A stretch of DNA of 64,000 nt from Tetradesmus obliquus (taxonomy: Eukaryota; Chlorophyta; Chlorophyceae; Sphaeropleales; Scenedesmaceae): contig CP126202.1 in assembly GCA_030272155.1 (NCBI GenBank), positions 2,728,001-2,792,000 on the forward strand, written 5' to 3'. The position numbers and the translations under genes are program-made. The notes under the pieces were generated by a model, which was given only the letters and a program-made list of their open reading frames with translations, did not search any database and was not told the origin of the DNA. Shown piece after piece: positions 1 through 64,000 of the stretch. Every line of letters begins with the position of its first letter. The stretch's first letter is position 1.

Positions 1-69
1 CAGGACAGCATACACACGCAGCACCCAACACATCATCATCAGCATACTACACGGAAAGCATACACACAA

Positions 70-286
70 GCAGCTGCTGCTACCGGTACTCACTGCACAC
101 AGCGACACTGTTGCTACAGGTACTCATTGCACCAGCGACACTGCTGCTAATGGAACTCACTGCATACAGAGACGCTGCTGCTACCGGTGCTCACTGCACG
201 CAGCGACGCTGCTGCTACAGGCGCTCGCTCCACAAATCAACGCTGCTGCTGATGGTACTCACTGCACACAGCGACGCTGGTGTGGC
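70..286. repeat. Tandem repeat, unit about 38 bp, 5-6 copies
   Basis: Units share a CTGCTGCTAC-GGTACTCACTGCAC-CAGCGACG pattern with 10-20 percent drift between copies. The array has no coding support. Confidence 0.75.
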
Positions 287-659
287 TGCCTAATGCATTG
301 TTGGGGCTCGTGGCAAAACCGCTGGGGCAGGGCGTGCACTCGGTTTGGAATCGCTGGCCCAGCGAGTATGTATCCTTCCCACAAGGAGCCATGGATGGAT
401 TTGACACACTAGGCACGTACTTGAATCCCGGTGGGTTGGCTGCAGGACAGCAGTAGACACAGGCAAGACAGGGAGGGAGGAAATGAGAGATGGGCGCAGC
501 ATGGACACCATAATTAGCAGACTAGGACGAAAATGGACAACTGGCGTTGACGTGTTGCAGCAGTTGCCGGCTGCAGTAAGCTACTGCGGCGCCGTGCGCT
601 GCAGCTGTCATGTGCCCTGCGGCGCTTGGGGGCACAGAAGGTCACTTTTACACTGGCCT

Positions 660-1045
660 CAACTGCTGCTGCAGCTGCTGCGGCTGCTGCTGCTGCGGGG
701 CGCTGTTACGGCTGCTGCTGCTGCTGCTGCGGCTGCTGCTGTGCCCTGCTGCGGCTGCTGCTGCTGAGTGCTGCTGCTGCTGCTGCGGCGGCTGCTGCGG
801 CTAGTGCTGGGCGCTGCTGCTGGCCGCTGCTGCGGCTAGTGCTGGGCGCTGCTGCGGCTAGTGCTGGGCGCTGCTGCTGCTGCTGCTGGGCGCTGCTGCG
901 GCTGCTGCTGCGGCTAGCGCTGGGCGCTGCTACGGCTGCTACGGCTGCTGCTGCGGCTGGTGCTGGGCGCTGCTGCGGCTGCTGCTGGGTGCTGCTGCTG
1001 CGGCTAGTGCTGGGCGCTGCCACGGCTGCTGCTATGCGCTGCTGC
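660..1045. repeat. Compound CTG-rich low-complexity block
   Basis: Nearly 390 bases of CTG/CGG triplets, including several copies of GCGGCTAGTGCTGGGCGCTG. All frames are open for long stretches only because of the repeat (poly-Leu, poly-Cys, poly-Ala), so the open frames here are not evidence for a gene. Confidence 0.8.
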
Positions 1046-4000
1046 GCCCTTAGCGCTCTCTGTCAGCAGCAAGCTGAGTGTTTGATTAGCACTGATGGTC
1101 CAGCCATGGGTTGACCTTTTGTGGGGGTGTTTGACTCGCAACTGCAGCTGCTCACTGTGTTGCACCCAGCGCTACAGCTGCTGTTGCTCAACTTGCTACT
1201 GCTGCAGCTACTGCTGCGGGACACACGCTGCCACTGCTGCAGCTACTACTGCGGGACACCTGCTGCCACTGCTGCATTGTGCTGATGACACTCTCATGCT
1301 GCTAACTACATTGACTGTGAGAATATCTACTGCAATGGCACTCTGCTGCTCCTTGTGCCGAAACTGCCACTGCACGCTGCCGCTGTTGCGCTGTACTCAG
1401 CGGCAGCTGCTGGCCTGCCTGCAACCTTTCTTGCTGCTTGCCACATTGGCATGTTTCGAACCACCTGCGCATTGCTAGTGTGCGAGTGCCCTTTGCTGCC
1501 TGCTGCACTACTGTTCCTACCTGCTGCAACCCAGCTGCTGTTGGCCACACTGCACATCGTAGCGTTTGCCTAACACGCTGGTCTATCACGCTGCTGCTGG
1601 TGCTCACCGCACTGCTTCAAGCTGCCTGCTCCTGTGCCTGTAGTGATAAGCTTGTTTGGGCATGGCACTGGGTTGGCTCCGAGAGGGCAGTACATATTCA
1701 AAGGGCATGCTGCACAGCCCGACACTGAATTGAACTGCCCTGCAGGACAAACTGCAGCAGCGCAACAACACAGCGGTACGGCTCAGCTTGCAGGAAACAG
1801 GTGAGGGTGCTATGAGCTGGTGAAGTGGTGCGAGTAGTGCCATTGGTGCGGCTGCATCATTGCTTTGCAGGATATTGGCTGGTATGGAGCAGCGTGAAGC
1901 GCTGAACGGGTTCTGTTTTGTCGCGTCATTGCCCAGGCAACTGCGCCCCATGGTCTGATTGTGCTGCTTGTGGCACCTCTCAATCATACTGAATTAGAAC
2001 CACTCTGCGACCTGGTGTGTGGCTGATGCCTGCTGCTGTGAGCCAGCCGGCCGCAGCAGCGCTGCTCACCACACTGCATCCCATTTCTGAAGCTGGCAAA
2101 GCCATTGGCACACTGCAAGCATCGCCAGCCCCTAGCCCTGTAGAAGATGCATGCTGACGGCGATGGCGAGCAATTGGCGACGGGGCAGTTGCTGCCTTGT
2201 GCAAGAGCCCGCCCAGCCCCTGCGACAGGCACCCACAGCAGCAGTGCTTGGATACAGGGCCGGCAGATTGCAACCCAGCGCTCCCGCTATCTGTTTTAGA
2301 ACCACAAATTTTGCTATCCCTTATGTCGATATGCAGAACATGCTATCTGCTGCTGTGCTCGCCGCGTTCACCCGCAGCAAACCCACAGGCAGAGTTGACA
2401 ACACAAGCCTGGACCGTCGAGCTTAGCCATAAATCATTTTACCTGCTACATGAAGCTGATCTTGCAGGGCTCCCACCAGCAGGAGCCACAAGGCCCAAAC
2501 TGGAGCACACCCAAAGCGTCTTCTCTTCATGCGGCATGCAGCCTACAGGCCAGTTGTTTGCACAAGCAAGCAAAAACCATCCTTGTACACCCTGAAGCTG
2601 GCCTGCACCGACGGGAAGCGACTCGCTTATGCTATCGACAGAGGCTGATGTGGTGCAGTGACGCGCAGGGCCAGGAGAACACTTAATTCAATAGTGTACC
2701 ACATTTGCAGCAGTACAAAATTCGAGCAGCTCAGTCAGGGGAGGGCCAAGCAGCGTTGGTAGTCCAGATGAACCTTAAGCCCAAGCTTCTCTGTTGATTG
2801 TTGTTGACAGTAAAATCATTGTCTCATGTTAAAATTATCTCAATTAAGCTCATTCGGGCGGCATTTTCAGCGATGCTGCAACACAGCAAGGCACCGCAAT
2901 GATGATCGTGTCGCCGACACAGCGCCTTTCCTCCCCAAATGAGCATTATCTGTATCAGTAACATTTTCCGACAGCAAAAGTCGAAACAGGCGGCATGTAT
3001 CATGGAGCCAGTGAGACTTCACCGTGCATTACAAAGCGAACAGCACCACGTCTTCAGCCCCATCTTCCCAATCCATGGTGACGTGCGCCCACATCACAAC
3101 AACACAAAAACAACATTTGTGCTACGTTTTTCTTCGTGCAGCCTGCTTCAGTAGCACACGGCGGTGTCACACTTTGACGTGCCGGCACTCGTGGTGACCA
3201 GTGCAGCTCTGCTCAGCAATCTTCACGGACGGTCTTCAAGCTGTGCAAGATTCTCGCTAGATACCATCGTGAACGTTGTGCGAAGGACACAGCATGCGGG
3301 AATGACGCATAACCTTGGGGAGAGTCCTGGCAGCTTATCTGCATACTGTTGAGTGGCAGTCAGGCTGACTGTGCGTCTGAAACTCATCATGCTAGCGACC
3401 AAACTTTGTTTTAGTGGGTGTGAAACTACCGTAGGAGATGATCAGAAGCCGATCAGTTCACTAGCACCCAAAATAACACACTACATAACACTGTCATACA
3501 CTCTGTTCAGAGTGCATCAGTTCTGCACGCCCCGCACAACAGCACAGCATGCTGCAGGTCGATCCACAACACCCATAAACCTCTACGTAACTGCAAAGAA
3601 GTGCCGTAACCTCACATGCCTCTCAGCAGTTCATCATGCTTTCAACAGTCCGACTGTTACTGTGATGGGCCATCACTGATGGTACTGAATTCAATCCGGG
3701 GAGGCGGCACGCCCTGCAGCAGCTGTGGCCTGCCTGATAACACTGAGAGAAGCATACCTGTTTATACGCATTCCTGTCGCTGCCAAGCATGTTAAGCATG
3801 CACACATAATACGCATTTGATACTCACCACAACCACACGAGCTGCGCTGTTTTGCCGTTGCACTGCTTCGCAAGGCACCATTGCTGCCATGTTTCTGTGC
3901 GCCAAGCAGACACCTCTGCACAAATACATACATGCATGCACCAACAACAGCAACAGCATGCACACACGTTGCCTGCGGTCGATTTGGAGCCTGCACACCT

Positions 4001-4559
4001 TGTCAAGGAGTGCTGGATATCCAGCAAATCAACAAATCGATTTGTGACGATGTTTCTGCCACACACAGTGGTCTGCTGGTATGGTAACAGCATAATGCTA
4101 TGATCGTCAAACATTCTACACCAGCCTCATCTAGGACCTAATGCACACCGCCTTGATAATAGCATGGATGCACGTATGCCATACTAAACACCTCCCCATG
4201 CACACCAACAGCAGAAACTCACACCTCAGCAAGCACAAAGCAGCACCTGCCAGTGCCGCCACTTATTCTGTTCATAAACACTGTCACAGGACATACTGAA
4301 CAAACCTTCCACCACCAATGATTTCTGTGCAGCATGCATGCAAGCCATGTGCTCATCCTCTGTCTCAAAACCCTCACTAGAGCTGCATGACTAGCCTGAT
4401 CCTGCACCACAAGAGCCATGCTCAAACGAGCCAGTCCCATTCTCATCGTCATTCTCATCTAGACAAGCAACCGGTCTATTGCCCACAAGCCAGCTGACAA
4501 GCTCGTTTGTCACTCACTGTTTACAAAACAGCCCCTTAAGGCATTCCTCATCGTCATTC

Positions 4560-4800
4560 TCATTTGGACAAGCAACTGTCCACAACACAGCTCAAGGCAA
4601 AGGTGTGGAGGCTGGTGCTGTTGTGTTGCTGCTTGCGCCCCCAGCCCCAGCTGCGCTGGCGTCACCGCCGATACCGCCATTGGTACCGCTCGTGCCGCCA
4701 TTCCCCGCAGCAGAGTTCCCACCTGGCCTCGTCGGGCCTCATTGGGAAGTGTATGCTGGGGCGCTGCTGCTGCTCCATTGGACAAGCGAGCATTACCACT
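4560..4800 (-). pseudogene. Partial copy of the glycoprotein terminal exon
   Basis: This segment repeats the 3' part of the exon at 4853-5318, from the GGT/ACC-rich Gly-Asn-Ser coding block to just past the stop. The order and orientation match, with substitutions and small length changes. It lies directly downstream of the real stop on the sense (minus) strand, so it is either 3' UTR or a dead duplicate. It matches the other 3'-end duplications in this window. Confidence 0.6.
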
Positions 4801-4852
4801 CTTACACGCGATCTGCCCAGCTCCTGTCACTCACTGTCCATAAAACAGCCCC

Positions 4853-6213
4853 TCAAGGCAAACGTGAGGAGGCTGGTGCTGTCGTGTTGTTGCTTGCGCC
4901 ACCAGCCCCACCCGCGCTGGCGTCACCGGCAGTACCGCCGGTGACACTGCCGGTACCGCTGTTCGTACCGCCGTTCCCACCTGGCCTCGTTGGGAAGTTC
5001 ATAGTTGGGCGCTGCTGCTCCGCAGCAGGTGTCACCAGCATACTCAGGCTCTGCTGCCTGCTGCTGCAGGCCGTGTTTACCACAGCGACACCAGCAGCAC
5101 CCGAAGGGCCGGCAGTGCGCATGCTGACAGACACGGGACCTCCAGAAGCTGCACCAGCAGGTGTGGCACCACCACCTCCAGCAGCAGAGGGAGAGGTTGT
5201 CTGGGGGGAGGGAGAGGCGCCTGTGGCGTTGGTGGTGGTGGTTGCGTTGCTGGTGGCGTTGTCGGCTGCAAAGGTCTGGGGCGTGGTGGCAGGGACCACG
5301 ACTGGGTTGAACACGGTGCTGCATGCACAGCAGCAGGTAGCAGCAACAGGCGGCATACACAGATGCTTTTGAAGTAAGGCGTTTGTGATGTGTAAAGATC
5401 TGGGGTGTGGTGGCGGGGACCACGACTAGGTTGAACACGGTGCTGCATGCACAGCAGCAGGCAGCAGCAGCAGCAGGCAGCATACACATATGCATTTGAA
5501 GGATAAGGCGTTGATGTGCAAAGGTCTGGGGCGTGGTGGCAGCGACCACGACTGGGTTGAACACGGTGCTGCAAGCACAGCGGCAGGCAGCATACATGAG
5601 TAGTTGAAAAGTGGACGTGGTGTATCAAAGTGCAAAGGTCTTTAGTGTGGTGGGAGGCCACCAGAGCAGTGTTGCTCACAAGCAGAGGGCCGCAGCAGCA
5701 GGCAGCATTGTGCAGCAAAGACATCGGGCGTGCCTCCTCTCCCAATGCCAGTGCAATGGTGAGTGGAGAGCCCTCTTGGCTGAGCCTTCCCGCACTCATA
5801 TGTGCAAACACAAGCATACAATGAGCTCCTTGCTATGTAACACAAACGTGTAAACACGAGACAGCAGGCTATGCACACACACATGCCCACGCCTCCCGTA
5901 GAGAGTGTGGTGGTAGCCACAGACCCTCCCTGGCTGGTTGAGAGGTCTGCGTGGCGCCTGGCACACCACCCAATGCAGACCGTTTGATATAACACACAAT
6001 ATGTTAAGGCCCTTGCACAGGCAAAGCTACGGTAGTTACTGCAGCATACACACACCTGCCCACGCCACCTGTAGAGAGTGTGGTGGTAGCTGGTGAGCCG
6101 CCTTGGCTGGTTGAGGTCTGTGTTGCGCCTGGCACACTGCCTGAGCTGAACGAAGAGGCGCCAGGCCCTGAGGTGAAGCTTCCTGCACAGCAGCAGCAGC
6201 AGCAGCAGCAGCA

Positions 6214-6249
<36 letters not shown>

Positions 6250-7620
6250 AGCTGAGGCAACAGTTTGAAGTATTGCAGGCAACTGATAGAGCATGTATAC
6301 GCCACGATGCGCGATCTGCAGGAAGTGCAACAACCGCGGCCCCTCAAAAGTCAAACCAAATACCTGTAGAGATGGTGCCGCCAGGGGTCGTAGTGGTGGT
6401 CCCAAACGGAAACCCTTGGAACGCAGACGGAAGCCCAAAGCCAACAGGTGTACCCTGCAGCATCTTCCTACCACCGCCACTGCCTGCTGATAGTTGTCAT
6501 GTTTTCACATAGCACGATATAACATCCTTTGCCGTTACATAGATGCAACAATGACAAGCCCCAACAACCAGCAGCCACCAAAGTTACTTGTGGAAATGGT
6601 GCCTCCAGGAGTTGTCGTGCTGGTCCCAAACGGAAAGCCTTGGAACGCCGAAGGAAGCCCAAAGCCTTTTGTGGCTCACTCCAATTGAGATGGTGCCAGG
6701 ACCCACACTCTTGTAACTTTCCTCTCTCAAAGCCCACAGGCGTGCCCTGCTGCACCTTTCTTCCAACCTTTGTGACGCAGATGCAACAACCTCACCAACA
6801 CCAGTAGCCACCAAGTTACCTGTGGAAATGGTGCCCCCAGGGGTCATAGTAGTGGTCCCGAACGGAAAGCCCTGGAACGCAGACGGCAGCCCAAAGCCAA
6901 CAGGTGTACCCTGCAGCATCTTCCTGCCGCCGCCACTGCCCGCAGCAGGGTTTGGAGGTGCAGGAAGAGGTGCCTCAACAGGCTCAGGAGTTGGAGAGGG
7001 TGTGGTGGCAGCAGCAGGGCTTGCGGGAGATGTTGTAGAACTAGGTGCAGGCACTTCAGTGAGGCCTCCTGCAGTGGCATCAGCATTGTTGCCAGCAGTG
7101 TTGCCGGCATTGGTGGCTGCTGCGACTTTGGCGGCCGGGCTGGGGCTGGGTGATGCGGCGTTTGCGGCGCCGGCAGTTCCAGCATTGGTGGTGCCTGTGG
7201 TTGTGTCTGTGGGTGGTGCTGCTGCTGCTGCTGCTGCGGTAGGAGACGGGCTGGAGGAGACAGCATTGGGATTGTCTCGAGTGCCAACGCCGGGTGGTGG
7301 TGCAACTGCAATCACACATCATCAACAGCAGCAGGCATTGTCTGTCATTTCTAGCACAAAGCATGATGCACAGCTGCTGCTTATAAGCAGGATATGTTCG
7401 CATGTTTCACCACCCTCATGAAAGCACAGACACAGCAGCTGTCGCATCATCTGCCAAGCAGGTTGAGAGAAAGCAGCCACTTCATAGATTCTGACTTCAA
7501 ACTACCGCGTGTTTGCAGCCAGCACGGCTCACCATCAGGTGTTGTTGGGGGCTGCTGCGTTGCCGTGGTGTTTGTGACATTCCATTGCAGCACCTGGCCA
7601 GTGCCGTTGCCTGCAGGCGT

Positions 7621-7664
<44 letters not shown>

Positions 7665-10600
7665 GCACAGAGGCTTGCTACTACACTGTCAGGTCATGCA
7701 GCTGTGCAAGTAGTGACAGTGCAAACTATACGCCAGCTGTGCAGCTAGCTTGCTTGCTGTGCTACACACAAAGAAAACCCTGAAACCTGACCTTGTGGGC
7801 AGGGAAGCTTGTGGGCAATTTCCCTGCCCACAAGGCGAGGGTTCAGGGTTTTCTGTCGGCGAATCAAACACACCACAACTTCAGTGGGAACAGCAGCAAC
7901 AGGTGCTACAAGCCACAGCGCAAGCGCGCCTACGTCGCACTGCCGGACACATTCTGTATCTTGAGCAGTGCGATGCATTACATTACATTACATTACATGC
8001 TCCACTCAACGAGGAGTGGGAACCCCAGTCAGGAGCCAACGAGAGGCTCATAGGGGGAGGAAACATCGAAGAACAACTCATCATCGTCCAAGCCGTCAGA
8101 CGAAAACGCAGAAAAAAACTCATCAGCACAGATGCACGCCACTCCTGAGCAGCTTGCTATTGAACCAGGGATGACATGTGTGTCCTGGTACCATCTTGAC
8201 ATGAATGCATCTTAGATGGTATGAGCTACAACAGGTTCGGCGCATCGTCCAAAACCAGAAAGAAAGAGTGTGAACACCATCAACACGATGGTTTCAGTAC
8301 CTTAACCCTTACCTTGCTGGCAAGACAGCTTGCCGTCGACAATCACGCCACAGGTCCACTGGGGATTGGCGGCAATCGCTACCACTGGCTGCGCCGCCCC
8401 TGCCTGCACCTGCTGGCACTTGCTGTTAGCCTGCTGCATCGGGTTGCCGCCTGCCCCGAAACCGAAGCCTCCAGGACCAAAGATGGAGGGAGCGGGGAAG
8501 GGGAACGGCGTCTGTGCAAACGGAGGGGAGTGCAGATGCAGCAGCGGCAGCAGCGGCAGCGGCGCGGCGGTTGGTCACAGGACATGACAGTGAGACATGT
8601 CGACATTCAAGTGACTGACGCACGGTGACAGCTGCACATCAGCAATGCAGATCCCTGCTACCAAGGTGCTTAATACACGATGACAGTTTAACGATACTGC
8701 AGTAATTGCCTGGGCAGCTCACCTGTGTGGTGACGTCACAGGTGCCATCAGTGTACTGCACCTTGGACAGGCCACCAGCGCTGCCGCTGATGCTGCTGCC
8801 TGCAGCAATTGCAGCACCGGTAGCAACCACAGTGTAATTGTCATCAACAGGAGCACATGCAGAATACCGCTGCAATCACACACTAGAGCAGCAAGCGTAC
8901 ACATGCTACTGTGCCGGCGTGCATGAGTTGCAAGGAACATGGCTATGGCATGCACAGCCACATGCAACCACACACCCATACAGGCTGAAGCAACTCCTAA
9001 ACCCTGAACCCTCCCTCCTGCCCCTGGCCCCGCACACTCAACCGCCGGCACGTCCACCTCCACTGTAGCGCTGCCTCTCTCATCTGCCTCACAATAGTGC
9101 TGATGTATGCCCCACTGTTGCATGCCCCTCTGACTTATCTACCTACCCGCAGGCACATCAGCCACCACAGTAGTGACGCCTCCCAGCTGCACAGTCACGT
9201 TGCCGGGTGTGCTGCTGGTGAGCGCCATGCTGACAGTAGCAACGTCAAGCAAGTACCAAGCCGCTGGCAACCAAACGCATTACACTGCCACCGGCATCTA
9301 GAGGCAAACAGTCCCACATGAACATCTAGCTCACCTGCTGGTACATCTGCAACCACTGTGGTGATGCCTCCCAGCTGCACAGTCAGGTTCACAGGTGTGC
9401 TACTGGTCAGTGCCACGCTGCCGGTTGCCACGTCAGTCACAATGTCAGCATGCTTGAAGGCGCCAGACACAGAGCTGCCAAGGATGCTGCAGCAGCAGCA
9501 GCAGCAGGCATGGGTTGGTGTTGGGGGCTGCAAACAGAGGGGTGAAGCCCTCATCGCTGCCAGCATGCACTTCCTGCAAGCATGCACGCTGATGATGCGC
9601 TTCCTGCAAGCATGCACGCTGATGATCCACTTCCTGCAAGCACGCTCGCTGATAATGCGCTTCCTGCAAGCATGCATGCTGGTGATTTACTTCCTGCAAG
9701 CATGCACGCTGATGATGCACTTCCTGCAAGCATGCACGCTGATGATACAAACATGGCCCTGCAACCCCACGGCAGCGCGCCCATGTGATAAAACAACATA
9801 TGATCAGAACAGCAAGTCAGCAGCAGTCCCTGCAACTTCGTAGAGTATAACCTTATGCAGCGCGCTGACTCACCCATTTCACAAACAGTACAGCGAGTCC
9901 CTACATAAGAGCCCCTGCATCTGCGGTGTGTTATGCAGTTTGGCATGCTGCACAATGCTGACTCACCCGTTTGACGAAAAGGCAAGCTGAGTCAGCAGTA
10001 ACGTCAAAGGCCATAGTGCCCACAGTGGGCGGCCCATGCAGCTGCACTGCATGCTGCGATGCTGCGCGCTGACCCATGCATCATATAGCCAATCGAACCA
10101 CAGCAATGACGCAAATGCAGCGATCTGACTCACCCATCTGACAAACAGTACAGTGAGTACATTACAACCCCTGCGTTTGCGGAGCATGATGCGGATGGCA
10201 TGATGTATAATGCTGACTCACCCGTTTGAAGAGAAGGCAAGCGTGTCAGCGGTGACGTTGAAAGCCTGGATGGTGCCAACGGTAGGCGCTAACAGGCGCA
10301 GCAAGGTTGTGTTGTGACCTGCAAGGGCGCAATTGTGTTGCGGCAGCAGCAGATCAAAGATACGAAAGGATTGAACGATCACAGATGTGCAGCGCAACAG
10401 AGAGGCACGCATCACAGGTGCTGCACGACTGGCAAGCAGCGGCCACATCTCAGGAATAAAGACAAGCGCAGCCAAACAAACACTGCAATCATAGGCTCAT
10501 AGCCTGCAAACTGCAAAGCAACGCATGCGGGCATACTACTTGTAAGCAAGCCCACCTGGCCCCAGCACAACAGTTCCCAAGCCATAGTTGGCAACGCAGC

Positions 10601-12468
10601 GCAACTGCGCCCCAGCAGGCAATCAGCCAGGCACCAAGCTCCATGCATATGCAACAGTCAAAAGCATACTCGTTAACGCGTACCTGGCCCCAGCACCACA
10701 CTTCCTGAGCCGTAGTTGGCCACGTAGCGCAGCTGCACCCCAGCAGACATGCCAAACAGTAAGATCCATACACATTGTGCATCAAGCTGCATGCAAGAGT
10801 CAAACTGCATCAGCATCACTACCCACCTGGCCCCAGCACAACAGTTCCCAAGCCATAGTTGGCCACGTAGCGCAACCGCGCCCCAGCAGGCAATCAGCCA
10901 GGCACCAAAATCCATGCATATGCAACAGTCAAAGCATACTCGTTAACGCGTACCTGGCCCCAGCACCACACTTCCTGAGCCGTAGTTGGCCACGTAGCGC
11001 AGCTGCACCCAGCAGGCAATCAGCCAGGCACCAAGCACCACACATATGCAGCAATCAGCAGCATTATCACAAATGCCCACCTGGCCCCAGCACCACACTT
11101 CCTGAGCCGTAGTTGGCAACGTAACGCAGCTGCGCCCCAGCAGGCATTCACAGCAGATACCAAAGCCGATGCACATCAAAGCGTAAAAAGCGTATTCACC
11201 ACCACCCACCTGGCCCCAGCACCACACCTCCTGAGCCGTAGTGGCAACGTAGCGCGGCTGCACCCCAGCAAACAATCCCAGCAAACAACAAAACCCGCAT
11301 ATGCAGCAATCAGCAGCATTATCACAAATGCCCACCTGGCCCCAGCACCACACTTCCTGAGCCGTAGTTGGCCACGTAACGCAGCTGCGCCCCAGCAGGC
11401 ATTCCGAGCAGATACCAAAGCCGATGCACATCAAAGCGTAAAAAGCGTATTCACCACCTCCCACCTGGCCCTAACACAACAGCTCCGGAGCCGTAATTGG
11501 CCACATAGCGCAGCTGCGCCGCAGCCGGCATCACCACAGTCAAGTTGATGGGCTGCCGACTCTCAAAGCCCCCTGCCAGGGACAGAGTGAGCACATCATC
11601 TTCAAAAGCAGCAACAGTCTGGTTGATGACTGCAAACTCGGCTTGGAAGATGATGCGGCCGCTGCTGCTGCTGTTGGAGGAAGCAGCAGTGTCGTTGCCG
11701 GCGGTGGCGTTTTCCTGCAAGCGGGGATGGGTGAGTACGGAAGAGCCAAAGTGAAGCAAGCGGATTCTCAGCGCATGTGCAAGCTACTGTGTGAAGTTTT
11801 GGCTGCAGAACAAGCAGCACACACATAGCAGAGCTAGATCACAGCTGGGCGGGTAGATTCGGATTAGGAAACGCAAGTCCGAGGTTGTTGTGAGCAAGCA
11901 CACTGCGCCTGTCCAAGTGATCTAGCACCGTGCATGGAGGCTATCCATCAATCTTCATACAGACATATGTGATCTAAGAATCCAGCAGAATAGCTTCCTT
12001 CAGCTTCCAGAAGTGATCGCCTTGCACGATTACGCTGCTGTGCTGCGACACACAGCAGAGCAATCCTGCCACAGAACAGAACTTGCAAGCAAGGAACCTC
12101 ACCAACAGCCACACATCACCTTGTTTGGCATCTGGAAAGCCACTTACCTTTGCAGCTGCCAGTAGGATGTTGAAGGGCAGGCATGATCGCAGGCCTTTGA
12201 AAGGCGGCAGCTGCTGATCAACGCTGGACAGTGTCAGCGCTGTTGCGTTGTCAGTCGCGTTGCCGGTCGGCACAGACGCTGCTGTTGCTGTGTTGGAAGC
12301 GGCAGGAGCAGTGGTGTTGAGCGCTGCCGTGCTGTTGGCTTCTGGTGCTGCAGCTGCTGTCGTTGCTGTGGCATCCTGTGCCTGAATGCTGGGGGTAGCT
12401 GCCAGCAGCAGCAGTACCACAGCAGGCAGCAGCAGCGCCAGCTGCAGCGTAGGATGCTGCCTCCGCAT
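4853..12468 (-). CDS. Secreted N-glycosylated cell-wall/matrix-type protein, multi-exon
   Basis: The ATG at 12468 opens a classic signal peptide: a basic start, a Leu/Val-rich core and a cut near AxA-Q around residue 30. Exons in sense order are 12468-12148, 11714-11465, 10318-10222, 9486-9335, then 8869-8723, 8511-8313, 7610-7533, 7305-6820, 6182-6056 and 5318-4853 (stop). All joins agree in phase except 9335 to 8869, where an exon is unresolved; 9058 to about 9018 is one possibility. The product is about 775 residues. It is rich in NxS/T sites, Thr/Ala/Gly and PSPSP blocks, with Gly/Phe-rich segments (GFGLPSAFQGFPFG) and a few spaced cysteines. Composition suggests an extracellular matrix or cell-wall glycoprotein; I recognise no catalytic domain and cannot assign a pherophorin domain. 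Its introns are packed with partial copies of its own exons, so alternative splicing is possible. Confidence 0.7.
5260..5665 (-). repeat. About 126-bp tandem units carrying the last acceptor and start of the final exon
   Basis: Three close copies (near 5273, 5398 and 5525) and a weaker fourth (near 5637) repeat the segment that contains the acceptor of the final exon and its first codons (reading STVFNPVVVPATTPQTF). Only the copy at 5273-5330 runs on into the full exon. The others stop being exon-like after about 20 codons and stand upstream of it in the sense direction. Confidence 0.75.
5880..5965 (-). repeat. Partial copy of exon 6182-6056
   Basis: Repeats the donor-side part of the Ser/Gly/Thr-rich exon (reading ATTTLSTGGVG) about 180 bases downstream in the sense direction, inside the following intron. 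Confidence 0.65.
6188..6249 (-). repeat. Intronic (CTG)n run abutting an acceptor
   Basis: CAG on the plus strand, hence CTG in the sense of the glycoprotein gene, ending directly at the acceptor of exon 6182-6056. It stands where a pyrimidine tract would be. Confidence 0.8.
6370..6760 (-). repeat. Two partial copies of the Gly/Phe-rich exon end
   Basis: The 3' part of exon 7305-6820 (GFGLPSAFQGFPFGTTT) recurs at about 6585-6700 and 6370-6470, each with a donor-like GTA sequence. Both lie downstream in the sense direction. The copy nearest 6460 is well preserved and still open. Confidence 0.7.
7774..7852. repeat. Imperfect inverted repeat in an intron
   Basis: Arms of about 33 bases (AAAACCCTGAA...GGCAGGGAA and TTCCCTGCCC...CAGGGTTTT) flank a 12-base spacer that itself contains CTTGTGGGCA, a third copy of part of the arm. 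It could form a stable hairpin inside the glycoprotein gene intron. Confidence 0.7.
9568..9757. repeat. 30-bp tandem repeat, 6-7 copies
   Basis: Units of the form CTTCCTGCAAGCATGCACGC + TGATGATG, with small changes. They lie in the intron upstream of exon 9486-9335. The 30-base unit keeps frames open on both strands, so the open frames here are an artefact of the repeat. Confidence 0.85.
10540..11464 (-). repeat. 128-bp tandem array of exon-fragment copies
   Basis: Seven extra copies of the segment that ends exon 11714-11465 start near 10556, 10683, 10826, 10953, 11081, 11209 and 11335. The true exon end is at 11465. Each holds a 49-nt piece reading LRYVANYGSGSVVLGP between an AG and a GTGGG donor. 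Alternate units share flanking sequence at a period of 256-270 bases, so the array is built of dimers. Confidence 0.85.
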
Positions 12469-13008
12469 GCTTGATCTGGCTAACTTATTGCTTTCTGCGC
12501 GATGTTACTGCTTTGTGGCGCGATGGAGGCCTCCTGGTGATGTCGGAAGGGGACAGCAGGGGACTGTCGACAGCGCTGCTAGCACAGACAATATCCTGAT
12601 AATCGCTGTGGACAAGCACAGCAAGGGGCGTGCACGTCACAAGTACGGTTTTGCGACGTCTCGTGGCTGTGTCGGTCGGGAACAAAGGGTGAAGCACGCG
12701 CCAAGCAGGTGGAATCATCCTTGGACTCGTGATGATCGGCGTCCAAGCCACCTCGGGTCGCAACAATAATTCAATTGCAGCTAATTGATTGAATTCAGTA
12801 TATTAGTCAGGTCCTGCGAATGCACATGCACTAGTGCCTCGTCCCGGCGTAACACATGTCACCGCAGGGTGCACAGCAACCTATCACGCGTCTGAAGCAC
12901 GCTGACATAATTCGTTTAATATTTGGTAACCATATACGTTCTTAGAACAACGCTGTCTGGCAGGTGCAGACAGTACGTTGCTATTGCTGCAGCAGCTGAC
13001 CCGTCGCC
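12469..13008. promoter_or_regulatory. Divergent intergenic region between two start codons
   Basis: 540 bases separate the glycoprotein ATG (minus, 12468) from the SAP-like gene ATG (plus, 13009). The region must hold both 5' UTRs and probably both promoters. The part 12770-12960 is AT-rich compared with its surroundings. No specific element could be identified. Confidence 0.4.
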
Positions 13009-13137
13009 ATGTTGCGGCACTCGATTAAACTTCTCGACCTCAACATTTGTAGCTCTTGCCACCAACTATGTCAACAGGGCTTCGGTGCAGCGTCCAGGGT
13101 GCTGCTAGGCTACTCTACCGCAACACAGCAAGACCAC

Positions 13138-13174
<37 letters not shown>

Positions 13175-13399
13175 CCCCAGCAAATGGCACTGCCGCACCG
13201 CTGGACGATGACAGCAGATATCTTGACAGTAGTGGGGAGTTGAGTTTCTTTGACGAGCCACTGGAGCTGCAGCAGCAGCAGCAGGCCCAGAGCAATACTG
13301 TCTGGGCTGCAGGTCAACTTGGGCTGCTTGACCGACCGCTGAAAGCTCCAGATGGCCCACCGCCAAATCCTAACAGCCGCAGGCGCAGTGGTGCCAGTG

Positions 13400-13453
<54 letters not shown>

Positions 13454-14122
13454 ACCAGAGTGGTCTTGAGGCAGCAGTGGAAAGCCTAGGCATCCATCAA
13501 CAAGTGAAGCAGAGCAGACAAGATGTGAGTGGCAGTGCCATTGCAAATGTACCGTGCAAGTGTTAAACAGCGACAGCGTGTGCATTATGTGCTTAACTTG
13601 TCTGCGTCAGCATGTTTCGCATGTATGATGCCTTGAAGTATTGTCTGGCTGGTAGCTCAAAGCATTGCAGCTGCAAGGTGACAAACCGCAGCTTCTTCTG
13701 TCAATGCAATAGCTGCCCTCACTGCACAAGCTATTTGTAAGGGTGTTTGGACTGCTCTAATCAGTGTGACACTGCTGCTTCTTTGTGTGTGCATTGATGC
13801 TGCTATGGCCAGTTGCTTGCAGCGCGGCAGCTGAAGTCTGCTGTGCAGGAAATGCAGCAATCCAACGAGCAGGCAGCAGAGCAGCAGAAGCGCAGCCGGC
13901 GGCAGCAGCGGCAGCAGCAGCTCCTAGACTACAATCCAGACGATTCCAAACCCCAAGTAGCTGAGCAGCTGGCAAGCAAAGCAGAGCGGCAGATTGTGGC
14001 TGACGTAAGCCAACAAGCTCTGAAGGACTACAGGCACAGCGTGGCAGCAGAGCAGCGGCAGGCCAAGGCAAAGCAGAAGGAGCCCAACGAGGAGGCGCCA
14101 GGGCAGCAGCGCCGCAGCCGCC

Positions 14123-14153
<31 letters not shown>

Positions 14154-15577
14154 CCAGCAGCAGCAGCAGCAGGCCAATGACGAGGCAGCAGCGCAGCAAC
14201 GGCGCAGCCGGCGGCAGCAGCACAAGCAGCAGGCAGTGGATATGGTGCATGGGATCCCACAAAAGCATCAGAACCTAAGTGCGGCAGGTGCTGCTGGCGG
14301 CAGCGGCGCTGCGGCTACTGCCAGCCGCCGCCGGGGCGGCAGCAGCAAAGCCAGCAGCAGCAGCGTCAGCAGCAGCAAGTCCAGCAGCAGCAGCAATTCC
14401 AGCAGCAGCAGCAGCAAAGACGGCAGCAGCAGTAGTAGCAGCAGCAGCAAAGATACTGCAGCAGCCGCGCAGCTGCCTGCACAGCCAAGCATGGACTTGG
14501 CTGCGTGGCGGCGCACGCGCGAGGCTGTGCTGCAAGCGATGAAGGTGAAGGAGCTTCAGGGTGTGCTGGAAGATAAGGGCTGGCCACTCAAGAAGTCGTA
14601 CAAGTCGAAGAAGGGGCTGATAACGGTGCGTGGGCTTGGCTGTTGGGGGAGTGAGTTTGGGTACAAGCGCATGTGCGCAGGCGCCGTAAGATGCATGTAT
14701 CAGGAGGCTGGCTAAGGGAAGTTAGATTTGGGTTTGGGTAGGCAGTGGGCCGGTGGTTTATGATTCTGGGGTTTAAAGATGAAGGAGCTTCAGGGTGTGC
14801 TGGAGGATATGGGCGCGCCACTCAGGAAGTCGTACAAGTCAAAGAAGGGGCTGATAACTGTGCGTGCGCCTGTTTGGGGCAACCAAGTTGGGGACAAGGG
14901 CATGTGCGCAGGTGCCTCAAGTTGCATATGTCAGGAGGCTGGCTAAGGGAAGTGTTATAGGACTAAGATCATGGTTTGGGTAGGCGGTAGGCCGGTGGTT
15001 TATGATTCTGGGGTTAAGGTGAAGGAGCTTCAGGGTGTGGTGGAAGATATGGGCTGGCCACTCAGGAAGTCGTACAAGTCAAAGAAAGGCCTGATGACGG
15101 TGCGGGGGGCTGTTTTGGGGAGCCAATTTGGGGACAAGTAAGGGTGTGCAGGCGCCTTAAGATGCTTATACCAGGAGGCTGGCTAAGGGAAGTAAGGAAT
15201 GCAGCACTCCAGCACGGCGGGCTGTGGCGGGCTGCGGCGGGCTGCGAGTGTGTAAGGGTGGGCTGGTGCCCTATGGTTTTAGCTGGGGTGCAGGATATGC
15301 TCAGGTGCTGTCGCGCAGAACAGATGTACAAGCAAAGAGCTTGCAACCAAGCAGTGTGTGTGCCACGAGCTGCTGGCAGGCAGCAAGCGTTCTCTGTTGC
15401 GTGGCATGCACTCAGCACCTGCACCCTTTGTCTCATTTTTTTTTTCGGCTCATAGCACCCGGCTGCCTGCTGCGTGCTCTGCTGCTGTGCTGCCTGCAGG
15501 CCATTTTGATGGGCGAAGAGAAGCGTGTGGAGGGTTTGCTGCCAGGACAAGCAGCGCAGCAGCAGCAGCAGCAGTAG
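13009..15577 (+). CDS. Organelle-targeted Gln/Ser-rich protein with SAP-like motif
   Basis: Three exons with matching phase: 13009-13524, 13831-14625 and 15500-15577 (stop), giving 462 residues. The N-terminus (MLRHSIKLLDLN... ASRVLLGYSTATQQ) is basic and hydroxylated, as in a mitochondrial or plastid presequence. The middle has poly-Q, poly-S and repeated EQQKRSRRQQ-like basic blocks likely to form a charged coil. The C-terminal part (MKVKELQGVLEDKGWPLKKS, then YKSKKGLIT) fits the SAP pattern of two short helices used to bind DNA or RNA. I infer a nucleic-acid binding protein of an organelle; the family is not identified. Two decayed copies of the SAP-coding exon end lie in the last intron. 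The first copy also encodes KELQGVLEDMG, so exon swapping cannot be excluded. Confidence 0.65.
13394..13453 (+). repeat. Exonic (AGC)n read as poly-Ser
   Basis: About eighteen AGC codons in exon 1 of the SAP-like gene; a poly-Q run of the same triplet in another frame lies at 13140-13173. Confidence 0.8.
14590..15190 (+). repeat. About 237-bp repeat: SAP exon end plus intron start, three copies
   Basis: The segment KELQGVLED...KGLIT with its donor and the following GGAGGCTGGCTAAGGGAAGT tract occurs at about 14545-14715, 14780-14955 and 15020-15195. The first is the real exon; the others lie downstream in the intron and are still open over the motif. Confidence 0.8.
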
Positions 15578-17775
15578 CAGTCAGTGTGTTCCCGGTCGAG
15601 GTGCTGTGCTAGCAGACAAGTTGCTGCGGGTCACTGCTGTTTTGTTGCGCAGTCGCTTTGTTATTGCTGGAGATGTTGCACTGAAGAAACTGGAAGGCAC
15701 ATGCCTGGTCAGCTTTGTTGTAAGACCGTGTAACAATGTGACAAGCCGCAAACACGTCGTCTGTGTGGGGGCAGCTTGAAGTTCCAAAGCGAGCAAGCAC
15801 TGACTGGCTTCACGCACACCCAGTTTACTCCGGATCCAATTACTGCATGTTATGCGGCAGCCTCACAGGCACCAACAAAGGCTGTCGAGCAGCATGCAGC
15901 AAAATTTTGGGTCGCACCATGTGCATTAGGCCTGCAGCAGCTACAAGAGCTTGCGTGGCGAGGCTGGGCCGCCGCCCAATACAAACCAAAAGATTCGCAA
16001 CAACAGCAGCAGACGCAGGAGCGCCGCAGCTGGCTGTTGCTCAGCAACAGTGCTGTTGCTGCTGTTGCTGCTGAGCACAAAGCTTTAAGCTGATGAACAT
16101 CGTGCAACACGATAATGGCATATGCATGCACAAGTAAGGCCTAAACAATCCTGTCAACACTCCAAGTCTTACCAACACCTACACAATAGTTAAAATGCAG
16201 GCTAGTTTGGCCGCAACAACTCTGCTCAATGGCTACTCCCCCTAGGCCTGTACAGATCCTGTTGTTTTGAAACAGCAATATGGATGGTCCTGCAAAGCAA
16301 TATGGATGGTCCTGCAACGTCCTGCAAAACAACAGTGCTTCTGTTCACGGCCCTGCGGCCATCTGACATGTACATGTCACAACATTCCGTGAATGGAACA
16401 CATTTCAACGGTTGCCGCGCACCAACACAATGGCTGCCCTCTATACCAGTAGCAGGCTAGGGCAGTCAGGCCAGGTCACAACAAAACTTTCTGGAAGTAT
16501 GACCTGCCACAGCTATTGCTTGCCAAAACGACGTACATATGTGCGTGCAGCCTGCTTGTGCGCTTGCAGCAGAACACTGCAAGTTCCCCAAGAAGTAGTC
16601 AAAGCAAGGTGTCCACACAGTTGCAAGGCGAACACACACAGCAGCACCGCCCTTGAGGGTGCACAAACTATACACAGCTTTCATGCTGACGCCGAGTTCA
16701 GGTACCCCAAATGAACAACAGCTCCACATCTGCTGGCCCAATACGTCCATAGGCCGATTGCTCAATCCAGATCTAGCCTAGCCAGGATTCCTTTTGAAAA
16801 GACTACAGTGAGAGAGGAGGATAGCAAAGAGCAAGAATGCTGCCGTGCCAACCCCCCGTATGGAATACACACCAAACGCTACAGTACGACAGAGGGTTGT
16901 CCAAGTACCTCTTCAGCTGCTGACAACAGTCACTTGCACCTACATCAAATGGCCTGCTTCAGCATAAGCCCTGCATAACATCAACTCTCCAAACAACAAC
17001 AACTGTACCTGGCCTGCTGCACAATCTGGCATACTACTGCCTGCTAGTCATATGTTGAGAGAAAAACAAATGTATGTTTCTGAGTCAGCCTCTCACAAGC
17101 AGCACACTTTGTCCTACCTATTTCCTATAAGCAGCACCATGTATGTAGCAAACTACTTCCTGGCTGCACCAGAGCCAAGGTGCAACCACGTGCCAAGTCG
17201 GCAAGTGATGCACTGCTCAGCGGTTGGTTTCCGATGTCAAGCAACACATGCATATGCTATGCAACACACAAGCCGGGCGCTCCAAGGAACTGCAGGAGTG
17301 CCAATCGTGCAGGCAAAACCAGCATCAGACTACCAGGCGACACAGCACAATACTTCTTCCAGAAACCCGCATACACATGCCTCACAACCATCCACGTATG
17401 CTATTCTAATCAGCTGAGGTAATGAGCCAAGGCGGTGTTGCGCAGAATCCTGATGGACCACGCACAGCCTCAGTACTGCAGCAACAGGCTCAGAGGCTAT
17501 GCCACTTGGAAAAGGCATACCTGTAAGAAGCCAAGAGATTAATGCTGTGCTGGTGTTGTATCAAGAAACAAGGTGCTGTAGCAGCAGGCACAGAGCATCC
17601 CAACCCGACCGAACAATCAGCGCTGCACAATGTGCGTGATACAGAGCAGACGTTGCTGCAGCTGCTGGCGTAGACATCCTGTCAGCAGCCACGACGCAAA
17701 ACATCATAGCGTCGCTGCCACAATGCAGACCGGATCGCAAGCCTGAGTGGTGCAGCACACTCCTACAACTATTGC
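15578..17775. other. Intergenic region, no supported gene
   Basis: Lies between the plus-strand SAP-like gene and the 3' end of the minus-strand CRAL-TRIO gene. The frame 15776-16093 (plus; FWVAPCALGL, LAWRGWAAAQYKPKD) has somewhat protein-like composition after an AG at 15773, and 15650-15715 reads RFVIAGDVALKKLEG, but neither joins to anything in phase. A possible alga-type TGTAA polyadenylation signal sits near 15729. The rest, including 16100-17700, shows nothing I can name. Confidence 0.4.
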
Positions 17776-18795
17776 TCATTTCCTGAAGTCAGCAGGCAGG
17801 CTGTCGGCTGTGAAGTACTCTACTGCCAGCTCCTTCCTGCTCACAAAGCGCACCAGCGCAGCATACTTGCGCAGCAGCGGCTTGAAGGCCTCCCAGGGCG
17901 CCTTGAAGATCCAGGGAGCGTCAACCAGCAGCACCTGGCCAACCCTGCAGCGCCAGCAGCAGCAGCAGCAGCAGGGAGAGGCGAAGCGTTTGGTAAGTAA
18001 GTCATATTGTGTAGCAGCGGCTTGAAGGCCTCCCAGGGTGCCTTGAAGATCCAGGGAGCGTCAACCAGCAGCACCTGGCCAACCCTGCAGCACCAGCAGC
18101 AGCAGTAGAAGGTGCAGGGTTGTCAAGGATGCTGGCCAGTTTGACAGCATGTGCAGCACTGCAGCAGCTGCTCAGCATTGGGCTACGCACGCCAGTTGCG
18201 CACAAGCTTGCCATCGCCCTTCGTATACGCCATGCATTAGACAGCATCCAACTGCCAGCACCCAAGCTTCAGTGTAAAAGCCGCAGCCAAAGCCCCAACA
18301 AATCGTCAACCAAGCAGCTGTTCCACCTCCTGGGGCTTTGCTGCCTCACCTCCTGGGATAGCACTCGAGCACCGCCTGCAGCACAACGACACCAACCAAG
18401 CCCAAATCCAGCCCAAATTGAGCCACAACCTAAACAAACCAACTCCTAGCCACGTCCCTAACATGGAGCTGCATCACTTGCTGGGGTAGCACTCCGGCAC
18501 CTCAAACAAACCACAAACAAATGCAATTGAACCACAGCAAAGCCCTGATAAACATCAACCATGCAGCTGCCTCCCCTCCTGGGGTATCACTTCAACACCG
18601 CCTGCAGCTCGACCGTGCCCCAACCAAGCCGTCACTAGTGTTTGAGCCAAGACCAAGCCTTAGCCAAGCCCCAACCAAGCAGCTGCCTCACCTCCTGGGG
18701 TAGCACTCCGGCACCGCCTGCAGCACAAACATGACGAAGGCCAGGTCGATGTTGCGCATGGAGATGCCTTGAAGGTCAACCACCCACAGGATCTG

Positions 18796-18832
<37 letters not shown>

Positions 18833-20725
18833 GGCTGCTGGAGCTGCTGCTGCTGCTGCTGCAGCATGGCGACCGCACTGTCGAGCATGTAGGCTGAGAG
18901 GCGCTTGCTGTCTGCGATGGGGAACTGGCCTGCGTGCAGCAGCGGCAGCAGCAATGAAGGTTTAAGCATGTGAGGCGAGTTGCCTCCTGAGTCCAGAGGA
19001 CGCATATGGCATGCATAACATCTCATTTCGTCCGCATAGGATACAGTCTTTCAGCCCCAGCGCCAGTTTCAGTCCTGCTTACATGTTGTAAAATGCAAAC
19101 TCACCCTTTACATTTGCACACTCAATGCTGGTACGACCATGAATCTGTCTTAAACGTGGCAGCAGCCTCACAACAGCCGCATGTCGGTCGGCAGCTTGCC
19201 GCAACAGACAGTCATTATCTACACACTGCCAGCTGCCTGCAGCCAGCCCACTCCACCACAATCAATGAATCAATGAATCAATTAATCAATCACGCATTTT
19301 CTAGCAACAGTTGGACCCAAAGGGAGCCACTCCACCACCCACCTATGAAGTGCTTGCGTGCGCGGATGACCACTGCTGGCCTGCCTGCCTTATCCAGGTA
19401 GCTGTGCAGGTACGCCTTGCCTGTGCGGTGCTGCTCAGCAACATCTTCATACCTCACATCAAACAGCCTGCAGAGCAAGGAAGGCAGGTGTTTGTTGGTT
19501 ATAGAGGTTAATGAACGGATTTAAGCAGGGGACCACAGCAGGAACAGCCAGCGGAGACTGTAGCAGCTGTATATATAGCTGGTCAGCTGTGGCCGTGGCA
19601 GTGATGCACTCACAACGTATCTACATCACGAGGCAAGATGACATGTTTGCATCTGTCATAACATGTTATTTATGAGTCTGGCGCACGCACCTGTTTGTTG
19701 CGCGCCAAGCGAGCATGGCCTTCAGCTGCACCTCAGCAGCATCAGCACTGAAGTCACTGCAGCAGCAACAGCAGCAGCAGAGGGCAGTAGCAGAGGCAGT
19801 GTCATTGACGTCCAAACATGTGAAGCAGCCGCCAAATATGGAGCCTCCCAAGGTTGATGATTTGATGATGCAGTGCCTTGAAGGGCCACAGCTGCAATTG
19901 TGAATATGATGCGCGTCTCAACCGGCCACTGTTCAAAGTACTTGCAGCACATGCAGATACCATGCCTTCGCATGACAAACGCGACCAGCATTGCAACAGC
20001 GCATTATGTGTTGCAAGCACGCCTGCCAACGGCACTGCATTCTACAAAGGCCAGCCAATGCAGCCCCCAAGACCTCTATGTTGGCACTGCTGCTGCTGCA
20101 GCAGCAGCAGCAGCAGCAGCAGCAACATGGCACCAGTTTTTCCTCACCTGTCTCGCAGGAACCACTTTAGGGTGGCCTCATCTGGGCAGCCGTGCGGGTG
20201 GCTTGCCAGGCGGCGCTGCAGCTGCTGCAGGGCCTGACAGCAGCAGGCAGCAACACGAGCAACGCAATGAGCAGCAGCTAACATCGGACTTATCAAAATG
20301 TTGAAGCAGAATGGGTGATGGCGGTATGTATGGTCGGCATATGTATGGTCGGCAGCAGAGGAGGAGCATGCAGGACTGCTGCTGGCGGCGGCTGCATTTG
20401 GCTATGGCAGTATGCAGCCAACCTGTGAGGTGCCTGCCAAACGGTTCGAGTTTCGAGCTGAACTTAGTTGACGTTTGTGCAGCATGCAACAGCTTAGCCA
20501 GTGATGTGCAAGGTCACCTGCTGCTCCAGCACTTACCTGGAGGTTTTCAGCGCTGTCTATCCATTGTTCTGGTGCAGCAAAGTCGTTGCCCCTGTCGTGG
20601 TCACTCAGGTAGCAGCTTCTAGTGCTGCTGCAGAAGAGACCCCTCGATCCATGCTTCATCCTATCGCTTAGGGAGCAGCCACGCTCAGCAACGAGCTGGC
20701 TGGACATAACAGATGCAGTAGCCAT
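17776..20725 (-). CDS. CRAL-TRIO domain (Sec14-like) lipid-binding protein, copy B
   Basis: Six exons join in perfect phase: 20725-20537, 20233-20148, 19756-19691, 19467-19343, 18929-18692 and 17944-17776 (stop), giving 290 residues. Residues about 64-115 form the CRAL-TRIO N-terminal helices (DEATLKWFLRD, AAEVQLKAMLAWR). Residues about 130-285 form the lipid-binding fold, with GRPAVVIRARKHFIG, WVVDLQGISMRNIDLAFVMF, PECYPRR and VLLVDAPWIFKAPWEAFKPL. Such proteins bind and exchange hydrophobic ligands such as phosphoinositides or isoprenoids; the ligand is unknown. The first about 60 residues are Ser/Arg-rich and may be a presequence. A poly-Q run of roughly 20 residues interrupts the domain between residues about 170 and 195, where copy A has none. 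Same exon plan as the gene at 21694-25302. Confidence 0.92.
18009..18605 (-). repeat. Partial exon copies inside the last intron of CRAL-TRIO copy B
   Basis: 18009-18091 repeats the acceptor side of the last exon (GQVLLVDAPWIFKAPWEAFK), then breaks off. Short copies of the donor side of the previous exon (PECYPRR plus GTGAGG) occur at about 18340-18385, 18476-18500 and 18570-18605. Acceptor-side copies sit upstream, and donor-side copies downstream, of their intact exons. Confidence 0.8.
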
Positions 20726-21693
20726 GTCAACCGCCGCTCCGAGACTCTGTGCTAAGCGTAACTGCTCTCAAATAGCGTGTTGAAAAGGCAGGTGCAACGG
20801 TGCGCTGTAAAGGCAGCGATCGAGCCCAGCTGTTAAATATTTACGGGGTTGACCGGTGCGTGCTTTCTGACTGACTTGTGAACTGTTGGGGACGATTGCA
20901 GGAGCGATGCATGTTTTGGGTGTGCTGCGGGCTTATATAAACAGCGACCCAGTTACGAAATGTTCATGGCTGGCATTGCGTCGAGATACCGCCGACCAGG
21001 GACCAAAGCCTTGGGCCAAGGCCCTCGAGGTCCGATGTGACAGTTGCCGGGGCCCCGGGCACGCGGCTTCCACAGAACCAAAGCAAAAGTCGCAGAAGCT
21101 ACAACAGATTCAGTCCAAAAGTTTTACCTGCTACCAAAGCGAAAGCAGCGAGTTGGCGGGTTGCCAAGGGCGCCAAAGTCGGACAACACAATTGGACATC
21201 CAGCAATCTTCCACCTCGCGGGCATGCAAGTATGCTTGCACGACCTCCATGAAAGCCATATCACTCGTTGGACTGAACAGATCAACAAGGCATGCCAACT
21301 TGCTGTGGCGGAGCTCACACAGGTGAGTCAGCAACACATGAGCGCGGCTGCAAAACATGCAGCAGCTGCTGCGTTCTGCAGACCGCCCACAATTTGCTAG
21401 CACAGACAAAGCCTCGCCCCAGACCAAACCATCCAAGACCAGAATGAAATGATCTTCATGCCAACAGCACCAATCCTGCAAGCACAGACTCAACCACGTG
21501 AGCCTCATGCCAGCAACACTGATGCTGCTTGCACAGCCCACACGGCAGTCATGCCATGACTGGCAGTGCCAGCAGCACCATTACTGCATGCACACCAGTG
21601 CTCTGCATGCCCGACTTTGGTTCACCTTGCACTGCACCATCAACCGTAAAGTCAAGCCTTTGAAGTTTGGCACTGCAGCAGTCAAGCCGCCTG
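20726..21693. other. Intergenic spacer between the CRAL-TRIO paralogues
   Basis: 968 bases from the start of copy B to the stop of copy A, both on the minus strand. It should contain the promoter of copy B and the 3' UTR of copy A. I see no further gene; frames here are short and unlike any family. Confidence 0.45.
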
Positions 21694-21905
21694 TTAGCTC
21701 CTGAAGTCCGTGGGCAGGCTGTCGGGTGTGAAGTACTCAGCTGCCAGCTCCTTCCTGCTCACAAAGCGCACCAGCGCAGCATACTTGCGCAGCAGCGGCT
21801 TGATCAGCTCCCAAGGGGCCTTGAAGATCCAGGGCGCGTCAACCAGCAGCACTTGACCCATCCTGCAGCACCGACAGCAGCAGCAGCAGCACCAGCAGCA
21901 GCAGG

Positions 21906-21936
<31 letters not shown>

Positions 21937-23122
21937 CAGCAGCAGCTTCCCATGCCGTGCTGATCAAGCGCCAGCAGCAAAGGCGATGCTTCCAAGTGCA
22001 AGGAAACTGCCACAAGAAAACTGTGCTGTCACCAGCTGTGCCAGTGCCGAAACGCTTAGTCCTCCTGCATAGTCAAAGGCACACGCCTGTCAACTGTGAG
22101 GGTAAAACATCAGGTCGATAGTACAGTAGCTTTTGTAGCTACCAAAGCTACTGTACTATCGACCTGGTGTATTACCCGACCAGTACTAGCTTTCCCTGCC
22201 GCACACTACCACACAACCTGCTACAGCCAACAGGACCATGCCTCCCACCCACCTCCTGGGGTAGTGCACGAAGAACGCATCCACCATGAACGCCACAAAC
22301 ACCAGGTCGATGATACAGCAGCCTTTGCCCTGCCGCACACCACACACAGCCCTTACTGCCAGCTGACATGCCTCATGCCTCATCACAGCAGTTCACACCA
22401 AATGCCGCACCTTCGCGGGTAGTGCACGAAGAAGGCGTCCACCATGAAGGCCACAAACACCAGGTCGATGTTGCTCAGGCTGATGCCCCCCTGCTGCACA
22501 CCACACACATATGGCGGCCAACAAAATGCTGCCGCACAACACACCTGCGCCCTCCGCAAGAAGATCACACCACACTTCCCTGACGGTGCATGGCACCACG
22601 CCACACACTCGCTGACTATACCAGCCTCGCAGCAGCCTCACCTGCGCGGGTAGTGCACGAAGAACGCATCCACCATGAAGGCAATAAGCACCAGGTCGAT
22701 GACACAGCAGCCTTTGCCCTGCCGCGCACTACATACAGCCCTTACTGCCAGCTGACATGCCTCATGCCTCATCACAGCAGTTCACACCGGATGCCGGAGC
22801 AGCCGCACCTCCTGGGGTAGTGCACGAAGAAGGCGTCCACCATGAAGGCCACAAACACCAGGTCGATGTTGCTCAGGCTGATGCCCCGCAAATCAATGCA
22901 GCCCAATATCTGCTCGCGGCCCGCTGGCAGCTTGGCGAGTGCTGCTTCAAGGCTGTACACGCACAGCCGCTTGCTGCCTTCAATAGGAAAGTCGCCTGGC
23001 AGCAGCAGCAGCGGCGGCAACAGTCGCAGCAGCAGGTTAGTCCTTGCTGAGGCTGTACACACACAGCCGCTTGCTGCCCTCAATAGGGAAGTCGCCTGTA
23101 GAGGTGCGGGAGGAGGGGAGGG

Positions 23123-23161
<39 letters not shown>

Positions 23162-23163
23162 GT

Positions 23164-23217
<54 letters not shown>

Positions 23218-23641
23218 CACTGTGTCGAGGGGTTGCAGTCACAGCAACTTGCTCTTCTGACAGCGCGAAGACGGGAAGTGCACGGAAACGGGTGAAGGGG
23301 AGCTAGTCAGCCCGTGTTGCAGCAAAAGCTGACTGCCTCAGGCAGTCCAAGTTGGAGAGCAGCCGGTGCATCAGCCAGTGAACAGCCACCTGACACTCCA
23401 CACACCAACACTGCTGATGCGATTCAACATGCAGCTGGATGGCGCCCTGCACAGCCCATTCGGAAACTGCTTCTAATTCATCATTTATTATGCGCACTCA
23501 CTAGGCTTGTGCCTGTTTGCGCGGATGATCAGCACAGGCCGCTGGAAATTGTCCAGCTGGTCATGCACGAAAGACTTGCCAGTGGCATACTCGGCCTTTA
23601 CATCTTCCAGTGTGATGTGGTCCGCCCTGCTCAAAAACCAC

Positions 23642-23672
<31 letters not shown>

Positions 23673-25302
23673 GAGTTGGTACTGGTAGTTGTCCAGCTGG
23701 TCGTGCACAAATGACTTGCCTGTGGCGTTACTCGGCTTTGACGGCATCCAGCGTGATGTGGTCCACTCTGCGTCATGACGCATGTGCAAAGTGTGCTGTG
23801 AACGCTCCCTGCAGCTGGTGACATACAGTGGAGGTGCTGCGGCACTGGCAGTAGCCAATGCAGCTGCTGCTGCCGCTGCAACTGCAATGACAGACGTCGG
23901 TGCCTGCTGTTGCTGCTGCTGCTGCTCACTTGAAGGCGTGCCGCCACTTGAGTGTTGCTGCCAGCTTCTCCTCAGCCTCATCCACATCAAAGTACCTGCA
24001 GCGGGCAGTGCAGTGCAGCACAGGCGGCAGTTGGTTACACAGCAGGCAGCGTAATGACATCAAAGTACCTGCAGGGGTCAGGCAGCACACCATGCAATCT
24101 TTTTGTCAACAATACAGGTGGCAGCAATACAGCACAGCAGGTTGTGGCACGGCACTCCAGGGTGAATCCTTGACATCAAAGTATCTGCAGGGGGCAGTGC
24201 AGCGCAGCACACGTGACAGCATTGCCGCGCGGCACAGAACAGGTGGCAGCAGGAACATTCTGCAGGCCCAGTGAGCCAGCTTCTCCTCAGCCTCATCCAC
24301 ATCAAGGTACCTGGCAGCATAGCACAGCATACCACAGCACATGTGGCAGCACAGCTTTCACCTCTAGTGACACAGCAGGGCAGCACAGCACAGCACAGCA
24401 CATCACAGCACAGCACAGCACAGCACAGCACAGCACAGCACAGCACAGCACAGCACAGCACTGTGTGGCACAGCACAGTGTTGGGAAGCACAGCATTGCC
24501 CGGCACCGTACAGCACAGCACAGCACATCACATTAACAGCACAGCACAGCATGTCACAGAACAGCATGATGTGACAGCACTGATTCAAGCTGATGTGGCC
24601 GCACCTGTCCCGCAGGTACCACTTGAGTGTGTCTTCATTCGGGCACTCCTGCCCATTCTTGCTCATGCGCGTGCGAAGCTGCTCTAGTGCCTGGGGGGAT
24701 GTGGTGATCAAAGTGCAGCCAGCGTGTGTGCGAGAGCCACAATCGAAGGCATAGTGGCATTGGGCAGTAAAACGATAATGCAGAAGAACATGATCAAGTC
24801 AGATGGCATGTGCTGCTGCTGCTGTTGCTGCCGCTACTGCAACAAGCGGTTGACCCAAGTTGCTGAGACTTCATGTGCTGGTGGAATCAGATGTGTGTCT
24901 TACTCTGCAGCGATCACAGTGCAAAAGCCATGTGCAAGCAAACCAGCCTGCACAGTGGTGGGTATGTATGCCAAAGCAGCTGCTACCACTACACATGCCG
25001 CAGGCAGCACCATCTGCCACCGTCCTTGCACAGGGCGGTGTGTGCAGCTGTCGATGATTATGCTGTGCTTACGCTGCTGCTTCTGCTCATGCCAATGCTG
25101 AGGACACCAACCAGCACACCTGCAGCTGCTCGGGGGTTCCCTGCCATGGAAGCGGAGCTAGTCCGGGTGGGGTCGCTTCAGCAGTGCTGACACTGCGAAT
25201 GCGAGCCAGCATGCGTCTAGGGGCCCGGGGGTGTTGTGCTGCTGCTGCAAAGCTGTGCGGCCTAAGTGCTGGCCTTTGCGAGTGCAACGCGGAGCGTAAC
25301 AT
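21694..25302 (-). CDS. CRAL-TRIO domain (Sec14-like) lipid-binding protein, copy A
   Basis: Six exons in perfect phase: 25302-25120, 24690-24605, 23995-23930, 23626-23502, 22995-22809 and 21862-21694 (stop), giving 271 residues. The first exon (MLRSALHSQRPALRPHSFAA) looks like a mitochondrial or plastid presequence. Helical CRAL-TRIO N region: EDTLKWYLRDR, FDVDEAEEKLAATLKWRHAF. Lipid-binding fold: GKSFVHDQLDNFQRPVLIIR, EQILGCIDLRGISLSNIDLV, HYPRR, QVLLVDAPWIFKAPWELIKP and VRFVSRKELAAEYF. Exons 2, 3, 4 and 6 have exactly the same lengths (86, 66, 125, 169 nt) and phases as copy B, so the pair arose by tandem gene duplication. The ligand is unknown. Introns hold many partial exon copies, but only one set of exons gives an open, complete product. 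Confidence 0.92.
21880..21945 (-). repeat. Intronic (CTG)n-type run next to the last acceptor
   Basis: Plus-strand CAG runs, so CTG in the gene sense, ending just before the acceptor of exon 21862-21694. Confidence 0.75.
22111..22166. repeat. Perfect 23-bp stem inverted repeat
   Basis: Left arm 22111-22133 (CAGGTCGATAGTACAGTAGC + TTT) and right arm 22144-22166 are exact reverse complements around a 10-base loop. The outer part (CAGGTCGAT) is a piece of CRAL-TRIO exon 5 coding for IDLV, so the hairpin was made from an inverted exon fragment. Confidence 0.9.
22250..22712 (-). repeat. Three partial copies of exon 5 of CRAL-TRIO copy A
   Basis: Copies at about 22250-22322, 22408-22490 and 22636-22712 repeat the donor-side 60-80 bases (IDLVFVAFMVDAFFVHYPRR). 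The first and third share about 80 bases of flank at a 390-base period. All lie downstream of the intact exon 22995-22809. Confidence 0.85.
23042..23215 (-). repeat. Acceptor-side copy of exon 5 followed by (CTG)n
   Basis: 23042-23098 repeats the first 55 bases of exon 22995-22809 with its acceptor (GDFPIEGSKRLCVYSL). It is preceded, in the gene sense, by two long CTG runs on plus 23128-23215. Confidence 0.8.
23640..23775 (-). repeat. Broken copy of exon 4 plus CTG run
   Basis: 23690-23775 repeats exon 23626-23502 from its acceptor (DHITLDAVKAE...GKSFVHDQLDN), but an early stop (TAA after GCCGAG) and loss of the second half show it is not used. The (CTG)n run at 23643-23673 lies between it and the intact exon. 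Confidence 0.8.
24056..24312 (-). repeat. Short acceptor-side copies of exon 3
   Basis: Fragments matching the acceptor and first codons of exon 23995-23930 (CAG GTACTTTGATG, and in the longest copy the AEEKLA codons) occur near 24056-24072, 24172-24190 and 24270-24312, upstream of the intact exon in the gene sense. Confidence 0.7.
24381..24475. repeat. (CACAG)n pentanucleotide satellite
   Basis: About 95 bases of nearly perfect CAGCA repeats in an intron of CRAL-TRIO copy A. It produces meaningless long frames (HSTAQHSTAQ and CCAVLCCAVL) on the two strands. Confidence 0.9.
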
Positions 25303-26624
25303 GCTCAAATGGCTTAGTTTGTTTGAGCACTATGTGAGTGTGGCATTCTACGCGCGGGATCCGAACTATCTATGCTGGGAACGCGGTGCAAGCAAGCAAC
25401 CGGCGAAATCTAGTTGCTGTGAGATCAAATCGTGTGCACACTTGAATGTAGGTTGCACAATTACAAATCAGCGTGTTGAAGCGTTGTGATGTTTTGACAC
25501 GCACACCTGGAACCCCAAGGTGCTAGGGTTTTCCTGCTTCCATCACCAGCTGCAATGACTGGGTGGCCCTTGGCAGTCGTGCTGCTCGTGCAACTTTTGT
25601 GAGAGCCAGATGCACAAAGATTAGCTTGACGGCACCGCTTAAGCTCGTGGCAACCCCATGAATCAAGGCAGGGCATCTGCTTGGTTGCGGCCTTGCCGCC
25701 ACTGCACCATAATCACATTCAGGCCAGGTGGATAGAATGCATATATAAGTTACACACCGCGCCATGACAGCCGGCGGTCCACCATCATATGGGTGCACAC
25801 GGCCTCAACTTTAAGCTCTTGCCGGCCTCTGCTGTCACGAGCATAACAAAACACTGTACAAAATATGCTCATGACGCATGCCGCCAACGGCGACATGACA
25901 TTCCAAGCAAGCCAGTCACTCACACAGTCAATTAAGCTGTCCACTGTTTGGCCTGCTGCTTCCGGTGCAACTCGCATGCAAAGGCGCAAACCGCGCCAGA
26001 CTACACCACACCACGCCCTGGGCAGAGCAATGCTGCAGTTGGTGTGCGTCTGTTGCAGCGCACACGTCCGCTGATGCATTGCTGCTGCTTCAAACGGTGC
26101 CAGTGGCCTTGCGGGGATCTGAAGCAGATGCACTGTTGCCGGCTTTGCCATGCACTAACACAATCCCTAACACACGTTGGCTGGCAGCCAATATCTGGCA
26201 TTGGCCAGCAAAGTGATTTCAGTCAAACACACACCAGCTGCACTCCTCAGATGCTGCTGCAGGGCTGTCACCAACACACCCAGTTTTGACAGTTTAACCT
26301 GTAGCACAAGCATGCAGTAGGTGTGCCTGCAACTCTGTCAGGTATACCTCTGCCAGCTATGCAATCCACCAACCACATAAGCCAGGGAAATCCTGCTTCC
26401 CTTCGAGGCGACAGCCTGCAAGAATCTCAATCAACATGGTTCTCGACCGGCTGCAGTAACCTATGCATTACATGCTGCACAGTGTGTTTGATTGCGCAAC
26501 ATGTTGGATAAGCATGTGCAGCGTATGCACCAACTTGCCGCATATGCATACATACAAGCCGCCAAAAACTGCAGCACAGGACGCAAGAGCTGCACCAAGC
26601 AGAATGAAACACAACCTGCAGAGC
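25303..26624. other. Intergenic region, no supported gene
   Basis: Between the start of CRAL-TRIO copy A and the end of the small membrane protein gene, both minus. It should contain the CRAL-TRIO copy A promoter. Minus-strand frames around 25750-26150 are open but have no family likeness or phase-matching exon borders. Confidence 0.4.
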
Positions 26625-28555
26625 TCACCCCAGCACCATGTACATAAACTGCTGCTGCTGCTGAGATTGATTATTTGAGAGCACTTGGTGCACTCAAGGC
26701 TCGAGGAGCGAGGCAACAAACAAACATCAACAAGCTGCACTGCCATGTGCTCATGCAGTTGCCTGCACTGACACTCCAGCCTTCTCCTGCAAGGCCAAAA
26801 AACACAGCAGGCAGAGGCAGCAGCAGGATGATGAGTATGTGCTTGTGGACACATGCAATGAAGATTTGTAGCCAGCACGCACGCCAGCACGCATGCCATA
26901 TGAGGAGTTGAGCTGCTGGCAACCACGCTCATACTCTATAAACACAGCTGGTCGCACACTCGAACAACAGCTGTGTGCAATCATGCAGCACAGAAACGCT
27001 GTCACCCGAGGCGAGATGCAGTGCCACCCAACAGGCTGGCTAAACTCAAGTGCAAGTTATGGTGTTTGGCACGCGGACGGTGCCCTGTTCGCCATAGCCA
27101 CCCCAACGTGACATGCATTGTGACATGGAAGGGTTATGAAAAGCAGCGCCGCCGCTCACCATCTGCTGCGCCACCTTCTTTGCCGCCTTCTTGGCAGCCT
27201 TGCTGCTCTGGTCAACAACAGCAGCCACGTCCTCCTCATCGGGGATGATGGGGAAGCTCTTCACGCGCTTCATGCTGTTGGTTGAAGCAGCAGCAGAGGC
27301 GGCGGCAGCAGCCAGGGGTGAGGAAGGGACAAGGAACGGCAGCAGTTGTAACGCAACAAAAGTGCATGTCTTCTGCCGGTACTACATCAAGCTGCAAGAG
27401 CTAGTCAAAGAAGGGGAGACACGGGAAAGCCAAGGAGCCGGGTAACAACGATGTGACGCAGCATCGCCGCGTCAGCAGCTTGATATGCTCACAAATGTAA
27501 CACAAGTACCAAATCTCTTGGCCATGCCCTCCCAGGCACACGTGTAAAGGTGACACAAACTGCTCAGCATTGCCACATCAGCAGCTTATGGATTCAATGC
27601 AACACACTCGCTCCATCTTCTTGGCCATGCCCTCCCATGTGGCTGTGGCGCAAAGGCGCCAGGTAACAACATTAATGTGACTCAGCTGTGCCATGTCAGC
27701 AGCTTAATTCACATTGTTACATTGTTAAACTCACCCCATCTTCTTGGCCATGCCCTCCCATGTGGCTGTGGCGCTCTTGGACACGCTGCTCACGCTGTTG
27801 GCGGCAGCGGCCTGCACCGCCTTGAAGCCCTCGCTGGTCTTTGTAGCTGCAGCAGAGGCCTGCGGCACAAACAATTAAGCAAATGTTGGTATATAAGTGA
27901 ATCACGTACACGTTGTTTGCGTGTGAGGTGTGTGCTTGTGCGCTGTGCAGCAGGGTGAGCTCGTCAGCAGAGGGGCTATAGCGCTAGGCATGCCTGCTGA
28001 AAAACTGAGCAAGAGTCTCCATGCTATGGCCAGCAGCACTTCATCATGAGCATGTATCTGTGACAGCAGTCTGTAACTCACGGTTTCTGAGATCCTGGAG
28101 TAGCTAGCTGATGCAAGCTGCTGTGTCTTCTCCCTGTTGTAAATCCTGCAGTGGCAGCAGCAGCACACACATTGCAGCAGCAGCGGCAAAGACGCAGCAC
28201 TCTAAGTCAGCCGCTGTATAAGGTAGCTTCTAGCGTTTACTACAGCTCATGAAGCTGCCTCGGGAACAGCTGCATAGGAGCTTTGGGGCGAGGCAGTGCT
28301 CTCTGGTGTCGCACATCGCTTCGCTGCCCCAACAGCTGCTGGCAGCCAACCTCCATATCGCATTCAGTGTTTGACGCTTTACACTATTGTTTAAACAGCA
28401 AAACGGACGGCGTTCTGCTGGAGCCTGTGAGGAGTGCCACTGGTGTGCCAACAGCTGCGTGACCTCCCCCCGGGTGCGCACCCCAGCGCCACAACTCCAG
28501 CAACAACGGTCGCTGCTGCGCCGATCGCGATGCTCTGCTCCTTGGTTGGTGCCAT
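26625..28555 (-). CDS. Small single-span membrane protein, function unknown
   Basis: Exons 28555-28482, 28145-28082, 27859-27735 and 27274-27160 join in perfect phase. A final exon 26660-26625 (QQQQFMYMVLG, stop) fits the phase but is tentative. The product is about 137 residues. Residues 8-25 (SIAIGAAATVVAGVVALG) form a membrane span right after a short MAPTKEQ start, so the rest probably faces one side as helix. That part is Ala/Ser/Lys-rich (EGFKAVQAAAANSVSSVSKS, WEGMAKKMG), then a KRVKSFPIIPDEED segment and a Lys-rich amphipathic helix (SSKAAKKAAKKVAQQM). I do not recognise the family. The WEGMAKK coding part of exon 3 is partially copied twice downstream (27520-27670). Confidence 0.7.
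27520..27670 (-). repeat. Donor-side copies of exon 3 of the small membrane protein
   Basis: Copies at about 27520-27545 and 27620-27665 repeat the 3' end of exon 27859-27735 (TATWEGMAKKM). They lie downstream of it in the gene sense, within the intron before exon 4. Confidence 0.75.
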
Positions 28556-31500
28556 GGCTGTTGTAGTACTCTGTTGGGTGAAGCAGGGCGACTGGGGCGA
28601 TCAATTTCACGAAATCTTAGTGCAGAGCGAAACAGGTAAAGGTCACAGAGCGTAATGGAAAGTACACATACGCTGAGCCACACCATGAACTCAGCAGCGA
28701 GGTCAATAATAGGACCCTCGCACAATATAACCCTACTTTTAGTAGTAAAGACTCAGCGCACCGAAAGAAAATGCAGTAGTAAATACATGCATGCAAAACT
28801 TTGTTTGAAAGTGTCCTAGCGCTGGTGTGGGTTCACATGTCAACACACCGTCAACCCATATGAGGCCTCACGCTTGGCCACGCCAAACCGTGATGGCAAA
28901 CCCATTCTGCAGGTAACCTAGTTACATCCGAGACTTCAAATATGCAATATGTCCCTACGCCAGGCTGTGCTGACCTTCCGCCCACGTGCCACGGCCCGGA
29001 CCCAGCTCATGGCCCGGGCTGGCCTGTCCAAGCCAGGTTAGCCCGCTCCCCTGAACATGAGACTGCTGCTGTATGCATGGCTCTGTGGAACCACAGAACC
29101 AGCGAATCAAACGATGGCTGCCGGTCAAGATTTCTCAATTGCACAGCTGTACACACGTTGGCTCTCGGCAGTACTTCTGCAGCACCGCGGAACAGTCACT
29201 GAGTGCCATGCACCACACCCCAGCACATCACCAACATCACCTCACAACCCAAACAACAAACACGCGTCCTGCAATTCGTCCTGCAAGATCAACATCATTG
29301 CCACGTGCTGGGAGAAGTATGGTCCCTGGGCCAGGCAGGTGGTACACCGGTGTAGGCGCCCGCTCATGGAAGCCCACGCCTCAAACCCTGCGATGCACTA
29401 ACCTGCACCCGAAGAAATCCAGCAACACAAACACATGCACGCCGAAGGCCAGTAACAACACTTGCTCAACTCCCAACACTGCGCCCACTGCACCCTCTTG
29501 AACTTGAAGTTGATGTGGCCCTTGATAGACCGCGTTGTAGGTTCCAGTCATGACACTCGCAACAGATAAAATAATGCGGCAAGCAATTATCATCACATAT
29601 GTTGTACATGTGCTCCACTTATAATAGGTGGTGTCTCGATGCTTCACTTACAGTAGGTTGGTGTCCTAGGTCTGACACGGGCACACAGCCGTCTGCGCCT
29701 GCGCCTGCTGTGCCTGGCGCGTGGCCACAGGCCTGCGCCGCAGGCTTCGAGTACATCAGTCTGCAGTGCAGAGCAACATCCAGCAGGAGATACAGCTTTC
29801 ATGCCATATGCCTGGGCATATTGCATGCTTCACTGCGCAGAGGGCTGTGTGGTCTTTGTGCAGCGCTCGTGCACAAGGACCACACAGCCCTCTGCGCAGT
29901 GAACCATGCAATAAGCCCAGGCATATGGCATGAAAGCTCTCCTGCTGAATGTTGCCTTGCACTGCAGATTGATATACTCTGAGCCTGCCCGTCACTGCAA
30001 AGGCAGCATGAGTGTGACCGCTGCCAGAGCCATGAGATGTGTGATGTGTGGTGCAGGCGCAGCTGCTGAATTTGAGCATGGCAGGCACTCAACAGTGCCA
30101 GCTGCCCACATTGATTTGTTAAGATTGCTTGTTGCTGTGGTAACGACTGCTGTAGCTGTTGCTGCACCAACACTACAGCACCTGTATGTCGGCAAAGTAG
30201 CTGGGTGAATGGCTGCGGCGAGGCGCTGCTGGGGCTGGGCCTGGCTGGATGCCGCGTCAAGATTGTCAGCGTACCAGAAGCACAAAGCGATTCGCGGTGG
30301 TACAGGAGGGGCTCTTTGCTGTGCAGCTGGGGACTTGGCGGGTGTTGGTGCGTTCTTGGCGGGTCCTGCAGAAACGCTGAGCGAAGAGCCGACTAGTTGC
30401 TGCTTACAACAATCTCACCTTCTGCATTTATTCAAGGCGGGATTGGCAGCCGGCAAGCTCAGGTACGCACATGGCACTGCTGCTTCGCAACAAGTGCAGC
30501 GCCCTCCAGCATCAGCTGCGTGTTAGCTTGCTAGAAGCGATGCATATAAGTGTTTTAGTACCCATGAGATGCAACAGGCCCCTACGAGACGACGAAAGCT
30601 GCCAAAAATCCCGGGGAGACGCGTGCTGCAGTAGCCGTGCAAAGGGCCTTTTGTCAATCGTAAACTAGCAATAAACATATTGTTAGGCAGTGGGGCGCCT
30701 CAGAGGCTCATGGACTGCACCACACCAAAAGCAGACAGGCAACTGGCACCTGGACAAATCAATGACCAATGTGGTGCCAACCACCGTTGAATCCACCCAA
30801 GTATGTCGCAGGGTTAACTTAATCACCCTGTCATGCGACACACTGCTTCAATTAGCATGTGGCTTATCTCTAAATACTCACTGGCTCGCTGTCACAGTGT
30901 GGCTCAGGGCAGAACCCCAGCCAAGTTGTTGTCATGTTTCTATTAGTGTGGGCAGTTCGTAAACCACTAGCTTGAGTCGAACACTGGCTCAGGGGATGCC
31001 AGACTGGAGCATCAAATACGCGTCGACTGCGCATCTGCAGTTTCGGTGCTGGCTCGAGGGGCAAGGCAGTGTCGAGCGTACCAGAGGTTCCAATGGTCCA
31101 TTTGATTTGTTACAGCATGATATCACGACCCGTATGTGAACACCGCAAGGAGCTGCCTGCTCACCCTGCTTGTCGCCGCAAGCTCAAAAAGACGACCTTG
31201 CCAACTCTGCATGCATGTCAGACGGCATGCTTCGCCGTGGCCGACAGAGATCTGCTGGGAGTCCCCTTGATTAGGAGTTGCAGGAAGTATATACTGTATC
31301 TTCATTTTTTGTTAGAAAAGGGGAGTCTCGGCAGTGCTGCTGGAGCCAGCAGCTGAAGCAACTGATCTTGGCAGGCAACTCAGCAGTGTAGTGGTTGCAC
31401 CCAAAACTGCAAAATGCCCCGAACCCAGGGCAGAGCTGGGAAACTCGCATGCATCGGTCAGGCGAACCTGACTGCAGGGGACACTGCCGCCACCAGCAGG

Positions 31501-31610
31501 ACACGCCTAAACATTGGACGTGTTAACACCGCTAAACAGGAGGTGCCCAGCGCCCGGAGCAGAAGTATGCTCAGCACGCTGCAATGAGCAGCGCTGCAGC
31601 GTCCGTCACA
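28556..31610. other. Intergenic region with a long hairpin; one doubtful small frame
   Basis: Three kilobases without a recognised gene. The plus frame 30209-30526 (MAAARRCWGWAWLDAASRLS start, GTACGC after LFKAGLAAGKLR) resembles a presequence exon but has no partner or family, so it is noted only. The inverted repeat at 29749-29980 is listed separately. Confidence 0.4.
29749..29980. repeat. Long inverted repeat: candidate small-RNA hairpin or MITE-like element
   Basis: Two arms of about 113 bases, near-identical when one is reverse-complemented, meet at an apex near 29862-29870 with a loop under 10 bases. Differences are single bases plus one 3-4 base gap (GGAGATACAGC versus GGAGAGC). Central matches include CTTTCATGCCATATGCCTGG and TGCGCAGAGGGCTGTGTGGT. 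Neither arm is part of a recognised exon. The foldback shape resembles algal long-stem miRNA precursors; an inverted-repeat transposon remnant is the alternative. Confidence 0.85.
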
Positions 31611-33315
31611 TCAGGCCTGCGCTTTTACGCAAAGCGCCGCCTCCTCTGCTGTTGGCTTCCTGAACACCAGCGTGACGTGGTTGATGCCCCAGCGCTCGTT
31701 GTTACTCTTCAGCGCATTCATGACAGTCTTGAACTCCTGCGGGGACAGCAGCAGCAGCAGCAGCAGCAGCAGCGTTCCTGGCGTTGCATGACAGCCTACT
31801 GTTCACAGAGAGTTTGCATATAGCATGAAAGCATGGAAGTATCCTCAGCACGTTCGATCGAGAAGCTCGTCGAAGGCTTTCATAACATCGCGACGTGAAC
31901 TGGTACAAGGTTTACGGGCCGCTGGGGTTTGACTGTGGTTAGCAGCAGCAGCAGCTGATCCATGTTGCAAATTGTGCAGTGTTACCTGACTCTGGCGGTC
32001 TGCCAGCCACTTCCTGGCTCTGCCCTCGCCCCTGCACTACATCCCATCAATCCCCTGATGTCACATAGGCTGTCACACTGTCTGTCAGCTACTGCTGTAA
32101 AGCCAGCACTTGCCAGCCACACTCACTCGCTGCAGTTGATCGTGACCGTCTCCGATTGAGGTGTGCTGCCTCCCCGAGATATTCCCTGCCATACTCGACG
32201 TTACATAGGCTGCCACACTGTCAGATTGACAGCCAGCACTTGCATGACTCGCCATCCACACTCACCCGCCCATTGCAGTCAATCATGACTGTCTCCCAGT
32301 TGTCGTATGGGCGCTGCCCATAGCCTTCCTTTTCGTACTGCCCCTCCTTGCCTGCCTTCAGTACTATTGCACTGCACTGGTCCAGCACATCACCAACCTG
32401 CAGTAGAGAGCAGTACAGTGCAGTACAGTGCAGTATGAGCAGTGCAGTGCAGTAGAGGTGAGCTTTGCTCACAACAAGCTGTGCATGCCAAACTTCACGC
32501 CACATGCAGCCTTACATACTGGATGCCGCGGAAGCATGTTGAGTGTCATATCCAGCTGTCAGCTGTGTACAAAGACAATTCAGCTGTGAATAAAGACAAA
32601 AGCATAAGCAATGCTGAAACCTTCAAGCAAAGCTGTGTCCTTGACCTACTCTGGCAGACTGGCTGAGAAATGCCTCGGCAGCCGCAGCCTGCTTCGTCAA
32701 TTACTGCATCACCGCCTGACACAGCACACTGTTCCTACATATCTCAACGCATTTAGCAGCATCCTTCAGCCGTCCACGGCACTGGTCGGGCTGCATGGAC
32801 ATTAAGAAGTTGACCCTGACAGTTGCTGCTGAGCAGCACACCGCACCTGCACCTCCCCACACTTCTCAGCATTTGACCCTGGCGCTACTTCCTCCACAAA
32901 TACGGGACTGAGAGAGACAGCAGAAGCAGGTGCAAGTCTTACAGTATTGCAGCAGCAACAGGTACAGGCTACAGGTGTTGCAGCAGTGGCAGCACACAGA
33001 AACTGCGCACACATGCAGTGTGACAAGGATACTGTCCTAAGCACATGCCTGAGTTCAGGCTACAAAGCCAGCTGCTGGTGTGAGCATGTCAGCTGCAGTG
33101 CATATGTGCTGTGGAAAGTTCGGACTACACACAGTTGAGCCTAGAACATCTGCTCGGAATGCATTGTTTCTGCCTACGCTGCGCAGGGTGCCAAGCCAGC
33201 TGCTGCGAGCCATGACTGTGCACTAGGTTTTCGAGAGCAAGCACAGCTTGCTGCTCACCCATTTTTGTTCTGAGCAAACACAATCCCAACAGGCTTCCGT
33301 AGCTTGACAGATACG

Positions 33316-33369
<54 letters not shown>

Positions 33370-33912
33370 GGGGCATCACCTGCTTCTGCCTCTGCTGCGT
33401 CTGCTGCTGCTGCCACAACAAGCTGCTGTACCCGAGGTGTTGCCCGCTGCCTGCACAGAAAGAGACGTGCATAACAAGCCACATTGTTGTGTGTTGTCAT
33501 TTAGGCTTACAATAGCATTAGCCACATGCAAATGTCGACCCGAGGTGGGACTTTTCAGCCACTCACTGCTTTGGAAGTGCACCACACATAAACTGCCTTG
33601 GACAGGGGCGCCAGCTCCGACTAGAGGCACGCAGTTGCTGACTCTGAAAGCTCATAGCATGCATTATGTAAGAAACGTTGGTGTTCGGTGCTTTGCAACA
33701 GCAGGTTGTCCGGTGCTCGTGGCAAGGGCCTTCGTTCAGCTGATTCTGATACGCCTGTGGTGATACAATGGTGCTTCAATAAGCGTTCTGTTCACATATA
33801 AGAAATTTGTTCACCTGTGCACGTGATAAGAGCATTATCGAGCATGTGGTACGCGACTGTTTCACAGCCTGGGGCTCAGGTCACAGATGGTCTGTGCGAA
33901 GGAAGCCTGCAT
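31611..33912 (-). CDS. Plastid PDZ-domain protein
   Basis: Exons 33643-33567, 33450-33259, 32907-32847, 32397-32266 and 31736-31611 (stop) join in perfect phase. The first exon is tentative (ATG at 33912, MQASFAQTICDLSP). The N-terminal part (SQQLRASSRSWRPCPRQF, then VVAAAADAAEAEA) is a typical plastid transit peptide with a VAAAA cut site. A poly-Q run of about 17 follows. The PDZ-like fold is seen in KLRKPVGIVFAQNKNG (carboxylate-binding loop side), VFVEEVAPGSNAEKCGEVQ and VGDVLDQCSAIV. A conserved extension follows: GYGQRPYDNWETVM, then EFKTVMNALKSNNERWGINH and VTLVFRKP. Plastid PDZ proteins of this type bind protein C-termini; the partner is unknown. About 225 residues in total. Starts 188 bases from the divergent NTF2-like gene. 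Confidence 0.85.
33318..33369 (-). repeat. Exonic (CAG)n encoding poly-Q
   Basis: Seventeen CTG on the plus strand, CAG in the gene sense, coding poly-Q between the transit peptide and the PDZ domain. This is the opposite sense to the intronic runs. Confidence 0.85.
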
Positions 33913-34100
33913 AATACGGGTGCGTGAAGAGCTAGTAGCACTGAACTGTATCTGAACTAGGTCATATACTTGCGTGACAAGCATTTTGCATCGTGCATAC
34001 TGCACACACAACAGCAAATCATACAGTAGGGGCCCACCCCTCTGCTGCTGTCCTCTGCCACACACAACTTCGAACCGACCCTTGCAACAAGCTCGGAGTC
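33913..34100. promoter_or_regulatory. Short divergent promoter region
   Basis: 188 bases between the tentative PDZ gene start (minus) and the NTF2-like gene start (plus). Both products have plastid transit peptides, so shared light or plastid-linked control is possible but is only an inference. Confidence 0.35.
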
Positions 34101-35231
34101 ATGCAGAGCTTGCAGCCTTTTAAAAGCGCACTTTACGATTCTGTTGTGACCGGCAATTGCGTTCCAAGGCTGTGTCTATCTCGGGCCTGCTCAGCACACG
34201 CAGCTGTTCTTCCTGCAAACGCTCAGTTGTGAGTCCTCCACGCCTGAGGACCGAACCACAGTACTTAAACCTGTCAACTTAATTCAACCACTGTGAAAAG
34301 CTGGCTGCTGCGCAGATGTACCGGAGCAAGGCAATCCTTGGTCTTGCACATGCAGCCTGCCTGCTGGCAGCAGGTGAGGCAGGATGCAGCTGGATGCTTG
34401 AACCGAACGAAACATGCTGCAAAAGCCAGATCTTCATTCCTGCTGCACATACTGCTGCTGTCACTGGTGCTACAGCAAGAGTTTATGCAGCTGTGCCACT
34501 CTCGTGCCATGCAAGGTCATTGCACACACATCCAGCCACCCGACACCATCACATTCAACATTCTTGAAGACTATACAGCACAATCTGTATTTCAAATATC
34601 TGTATTTCAAATATGTTACTGTGAGTGTAACAATGTGCAGGCTGGGCGACGCCGGGCCTCACATCTGCATGCGGCAGCTGCTGGACCTGACAGCAATGCC
34701 ACGCAGGCAACTGACGCCGTCACAAGGTGGGCACACGCTGGCACTTGTGCTGTGCCCTTTGAGAGGTGGCTGCATGTTGCACCAGCTTCTCCATAACCAG
34801 CAGAAGCAGCAGGAGCAGCAGAGGCAGCAGCAGCAGACTTGAGCTCCTGGGTTCCGAAGTTTGGTGCAGCAATGGCACCTTGTGGCAGAACTGGTATGTA
34901 TGTTGTGTCGTTGCACAGGTTGTGTTCAACCATTTAGAGTCGCATTCATCACCGCCTAACTGCCTCAGCCTTGCCTTCCTCACCCGCATGCACAACACTG
35001 TTGTGCCTTTTTCAACAGGCTGTATGCTGCGCTCAATGCGCGCAATGCAGCAGCCATCAGCAGCTGCCTGGCGGCTGACGTGGCGTACGAAAACCTCGCC
35101 ATTGCAGACAGCCTGGCAGGCAACACTGTGAGTGCGCTGGTCTTTTAGTAAGTGTATATCTGCTGTGTAAGGCGTTTGGAAGTGCCAGATGTGTTGGCGC
35201 AATGCTTGCATGCATTGCGTTGAACCCGTGT

Positions 35232-35269
<38 letters not shown>

Positions 35270-36938
35270 CTGTAATGCACAATGTGCCGCAATAATTGTC
35301 CTGAAGCAGCGCAGTGCCAGTCACATTGAAAGCCCGAAGCCTTGCTGCAAAATCCTTGCTTCAGAAGCCATGCCTGCGCTGGCTGATACCTGTTGCACCT
35401 TGTTGCGTTGTTTGGTTTTGTTGACTGCTCACAGGCAGTGACAAGCTTCTTTGTGGAGTCGCTAGCAGCAGTGCCGCGCGAAGCTGCATTTGAACTGGAA
35501 ACAGTGGCAGGCGCAGCGAGCAGCACAGTGACGGTGGTGTGGTGAGCACCGCAGCAGCAGCAACGGCCATGGTCACTATGCACAAGAAAAGCAGCTGCAG
35601 TACAGGGCATGTCACGCTTTCGCTTTGGTAATGAGATGCAGACTTCACTCTCCTCAGGAGGCAGGCTGCCATCTGTGTCGCATTGCAGCTATGAGCAGCA
35701 GCATGCCATCTGCTCGTGGTCATGGGTGAATGCTGCATGCACCTTTATCGCATCAAGATTTGCTTGCATCTTACACATACGCTTGCCTCACTCACATGGT
35801 TGCCTGCTGTGGCCCGTTGTTTTGCTGCTGTTTGCTTCCTTATGACAATCCTTGTGACGAGGCGCCTGATTTTACCCAGCAGCCAAGCCCTACTCATCAG
35901 AGGCATCGCACTCTACACTTTGCAGCCAGGCAGCCGTCGCATTGCGGCTGTCACGGAGTGTCATGAGCACCCTGTGAAGCTCAGCTACAGCCAGCTGCTG
36001 CTGGTGCGGCCGCTGGTGGCGGGGCTGGCTGGCCCGCTGCCGGCTGTGCTGCCAGGCCTGCAGGAATTGAGCAGGTGGGCACGGCATTTACTTTTGTTGT
36101 AGTCGTTTGTTGTTTGCTGCTAGTTATTGTTGAGGGTGTGTCATGCAGCGCAGGCAGATTATTGGGGGCTAGCTGCTGACGATGAGGGCCATGAATTCTT
36201 GCAATGCATTAAATGTTTGGCACAATGCAAGCTCAGCTACAGCCAGCTGCTGCTGGTGCGGCCCCTGGTGGCGGGGCTGGCAGGGCCGTTGCCTGCAATG
36301 CTGCCAGGCTTGCAGGAGGTGAGCAGGTGGGTGCAGGAACTGTTGCCATTATGTTTGTTGTTGTTTCTGCTAGTTGGTGTTTGATGTCCATGTCATACAG
36401 CAGTTGAAGTGCATGGGCATGCAGCTGCTGCTGTTCCGCCAGTTGGAGTGTGCAATGCATCTCATCATTTGACAGAATGCAAGCTCAGCTACAGCCAGCC
36501 GCTGGTGGCAGGGCTGGCTGGCCCGCTGCCTGCTGTGCTGCCAGGCCTGCAAGAAGTAGGCAGGTGGGCGCGGCAGAGTGTTGATCATTTGTTGTTGGCA
36601 AGTGTGGTGTTCTGCTGGTTGTTGTCGAGTGTTGTTGACAGAGAGTTGTGGTTGCACAATGTAAGCAGTGGACCTCAGCTGGCGTGTGGTGCAGCGCAGG
36701 GCGATCATGGGGAGCTTGATGCTGCTGTTGAGAGGCCCCTGATTGCACATAGCATTTGGGTGTTCGACACACTGCAGTGGATGTATAGCAGTAAGCGACA
36801 AATGCCTAAGCCAATCAGCTTGTCTACCGCTTGTGCTGCTGCCGCTGCTGTGGGTTTGCCCTGCACTGTGCCTGTGCAGGGGCTTGCAGCAAGGTGTTGA
36901 CTCACTGCTTCAACCGCTGGCTGGCTTGGTGGCACCTC

Positions 36939-36973
<35 letters not shown>

Positions 36974-37230
36974 GGCAGCAGTGGCAGCACCTTCAGCACT
37001 TTCAGCAGCAGCGGTAACTCACCAGCTTCTGCTGCATCTGCAGCACCAGCACGCAGCCCCTTGCAACCAATGCAGCCAGCAGCAGCAGCACCTTCAGCAC
37101 AGCAGCGTGCAGCAGCGCGTGTAGCAGCAGCAAAGGCCCGGCGGCTGTCAGCAGCAGGCGCAGCAGCAGGAGCAGGTGCAGGTGCATCCAGCAATCAAGG
37201 ACCTGCAGCAGGCAGCGGAGCAGCAGGCTC

Positions 37231-37275
<45 letters not shown>

Positions 37276-38057
37276 GTCGGAGGACTTTTCAGGCCTCTGG
37301 GTGAAGGATGCTGCACGTTCAGACCTGAGTGAGTGGCTGCTGCTGGTTTTTCTGAGGGGCGCCGGCATTTGTGTGCGTGCAGTTGTTGCAGCAGAGCAGC
37401 AGCTAAGAGCATTGCGCAGCGCGCTTTCAGTCTGTTATCAAGTAAGTGGTTGGACATGGCTGCTTTCACTGGTACGTCCCAAGTCCCCTGCAGAAGCCGT
37501 GAATTTGTCAAAGGCGTCGCTTGCGGCTTTAATTCTGCCAGGATGCTTGATGCTTGAACTTGTGTGCATTGTGCTCACCTCATCCCTCTGCTGCTGCTGC
37601 TGCTGCTCTGCTGTTGTGTAGCTGGCGATGCTGGATGTGCTGGGGCTGTCTGGCATGCAGCAATCTCTTGCGCCCAGCATGTTGATCTGTTTGTGACTGC
37701 TGTTGCCTCCTTTTCTCAGGTGGCTACGAGGCAATGCTGGATGTGCTGGGGCTGTCGGGCATGCAGAAGGTCACAGCTCGGCTCATAGAGGGCGTGGAGA
37801 TCCAACAGGTGCGCTGCAGCTGGGTTTTTAGTTTTGGGCTTGCTCGCATTGATCTCCGGCTGCTCAGCTATGGGTGCGTATCAGCAGTGTGCTATAACAA
37901 GTGGATGGGGCAGTGCATGTCGCCAGACGCTGCACTGCCAGTTACCCCGTTTGTAAAAGACAAGCTTCAGGCTCACTGTGAGTTTGTGACAATAGTGCCC
38001 TTCTTTGGAAGCGCCGTAGATTTCGATCATCTGCTGCACTCCTGCTGCTGCTGCTTC

Positions 38058-38096
<39 letters not shown>

Positions 38097-38179
38097 AGAC
38101 TAGTTCAAAGTTCACTGTGAGCTTCGTGACAGTGGTCCCTTTCTTCAAGGTCACTGAAGAAGTGCCCCTCACCTGCTGC

Positions 38180-38235
<56 letters not shown>

Positions 38236-39591
38236 AGACAAGTTCAAAGTTCACTGTCAGCTTCGTGACAGTGGTCCCTTTCTTCAAGGTCACTGAAGAA
38301 GTGCCCCTCAACGGCGGCAGCACGCAGCAGCGGCGGCGAGACCTGCGGCAGGGCCAGCAGAGCGCAGCAGCTAGGACTGTCGCCTTACCTGATCAGCGGG
38401 GTGTGCTTGTGGAGATGGCTTGGGGTGCGCCGCTGGCAGGTGAGAGCGTGGGTGGGTTTATTTGGAGTTGTGTGGTTGATGTTGTGTTGCCTTGAGACCT
38501 GAATGGGCCTGGTTCAACGCCAGGACTATTTAAACATCAGGGAAAGTACACCACAGATCTCGAATTCAACAGCTTTAACAGCAGCCAGGAAGAGGGTGGG
38601 CGGGCAAGGCCGGCAGAGTGCAGCAGCAAGGACCGCAACCTCGGCTGAGCAGCGGGGGGTGCTTGTGGAAATGGCCTGGGGTGCTCCGCTGGCAGGTGAG
38701 AGGCTGGGAGGGTCATGGTGAAGTATGTGGTTGATGATGTGTTGGCAGGACACCAGAATGAGCCTGGTACACAAACGGCGCTTCACAGGTATGAAGGAAA
38801 CTACACAGCAGACCACCATTGCACAGCGCAGCAGCGGCGGCGAGAGGTGCGGCAGGGCCAGCAGAGCGCGGCGGCAAGGACCGCAACCTCGGCTGAGCAG
38901 CGAGGGGTGCTTGTGGAGATGGCCTGGGGCACCCCGCTGGCAGGTGAGAGGGTGCTGCACGTGGGCTGGTTGTTGGAAAGTTTCTGCATTCTTTTAGAGA
39001 GTTTCTGCATGTTTTTGCTTGGTGCGGTATGTATGTGTAGGCTCTGTGCAGGTGAGGGGGTCAGTCAGTTTCAGCAGAGCGCAGCAGCAAGGGCTCTTGC
39101 GTCACCTGATCAGGGGGGCGTGCTTGTGGAGATGGCTTGGGGTGCGCCGCTGGCAGGTGAGAGCGCTCAAGTGATTGGGGTGTTTGAGTGAAACATATCA
39201 GCGCTCATCATCGCACTGATTAGTGTTAGTATCTCACCTGCGTGTTTGTCGACGAAGCATCAGTAGCGCCAACATGGGCCTTGCGGCAAATATATTTGCC
39301 ACACTGGAAACATGCTGTCATTGATACCTTCCCTTTGCCGCAGACGACAATGCTGCCGCCATCATTGCCGTTGCTGCTGCAGGCACCCTGACCGAGCTCT
39401 ACTCACTACTACCAGACGGCAGCATGACGGTTACAGCAGAGACACGCATTGGCAGCAAGCAGGCGAAGGCGGTGACTGTTTATAAGCGGGCAGCAGGCAG
39501 CAGGGAAGCAATGCTGGCCGACAGCAGGCGGCGCAACGGCAGCGTAGGGGACGTGCTGCGAAAGCAGCAAGACCAGGGGCTGAGCGTGTAA
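34101..39591 (+). CDS. Plastid protein fusing an NTF2/SnoaL-like domain with a lipocalin-like domain
   Basis: Ten exons all agree in phase: 34101-34228, 34316-34373, 34641-34726, 35019-35127, 35435-35541, 35880-36074, 36880-37328, 37720-37808, 38238-38439 and 39344-39591 (stop), giving 556 residues. Residues 1 to about 75 are a transit peptide (ARQSLVLHMQPACWQQ, RRRASHLHAAAA). Residues about 88-200 match the NTF2/SnoaL fold: VTRLYAALNARNAAAISSCL, DVAYENLAIADSLAG, LIRGIALYTL and ECHEHPVKLS. A Ser/Ala linker follows (228-345). Residues about 350-530 (FSGLWVKDAARSDLSGYEAM, LIEGVEI, SFVTVVPFFKVTEEVPLNGG, RRRDLRQG, VLVEMAWGAPLA, AKAVTVYKR) look like a lipocalin-like beta barrel of the WxKD..RSD type. 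A small-molecule binding role is likely; the ligand is unknown. No catalytic residues can be assigned. Confidence 0.88.
35970..36575 (+). repeat. Three copies of the NTF2-domain exon end
   Basis: The real donor-side segment (KLSYSQLLLVRP... LPAVLPGLQE) ends at 36074. Copies end at about 36328 and 36564, spacing 236-252. Both copies are still open and followed by GTGGG donors, downstream of the real exon. Confidence 0.85.
37231..37272 (+). repeat. Exonic (CAG)n read as poly-Ala
   Basis: About fourteen CAG/GCA units inside exon 36880-37328, read in the GCA frame as alanine just before ESEDFSGLWVKD. The same triplet is read as Gln in the PDZ gene and as Ser in the SAP-like gene. Confidence 0.8.
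37620..37670 (+). repeat. Acceptor-side copy of exon 37720-37808
   Basis: TGTAG followed by the AMLDVLGLSGMQ codons, about 105 bases upstream of the intact exon; broken after 40 bases. Confidence 0.75.
37965..38236 (+). repeat. Two acceptor-side copies of exon 9, with CTG runs
   Basis: Segments near 37968-38010 and 38100-38172 repeat the start of exon 38238-38439 (KFTVSFVTVVPFFKVTEEVP) at a spacing of about 135. (CTG)n runs at 38060-38097 and 38183-38236 end directly at the acceptor-like CAG of the second and third units. Confidence 0.85.
38590..39165 (+). repeat. Three donor-side copies of exon 9
   Basis: Copies ending at about 38695, 38943 and 39157 repeat GQQSAAART... QRGVLVEMAWGAPLA with a GTGAGAG donor, spaced 213-256 bases, downstream of the intact exon. 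Each keeps the reading frame and the same +1 phase at the donor. Confidence 0.85.
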
Positions 39592-41017
39592 CAGACCATT
39601 TGTATACACTCCGTGAGGACTCGGAGGATGTGTAAATTCGTTCTTATACACATATGAGAGGCTGTAGGAGTGTGACGCATATGCATGCTTTGCTAGCACT
39701 GTGTGCGCTGTCCTGGCTGCTCAATTGGGGAGCCAGCTGGCGGGGGCAGACTCAAATGCCACAAATGTCAGCTGGGCTGGTTGCAAGCACACCGAGGGAG
39801 AGGAGATGTAAGCAGCAGGGAAGCAATGCTGGCTGACAGCAGGCGGCGCAACGGCAGCGTAGGTGACGTGCTGCGCAGGCAACAGGACCAGGGGCTAAGC
39901 GTCTGTTTTGTCTGCGGGGCTAATGGAAGTGTGACGCAGATGCATGTTCCGCTAGCACTTTGTGCGGTCTTGATTGCTTTTTGGGCAGCCAGGGGCAGGC
40001 TCATATGCCAAGGGTGCATCCTTATTTCAGGAGCTGGGCTGGTATCAGCGCACCAAGCGAGACAAAGGCGGCAGCAGGGAGGCGATGCTGGCTGACAGCA
40101 GGCGTCGCAACGGCAGCGTGGGTGACGTGCTGCGGAAGCAGCGGGACCAGGGGCTGAGCGTGTAACCCGAGTGTTTGAGAGGCTGATATTGCTGTGGGTT
40201 GGTCGCAAGTTGGTGATGACGATGAGTGTGTTGCGCAAGCACTGCTTGCTGAGCAGGACAAGGGCTGGGCGTTTGCACTGCACACATGGTCACGTGACCA
40301 TGTCACATGGTTAGTTACTGGATGGGGCGCTGCTTTTCAAGGATTCTGGCGGTGGCAACAGCTAGTCACTGTAGAGACATGTCAGCAGCCAAATCATAGG
40401 CAGGAAGTTACATGCAGTCCTGACACCACGCATGTGAACATGGTGTGTACCACTGGTTGTGCACAACAGGACGAACACACGGCCTGGGACCATCCGTTTG
40501 TAGAGAGGAGAACCTTATAACACAAGACAGCAAGGCTCATGAACCACTCCGTGGCTCTTGGAGGGGGAACACCAGCCTGGTGCTTTGTCAGTGACAAAGT
40601 GTGCACAGTGCCCTACCATGCAATACATGCCAGCCTGAGGACTCAAACCTGTCGCAGGCATCAGCCAAGCAGGCTGCCACCAGCCACAAAGTCCACCAAA
40701 CCAACACCAGCCGCAACACGCTTTCGTGTCCTGACAGACAAGGAAACCTCACCCTGAAACCACGAACCTATGCTACAACTATAAAACATCCCTAGGATAC
40801 AACCGTGGCCGTGATACTGGCTACTCTGACGGCCCAAGCACCGCTGTAAAGCCCATGCCCAAATGCAACCCAACTCATTCATTGTACCATACAAAACAAG
40901 TACAGCTACTGCACATGACAAACCTTGGTTGTGAACATAGGTGCCCTCACATGCAAGGTAGCTTTGACTGCTCTGCCATGCTGTCTTGCAAGGACAACCT
41001 CCACAGCAACTAAACCC
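39592..41017. other. Convergent intergenic region with copies of the last coding segment
   Basis: 39811-39900 and 40070-40165 repeat the last about 95 coding bases of the NTF2-like gene (REAMLADSRRRNGSVGDVLR). The third copy keeps an intact TAA after GLSV and follows a TTATTTCAG acceptor. The rest, 40170-41017, shows no gene. Confidence 0.7.
39631..39635 (+). terminator. Candidate TGTAA polyadenylation signal
   Basis: TGTAA 40 bases after the stop at 39591. Green algae commonly use TGTAA, but a five-base word occurs often by chance. Confidence 0.3.
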
Positions 41018-43761
41018 CTATACCTGCTGCTCGCCAGCGCCACTGCTGCTGCTGCTGCCTGCAGGCCCCTCCTCCTTCTTATCTGCTGCCCAGCCGCGCG
41101 CCCGCTCCCGGCCCTGCTGCACATTCTCCACGATATTCTGTGCCCGGTTCAACCCTGATTGCACGAACAGCCAGATCACTCCGTATAGCATGTAGCATGC
41201 TGTCACAAGCCCCACCAGCAGCATCATCACTGCAATCACAGCTCCAAATGCAATGCAGCACTCGCCGCCGCCAGCTGCAAGGGCCTCCCCCATTAGCGGT
41301 GCCCCGCTGCCATTGCACTGGCAGCAAGCACAGCAAGCAGCAGACGTAGCGCGGCGGGGCAAACTGTTGGTGGCCATTGCAGCTAGAGCGAGACATTATC
41401 AGCAAGGGACAGCAGCATCAAATTATAGTCGGCAGCTTCTAACAAGTTTCATACAAGGAGGTGAGGCGCAACAGCAGAGTCCAAGGCTGCGCATGTGGCA
41501 CATGCAAAAGCACTTTGCGTGTTGTATTTCCATCTGCATTTGCATTCGGATGTGAATATCTTAGTCTTATGAAAGGATCAAGAGGGCGAAGCATGTTTGG
41601 CCTTCTTTGCTCTTTCACATATGCCTTTTTGCATGCAATGCAACACAGCACTGCCTCACCTCGAGGCACCACATGCAGGGGCACCAGATTGTGTCCGGCA
41701 GGAAGATCGCTGCACGCGCTGCAGCAGCAGACAGCAGCAGCAGCACACAGCAGCAATGCAGACCATGGCGCTGAGAGCATGGCACATCAGAGGCACACCA
41801 ATGGACACGCAGCAGCAGCAGCAGCAGCAGCAGGAACCACCCATAGCACCTTGCAGCAGAGCTGGTGTGACTATACAGCGTCGAGCATGCAATGGAATGA
41901 AATGGAATGAAAGCTCGCATGCATAGCCGGCCTGGCTGTATGGCCGCCGCATGCTGCCCATGTGCTGCGTGCTTTTTTTCAATTCGCTTTTTTCAATTAT
42001 ACGTGTGCCGTTCCTCACCTCCACAGTACGCCGCACACAGCAGCAGCAGGCTCAGGCACAAGCCCACAATGCCCAGCATTATCAGCCCGTTGAGCAGGTG
42101 TATGACTGGGTAGGGGGCATCTATGTTCCAGCTACTGCCGCTGCCGCCTCCACCAGGGCTAGGGCTGGGACTAGGGCTGGGGTCGCTGCTGCTGCTGCTG
42201 CTGCTGCCTTTTCCAAACATGTCGTTTGTCACGGGTATGTAGCCTAGCACTGCGATGCTTGCTGCCATTACCAGCACAAACATAATTGCAAGAGTGACCT
42301 GCACATCATTAGAAGCAACCAAGAGAGTGAGAAAGGATGCATTACAGAGCAGCACACGTGACCTTGGTGTGATGTTTGTGGCAAAATAGCATGGTATGCC
42401 TGCAAGCTGACAGCTAGACACTGCTCAAGAGTGCAGTGTCAGCCTCTTCATGAGTGCAGTGCCAAGCACAACACAGCACACCCCAGCAGCTACTTAGCTA
42501 GTAGCCTTGAGGTGGTGGTGCTGCTGCTGCTGCTGCAAGCAGCACACTGTTTGCGGTCACCTGGTGTCCGAGGATGGAAGCCCACCATAGCCGCTGGTAG
42601 CGGTACCTGCAGGCGGATGCACATGCAGGCGATGCGGCTGCATGAGCCAAGGCAAGAGCTGGTGAAAGAGCTGCCATATATCATTTATGATATATGTGCA
42701 GCACCACACGCATGAGAAGGAAGAAAGGGGCGCACGGGGATGGTTTCGGTGGCCACAACAGCAGGTGCAGGATTGCTAGCCTCTGGAGGCTCCATGCTAG
42801 TTACAAACTCCTCCTTGCAGGAAAGTGCTTCCTGCAAGCAGCAGCACCTGCCCCGACCAGCCTGTTGAAAGCTTCCTGCCTGTGCTGCTGCCTGCATGCA
42901 CTGCTCCTGCGGGCATCTACTCCTGCGAGTTACGGACGCTTCATGCAAGCACAAGGTGCCTGCAGACCTATCATCCCGCTTGCACTGCTGCTCCTGCACG
43001 CTGCTGAAAGCTAGCCAGCAACAATTGCGCACAGCAGATGCCGATGTAACTGCCATGCTGCTGCAACCTGGCTGTTTTTTAAATGCTGCCAGCTGCATAG
43101 GTCTGGCCATGCCAAGCCCTCTTTAAATAGCAGTGCTCTAATCGACTAAGCACCAAGCAACCGACCTGTACTTGCAGACTTCACACTGGTAGGATGCATC
43201 CGCCCTGTGGTTGGTTTCCCGCCACTGCTGCAGGCACTGCCTGTGCACGTACTTGCTGCTGCCACTGCACATGCATGGGCATATGAGCGGGTTGCTGCGG
43301 TCCTGGCTCTCAGCTGTCTCCTGCTCAAAGCAAATCCTGCAAGCACACCAGGCATGACAGTCGTATATATTTGGATGTCGAGGATGCCAGATTGCTTGCA
43401 GGCCAACAACAGTGATTAACACAACCCTCAGTAGCAGCGTAGTAGTGCAGGCAAGCAACAGTATGAACAGCATGGGATAGCGTGCACACCCTGGCATGCA
43501 AGCTGTCTACGCCTCGACTTGCCTGCATGTGCCGATAACTTTGTCCTTGTCTGGAACTGAGCTGCAAGACAGTGACCTGTGGGAGCAGCTGGATGCCTGA
43601 CCAGCAGGTGCAATGTCTACTGCCACCTCTGTTGCTGCAGTCCGCTGAAAGCCAGGCTGCAGTAGGGGTGCTGATTCCTCGTCCCGCTGCCGAGCATCGT
43701 CTACCGATGCTTGATCGCCTGTTGCTGCTGCTACCTTGGTGTTGCCTTTGCTGCCCGTCAT
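41018..43761 (-). CDS. RING-CH (MARCH-type) membrane E3 ubiquitin ligase
   Basis: Exons 43761-43523, 43336-43166, 42606-42561, 42298-42019, 41718-41660 and 41317-41018 (stop), all in phase, give 364 residues. The RING-CH zinc finger spans residues about 79-136: CRICFE, CPCMCSGSSKYVHRQCLQQW and CEVCKY supply the C4HC3 ligands. Right after it comes YRYRYQRLWWASILGH, the family's usual lead into the membrane part. Hydrophobic spans are LAIMFVLVMAASIAVLGYI, HLLNGLIMLGIVGLCLSLLL and, in the last exon, AFGAVIAVMMLLVGLVTACY. A Cys-rich loop (WCPCMWC, GGGECC) precedes the last span. It would transfer ubiquitin to membrane proteins. The first intron is of the GC-AG type (TGCAG|GCAAGT) and splits the finger's CRIC codons. 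Confidence 0.88.
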
Positions 43762-44369
43762 GCCTGCTACGAGCGATTTCAGACGAGGGCAATTTTCAAA
43801 AGGTGAGGGTAGGTGAAACTACAGACGCATCGTTGCGCTTGGATGTCCCACAGCTCCCCAGGTCCGTTCAGAGAAGGTCAGTAGCAGCTCACTAGGGTAA
43901 CCAGGCAGGCAGGTGAGGCAGGTGCATGAGCATGCAATGTGTCGCATCAGTCCGTGCATGCGATAGTACCGCCAAAAGGTTTCATGGCGAACAGTCTTCC
44001 TTTGCTTAGACTGTCCTTTTAACAAGGACAGGTCACATCTCCTCCACTTGAAAGCTGACAGTCAAGTCCTGCCTAACATTCCTGAAGGTGACTTGCCTCC
44101 CAGGCAAAAGCAGTGAATACCAGGCACAGCTTGAAAGCACTGCATCAGAGTATACCCTAGACACAGCTGGAAACACAGGTGAAGCGGCCGCTTGCCGCGG
44201 CTTTGCCAGCTACAGTAGAATATAACCGAACGCCAGCAACTCTAAGCCTCAGGGGCCAGAGCTAGCAGCTGTCATCACAGCTGTCTGACATCGAAGTCAG
44301 ATGACGGAGCTGCCATTTCCAAGCAGCCAGCATCAGTAGTCAAGGTCCACATGGCACCGGCAGCTGCAT
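43762..44369. other. Intergenic region, nothing recognised
   Basis: About 600 bases between the start of the RING-CH gene and the end of the next minus-strand gene. It presumably holds the RING-CH promoter. No repeat or conserved frame is seen. Confidence 0.4.
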
Positions 44370-45069
44370 TCATGAGGTTACTGTCGTGTAAAGCGGCTTG
44401 TCATTGCGCACAGTAGGCATGGATCCTGCACACATCCACACGCGGAGCATCAGGAGACTTCGGGCGGGCCCGGGGGTCTCCTGGTCCAGCATTGCTTGAA
44501 GGTGCGTGAATGTACGTATACGTTGTGTTACATCCTTAGCAGTCATACCATCAGCCCAGACCATTACCTACAGAGCACAACAGCTAAACCCCCAGACAAA
44601 GCCCTAACTACTAGTAACTTGGTAAGCACCGTACACCTGTCTTCTGCAAGGCCAGCGCTTGTCAAACATTTCACATTCTGGGTGCTGTAGCGCAACAGTG
44701 TTGTTTGGATCACAAGCAGCAAGGCTGCTGAGCCATGCTGGCAGGTATGCATGCAGCTGGTGGGAGAGGATCACATAGCCAGCAAAAGAGCTGGCACCCT
44801 GCTGCAGCTTCATGGTCTACCTTCAGCTAAATTACTGCACCATAGGATCAAGCACAGTCACAGCTGCTACACACCAAGAACCAGAAAGCACCGCACAACA
44901 CTGCTCAGCGCAATCTTGCCGCTGGCTTTAGTACGACAACGGCACACGTGCATAGCTACCAGTTCATATCACACCATACCCTTCACGTACACAGCTGATC
45001 TCACCATCTCAATGCGCTGATTCCTAGCAGTTCTCCTGTCCTCCAAGACCCCAGTGTTGTCAGTCACTC
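44370..45069 (-). CDS. Unknown protein, 5' end unresolved (separate gene or CLASP 3' extension)
   Basis: Three exons agree in phase: 45069-45005, 44816-44637 and 44567-44370 (stop), at least 146 residues. Readable parts are VTDNTGVLEDRRTARNQRIE, LQQGASSFAGYVILSHQLHA, HPECEMFDKRWPC, VMVWADGMTAKDVTQRIRTF and LDQETPGPARSLLMLRVWMC. The conserved-looking composition supports real coding sequence, but I do not recognise the family. No good start codon lies in the 137 bases before the CLASP stop. The first exon needs one base from upstream, and an alternative donor in the last CLASP exon (GCAG|GTAGCG at about 45235) would supply it in phase. Both readings are open. Confidence 0.5.
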
Positions 45070-45206
45070 CTGCACTGCAAGAGTCTGCTACCACCTACTT
45101 CTGCAGACTCAGCATCCACCTGTTCACCTTTCCTGTCTGCGCCCCTTCACATCCCCTACACCAACTCAACTCCTAGGCCTGCTGCTTCCTGCAAGCGCAG
45201 CTCCAG

Positions 45207-48200
45207 TCAGTACCCGCACTGCTGCTGCTGCTCAGCGCTACCTGCCATGGCCCGCTGCTGCTTGTTGCTGGCCAGCGTCCTGTTGTAATAAATCGTCAGC
45301 AGCTTGAGCTGCGAGGTGGACAGGCTTGACAGGTAGGGAGTCAGCCTGCAGCGCACAGCAGCGGAAGCGCAACAGGTTTGACAGCTCTGCATCTGCTGCG
45401 ACGCCACCTGCTGCATACACGAGGCATTAAGCCGGCATTGCTAATATACCGGGGCCTGCGCAATTGCCGTCAATGTTGGCTGGGCGCTGCTGCGATGCTG
45501 CCAGTTTGCAGCTCACCCTTCGCCTGCTGCAATCCACAGGTCCACCATGGCGAACACAACCGCCTTGCGCACGTCAGGCCGTGCGTGGTTGAAGGCCGCA
45601 AACAGCCCAGGCAGCAGCTGCGTCGGCGCAACCGACATCAGCTCCTGGGACTGCATCTGCCGGCACACCAACTGCAGCCAGCAGCAACAGCAGCAGCAGA
45701 GCAGCAAAGGTGCCTCCTTGTTAGCGGCAGCTCACATGGACTGCGACTTGATTGTGGCTGTAGGCATGGGGTGGTCAAGGCTCGCAGCAGCCATCTTTCA
45801 CACATATAACTTTCACAGAAACACCCTGCAACCATGCAGTACCCAGCACACATCACACAACAGCCACTGCCCGGCAACGCTGCATATGCAGGCAACACGC
45901 GCCCCCCGCACCTGCAAGCAGCGGATGGTGGCGCACAGCACCTCTCCGTCCACCGCTGTGCCGCTGGCCACTGCCTCATCGCTGGGCAGCTTGTGTGCCA
46001 GGATGTCAGTGCAGCGCAGCGGCGGCATCACCACCATCAGCACCTCCAGCGCCTGCTGTGCAGCCATCAGCACCTGCAAGGGCAGTGTGCGATGTCCACA
46101 AAATTGGATTAGCAGAGCGGGCTGACCATGTAACAGTTGCTTGCATGGAGGAGACTGAACCCATATTCCTTGAATATTTGAATGCGTGATGGCGGGGCCA
46201 CCACCTGGGCAAGCCTGACACAACAGCCAGCATCTACAGCAGCTACTGAATTATTTATTCAATGTCTACTCGCAGCTCACCTCCCTGCTCTCATCCGCGC
46301 AGCCCTGCAGCAGCGGCTGCAGCACCACGTCCAGCACCGGCTCAAACAGCTCGGCCTGGTGCCGCGCCAGGCTCAGCACCAGCAGGAACGCCAGCTCGCG
46401 GATGGATTCGCTGCTGTGCTGCGCCGCTGACAGGCCCGCCAGCAGCACCTGAGAGAGTGAGGAGGAAGGGCAGCAGCGTGCAAAGTGGCACAAGCGGTGA
46501 GGGTGCGACTAGCAATACACGGCACGCGCTATGCAACGCTGTAAGCCAGCCGAAGTGGCTGCATATGAGCGCTGCAAAGACCGCCCCCGCGGCACACGTA
46601 CAGCCACTCAATCGAATCCAGCCCAGAAACTCTTACTCACCTTTGAGAAGTTGTCCACCCAGGCCTGCTTGCACATGGTGCCCGCACACGCAGCCAACTC
46701 AGCCAGCACGTCCTCGCCAGGCCTGCTCTGCAGCCGGTGCACCAGCACCGTCAGGTGCCGCGCCTGGCTGCCTGCATCGCCAGATGCCGCAGCCGCCGCA
46801 GCCGCTGCAGCCGCCGCACCAATTGCAGGGTCCCGTCCTGGGCTCACAGGCGTAGAGCCTGCCAAGCCAGCCGCCCCTCCCCACACGCCAGCGCCGCCGC
46901 CATTGGACGACGCCAATCCTCCGGCACTCACTCCTCCCCTCAAGCTGCTGCTCGCGCTGCCTATGCTGCTCGCAGCCTCGGCGCCGACAGTGACCACGGA
47001 GTGCCCCGCTGCGCCTGCCGCATCGACTGCCGCCTGTTGCGCAAAGGCTGCTGCTGGCAGCGGCCGCCCCAGCACATCATGCAGCGCTGCTCCAGCAGGG
47101 CCCCCAGGGCTGCTGGCCACACTGTGAATCTCACCAGGCTGATGCTGGTACATGTTTGCTGCCGGCTGCTGCTGCTGCTGCTGGATGTGGCTGCTGTGCG
47201 GGGCCGCTGCTGCTGGTGCGGCGGCTGCCGACTGCCTGTGCGAAGCACGCACATGGTGATGAGACACGCCCAGCTCTGCCACCCCTGCTGTGATGCCATG
47301 CAGTGCTGCAGAGTCGGCGCCAGCGCCTGCACCGCCCACAGAAGCTGTAGTGGAAAGGTCCATCGAGCTGCTGGTGCTTCCCACGCCGCCAGCAGTGCCC
47401 CAGTGACCCCTGTGCGCCCAGGTGGCGACGTGCTCAGCATTGCTGGCGGCTGTCAGCGCTGCGTGCTCGTCAGCTTCCTCTGCTGCTGCCGCCTCGGCTG
47501 CTGCCGCTGCCTCCACTACTGCCAGGCTGCGCTGCACTGCGAGAACCTCCTGAGATGAAGATTGCGCCAGGCACGCAGCCACCTGCGATGCAGCAGCAAG
47601 GAAGTATTCATGTCAGCAAGCAAAGTAGAGCAACACATCCAGCTTTTGAACAAAGCAGACCTACTGTGTGTAGCACAAGCATGGCTGCATATGTACTGTG
47701 TCAAGCTGTCCATCCATATGTGCAGGTGGGCCTGTTTCCTATCACTTGCAGCTGCTGATGTACGACGCCAATGCTACGGCACCCTTGACTCACCGAGTGC
47801 GGGTCTATGCTGTACATCGTGCACAGCGCGCGGCCTGCCATCTGCCTAATGTTGGGGTTCTTGTCCAGCAGCAGCGGTATGTTACGGCTGATCCACTGCC
47901 TGCAAGGGTCCGAGCAGGCAGGAAGCAACCACAGAATTGCTCAGCTTCAACGGTCCAACCACATCAGCACTGCCATAATATAGCAAGGACAACAAGAGCC
48001 ATACCACATGCTCCTGGCCACTGTCAAGCACTCTGAAACTCCTCTGGCGTCGCAGCCCATCCTTTGTTTAAAGAGCCATCGGATAATAACCGTACCCACT
48101 GTATGAGCAGCAGCTGCGCTCACCTCATGTGGTGGCTGTTGCTGCTGGGCACGCCTGCCACCTTGCCAGGGCCGAGGAACAGCACACAGAACTCCATCAC

Positions 48201-51200
48201 GCTCACGCGCGCCGCAGGCTGCTTCATTGCCTCCAGGCTGCGGTTCAGGGCCAGCAGCAGGCTGTCCGGGCCCAGCCGCAGCGCGCACGCTGCAAGGGCA
48301 ACATGACAAAGTAAGCAAAGGTTATTTGCAGACAGTGATGCAGGCGCTGGCAGAGTTTGTTGTTGTGCGCACGCAGTCCAATCCGATACGTAGATTGTGG
48401 CACGCTTTGGGACACCAGCAGGCGAGATGCAGCAGGCGGCTCACTCACCCTGCAGCGCGCCCTCCGCTGCCGAGCGCACCGCCTGCTTTGGCGCGCAGAG
48501 CTTCAGGAACAGCAGCGGCATCAGCTTCTCCAGGGAAGGCTCCATCACGTGTGCCGCTGTGTTGAGGCACACAGTCAGCGTGGCCAGTGCTGCCAGGGAC
48601 ACCTGCATGTTTGATTTGGAGGCACAGGGCAGCGATTTGATTGGATGAGCCAAAAGCGCGCATGAGAAAAGTCACCACTTGACAACGCAACTGTGCACGC
48701 ATTGCCACCATCAGTCAATCAAACCGCACATGTGCTGCAACAGCGAACTCCTAGCTGACTTCAATACCGAGCACAGCATCAGCACTGCTCACCTTGAAGT
48801 GTGGGTCGTCCACTGCTGCCAGCAGCCTTGGCAGCACCTTCTCCACCTCATGGTAGGACTCAGCAGGGGCGTCAGCATGAGCCTGGCAAGCAGCAGCAGG
48901 CAGAGCACAGACGCGTGGCAATAAGCAGACGTGTGGGGGATTGGGCAGTTGCACGGGGGGTGCTGAGGTGTTACCGGCAATATCCAGGGACCAGGAGCAC
49001 TGCTGGCTGCATGCGTGATTCTACAGCCTGGCAATCACATGTATTTCATCAACATGCAGCAGCAGCTGCTGGCCTCACCTGTCTTTGCAGCACCTCTGCC
49101 AGTGCCTCAAGCTTCTCCACCCGGTCCTTCCAGTCCTTAGGGTTTGACTGCACGCCGGCAATGGCGCGCGCCAGCGTTGCAGGCCGCTGCTGTGCCCCGC
49201 CCACAGCCAGGGAGGCTGCCATGCTCAGCACACTGGCGCTGCTCGCCTGTGCTGCTAGCTGCTGCTGGTACTGCTGCTGCTGCTGCTGGTCCCGCAGGGC
49301 ATTGAGCAGCTGCAGGTCGTCAGATGCAGAGGCTGCGCGAGACAGGCTGCCGCCGCCCGATGTATGCTGGTAGCCATGGCCCTGCTGCTTTGGCTGCTGG
49401 AAGAGCCTGTGAAAATGCAGCAGCATACAGAGGCGCAAGCCTTATGAGCAAGTAACGAGAAGGCTACAACTCGACATGCAGGCTGGTCAGATGAACACGC
49501 CTCTTCACAAGCAGATGCGTGTGATGCTGCGCACACATGCAAGAAGTTATATATTATGTGCCACTCCCGCACCTGGTGGCAACACCAGAGCTGTGCCCGA
49601 TGCCCCGCCCATCACCAGCAGCACTGTTTGCGACGCTGTTGGCGACAGATGCCTCGGACTGGGCACAGCTCTCAGGAGAGTTGGGCAGCGAAGGCTGCTG
49701 CTGCCTGCTGGCACCATAGCCACCCGCTGCAGCTCCACCATGCGGTTTTGCACCAGGTGGTGACTCTGGCTGGTACAGCACCCGCTGTGGCATGACGCTT
49801 GTGCGGCGCCGGCCGCCAGCAGCAGCTGCTGCCGCTGCTGCAGGGCCAGCTACCGCAGCAGCTGGCTCATAGGCTGCTGCACCTCCCTCTGGCACCTCCC
49901 TAGGGCCAGGCACACGCATCGGCATGCCTGCAACAGACTTCCGGCCTGGCCTGGCCGCTGCTGCTGCTGCCACCGCTGCATTGCTAGCTGCTGCTGCGGC
50001 ACTCGCCGGCAGCGATGAGCGCTGATATGTGCCTGTGCTGCGGTTTGACAGAGGCGGCTTGGCAGCAGGTGGCCCCATGCTGTCTGCGTCTGCTGCACCG
50101 CCGCGGCTAGACACTGCTGTGCGTTTCCATGGCTTGCTGCTGGTGGGCCGTGCTGGCGGCGCCATGACAGGTGCTATAGCTGCGCACAACAGAGAACAGG
50201 CATGCAGTGGCGAGCACAACAGCCAAAGGTTGATTCACACTCAGTTTGTATGTTGCAGAACACCATGAACTGTGATGCACAGGGAACTGTGTCGCAAACA
50301 CCGGCAGCCCTGTGTGGTGCTGTCACCTGAGCTGCACCTGCATGAAATGCACATGTTTTTAACGCCGCTCCTCCGTACCTGCCACCAAGTTCTTGCCAGC
50401 AGCATATTGTGCCACAGCAGCGGTGAGCTTCTGCTGCAGGCCGCTGTCCATCCGCCGCAGCAGCGCATTCGCGCGCTCTGGCATGTTTGCTGCGTAAGCT
50501 GCGAACGCTGCGCGGCCTGCTGTGCGTGTCTCGCCCATGGCATCTTGCACGGCTGCTGTCAGTGCTGCCTCCAAACAGTCGATGTGGCGCTGGTACTCCA
50601 GTGGCTCCCACTCCTCAACAATCTGGAGCAGCAGGTGACAGGAGTGGTGTGAGGTGTTACAGCAGATGCAGCATGCAAAGTGTGCCAGAAGTGGTTGCTC
50701 TGCGGCGGCTGCCCAAGCAACATGCGCATGTGTGCGAGGATGTGCTGTTCAGACACCTGCAGCGCATGGGCGTACCAACGGCCATCCCTAATTGTTACAT
50801 TGCTGCGCAACTTGAACAGCTGCGTTGACAGCACGATTGTGTTCTGTGGTGCTTCTGCTGGTCCTCACCTGCAGCAGCAGCTTGCTGCAGTGCCCCCGCA
50901 GCTTCGCGTTCTTATCACCAGTCATGATGTCACACACGCAGGGCACCAGCCTAGGTGCATGGCAGTGGCGCAGGATGCCTTTTGCGGCGGCCTCAGCCGC
51001 CTCTGAGACAACCTGCAACAGGGCACACGCAGAGACATGTTCAAAAAAGGCAGCGGCGAACAAACCAGCGCAACCTGCACAGATGAACGCTCTACAATTA
51101 TGCACAGGGACACAGTTGCGCCAATCGCTGCTGCAAAGTCTGGAACTGCTCGCCTTCTGGCTGATCTGCCCCTTGCAACCCAGCCAGCCGCGCGCACACC

Positions 51201-54200
51201 TGCACTGTGATGACCATCGCCTTGTACAGCGCGCCCATGCAAGCCACCGCATAAGACTCAAAGCTGAAGCCCAGCGCTGCTGCCAGCACCTCGTACATGT
51301 GTGCAGCTTGCCGTGCAACAGCAGACCTGCAGCACAGCAGACATGGAGACAAATTAGTGCAGTGCGCGCTGCAGACAGCTGCGCACCAGCAGCGCGCATG
51401 TGCACCAGTTCTAGAAAGCGCTGCAGCCGTCCGCTACTGCGCACAAGGTTTAATTGCTGTTGCGGCTGAGTGAACGGAGCATTGGCAGCGGCTGACCGTC
51501 TGGAATGCAGCACTGCGCTTCACCACATCACACAATGACCTACTGACCTCCTGTCCACTGCCTGCTCAAGCAGCGGGTCCCTCAGGGGCCGCAGCATCTC
51601 CAGGAAGGTGTCCTCATAGCTGCCCACAGCGCCGCCCTTGACCAGCGCCTCCAGCCGCACCAGCGCGGCAACACTGCAGGCACATGCACAGGGTCGTCAC
51701 TGGCAGCCTCAAGCAGAAGGGTAACGCTTGTCGTCACAACCAGCAAAGTTGACTCGCTGGCTTAGCTAGCCACCTGTGCTGCTCAGCATATCGTCTGCCT
51801 GGCTATGTGCACAGCGCTTGCACTTGGCCTGCTGCAGCTGATGTTGTTCAATGCAACTTTAGTGACACTACAGCAGCTGATTATCACACATGCACTTGCA
51901 TCATTGCTCTGCGCTGCTGCTCTTCTACAGCAGCAGGCGGCTGTCACAGGTGCAGGGCTGTACTCACCGCTTCTCCCAATCCACCAGCGCTGCGCCTCTG
52001 CTGAGCGTGGAAGTGATCCGCTCCAGTTCAACACGCAGCTCGCGCTCGCAGCCAACAAAAAGTGGCTGCACAAAAGGGAGCCCGCCATCGCTGGTGATGC
52101 CGCCACCGTCCTGGGTGCAACATAAGAAACAGAGCGCAACCGGCGACAACAGCCAAGTTGATGGGGAAGTGCGTGCAGCCAACCAGAAAAGAAACGCGGC
52201 AGCGAGCGCCACCCGCTGTAAGCAAGCACAAGCACTGCAAGCAGTCAATACCAGGACGCACATGCCCAGTCTTTGCAGCTGTGCAAGTCAATACTCCCGA
52301 ACCACATGCCTGCTGCGAGAGACGCCTATATGGCAGCAGGATGCCTCGCACCTTGTAGCCGCCGCGCTTGGCTTTCCCTGCTGCTGCAGGGCCCCAGCTC
52401 TTGCTGCTCCCGCCATCCAGCATGCTTCTGCTGCTGTTCTCCGCAGCCACTGCATGCTGCACCTGCTGCTGCCGTGCAGGGGCACGCTGCGGTGACGCAT
52501 CGCTGCGAACAGACTGCACATCTGCCTGGTCTCCATAGCCGCCGTCATCGCACACTGCCCCTCCGCTAGTGGCCGTGTCGTGCTCTTCTCCTCCGTAAGC
52601 GCCACCGGCCTGCCTGTGGCCGCCAACACTGTTCTGCTGCTGCCGGCCGCTGTGTGGGGGGCTCTGATCATTGTACTGCCCGCCCATTGAGCCTGATGGC
52701 ACAGGGCCAGGTGCCACATCAGCACCCAGCTGCGCCAGGCGGGTGTAGATGGAGTTGAGGTGCGCTGGGCGCAGGTTGTGGCTGCTGATGATGTCCACCA
52801 GCTGCTCGCCGCACACCTTGTAGACCTCCTCCAGGCACTCAATTGCGGCATCGCGCACAGCACTGCAAATGGGTGCAAGGTGCGCAGGAGAGCACAATGC
52901 CAAGTTAACAACGAGGATGGCAGGCACAGCAGCAGTGTGGCTGTAAGCCAAGTGTTAGTCACGTATGCAACCAGTTGAGGCTTGGAGTAGCGTCAGGGCA
53001 GGCCGCCAGCACAGCACAGCGGAGTGAGCAGATGCTCAAAGCCAGTGCTCACCTCTCAGGGTCTCCCACCAGCTGGATCACTTTGTTGAGCACCCAGGTG
53101 GACTCGTCACGTGGCGGTGCCAGCACTGCCTCGCCTGTACAGCTGATTGCCTCCGCCACAAACTGCAGCAGCCCGTGGCGCACTTTCCAGTGCTTGTGGT
53201 TCCAGAAGCGGCTGAGCTTGTCCATCATGGCATCAGGCCGCAGCACCTATGCACGCATTGCAGGCAGCAAAGCAGTGACGAGCCATGGCACTGCCCATTG
53301 CGTGCAGATGCTGCTTTGCACTGTGCAACTTGAGCTGAGGCACGCTGCTTGCAGCATGAGATGATAGAATCTAGCCCATTGATGCTGTCACTCAGCAAGA
53401 CAGTACATGCATGCAGAGCTGCAGCTCCCACTGTTGTGCTGCAACCCACCTGCAGCAGCTCCAGCAGCATGTTGCACGCGGCCTGGCGCACTTCCTGGCG
53501 GTTGTCGCTCAGCCGCTCCACCTGCAGAACGGCGAACAAAAGCAGTTAGCAGCAAGGCCAGGCTGCAAACATATACGCTGGTATGACTCAAGTCCCATCT
53601 GCAAGGGCTGCAGGAACAAGGTCCCATCAAGGTGGTCAACAATTTAAGGAGGTGTGTGGCCTGCACCCGTCAAGAGCGCTGCTATACTCAGCAGCACCAA
53701 TGACGGAGCATGTCAGCATTGTGCTGCCTCAGCTGCTGCTGCTCAACCGCAGAGATGCGTTGTTACCCACCACATGAGGCAGAAGTGCATTGACGTAGGG
53801 CCTGATGACATCCCGGTTTGCCCCTGCTATGCTCTCCCAGCAATTCAACAGCTTCAAGGCCACCTGAACATCAGAGAAGAGCACTTTGCTGAGCGTTGCC
53901 CCACGGCTGCGCCCAAGCCCCCCAAAAAGTACAAATGATGCGCAGACTGATGATGTATCCATGCTGCTGTTACAATCCATTGAAAGCAGCATAGCAGTTG
54001 CTTCTCTTGATTTACTGCTGTTGGCGCAGGTGCTGCTGCTTGGGGTCTGCCTAAAAGAATGGCTTGCTTTGCAAGTGGTCACTGTGCTGCACGTGCAATG
54101 GCAGGGAGGGCCTCACCTTGAAGTTGTTGTCTGCTAGCAGCTGGCCAGACATGTCCAGCAGTGCGCTGACTTGGTCCTTGCCGACCGCATTGGCAAGCAC

Positions 54201-54452
54201 ATATGCCTAAAGGCAGCGGTTGCACGGCAGCAGCAAAGAGAGCAGCAAGAAACTGAGCAGTAGTGCCAGAACAGTGTAGCCCATACAGTACTGGGTTCGT
54301 GACGCCACTGGTATGCAAACAGCAAACACCAGACAGGAACAGGAGGGATGTGGCAGGGCAGGACAGCGCACCCCAACGCGGTCCAGAGCCAGCAGCTTCT
54401 GCTTTGTCTGCCCCTCCAGCTGGTTCAGCAGGTCGTTCCACTCCATAGCCAT
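45207..54452 (-). CDS. CLASP: CLASP-type microtubule plus-end protein
   Basis: Twenty-two exons join in perfect phase, from ATG 54452 to stop 45207: 54452-54372, 54206-54117, 53863-53771, 53521-53450, 53246-53053, 52862-52352, 52110-51968, 51673-51548, 51326-51200, 51012-50869, 50622-50379, 50179-49573, 49406-49079, 48882-48793, 48602-48449, 48289-48124, 47899-47794, 47582-46641, 46448-46281, 46073-45912, 45671-45517 and 45345-45207. The 1613-residue product has TOG/HEAT arrays at about 1-230 (HWKVRHGLLQFVAEAI, VRDAAIECLEEVYKVCGEQL), 350-610 (AARGILRHC-like, CDIMTGDKNAKLRGHCSKLL) and 880-1095 (DWKDRVEKLEALAEVLQ, DKNPNIRQMAGRALCTM). A basic Ser/Pro-rich microtubule-binding linker lies at about 610-870 (RPTSSKPWKRTAVSSR). 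The C-terminal domain (1390-1613) ends YLSSLSTSQLKLLTIYYNR, the CLASP signature. It stabilises microtubules at the cortex and spindle. One 942-base exon encodes an Ala/Gly-rich linker. Introns are short and free of exon copies. Confidence 0.93.
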
Positions 54453-55012
54453 CTTTATTTTTCTCTGCTCTAATGTTTAAAATGTAGTGGCTGCCACGGT
54501 GTTGGCAGCAGGCAAGCGACCCCACAACAACACCGTCTGTGTCTCTGTATCTCAGCCTGCCCACTCGGGGCCCGGCCGGTCTGCTTGCTGTTGCATCAAA
54601 AGCAACACGTTTAGTTGTTTCACTGGGTTAGCTGCCGCCCTGCCGTTGCTACGCCCTGACCCTTGAGGGTGTTGGTCGACAGCTGCTGCCTTTAGTGATA
54701 AAAAGCCGAGCAAACAATGACACACAGCTTGCTGAACAAGATTTACAGCTGGGTGAGAGGAGGCAGCCAAGCAAGTTTGAAAGGCACAACCCCACAGTGA
54801 CTGACAAGTAAGAGCTTTCAACGATCGAACGACTCACGTTGCAGTAAAAGCGCGTGTTTGTTACTTTAAAATTGCTATGCCGATGCAGCGGTGCGTCACG
54901 CACTGATTTTAGCCTGATCGCTCGCTCTGCGAGCTTCCAATACCACATACGAGCTGCTGTCTCAACACCAGAATGTTGTTATGGATATAGATCATCTTTG
55001 AACACCAAAAAA
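54453..55012. promoter_or_regulatory. Divergent region between CLASP and the HEAT-like gene
   Basis: 560 bases separating two oppositely directed starts. It must contain both promoters or a shared one. The frame upstream of 55013 stays open, so the plus-strand start could lie slightly further upstream. No defined element seen. Confidence 0.4.
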
Positions 55013-58000
55013 ATGCAGGCTGGAGCTGTAGCACCGGCAGCACCTGCTGCTGTTGCTGCAGCACCAGGGAAGAATGATGAGTTGGTGCCCAACCTGAACA
55101 ACTACGTTCGTGGCAAGCTGTCCAGGGCTGAGGTGCTCACATTTGCAGACTGTGCAAGGGCTTTGGGTGAGCTGATCGGCACAGCCGCGGCTGGATCGTC
55201 AGTTGTGAAACCAGCAACCTGCAACTGCCACAGCTATGCAGCAGCTTAGGTGGTGTGCAGCACCTGTGACTAATGCAGCACCAGTTGCAATTGGTTGGAA
55301 AACTGTAGCAGTATCCCATACGTCAGCATCAGCTTGGGCAGCTGCATGTCAGACGTGCTTGCAGCCTGCAAGCAAAGACAAATCATTCACAGCAATACAC
55401 AGTCAGCTACGCCTTGGTGCTGCTGTTTGCTCAGCGTGTGTGCTTGCAGTAACTGCCTCGTTGCATCACACGAGTGTCTACATACACACATGTGGCAGCA
55501 AGCTAGGTATCAATGACCTGCAGCAGTGCTCCGGTTGTTACGCACCAGCTCATATCAGCATCGCTCTATTTCAGCACTGCTCTGCCCGCCTGCACAAATC
55601 AAGACACGAGAATCCCCGCATCATGTCTTGCTGCGCCTATCTTGTGTGCAGCTACTGCCCTTAATGCAGCAGATGGCAGCGGCAGGGAGGTTATCAGCAA
55701 GATCATGGTGCGGCTGACCCTCTTTGGAGGGCTGCCGCCATCCATCTTGCCCCTGCTGGTGTCAGTGCGGCTCAAGGTGAAGACTTACCCTTTAACGGCA
55801 GCAGTAAACCCAGCACTGATGGAAGTAGAGCGTTGGACTGTTGCTGCAGCAGTGCAGCCCAGGAGCAATAGCTGGAAAGCCCCATTGCAGCAGCTGCCAG
55901 ATGTACAGCAGCTAAAACAGAGTTGACATGGACCGGGTGCAGGTGGAGAGCAGCTGAGCGAGCAAATGAGTAGCAGAGAGCCCGCCTGAACACACAAGGT
56001 CACCGCAGATTTAAATTGTTGCGCAAGCGCTCACACAGTTGCACTGCTGCTGTTCCCGCGGCTGCAGGTTGACCTGCCCAAGACCGCAGACCGCAAGCTG
56101 CTGCGTGTGGTGAACTACCTGGTGCAGTTGGCAGCAGGCGAGGGCTCTGCTGGCACAGTGGTGCCCTTCAGCACACTCAGCGGTGAGCAGAAACACAGCT
56201 GCAGGTGTTGCTGATGTGTTTTGACAGCGTGCCTGCAGTGGTGGTGTGGCACTTGATGACTTATGGTGTGGAGTGTCGTTTGACAGAACAGCATGTTGTG
56301 CGTCCACTGCACAAAGCTGTGAGTGCGGGCAGTGCAATGCCTAAGTGGCAGTGCAGGAAGACTATCTCATCTATTGCGTATAGCAGGGTACGCGCTGCCT
56401 TCATACAGCAACAGATGCAGCAGCAGAGCAGCCCTCTTCAACACAAGCACACAGACATGCTGCTTGCTGCCATCCATCTCTCTCACATTCCATCTCTCTG
56501 CCTCCACAGGCCAGGTGCTGCCACCTACAGCCACAGACACCTTCGAGTACAGTGCACTGGACACGCTGTGGGCTGATGTCAAGAGCGAGTCAGTCACGCA
56601 CTACCAGCGCTCTGCAGCATTCCGCACTCTGGCTGCACTGTCACGCAGCAGTCTCAGCAGGTGCGACACACAGCATGCAGCAGCAGCTGCCAGATGCGCA
56701 GTGTTTTGCTGAAGGACCGATGTACGGAAATGTGATTGTTGCGCGTGGTTGTGCATGTCAGCAGCGTTCCGCACTCTGGCTGCACTGTCACGCAGCAGCC
56801 TCAGCAGGTGTGGCACACACAGCATGCAGCAGCAGCTGCCAGGCGTGCAGTGTTTGCTGAAGGACCGACGTATGGAAATGTGTTTGTTGCGCGTGGTTGT
56901 GCATGTCAGCAGCCTTCCACAGTCTGGCTGCACTGTCACGCCGCAGCCTTAGCAGGTGCGGCACACACGGCATGCTGATGCAGTAGATGCTGGCAGCTCA
57001 AGTTGCTGCAGCTGAGCAAGTCTGAGTACATGGCGCATGGCGTCCCTACCATGGTAATTTTATTAATTCACTGACTGCGCTCGTGTCTGACTAGATGCCC
57101 AACTCCTGGGCAATAACACTTGCTGCTTGCACACATGTCTGCAGACCCCAAGTGACCTCACTTTTGTGTCACCATTCATGCCAGCCCAACCTCGTCCTCA
57201 CACAAAACCTTACTGCTCTCTCACACATACTGCAGCGACCCGGACGACCTCACGCTCGTGTCACACCTCATGGCAGCAGTCGCAACAACCCTAGACCGCT
57301 GCGAATCGGCGCGCCGCCGCAAGGTGCCATTTGGCATTGGTGGCAACAAGAAGTCGCGGGATGCAGACAGGCGGCAGACGCTGGAGCGCGTTGCGGCGCA
57401 GCGCGCGGCGCTGTCGGCAAGCAGGATTGGCTTGCCAGGAGTTGTGCAGGTGCGCTGGCACTGACCATAACACTTTTGCTTGATCAATGGACACCTCAAC
57501 AAGTGTTTAGCACAGTCAATGCTGTATAGCCTGTCGAGAACCTTGTTGCTGTACTCTCTGGTGTCTGTCTCTCAGGTCCTTTAGGTATCCCTGTTGCTAT
57601 TCTGTGCTGCGCAAACCAAGCGTTGTCCTGCTGCTGCACTGCTGCTGCGCTGCAGTCGAGCAAAATCGCACCCCGCGCATTTGGCGCTGTCAACTCCCCG
57701 GACGCTACGTGTGCGCGCCACGCGCTGGCGGTTGCAGCGCTGGCGGCGCGTGACATGCCCAGCATGTATGTTGACCAGTTGGGACAGCTGGTGGCTAACA
57801 CACTGGAGATTTACCACAAGACAGGTGGGTTGGCAGCAGCTGGCACACATTTTAGGTCTTTGTAAAAGGTTTTAGATCAGTAATGGTACTCTATGAGTGG
57901 AGTTGACATGCCGGGCATGTATGTTGACCAGCTGGGACAGCTGGTGGCAAACACGCTGGAGATTTACCACAAGACAGGTGGGTTTTGCAGCAGCTGGGCA

Positions 58001-61000
58001 TACGTTGCAGGCTGGTCAACACGCTCATAGGATCAGTAACGGTTCTGCACAAACCCCGACATGCCGGGCATGTGGTGGCAAACACGCTGGAGTTCTACCA
58101 CAAAACAGGTGGGGTGAACACCTACTACTGCTGTCACCGGCACAGTTCAAATATGCCTTAGGTTTTTTGACCAGCTGGGGCAGCTGGTGGCTAACACGCT
58201 GGAGATCTACCACAAAACAGGTGGGTTTGCAGCAGCTGACGTACGTTGCAGGTCTTTGCACAATGTTTTATCTTAGTAATGGTATTATACGTGTGGCTCG
58301 TATGTTGACCAGCTGGGGCAGCTGGTGGCAAACACACTGGAGATTTACCATAAAACAGGTGGGTACACAGCAGCTGGCATACATTGTAGGTTTTTTTGGC
58401 ACAAGGTTTCAGCTCATTAATGGCACTATATGAGTTTAGTTGACATGCCCAGCATGTATGTTGACCAGTTGGGGCAGCTGGTTGCAAACACACTGGAGAT
58501 AGACCACAAGACAGGTGGGTGCGCTGGAAGTTACTGCAAGTAGCTTTTACATTTCAGACCTACCTGTTTAGTTTTGGACGGTGCAAGTGCAGCGCATCAT
58601 GCAAGTGGAGGAGCTCTTTAAACCAGAGCTCTGCACTCATTCACGTTGCACCCTGCGTATCATCACACAGCAACAGCTACGCGTGCGTCACACATCCCCG
58701 TCCCTCCAACCTTTTGCATCGCCGTATGATACCCAACTACCTACATGCGCACTGCCTGCAGGGAGCCTGGGAGGGGCGGAGCAGGCCGCTGCCATGGCAG
58801 CAGCAGCAGCCGAAGGCATGCTGTGCGTGCCTATTACGCCGGCTCAACTCCTATTCATGTTGGCCATGCCATGTCCTCTTATACCATACTACCTACATGC
58901 TCATACAGCACCGCATGCGCCCCGCACTGCCTGCAGGGAGCCTGGGAGGGGCTGAGCAGGCCGCTGCCATGGCAGCAGCAGCAGCCGAGGGCATGCCTGC
59001 ACCGCTGCGTCCCACCAAGGAGCTGTACCAGGAGAAGAGCCTGAACCTGGCTGATGCCTGGGCACGCGTGTACCTGGCCCGCGGCTGCGGCGCAGTCGTG
59101 CACTCCCGTGTCGGTGAGTGGTAGGACTGTACTGTACATTTTGGTCAGTTTGATTGGCATCTGCACTGTTTGTAAGGCAGCGAGAGATGTTGTTTGTGTT
59201 GGCGTCGGTCAGTGTGCTGTTGTAGCTCTTCTCCAAGGCGGGGAACCAAGGAGCTGTACCAGGAGAAAGCATCAACTTGGCTGATGCCTGGGCACGCGTG
59301 TACCTGGCCCGCGGCTGCGGCGCAGTCGTGCACTCCCGCGTTGGTAGGTGCATTATGCAGGATTGCACATGTGTTCTGCGTGCAGGTGCACATGGGGCTG
59401 CAGGTGCGTCATTCGTGGTGCAGCGCTTGCGACAGAGCAAGGTGCGTCTATTTGTAGTTGCTGTGCTGTGCTTTTGTGCACCTGGGTTTTTCAGAGGCTA
59501 CCCAATAGATGCAAACCTCAATGTGCTGCTGCTGCTGCTGCTGCTGCAGGCAACAGCCGGCCCTTCTGGGAGATGCTGGTGCTGCTGGCCTGCTGCGACA
59601 AGTCGACCATTGTAGCGCTGGAGGCGATCAAAGGCCTGGCAGGTTTGTGCTTGGAGCTGTCTTGGAATGATGTGTGTGCTGTCAACACGCTAGAGTGCCG
59701 GCCCTGGAATCCTGCGCTGTTTGATGTGCACCGCGCTGCAGTTCGGGCTGCATGGCAAACTCGTCGACTGTGGCGTCTGCTTGCCTGCAGTAGGTAGGGC
59801 ATGCACTGCATTCCTCGGTGATTTGTCATTCTGGACGGTTGAATCTGTTCAAAGGGGCGGCAGCTTTTCCATGCATGCCTAATGCAGTGAACACCTCGCA
59901 GTGTACGGCATACACAAAGTATTACTCTTTCAACACCTGCGAACACTTCATGCCTGCGCACTGCTGCTGCCACTTGCAGGAGCACCCTTCCCAGCAGCAG
60001 CAAACATTGGATCCACCACCGCAGCCGCAACAAGTGGCAGCAGCAGCAGCAGCAGGCGGCCATTGCAGATGCCGGACGAGCACGTTGAAGCAGAAACACG
60101 CCTGCGCTATGCAATGGCATGGCAGCTGCTGGTGGCTCATGCAGATGATGATGCACCTGATCCTGCAGGCGGCGCTGCTGCTGCCACTGCAGCTGCAGCG
60201 CAGAGCGCAGCAGCAAACAAGCAGTTCACGATATCTCGGTGAGCAGCGCGTGCAAGTGTAGGTGTGCTGTTGCAGCGCTGCCTATGCCTGTTGTTGATTT
60301 GTTGTAGAGGATAGTTACATGTGGGTCCTCGCATTGGTGGCATTGGTGTTTTTCCTGCAAGCGGTCGTGTTAGCTGAGGCTTTTGCTGTTTTCATGCGCG
60401 AGGCTGCTGGTACACTTGCAGCAGCTTCTTTATCGTTCTGTCAACCCTATCCCAGCGCATCTTTCGTGCTGCTCCGACGCAACTGCCGGCTCACCTCAAT
60501 CGCTTCAATTCTTTTACTCCCGCTTTGCAGGACGCAGCGCAGCTTGCAAGAATCTGCATCGCTGCGGCGGCTGGCCTCGTCATTCTGCTGCAGGACATTC
60601 ACCAACTGGCAGTGCCACTCATCTGCTGTTGCCCCCTGTTTGCTCTCCTTTGCAGGACGCAGCGAAGCATGCAGGAATCCGCGTCGCTGCGGCGGCTGGC
60701 TTCACTAGGCACGGAAGCAGCTGGCAGGGCTGATGGCAGTGTTTCTCATCTGCATTTGCACCTGTTTGCTCCTGTTGCCGGTTTGCAGGACGCAGCGCAG
60801 CATGCAGGAGTCTGCATCGCTGCGGCGGCTGGCTTCACTGGGCACTGAAGCAGCCGGCAGGGCTGACGGCAGCGGGGCGGCAAGCAGCGGCTTGTTTGCC
60901 TCCATTGTGTCGCGGCTGCTGCTGTGCCTCAGCCAGATGAGCCATGCGGCCATTTGCAGGTGCGTGTGTCTGTGGTGCTGGGACAAGTAACAAATTATTA

Positions 61001-61997
61001 ACATCTGGTAACAAATTGGCCTCAGTCAGATGAGCCATGCGGCCATCTGCAGGTGCGTGTGTCTGTGGTGCTGGGACAAGTAACAAATTTGTAACATTTG
61101 GTTACAAATTGGCCTCAGCCATATGAGCCATGCAGCCATCTGCAGGTGTGTGCCGGAGTGATGGGGGCGGTGCGGGTTACAATTGGTCAGAAAGCATGGC
61201 TGCTGCTGCAGCTGTTGGCTCAGCAGTCCTGTTAGCAGTGGCTTGTTTGCCTCCATTGTGTCGCGGCTGCTGCTGTGCCTCTGCCAGATGAGCCATGCAG
61301 CCATCTGCAGGTGCGTGCTGGTGTAAGACAGGTGCCTTTGGTGTGGGTTAGTCAAGTTGGGTTGGGAAGGGTCGCTGCTGCTGCTGATTGCTCAGCAGCC
61401 CTGCCAGCAGCAGGTCATTGCCTTGAATGTTGTTGCTGGCGTCACTGGGCACTGAAGCAGCCGGCAGGGCTGATGGCAGCGGGGCACCCAGCAGTGGCCT
61501 GTTTGCCTCCATCGTATCGCGGCTGCTGCTGTGCCTCAGCCAGATGAGCCACGCAGCCATTTGCAGGTGAGTGCTAGTGTAAGACAGCTGCCTTTGGTGC
61601 GGGTTAGTCAAATTGGGTTAGGGAGGTCGCTGCTGCTGTTGTTCGCTCAACCGTCCTGCCAGCAGCGGGCTATTTGCCTCCATCTTGCTGCCTCTAGAGT
61701 GTCATTGTGGCTGCTGCTGTGCCTCAGTCAGATGAGCCACGCAGCCATCTGCAGGTGTGCGGATTTGTATAGTTATCCACGAGATGCCAGCAGTTCCGGG
61801 CAGGTGCATGCTGCTGTTCTGTGCTCAGCAATTCATGCGGTTGCAAGATACAGCAAGTAGCGGCAGAGCGCAGCCTGAAGTATGATGTGCTTGCTGCTCT
61901 GTCGGTGCAGCAACTTGGATTAGCTCTACGCTGCTACTCACCTTGCTTCCGACCCCTGCTGGTGATGCCGTGCTGCCCACCCCTGCCAATCTAACCC

Positions 61998-62061
<64 letters not shown>

Positions 62062-63937
62062 AGTGCCACGAGCGCTGTCGCAGTGCTGGCAGAGGCCCGT
62101 GCGCATGCGCTGGCCGGTGCACGCAGCGCTGCTGATCGCGCTGCTGTGCTTGGCGGGGAGGGCTGCCAGGAGCTTATGCAGCTGCTGCAGGAGCGCATGC
62201 TGGCGATTGCTTCAGACACAGGTGCGGGCTGTTTGTGTGGTTGCCTGAAAGTATACTGATGTCGAAGGTGGTGCGGCTGTGCTGGGTGGCGGGGGCTGAT
62301 GCAGCTGCTGCAGGAGCGCATGCTGGCGATTGCTTCGGACACAGGTGCGGGCTGTTTGTGTGGTTGCCTGCAAGTATAGCGCTGTCAAAACTCGTTTGTG
62401 CTGCTGTTGGTTGCCTGATGCTATTGTGGTGTGAAAGGTGGTGCTGCTGTGCTGGGCGGGAGGGGGCTGCCAGAGGCTGATGCAGCTGCTGCAGGAGCGC
62501 ATGCTGGCGATTGCTTCAGACACAGGTGCGGACTGTGTGTGGTTGCCTGGACGTATGGTGTTGCTCCTTGCACCACCTCAATGCAATCATGCCTTACAGC
62601 GGGGCAAGGCGCTGGAGGCGCTGCTGCTCCCTGCACTACCTAGACCCTGAAGATGCTCACTCGACTGCTGACATGCCGCACTTCTCCGTTTACACACATT
62701 GCCTTTCAATGCATCGCATTGCTGTGCTGCAACTGCAGGCTTTGCTGCGCGGCAGCGGGGCTAGGCGCTGGAGGCGCTGCTCCTTCCTGCAGCATCAGAT
62801 CATGTTGTACACGAACACAACTTCCTTCGACCTATGTTATCTCACTATGTTGTACCTTTTATGCCTCCTGCAGGCTTTGCTGCGCGGCAGCGGGGCAAAG
62901 CGCTGGAGGCGCTGCTGTGGTTCAGCAGCCTGCCCAGCGCCAGCAGGGGGCCGGGGCCGCTGACCAGCCCGCGCCAGATCCTGGCCTGGATGAGCACGGG
63001 TGAGTTTTGATTTGGTTTTGTGGTTTTGTTAGTACGGAGGGTGGGGCTGTACTCCCACCGGCTGACTGCAGAGTGACAGGCAGGCTCGGGTGGGTTCGGT
63101 GTTTTTATCTTGAACAAGTCTGACTGCGCAAGTGCTTGTGCTTGCCAATGTGCATGCATGTTGACCACATAACACTGTCGGTGTTGTTACAAATATCTTA
63201 TGTTAGGCAGTCATCTCACCATCGTGCATCACACTGAAGCAGAATGTACTTCTGCGGCTATCCTTTTGCAGGCGGCGGCACCGTCTCCCAGGCAGTGCGC
63301 GCCATCTTCGCCGACCCCTGGCCCGAAGATGTGCTGTCCTCCTTCCTTCATGCGCTGTCGCGGCGGCTGCTGTCAGCGCCCGCTGCTGCCTCTTACCTGC
63401 TGGCTTGCGCCTCTGCTGTGGCGAGCGCATGCCCCAGCAGGGTGCGGCAGGAGCAGCTGCACGCGATGTGGGATGTGTGCCTCAGGTAAGCCTAATACTT
63501 CACAATCATATGGCAGCCCTAACAGCACTGCTCGTGACCTATGCACATCGGTACCAGCTGCTGCATGGGCGTGCTGCGGCAAAGCCCAGGCATGCTGCCC
63601 TAGACTACAACTTGTGCTGCAACTATGTCCGCAGGGTCAATAATCTCTCGGTGAAGCTGGCAGGTCTGCAGGCAGCCCTGGCTGTGCTGGCAGCACACCC
63701 CACCATGATGGCCTGAAACATAGCATGCGGCGCGGCAATATTGACAAGCATGTTGTGCCTCGATCGCATATGTATGTGCAGGGCGAACAATCCTTCGGTG
63801 AAGCTGGCAGGTCTGCAAGCAGCTCTGGCAATCATGGCTGCACCCACACCCGCGATTGCAGCGCCACCCTCCGCAGCAGCGCCGGAAGTCAAGGCACTGG
63901 CGAGCAAGGAGGAGGCAGCAATGGTTTCGCTGGCAAG
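55013..63937 (+). CDS. Large alpha-helical (HEAT/ARM-like) protein, incomplete at right edge
   Basis: Exons: 55013-55166, 55670-55776, 56068-56182, 56510-56660, 56987-57053, 57236-57449, 57656-57824, 58937-59113, 59386-59403, 59550-59642, 59980-60238, 60789-60959, 62064-62221, 62874-62999, 63272-63485 and 63782-63937, then onward past 64000. All joins agree in phase except 57053 to 57236, where a small exon is missing from the model. More than 780 residues. Helical segments include LSRAEVLTFADCARAL, VISKIMVRLTLFGGLPPSIL, DRKLLRVVNYLVQLAAGEG, CARHALAVAALAARDM, YVDQLGQLVANTLEIYHKT, LNLADAWARVYLARGCGAVV, FWEMLVLLACCDKSTIVALE, LRYAMAWQLLVAHADD and ELMQLLQERMLAIASDTG. This is an alpha-solenoid, probably a scaffold in trafficking or transcription, but I cannot name the family. 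Ala/Ser-rich insertions (about residues 425-450 and 485-500) interrupt it. Nearly every intron holds partial copies of the flanking exon. Confidence 0.75.
56759..56960 (+). repeat. Two donor-side copies of exon 4 of the HEAT-like gene
   Basis: AAFRTLAALSRSSLSR with its GTG donor, ending in the real exon at 56660, recurs ending at about 56807 and 56954, with shared flanks (spacing about 147). Confidence 0.85.
57123..57165 (+). repeat. Acceptor-side copy of exon 6
   Basis: CTGCAG then codons resembling DPSDLTFVS, a copy of the start of exon 57236 (DPDDLTLVSHL), about 110 bases upstream. Confidence 0.65.
57765..58515 (+). repeat. Six tandem donor-side copies of exon 7
   Basis: The segment DMPSMYVDQLGQLVANTLEI + YHKT + GTGGG occurs in the real exon (donor at 57825) and again with donors near 57978, 58108, 58220, 58358 and 58515. 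Copies vary in length and keep the coding frame and donor. One copy has changed YHKT to DHKT. Confidence 0.9.
58755..58820 (+). repeat. Acceptor-side copy of exon 8
   Basis: CTGCAG then the GSLGGAEQAAAMAAAAAEGM codons, 180 bases upstream of the intact exon 58937-59113. Confidence 0.85.
59225..59343 (+). repeat. Donor-side copy of exon 8
   Basis: Copy of TKELYQEK...LADAWARVYLARGCGAVV with a donor (GTAGGT), downstream of the intact exon. A 4-base deletion near ELYQE shows it is not an intact duplicate. Confidence 0.85.
60525..60705 (+). repeat. Two acceptor-side copies of exon 12
   Basis: Each begins with TTTGCAG and encodes TQRS.QESASLRRLAS. They start near 60531 and 60656, upstream of the intact exon at 60789 (spacing about 125-133). 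Confidence 0.85.
61018..61760 (+). repeat. Five donor-side copies of exon 12
   Basis: LCLSQMSHAAICR plus GTG donors ending near 61050, 61145, 61308, 61566 and 61754, all downstream of the intact exon end at 60959. The fourth also carries the ADGSGAPSSGLFASIVSRLL part. Confidence 0.85.
61998..62063 (+). repeat. (CTG)n run ending at an acceptor
   Basis: About twenty CTG units with one TTG, merging into the CAG acceptor of exon 62064-62221. Confidence 0.9.
62275..62530 (+). repeat. Two donor-side copies of exon 13
   Basis: LMQLLQERMLAIASDTG with a GTGCGG donor recurs with donors near 62346 and 62526. The real donor is at 62222. Flanks (GCTGTTTGTGTGGTTGCCTG) are shared. Confidence 0.85.
62595..62795 (+). 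repeat. Two acceptor-side copies of exon 14
   Basis: Copies of the start of exon 62874-62999 (ARQRGKALEALL) near 62597-62640 and 62736-62790, both upstream of it. The second has the same CTGCAG acceptor. Confidence 0.8.
63634..63720 (+). pseudogene. Truncated copy of exon 16 with an in-frame stop
   Basis: After CCGCAG, reads NNLSVKLAGLQAALAVLAAH and then stops (TGA near 63717). The copy at 63782-63937 continues open. If the first copy were spliced in, the protein would end here, so it could be a poison exon. Confidence 0.65.
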
Positions 63938-64000
63938 GTAATCTTCTTTTTCTGTTATCTTTGTTCTCTAGTGCAACGTGCTGTTTGCCGGAATTGAAGG

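Follow-up and report, generated by a model that had tools for sequence, protein, structure and literature searches.

A 64-kb stretch of the Tetradesmus obliquus genome (the window) contains introns that hold partial copies of the exon edges beside them. Six of the eight gene models in the window had such junction families, with one to six copies per junction; of the other models, g41 is an 8-amino-acid artefact and g45 (40315-54452) had no junction families, and models g39 and g40, among the six, contain an internal stop codon and are doubtful. The original prediction had reported one to seven copies per junction in eight of ten genes; the recurrence was real, but the gene calls behind it were not reproduced.

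On the forward strand, the HMM-predicted exon of g46 at 57656..57824, with its donor at 57824, is the first of six aligned donor copies; the five others are local repeats within 57904..58520, end at 57977, 58108, 58220, 58358, and 58514, and each carry ACAG at the exon end followed by GTGGG. A second HMM-predicted functional exon of g46 (60789..60959) had local-repeat copies on both sides: two upstream acceptor-side copies (60520..60739, with exon starts at 60531 and 60656) and five donor-side copies (61019..61757, ending at 61052, 61145, 61310, 61566, and 61754). Local repeats on this strand also included two donor-side copies (56758..56955) of exon 56531-56660; an acceptor-side copy (58748..58821) and a donor-side copy with an unrelated intron flank (59245..59345) of exon 58941-59113; and acceptor-side copies of exons 62874-62999 (62733..62781) and 63782-63937 (63624..63704). 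The functional exon of g44 (38238..38439) was accompanied by local repeats comprising an acceptor-side copy (38097-38171) and three donor-side copies (38645..39163, ending at 38695, 38943, and 39156), the latter with mostly unrelated intron flanks. Two donor-side copies of exon 35926-36074 lay at 36253..36563 and two of exon 13823-14625, in the doubtful g40, at 14776..15099; the g40 copies could be real repeated exons instead.

On the reverse strand, the functional exon of g43 at 22809..22973 belongs to a CRAL-TRIO domain (Pfam PF00650), ends in FFVHYPRR, and aligned without gaps across the junction with solved SEC14-like chains; its three donor-side copies (22246..22720) end at 22642, 22411, and 22253. 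The equivalent exon (18692..18929) in g42, a tandem paralogue of g43, had three donor-side copies (18340..18612) ending at 18576, where the GT was lost, 18478, and 18350. Acceptor-side local repeats of exons 17776-17944 (18003..18086), 23930-23995 (24275..24318), and 23502-23626 (23682..23771) were found on the same strand, together with a donor-side copy (27612..27651) of exon 27735-27846.

Sample and gene models

The sample comprised the window and 20 ten-kb loci of the same genome (21 sequences), with gene models from an HMM self-trained on 264 kb without RNA. Genes shorter than 150 amino acids were omitted (shorter than 100 in the cluster and similarity-end analyses). The functional exon was assigned by rule, as the most upstream member of a donor group and the most downstream member of an acceptor group, and direction counts made after this step are partly so by construction. 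Locus L021 (mobile-element-like) and L023 (a tandem gene array) were excluded from the analyses of junction rates, families, clusters, flanks, extensions, splice-site loss, codon differences, four-gamete incompatibility, unique changes, similarity ends, and fragment far ends. L019 (dense arrays and a doubtful gene) was excluded from those of junction rates, families, flank control, similarity ends, fragment far ends, codon differences, four-gamete incompatibility, and unique changes. All three were retained in the metagene and local-copy scan, the raw direction counts, and the count of spacings that are multiples of 3.

Enrichment, direction, and size of the copies

The presence of exon-edge copies in introns was confirmed, and it was spread across the genome. 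Local direct repeats accounted for 17.9% of bases in the window and, with the 20 loci added, for 16.0%, being present in 15 of the 21 sequences and absent from six loci. A local copy was found for 27,053 of 247,886 scanned segments, versus none of 85,258 in a block-shuffled control drawn from part of eight sequences. The metagene of local copies peaked at exon edges. When placement was checked against random intron positions, as had been suggested, it proved to be tied to junctions: a nearby copy existed for 60 of 263 42-nt segments over donor junctions and for 43 of 256 over acceptor junctions, versus 6 to 10% of mid-exon, mid-intron, and intron-side controls. In total, 91 junction families with 154 copies were identified, and families were found in 13 of the 20 sampled loci (L019 and L021 counted). 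Donor families (46) were as frequent as acceptor families (45), a balance more in keeping with a process acting on DNA than with a single splicing step.

Before the functional exon was chosen, raw counts over all loci gave 127 donor-side copies downstream and 77 upstream, and 91 acceptor-side copies upstream and 46 downstream, the wrong-side counts being inflated wherever the gene finder had called a copy an exon. Pfam profiles, which are independent of the gene finder, revealed exon-edge copies in introns of HSP70, chaperonin, and tRNA synthetase genes. Thirteen copies were counted at six clear junctions backed by homology, and every one lay on the expected side (HSP70 C17, two; HSP70 C13, three; TCP1 C16, two; tRNA-synt_1 C13, two; tRNA-synt_1 C10, one; and g43 in the window, three), a few less clear profile overlaps from the TCP1 and tRNA-synt_1 scans falling outside this count. 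The expectation that acceptor pieces lie upstream and donor pieces downstream was thus borne out, and the raw counts lean the same way. A profile scan of LHC genes (PF00504) gave no clear copies.

An HSP70 paralogue was considered as the source of the C13 copies and rejected: the copy matched its own gene only. The functional exon matched its own gene and HSP70 paralogues at 74 to 79%. For a 349-base array, the sole match was its own locus, and the predicted gene specificity therefore held for the two arrays tested. Attempts to date copies by recent paralogues, with queries from the g42/g43 region and L021, returned dispersed repeats and mobile-element-like sequence instead.

The copies were fragments, as had been claimed: for exons of at least 100 nt (n = 62), the nearest copy had a median length of 35% of the exon, or 57.5 nt, and covered at least 90% of the exon in two cases. 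Nearest copies were spaced 120 to 160 nt apart in 38 of 91 cases and 220 to 260 nt in 15, and raw lags peaked at 110 to 130 and 250 to 259, with a weak peak at 380 to 399; the spacings originally noted had clustered at 90 to 160 and 210 to 260. These preferred lengths support a recurrent short-range duplication process.

Coding-like divergence and splice-site retention

The exon-edge copies are protein-like beyond what simple random duplication explains. Codon differences comprised 397 synonymous and 276 nonsynonymous changes, against a neutral expectation of 174:508, and the nonsynonymous share was 0.41 between exon and copy and 0.46 between copies (neutral, 0.75). For eight homology-backed copies at four of five retrieved loci (L034 excluded), the ratio was 44 synonymous to 14 nonsynonymous, compared with a neutral 16:43; one TCP1 copy showed 6:0, and the HSP70 C13 copies showed 7:1. 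Eight stop codons were found, versus 26 expected if all differences were neutral mutations of the copies and, by simple arithmetic, about 14 if neutrality applied to the nonsynonymous portion alone. Changes confined to a single copy were nonsynonymous in 83 of 151 cases (0.55), still below the neutral 0.745, so exchange with the functional exon explains them only if it is frequent. Among changes unique to the functional exon, 10 of 29 (34%) were nonsynonymous, which indicates that some frames or assignments are wrong.

Four-gamete incompatibility affected 27 of 70 site pairs, versus 11% in tree simulations. It occurred in five of eight testable families, one of which belongs to the doubtful model g39, with single-family P values of 0.05 to 0.16, and was absent from the other three. 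By their site patterns, five of the eight testable families look mosaic.

The copies usually kept the junction, as predicted, with GT present in 79 of 93 donor copies and AG in 61 of 76 acceptor copies. Loss per site was 0.10 and 0.09 for GT, similar to codon positions 1 and 2 (0.086 and 0.082), and 0.14 and 0.16 for AG, about twice that at codon positions 1 and 2 (0.070 and 0.064). As judged from sequence, copy splice sites are held no better than codon positions 1 and 2, with AG held clearly worse, and the proposed supply of decoy or alternative splice sites found no support in these rates.

Synonymous bias of this kind, seen in the TCP1 and HSP70 C13 copies for example, and the shortage of stop codons would both follow if the copies were functional, as alternative or regulatory splicing units or translated isoform parts under direct selection. 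Splice sites of alternatively spliced units should themselves be under selection, which the retention of GT and AG does not indicate; no matching second splice site was seen on inspection of the far ends of the fragments, and 38 of 95 nearest spacings were multiples of 3, near chance. Furthermore, HSP70 is a single-architecture protein, its profile order was seen here, and it leaves no room for added segments. Direct function is accordingly an unlikely explanation.

Clusters and intron flanks

The first reading of the data was neutral tandem duplication of 100- to 260-nt units anywhere, with protein-sparing duplications persisting and anchoring produced by this filter only; it looked good on metagene ratios and on uncontrolled gapped extensions. 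It accounts for the direction rule, the one-sidedness, and the ordinary retention of copy splice sites, and 16 of 71 repeat clusters were indeed contiguous head-to-tail arrays. However, only one of the 71 clusters was wholly intronic, versus 26 expected if clusters were placed at random on these gene models, and simulated neutral tandem duplication with a keep-the-protein filter gave 39 to 48% intron-only and 79 to 93% contiguous clusters, a comparison in which the real gene models label some copies as exons and so push clusters out of the intron-only class, an error that the simulation lacks. The label "tandem" alone therefore does not suffice, and coding-like differences do not suit neutral copies. 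By annotation, no intron-only cluster occurred among the 16 contiguous ones, which are presumably young (one was unannotated); origin thus also seems exon-biased, and the duplication step of the mechanism proposed below leaves this bias unexplained.

Edges were sharp in many pairs. In 40 of the 91 nearest pairs (24 of the 40, picked by hand, were viewed as alignments), intron-side similarity did not exceed the 99th percentile of the control, and in 22 of these 40 the exon parts were at least 90% identical. This removal of the intron-side match by the control, together with the simulation, led us to drop the first reading, which we regard as already disfavoured and improbable. In its favour, the other 51 pairs kept intron-side similarity, with mean divergences of 0.108 in the exon part and 0.137 in the intron part; the exon part there evolves hardly more slowly than the intron, which also counts against exchange. 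Mismatches per 100 between copies, determined without the control, were 10.3 in exon and 12.6 in intron for donor copies and 12.8 and 15.5 for acceptor copies. Gap openings numbered 5 in 3,196 exon columns versus 69 in 3,903 intron columns, the exon figure being lowered by the gap-free search of the 36 nt beside the junction. A host exon was present for 125 of 187 matches (62 were hostless), which made up 77 junction families. Similarity stopped inside the exon in six of these; it stopped at 0 to +10 in 17 of the 49 donor families and in 9 of the 28 acceptor families.

Some pairs combined 95 to 100% exon identity with unrelated flanks (L009 exon 621, L014 exon 5381, L011 exon 1478, and L013 exon 701, where a 55-nt copy ends at the exon end and has lost the GT), as would be expected if exon-edge pieces were inserted as such, for example, by RNA-templated repair from pre-mRNA or as break-repair filler. 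Such junction-anchored copying is nevertheless quite unlikely, given the equal frequency of donor and acceptor families, the 51 pairs that run on into intron sequence, and the synonymous-biased differences, which imply age rather than fresh copies. An assembly or annotation artefact, for which the self-trained gene models might speak, is highly improbable because the copies differ from their exons by several percent, often synonymously, recur in most sampled loci, and are detected by Pfam profiles without the gene finder.

Comparison with known systems

Tandem exon duplication copies a whole exon with both splice sites. The present copies resemble it in that exon sequence recurs beside its source, within one gene and in one orientation, but one edge and one splice site are copied, and near-complete exons were found in 2 of 62 cases. 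Minisatellites have comparable unit lengths and form some head-to-tail arrays; here, in contrast, contiguity was limited to a minority of clusters, placement depended on splice junctions, 40 of 91 nearest pairs matched only in the exon part, and 1 of 71 clusters was wholly intronic. Repeats that evolve in concert by gene conversion are likewise similar and mosaic, as in the five families above with sites incompatible with one tree; the present case differs in that a single member serves as a functional exon edge, the rest being one-sided fragments within its intron.

A short stretch of coding sequence that carries AG/GT is also duplicated locally in intron gain from a tandemly duplicated coding segment with a proto-splice site (PMC2891723, PMC4974935). 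There, the new intron arises within an exon and is bounded by two copies of one exon segment, whereas the copies found here carry one junction each and lie inside introns that, like the junction, probably existed already. Introner elements (PMC9860276) consist of one element dispersed across many unrelated genes; they too form intron content from repeated sequence genome-wide, but the two arrays tested here were gene-specific. The original view that the pattern is not whole-exon duplication stands, as does, for these two arrays, the view that it is not an introner. A literature search limited to open-licence papers found no report of the pattern, and a draft genome note (PMC7291106) has no bearing on it.

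Proposed mechanism and implications

The best reading, which we partly infer and to which we give a probability of about 0.4, is that one-sided exon-edge copies are ignored by splicing and kept exon-like by exchange with the functional exon. Short-range DNA duplication, in steps near 110 to 180 and 250 nt, would copy an exon edge with its junction, and the survivors would be copies that leave one complete exon, namely, donor-side copies downstream and acceptor-side copies upstream. With a single splice site, a one-sided copy would be invisible to exon definition, the pairing of acceptor and donor across an exon. Ongoing exchange of the copies with the functional exon edge, by gene conversion or unequal exchange, would expose sequence to the selection that acts on the functional copy, so that the exon-derived part would stay similar, mosaic, and coding-like. 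In the intron flanks, nothing but the functional copy's splice consensus would be protected, and the flanks would thus diverge or be replaced; with their loss, similarity would often stop near donor positions +6 to +8 or at the acceptor CAG.

A wider proposal, tentative and on balance doubtful, is that such copies may form a genome-wide class distinct from both exons and decayed debris, a hidden coding reservoir under selection via exchange or place-trading with the functional edge and tolerated by exon-definition splicing. If this is true, a large share of the introns in one genome would hold natural copies of splice junctions beside the real ones, and the genome would offer a natural experiment on spliceosomal choice among nearly identical sites and on whether exon definition is sufficient by itself. 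The exon-edge copies would then also suggest a route of intron growth, and intron sequence that evolves in a coding-like manner without translation would mislead gene annotation and synonymous-based tests of selection.

Sequence sample

The window (C12:2728001-2792000; GC ~0.56), whose genes have many introns and are CAG-rich, comes from a genome of 104.66 Mb in 17 contigs; Table 1 of PMC5966456 lists 108 Mb, 57% GC, and a mean intron of 462 bp for T. obliquus. A 10-kb locus at 1.0 Mb on each of the 17 contigs and three other loci brought the total to 264 kb, on which a small HMM gene finder (donor CAG|GTG, acceptor TGCAG) was also trained; GC in its models was 62.6% in exons and 54.1% in introns. 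Genes of <150 aa were excluded (<100 aa for the cluster-placement and similarity-end counts). Loci L019, L021, and L023 were excluded from the junction-window rates and from the family, nearest-pair, similarity-end, codon, and tree-incompatibility counts, and L021 and L023 from the cluster-placement and splice-dinucleotide counts; the positional profile kept all three.

Other repeats were also present. L019 has dense arrays at 1-5854 (lags 279, 351, and 551), with 59% of the locus within local repeats; L021:1-6283 is ~6.3 kb of mobile-element-like sequence, long stretches of which recur at 98-100% identity on contigs 1, 5, and 8; and L023 holds similar gene units in tandem, 3,682 bases apart (two models of 370 aa and one, cut, of 259 aa), with an identical 62-aa frame recurring at the same step. 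The window contains dispersed elements of ~130 nt (31796-31933; 82-96% matches at at least 25 places elsewhere) and ~90 nt (19023-19116; 88-100%, at least 14 places), a 30-nt tandem array (9565-9746; 86% matches), and a CAGCA array (24381-24566; 75% matches).

Exon-edge copies at splice junctions

The original prediction that introns carry partial copies of the neighbouring exon edge with its splice junction was borne out. Local (<3 kb) direct repeats covered 16.0% of the 264 kb and were present in 15 of the 21 sequences (the window and 20 loci), with none in six of the sampled loci. In a profile of 40-nt windows, with a copy defined by at least 80% identity within 2.5 kb, the probability of a nearby copy was 0.218 at -15 versus 0.077 at +15 of donors, and 0.153 at +15 versus 0.055 at -45 of acceptors. 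Junction windows were enriched: nearby copies were found for 60/263 donor and 43/256 acceptor 42-nt windows over junctions, 7/95 mid-exon windows, 35/353 mid-intron windows (part of these being copies themselves), and 21/347 donor and 25/327 acceptor intron-side windows. With the above loci and short genes excluded, 91 junction families (a junction plus its local copies) held 154 copies. The long 35-exon model g45 (window 40315-54452) had no junction family, unlike the adjoining genes.

Copies in conserved protein families

The window gene g43 encodes a CRAL-TRIO protein (PF00650 profile match). Without the copies, its protein aligned gaplessly to solved SEC14-like chains across ..FFVHYPRR|MGQVLLVDAPWIF.., so three extra exon-end copies (22246-22720) are not expected in the protein. 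Its tandem paralogue g42 (pair at window 17776-33527) has copies at the same donor junction; judged by eye, each copy set resembles its own gene. A whole-genome Pfam profile search for one segment matched repeatedly within one gene picked out HSP70 on C17 (profile 158-182 twice, ahead of the 159-224 exon), HSP70 on C13 (~370-404 twice, ahead of 370-432, with one more copy upstream by DNA), TCP1 on C16 (~40-70 twice, ahead of 40-101), and tRNA-synt_1 on C13 (143-176 twice, ahead of 143-188) and C10 (119-156, following 77-157). PF00504 gave no clear repeated segments in this search. Five loci of this kind were also inspected at the sequence level. Eight homology-backed copies at four loci had 44:14 synonymous:nonsynonymous changes versus 16:43 under neutrality, although these are non-independent and protein-profile discovery favours intact residues.

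Coding-like divergence and proposed exchange

Functional exons and copies differed by 397 synonymous and 276 nonsynonymous changes, including 8 stops, versus 174, 508, and 26 in a neutral simulation with equal numbers of differences; the nonsynonymous share was 0.41, versus an arithmetical expectation of ~0.59 with equal synonymous changes added exon-side. Between copies, the counts were 232, 199, and 4 (neutral, 110, 339, and 15). Across 33 families with at least two copies, the nonsynonymous share was 0.55 (83/151) for changes unique to one copy, 0.34 (10/29) for exon-unique changes, and 0.38 (11/29) for shared changes.

The strongest rival to exchange with the functional edge is that the copies are directly functional. 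GT was retained in 79/93 donor copies (per-site mismatch 0.10 and 0.09, versus 0.086 and 0.082 for the first two codon positions), and AG in 61/76 acceptor copies (0.14 and 0.16, versus 0.070 and 0.064). Direct selection on splicing should protect the dinucleotides more, and their loss, which equals or exceeds that at codon positions 1 and 2, counts against it. Site pairs were incompatible with one tree in 27/70 cases, versus 11% in simulation, with such sites in 5 of 8 testable families.

Tandem duplication and copy edges

Recurrent short-range tandem duplication, as originally proposed, could account for part of the pattern. Intron-side similarity exceeded the 99th percentile of the control in 51/91 nearest pairs (mean divergence, 0.108 exon and 0.137 intron); these pairs, and arrays such as the evenly conserved one at L013 6465-6941 (period ~100), show that tandem units occur and need no special protection. 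In the other 40 pairs such similarity was absent, and 22 of these had exon parts at least 90% identical; among 24 hand-picked pairs from the 40, several were 95-100% identical in the exon, usually through the splice consensus, followed by no similarity, and others had exon identities down to 77%. Similarity ended inside the exon in 6/77 families, with a pile-up at 0 to +10.

Clusters (at least 85% identity; n = 71) were wholly intronic in 1 case versus 26 expected from random placement, wholly exonic in 0 versus 12.5, and unannotated in 3 versus 4.8; 16 were contiguous. When uniform tandem duplication was simulated under a protein filter, with indels and deletions included (three settings, 60 genes per setting), 39-48% of clusters were intron-only and 79-93% were contiguous. 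The pattern is thus not just neutral tandem duplication, although annotation may explain some of the discrepancy, since the simulation has true exons whereas the gene models label some copies as exons.

Discussion

The data fit a model of one-sided copies that splicing would leave unused, and whose exon-like character would be maintained through an inferred exchange with the functional edge, better than any single rival. Such exchange leaves part of the constraint on the copies unexplained, and copy origin would additionally have to be biased towards exons; the exon-intron GC contrast (62.6% versus 54.1%) is a possible cause of exon-biased duplication. A literature search, mostly outside subscription journals, did not find the exon-edge copy pattern. 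Local duplication, conversion, and splice-site copies are of known kinds; their combination, scale, and one-sidedness look new.
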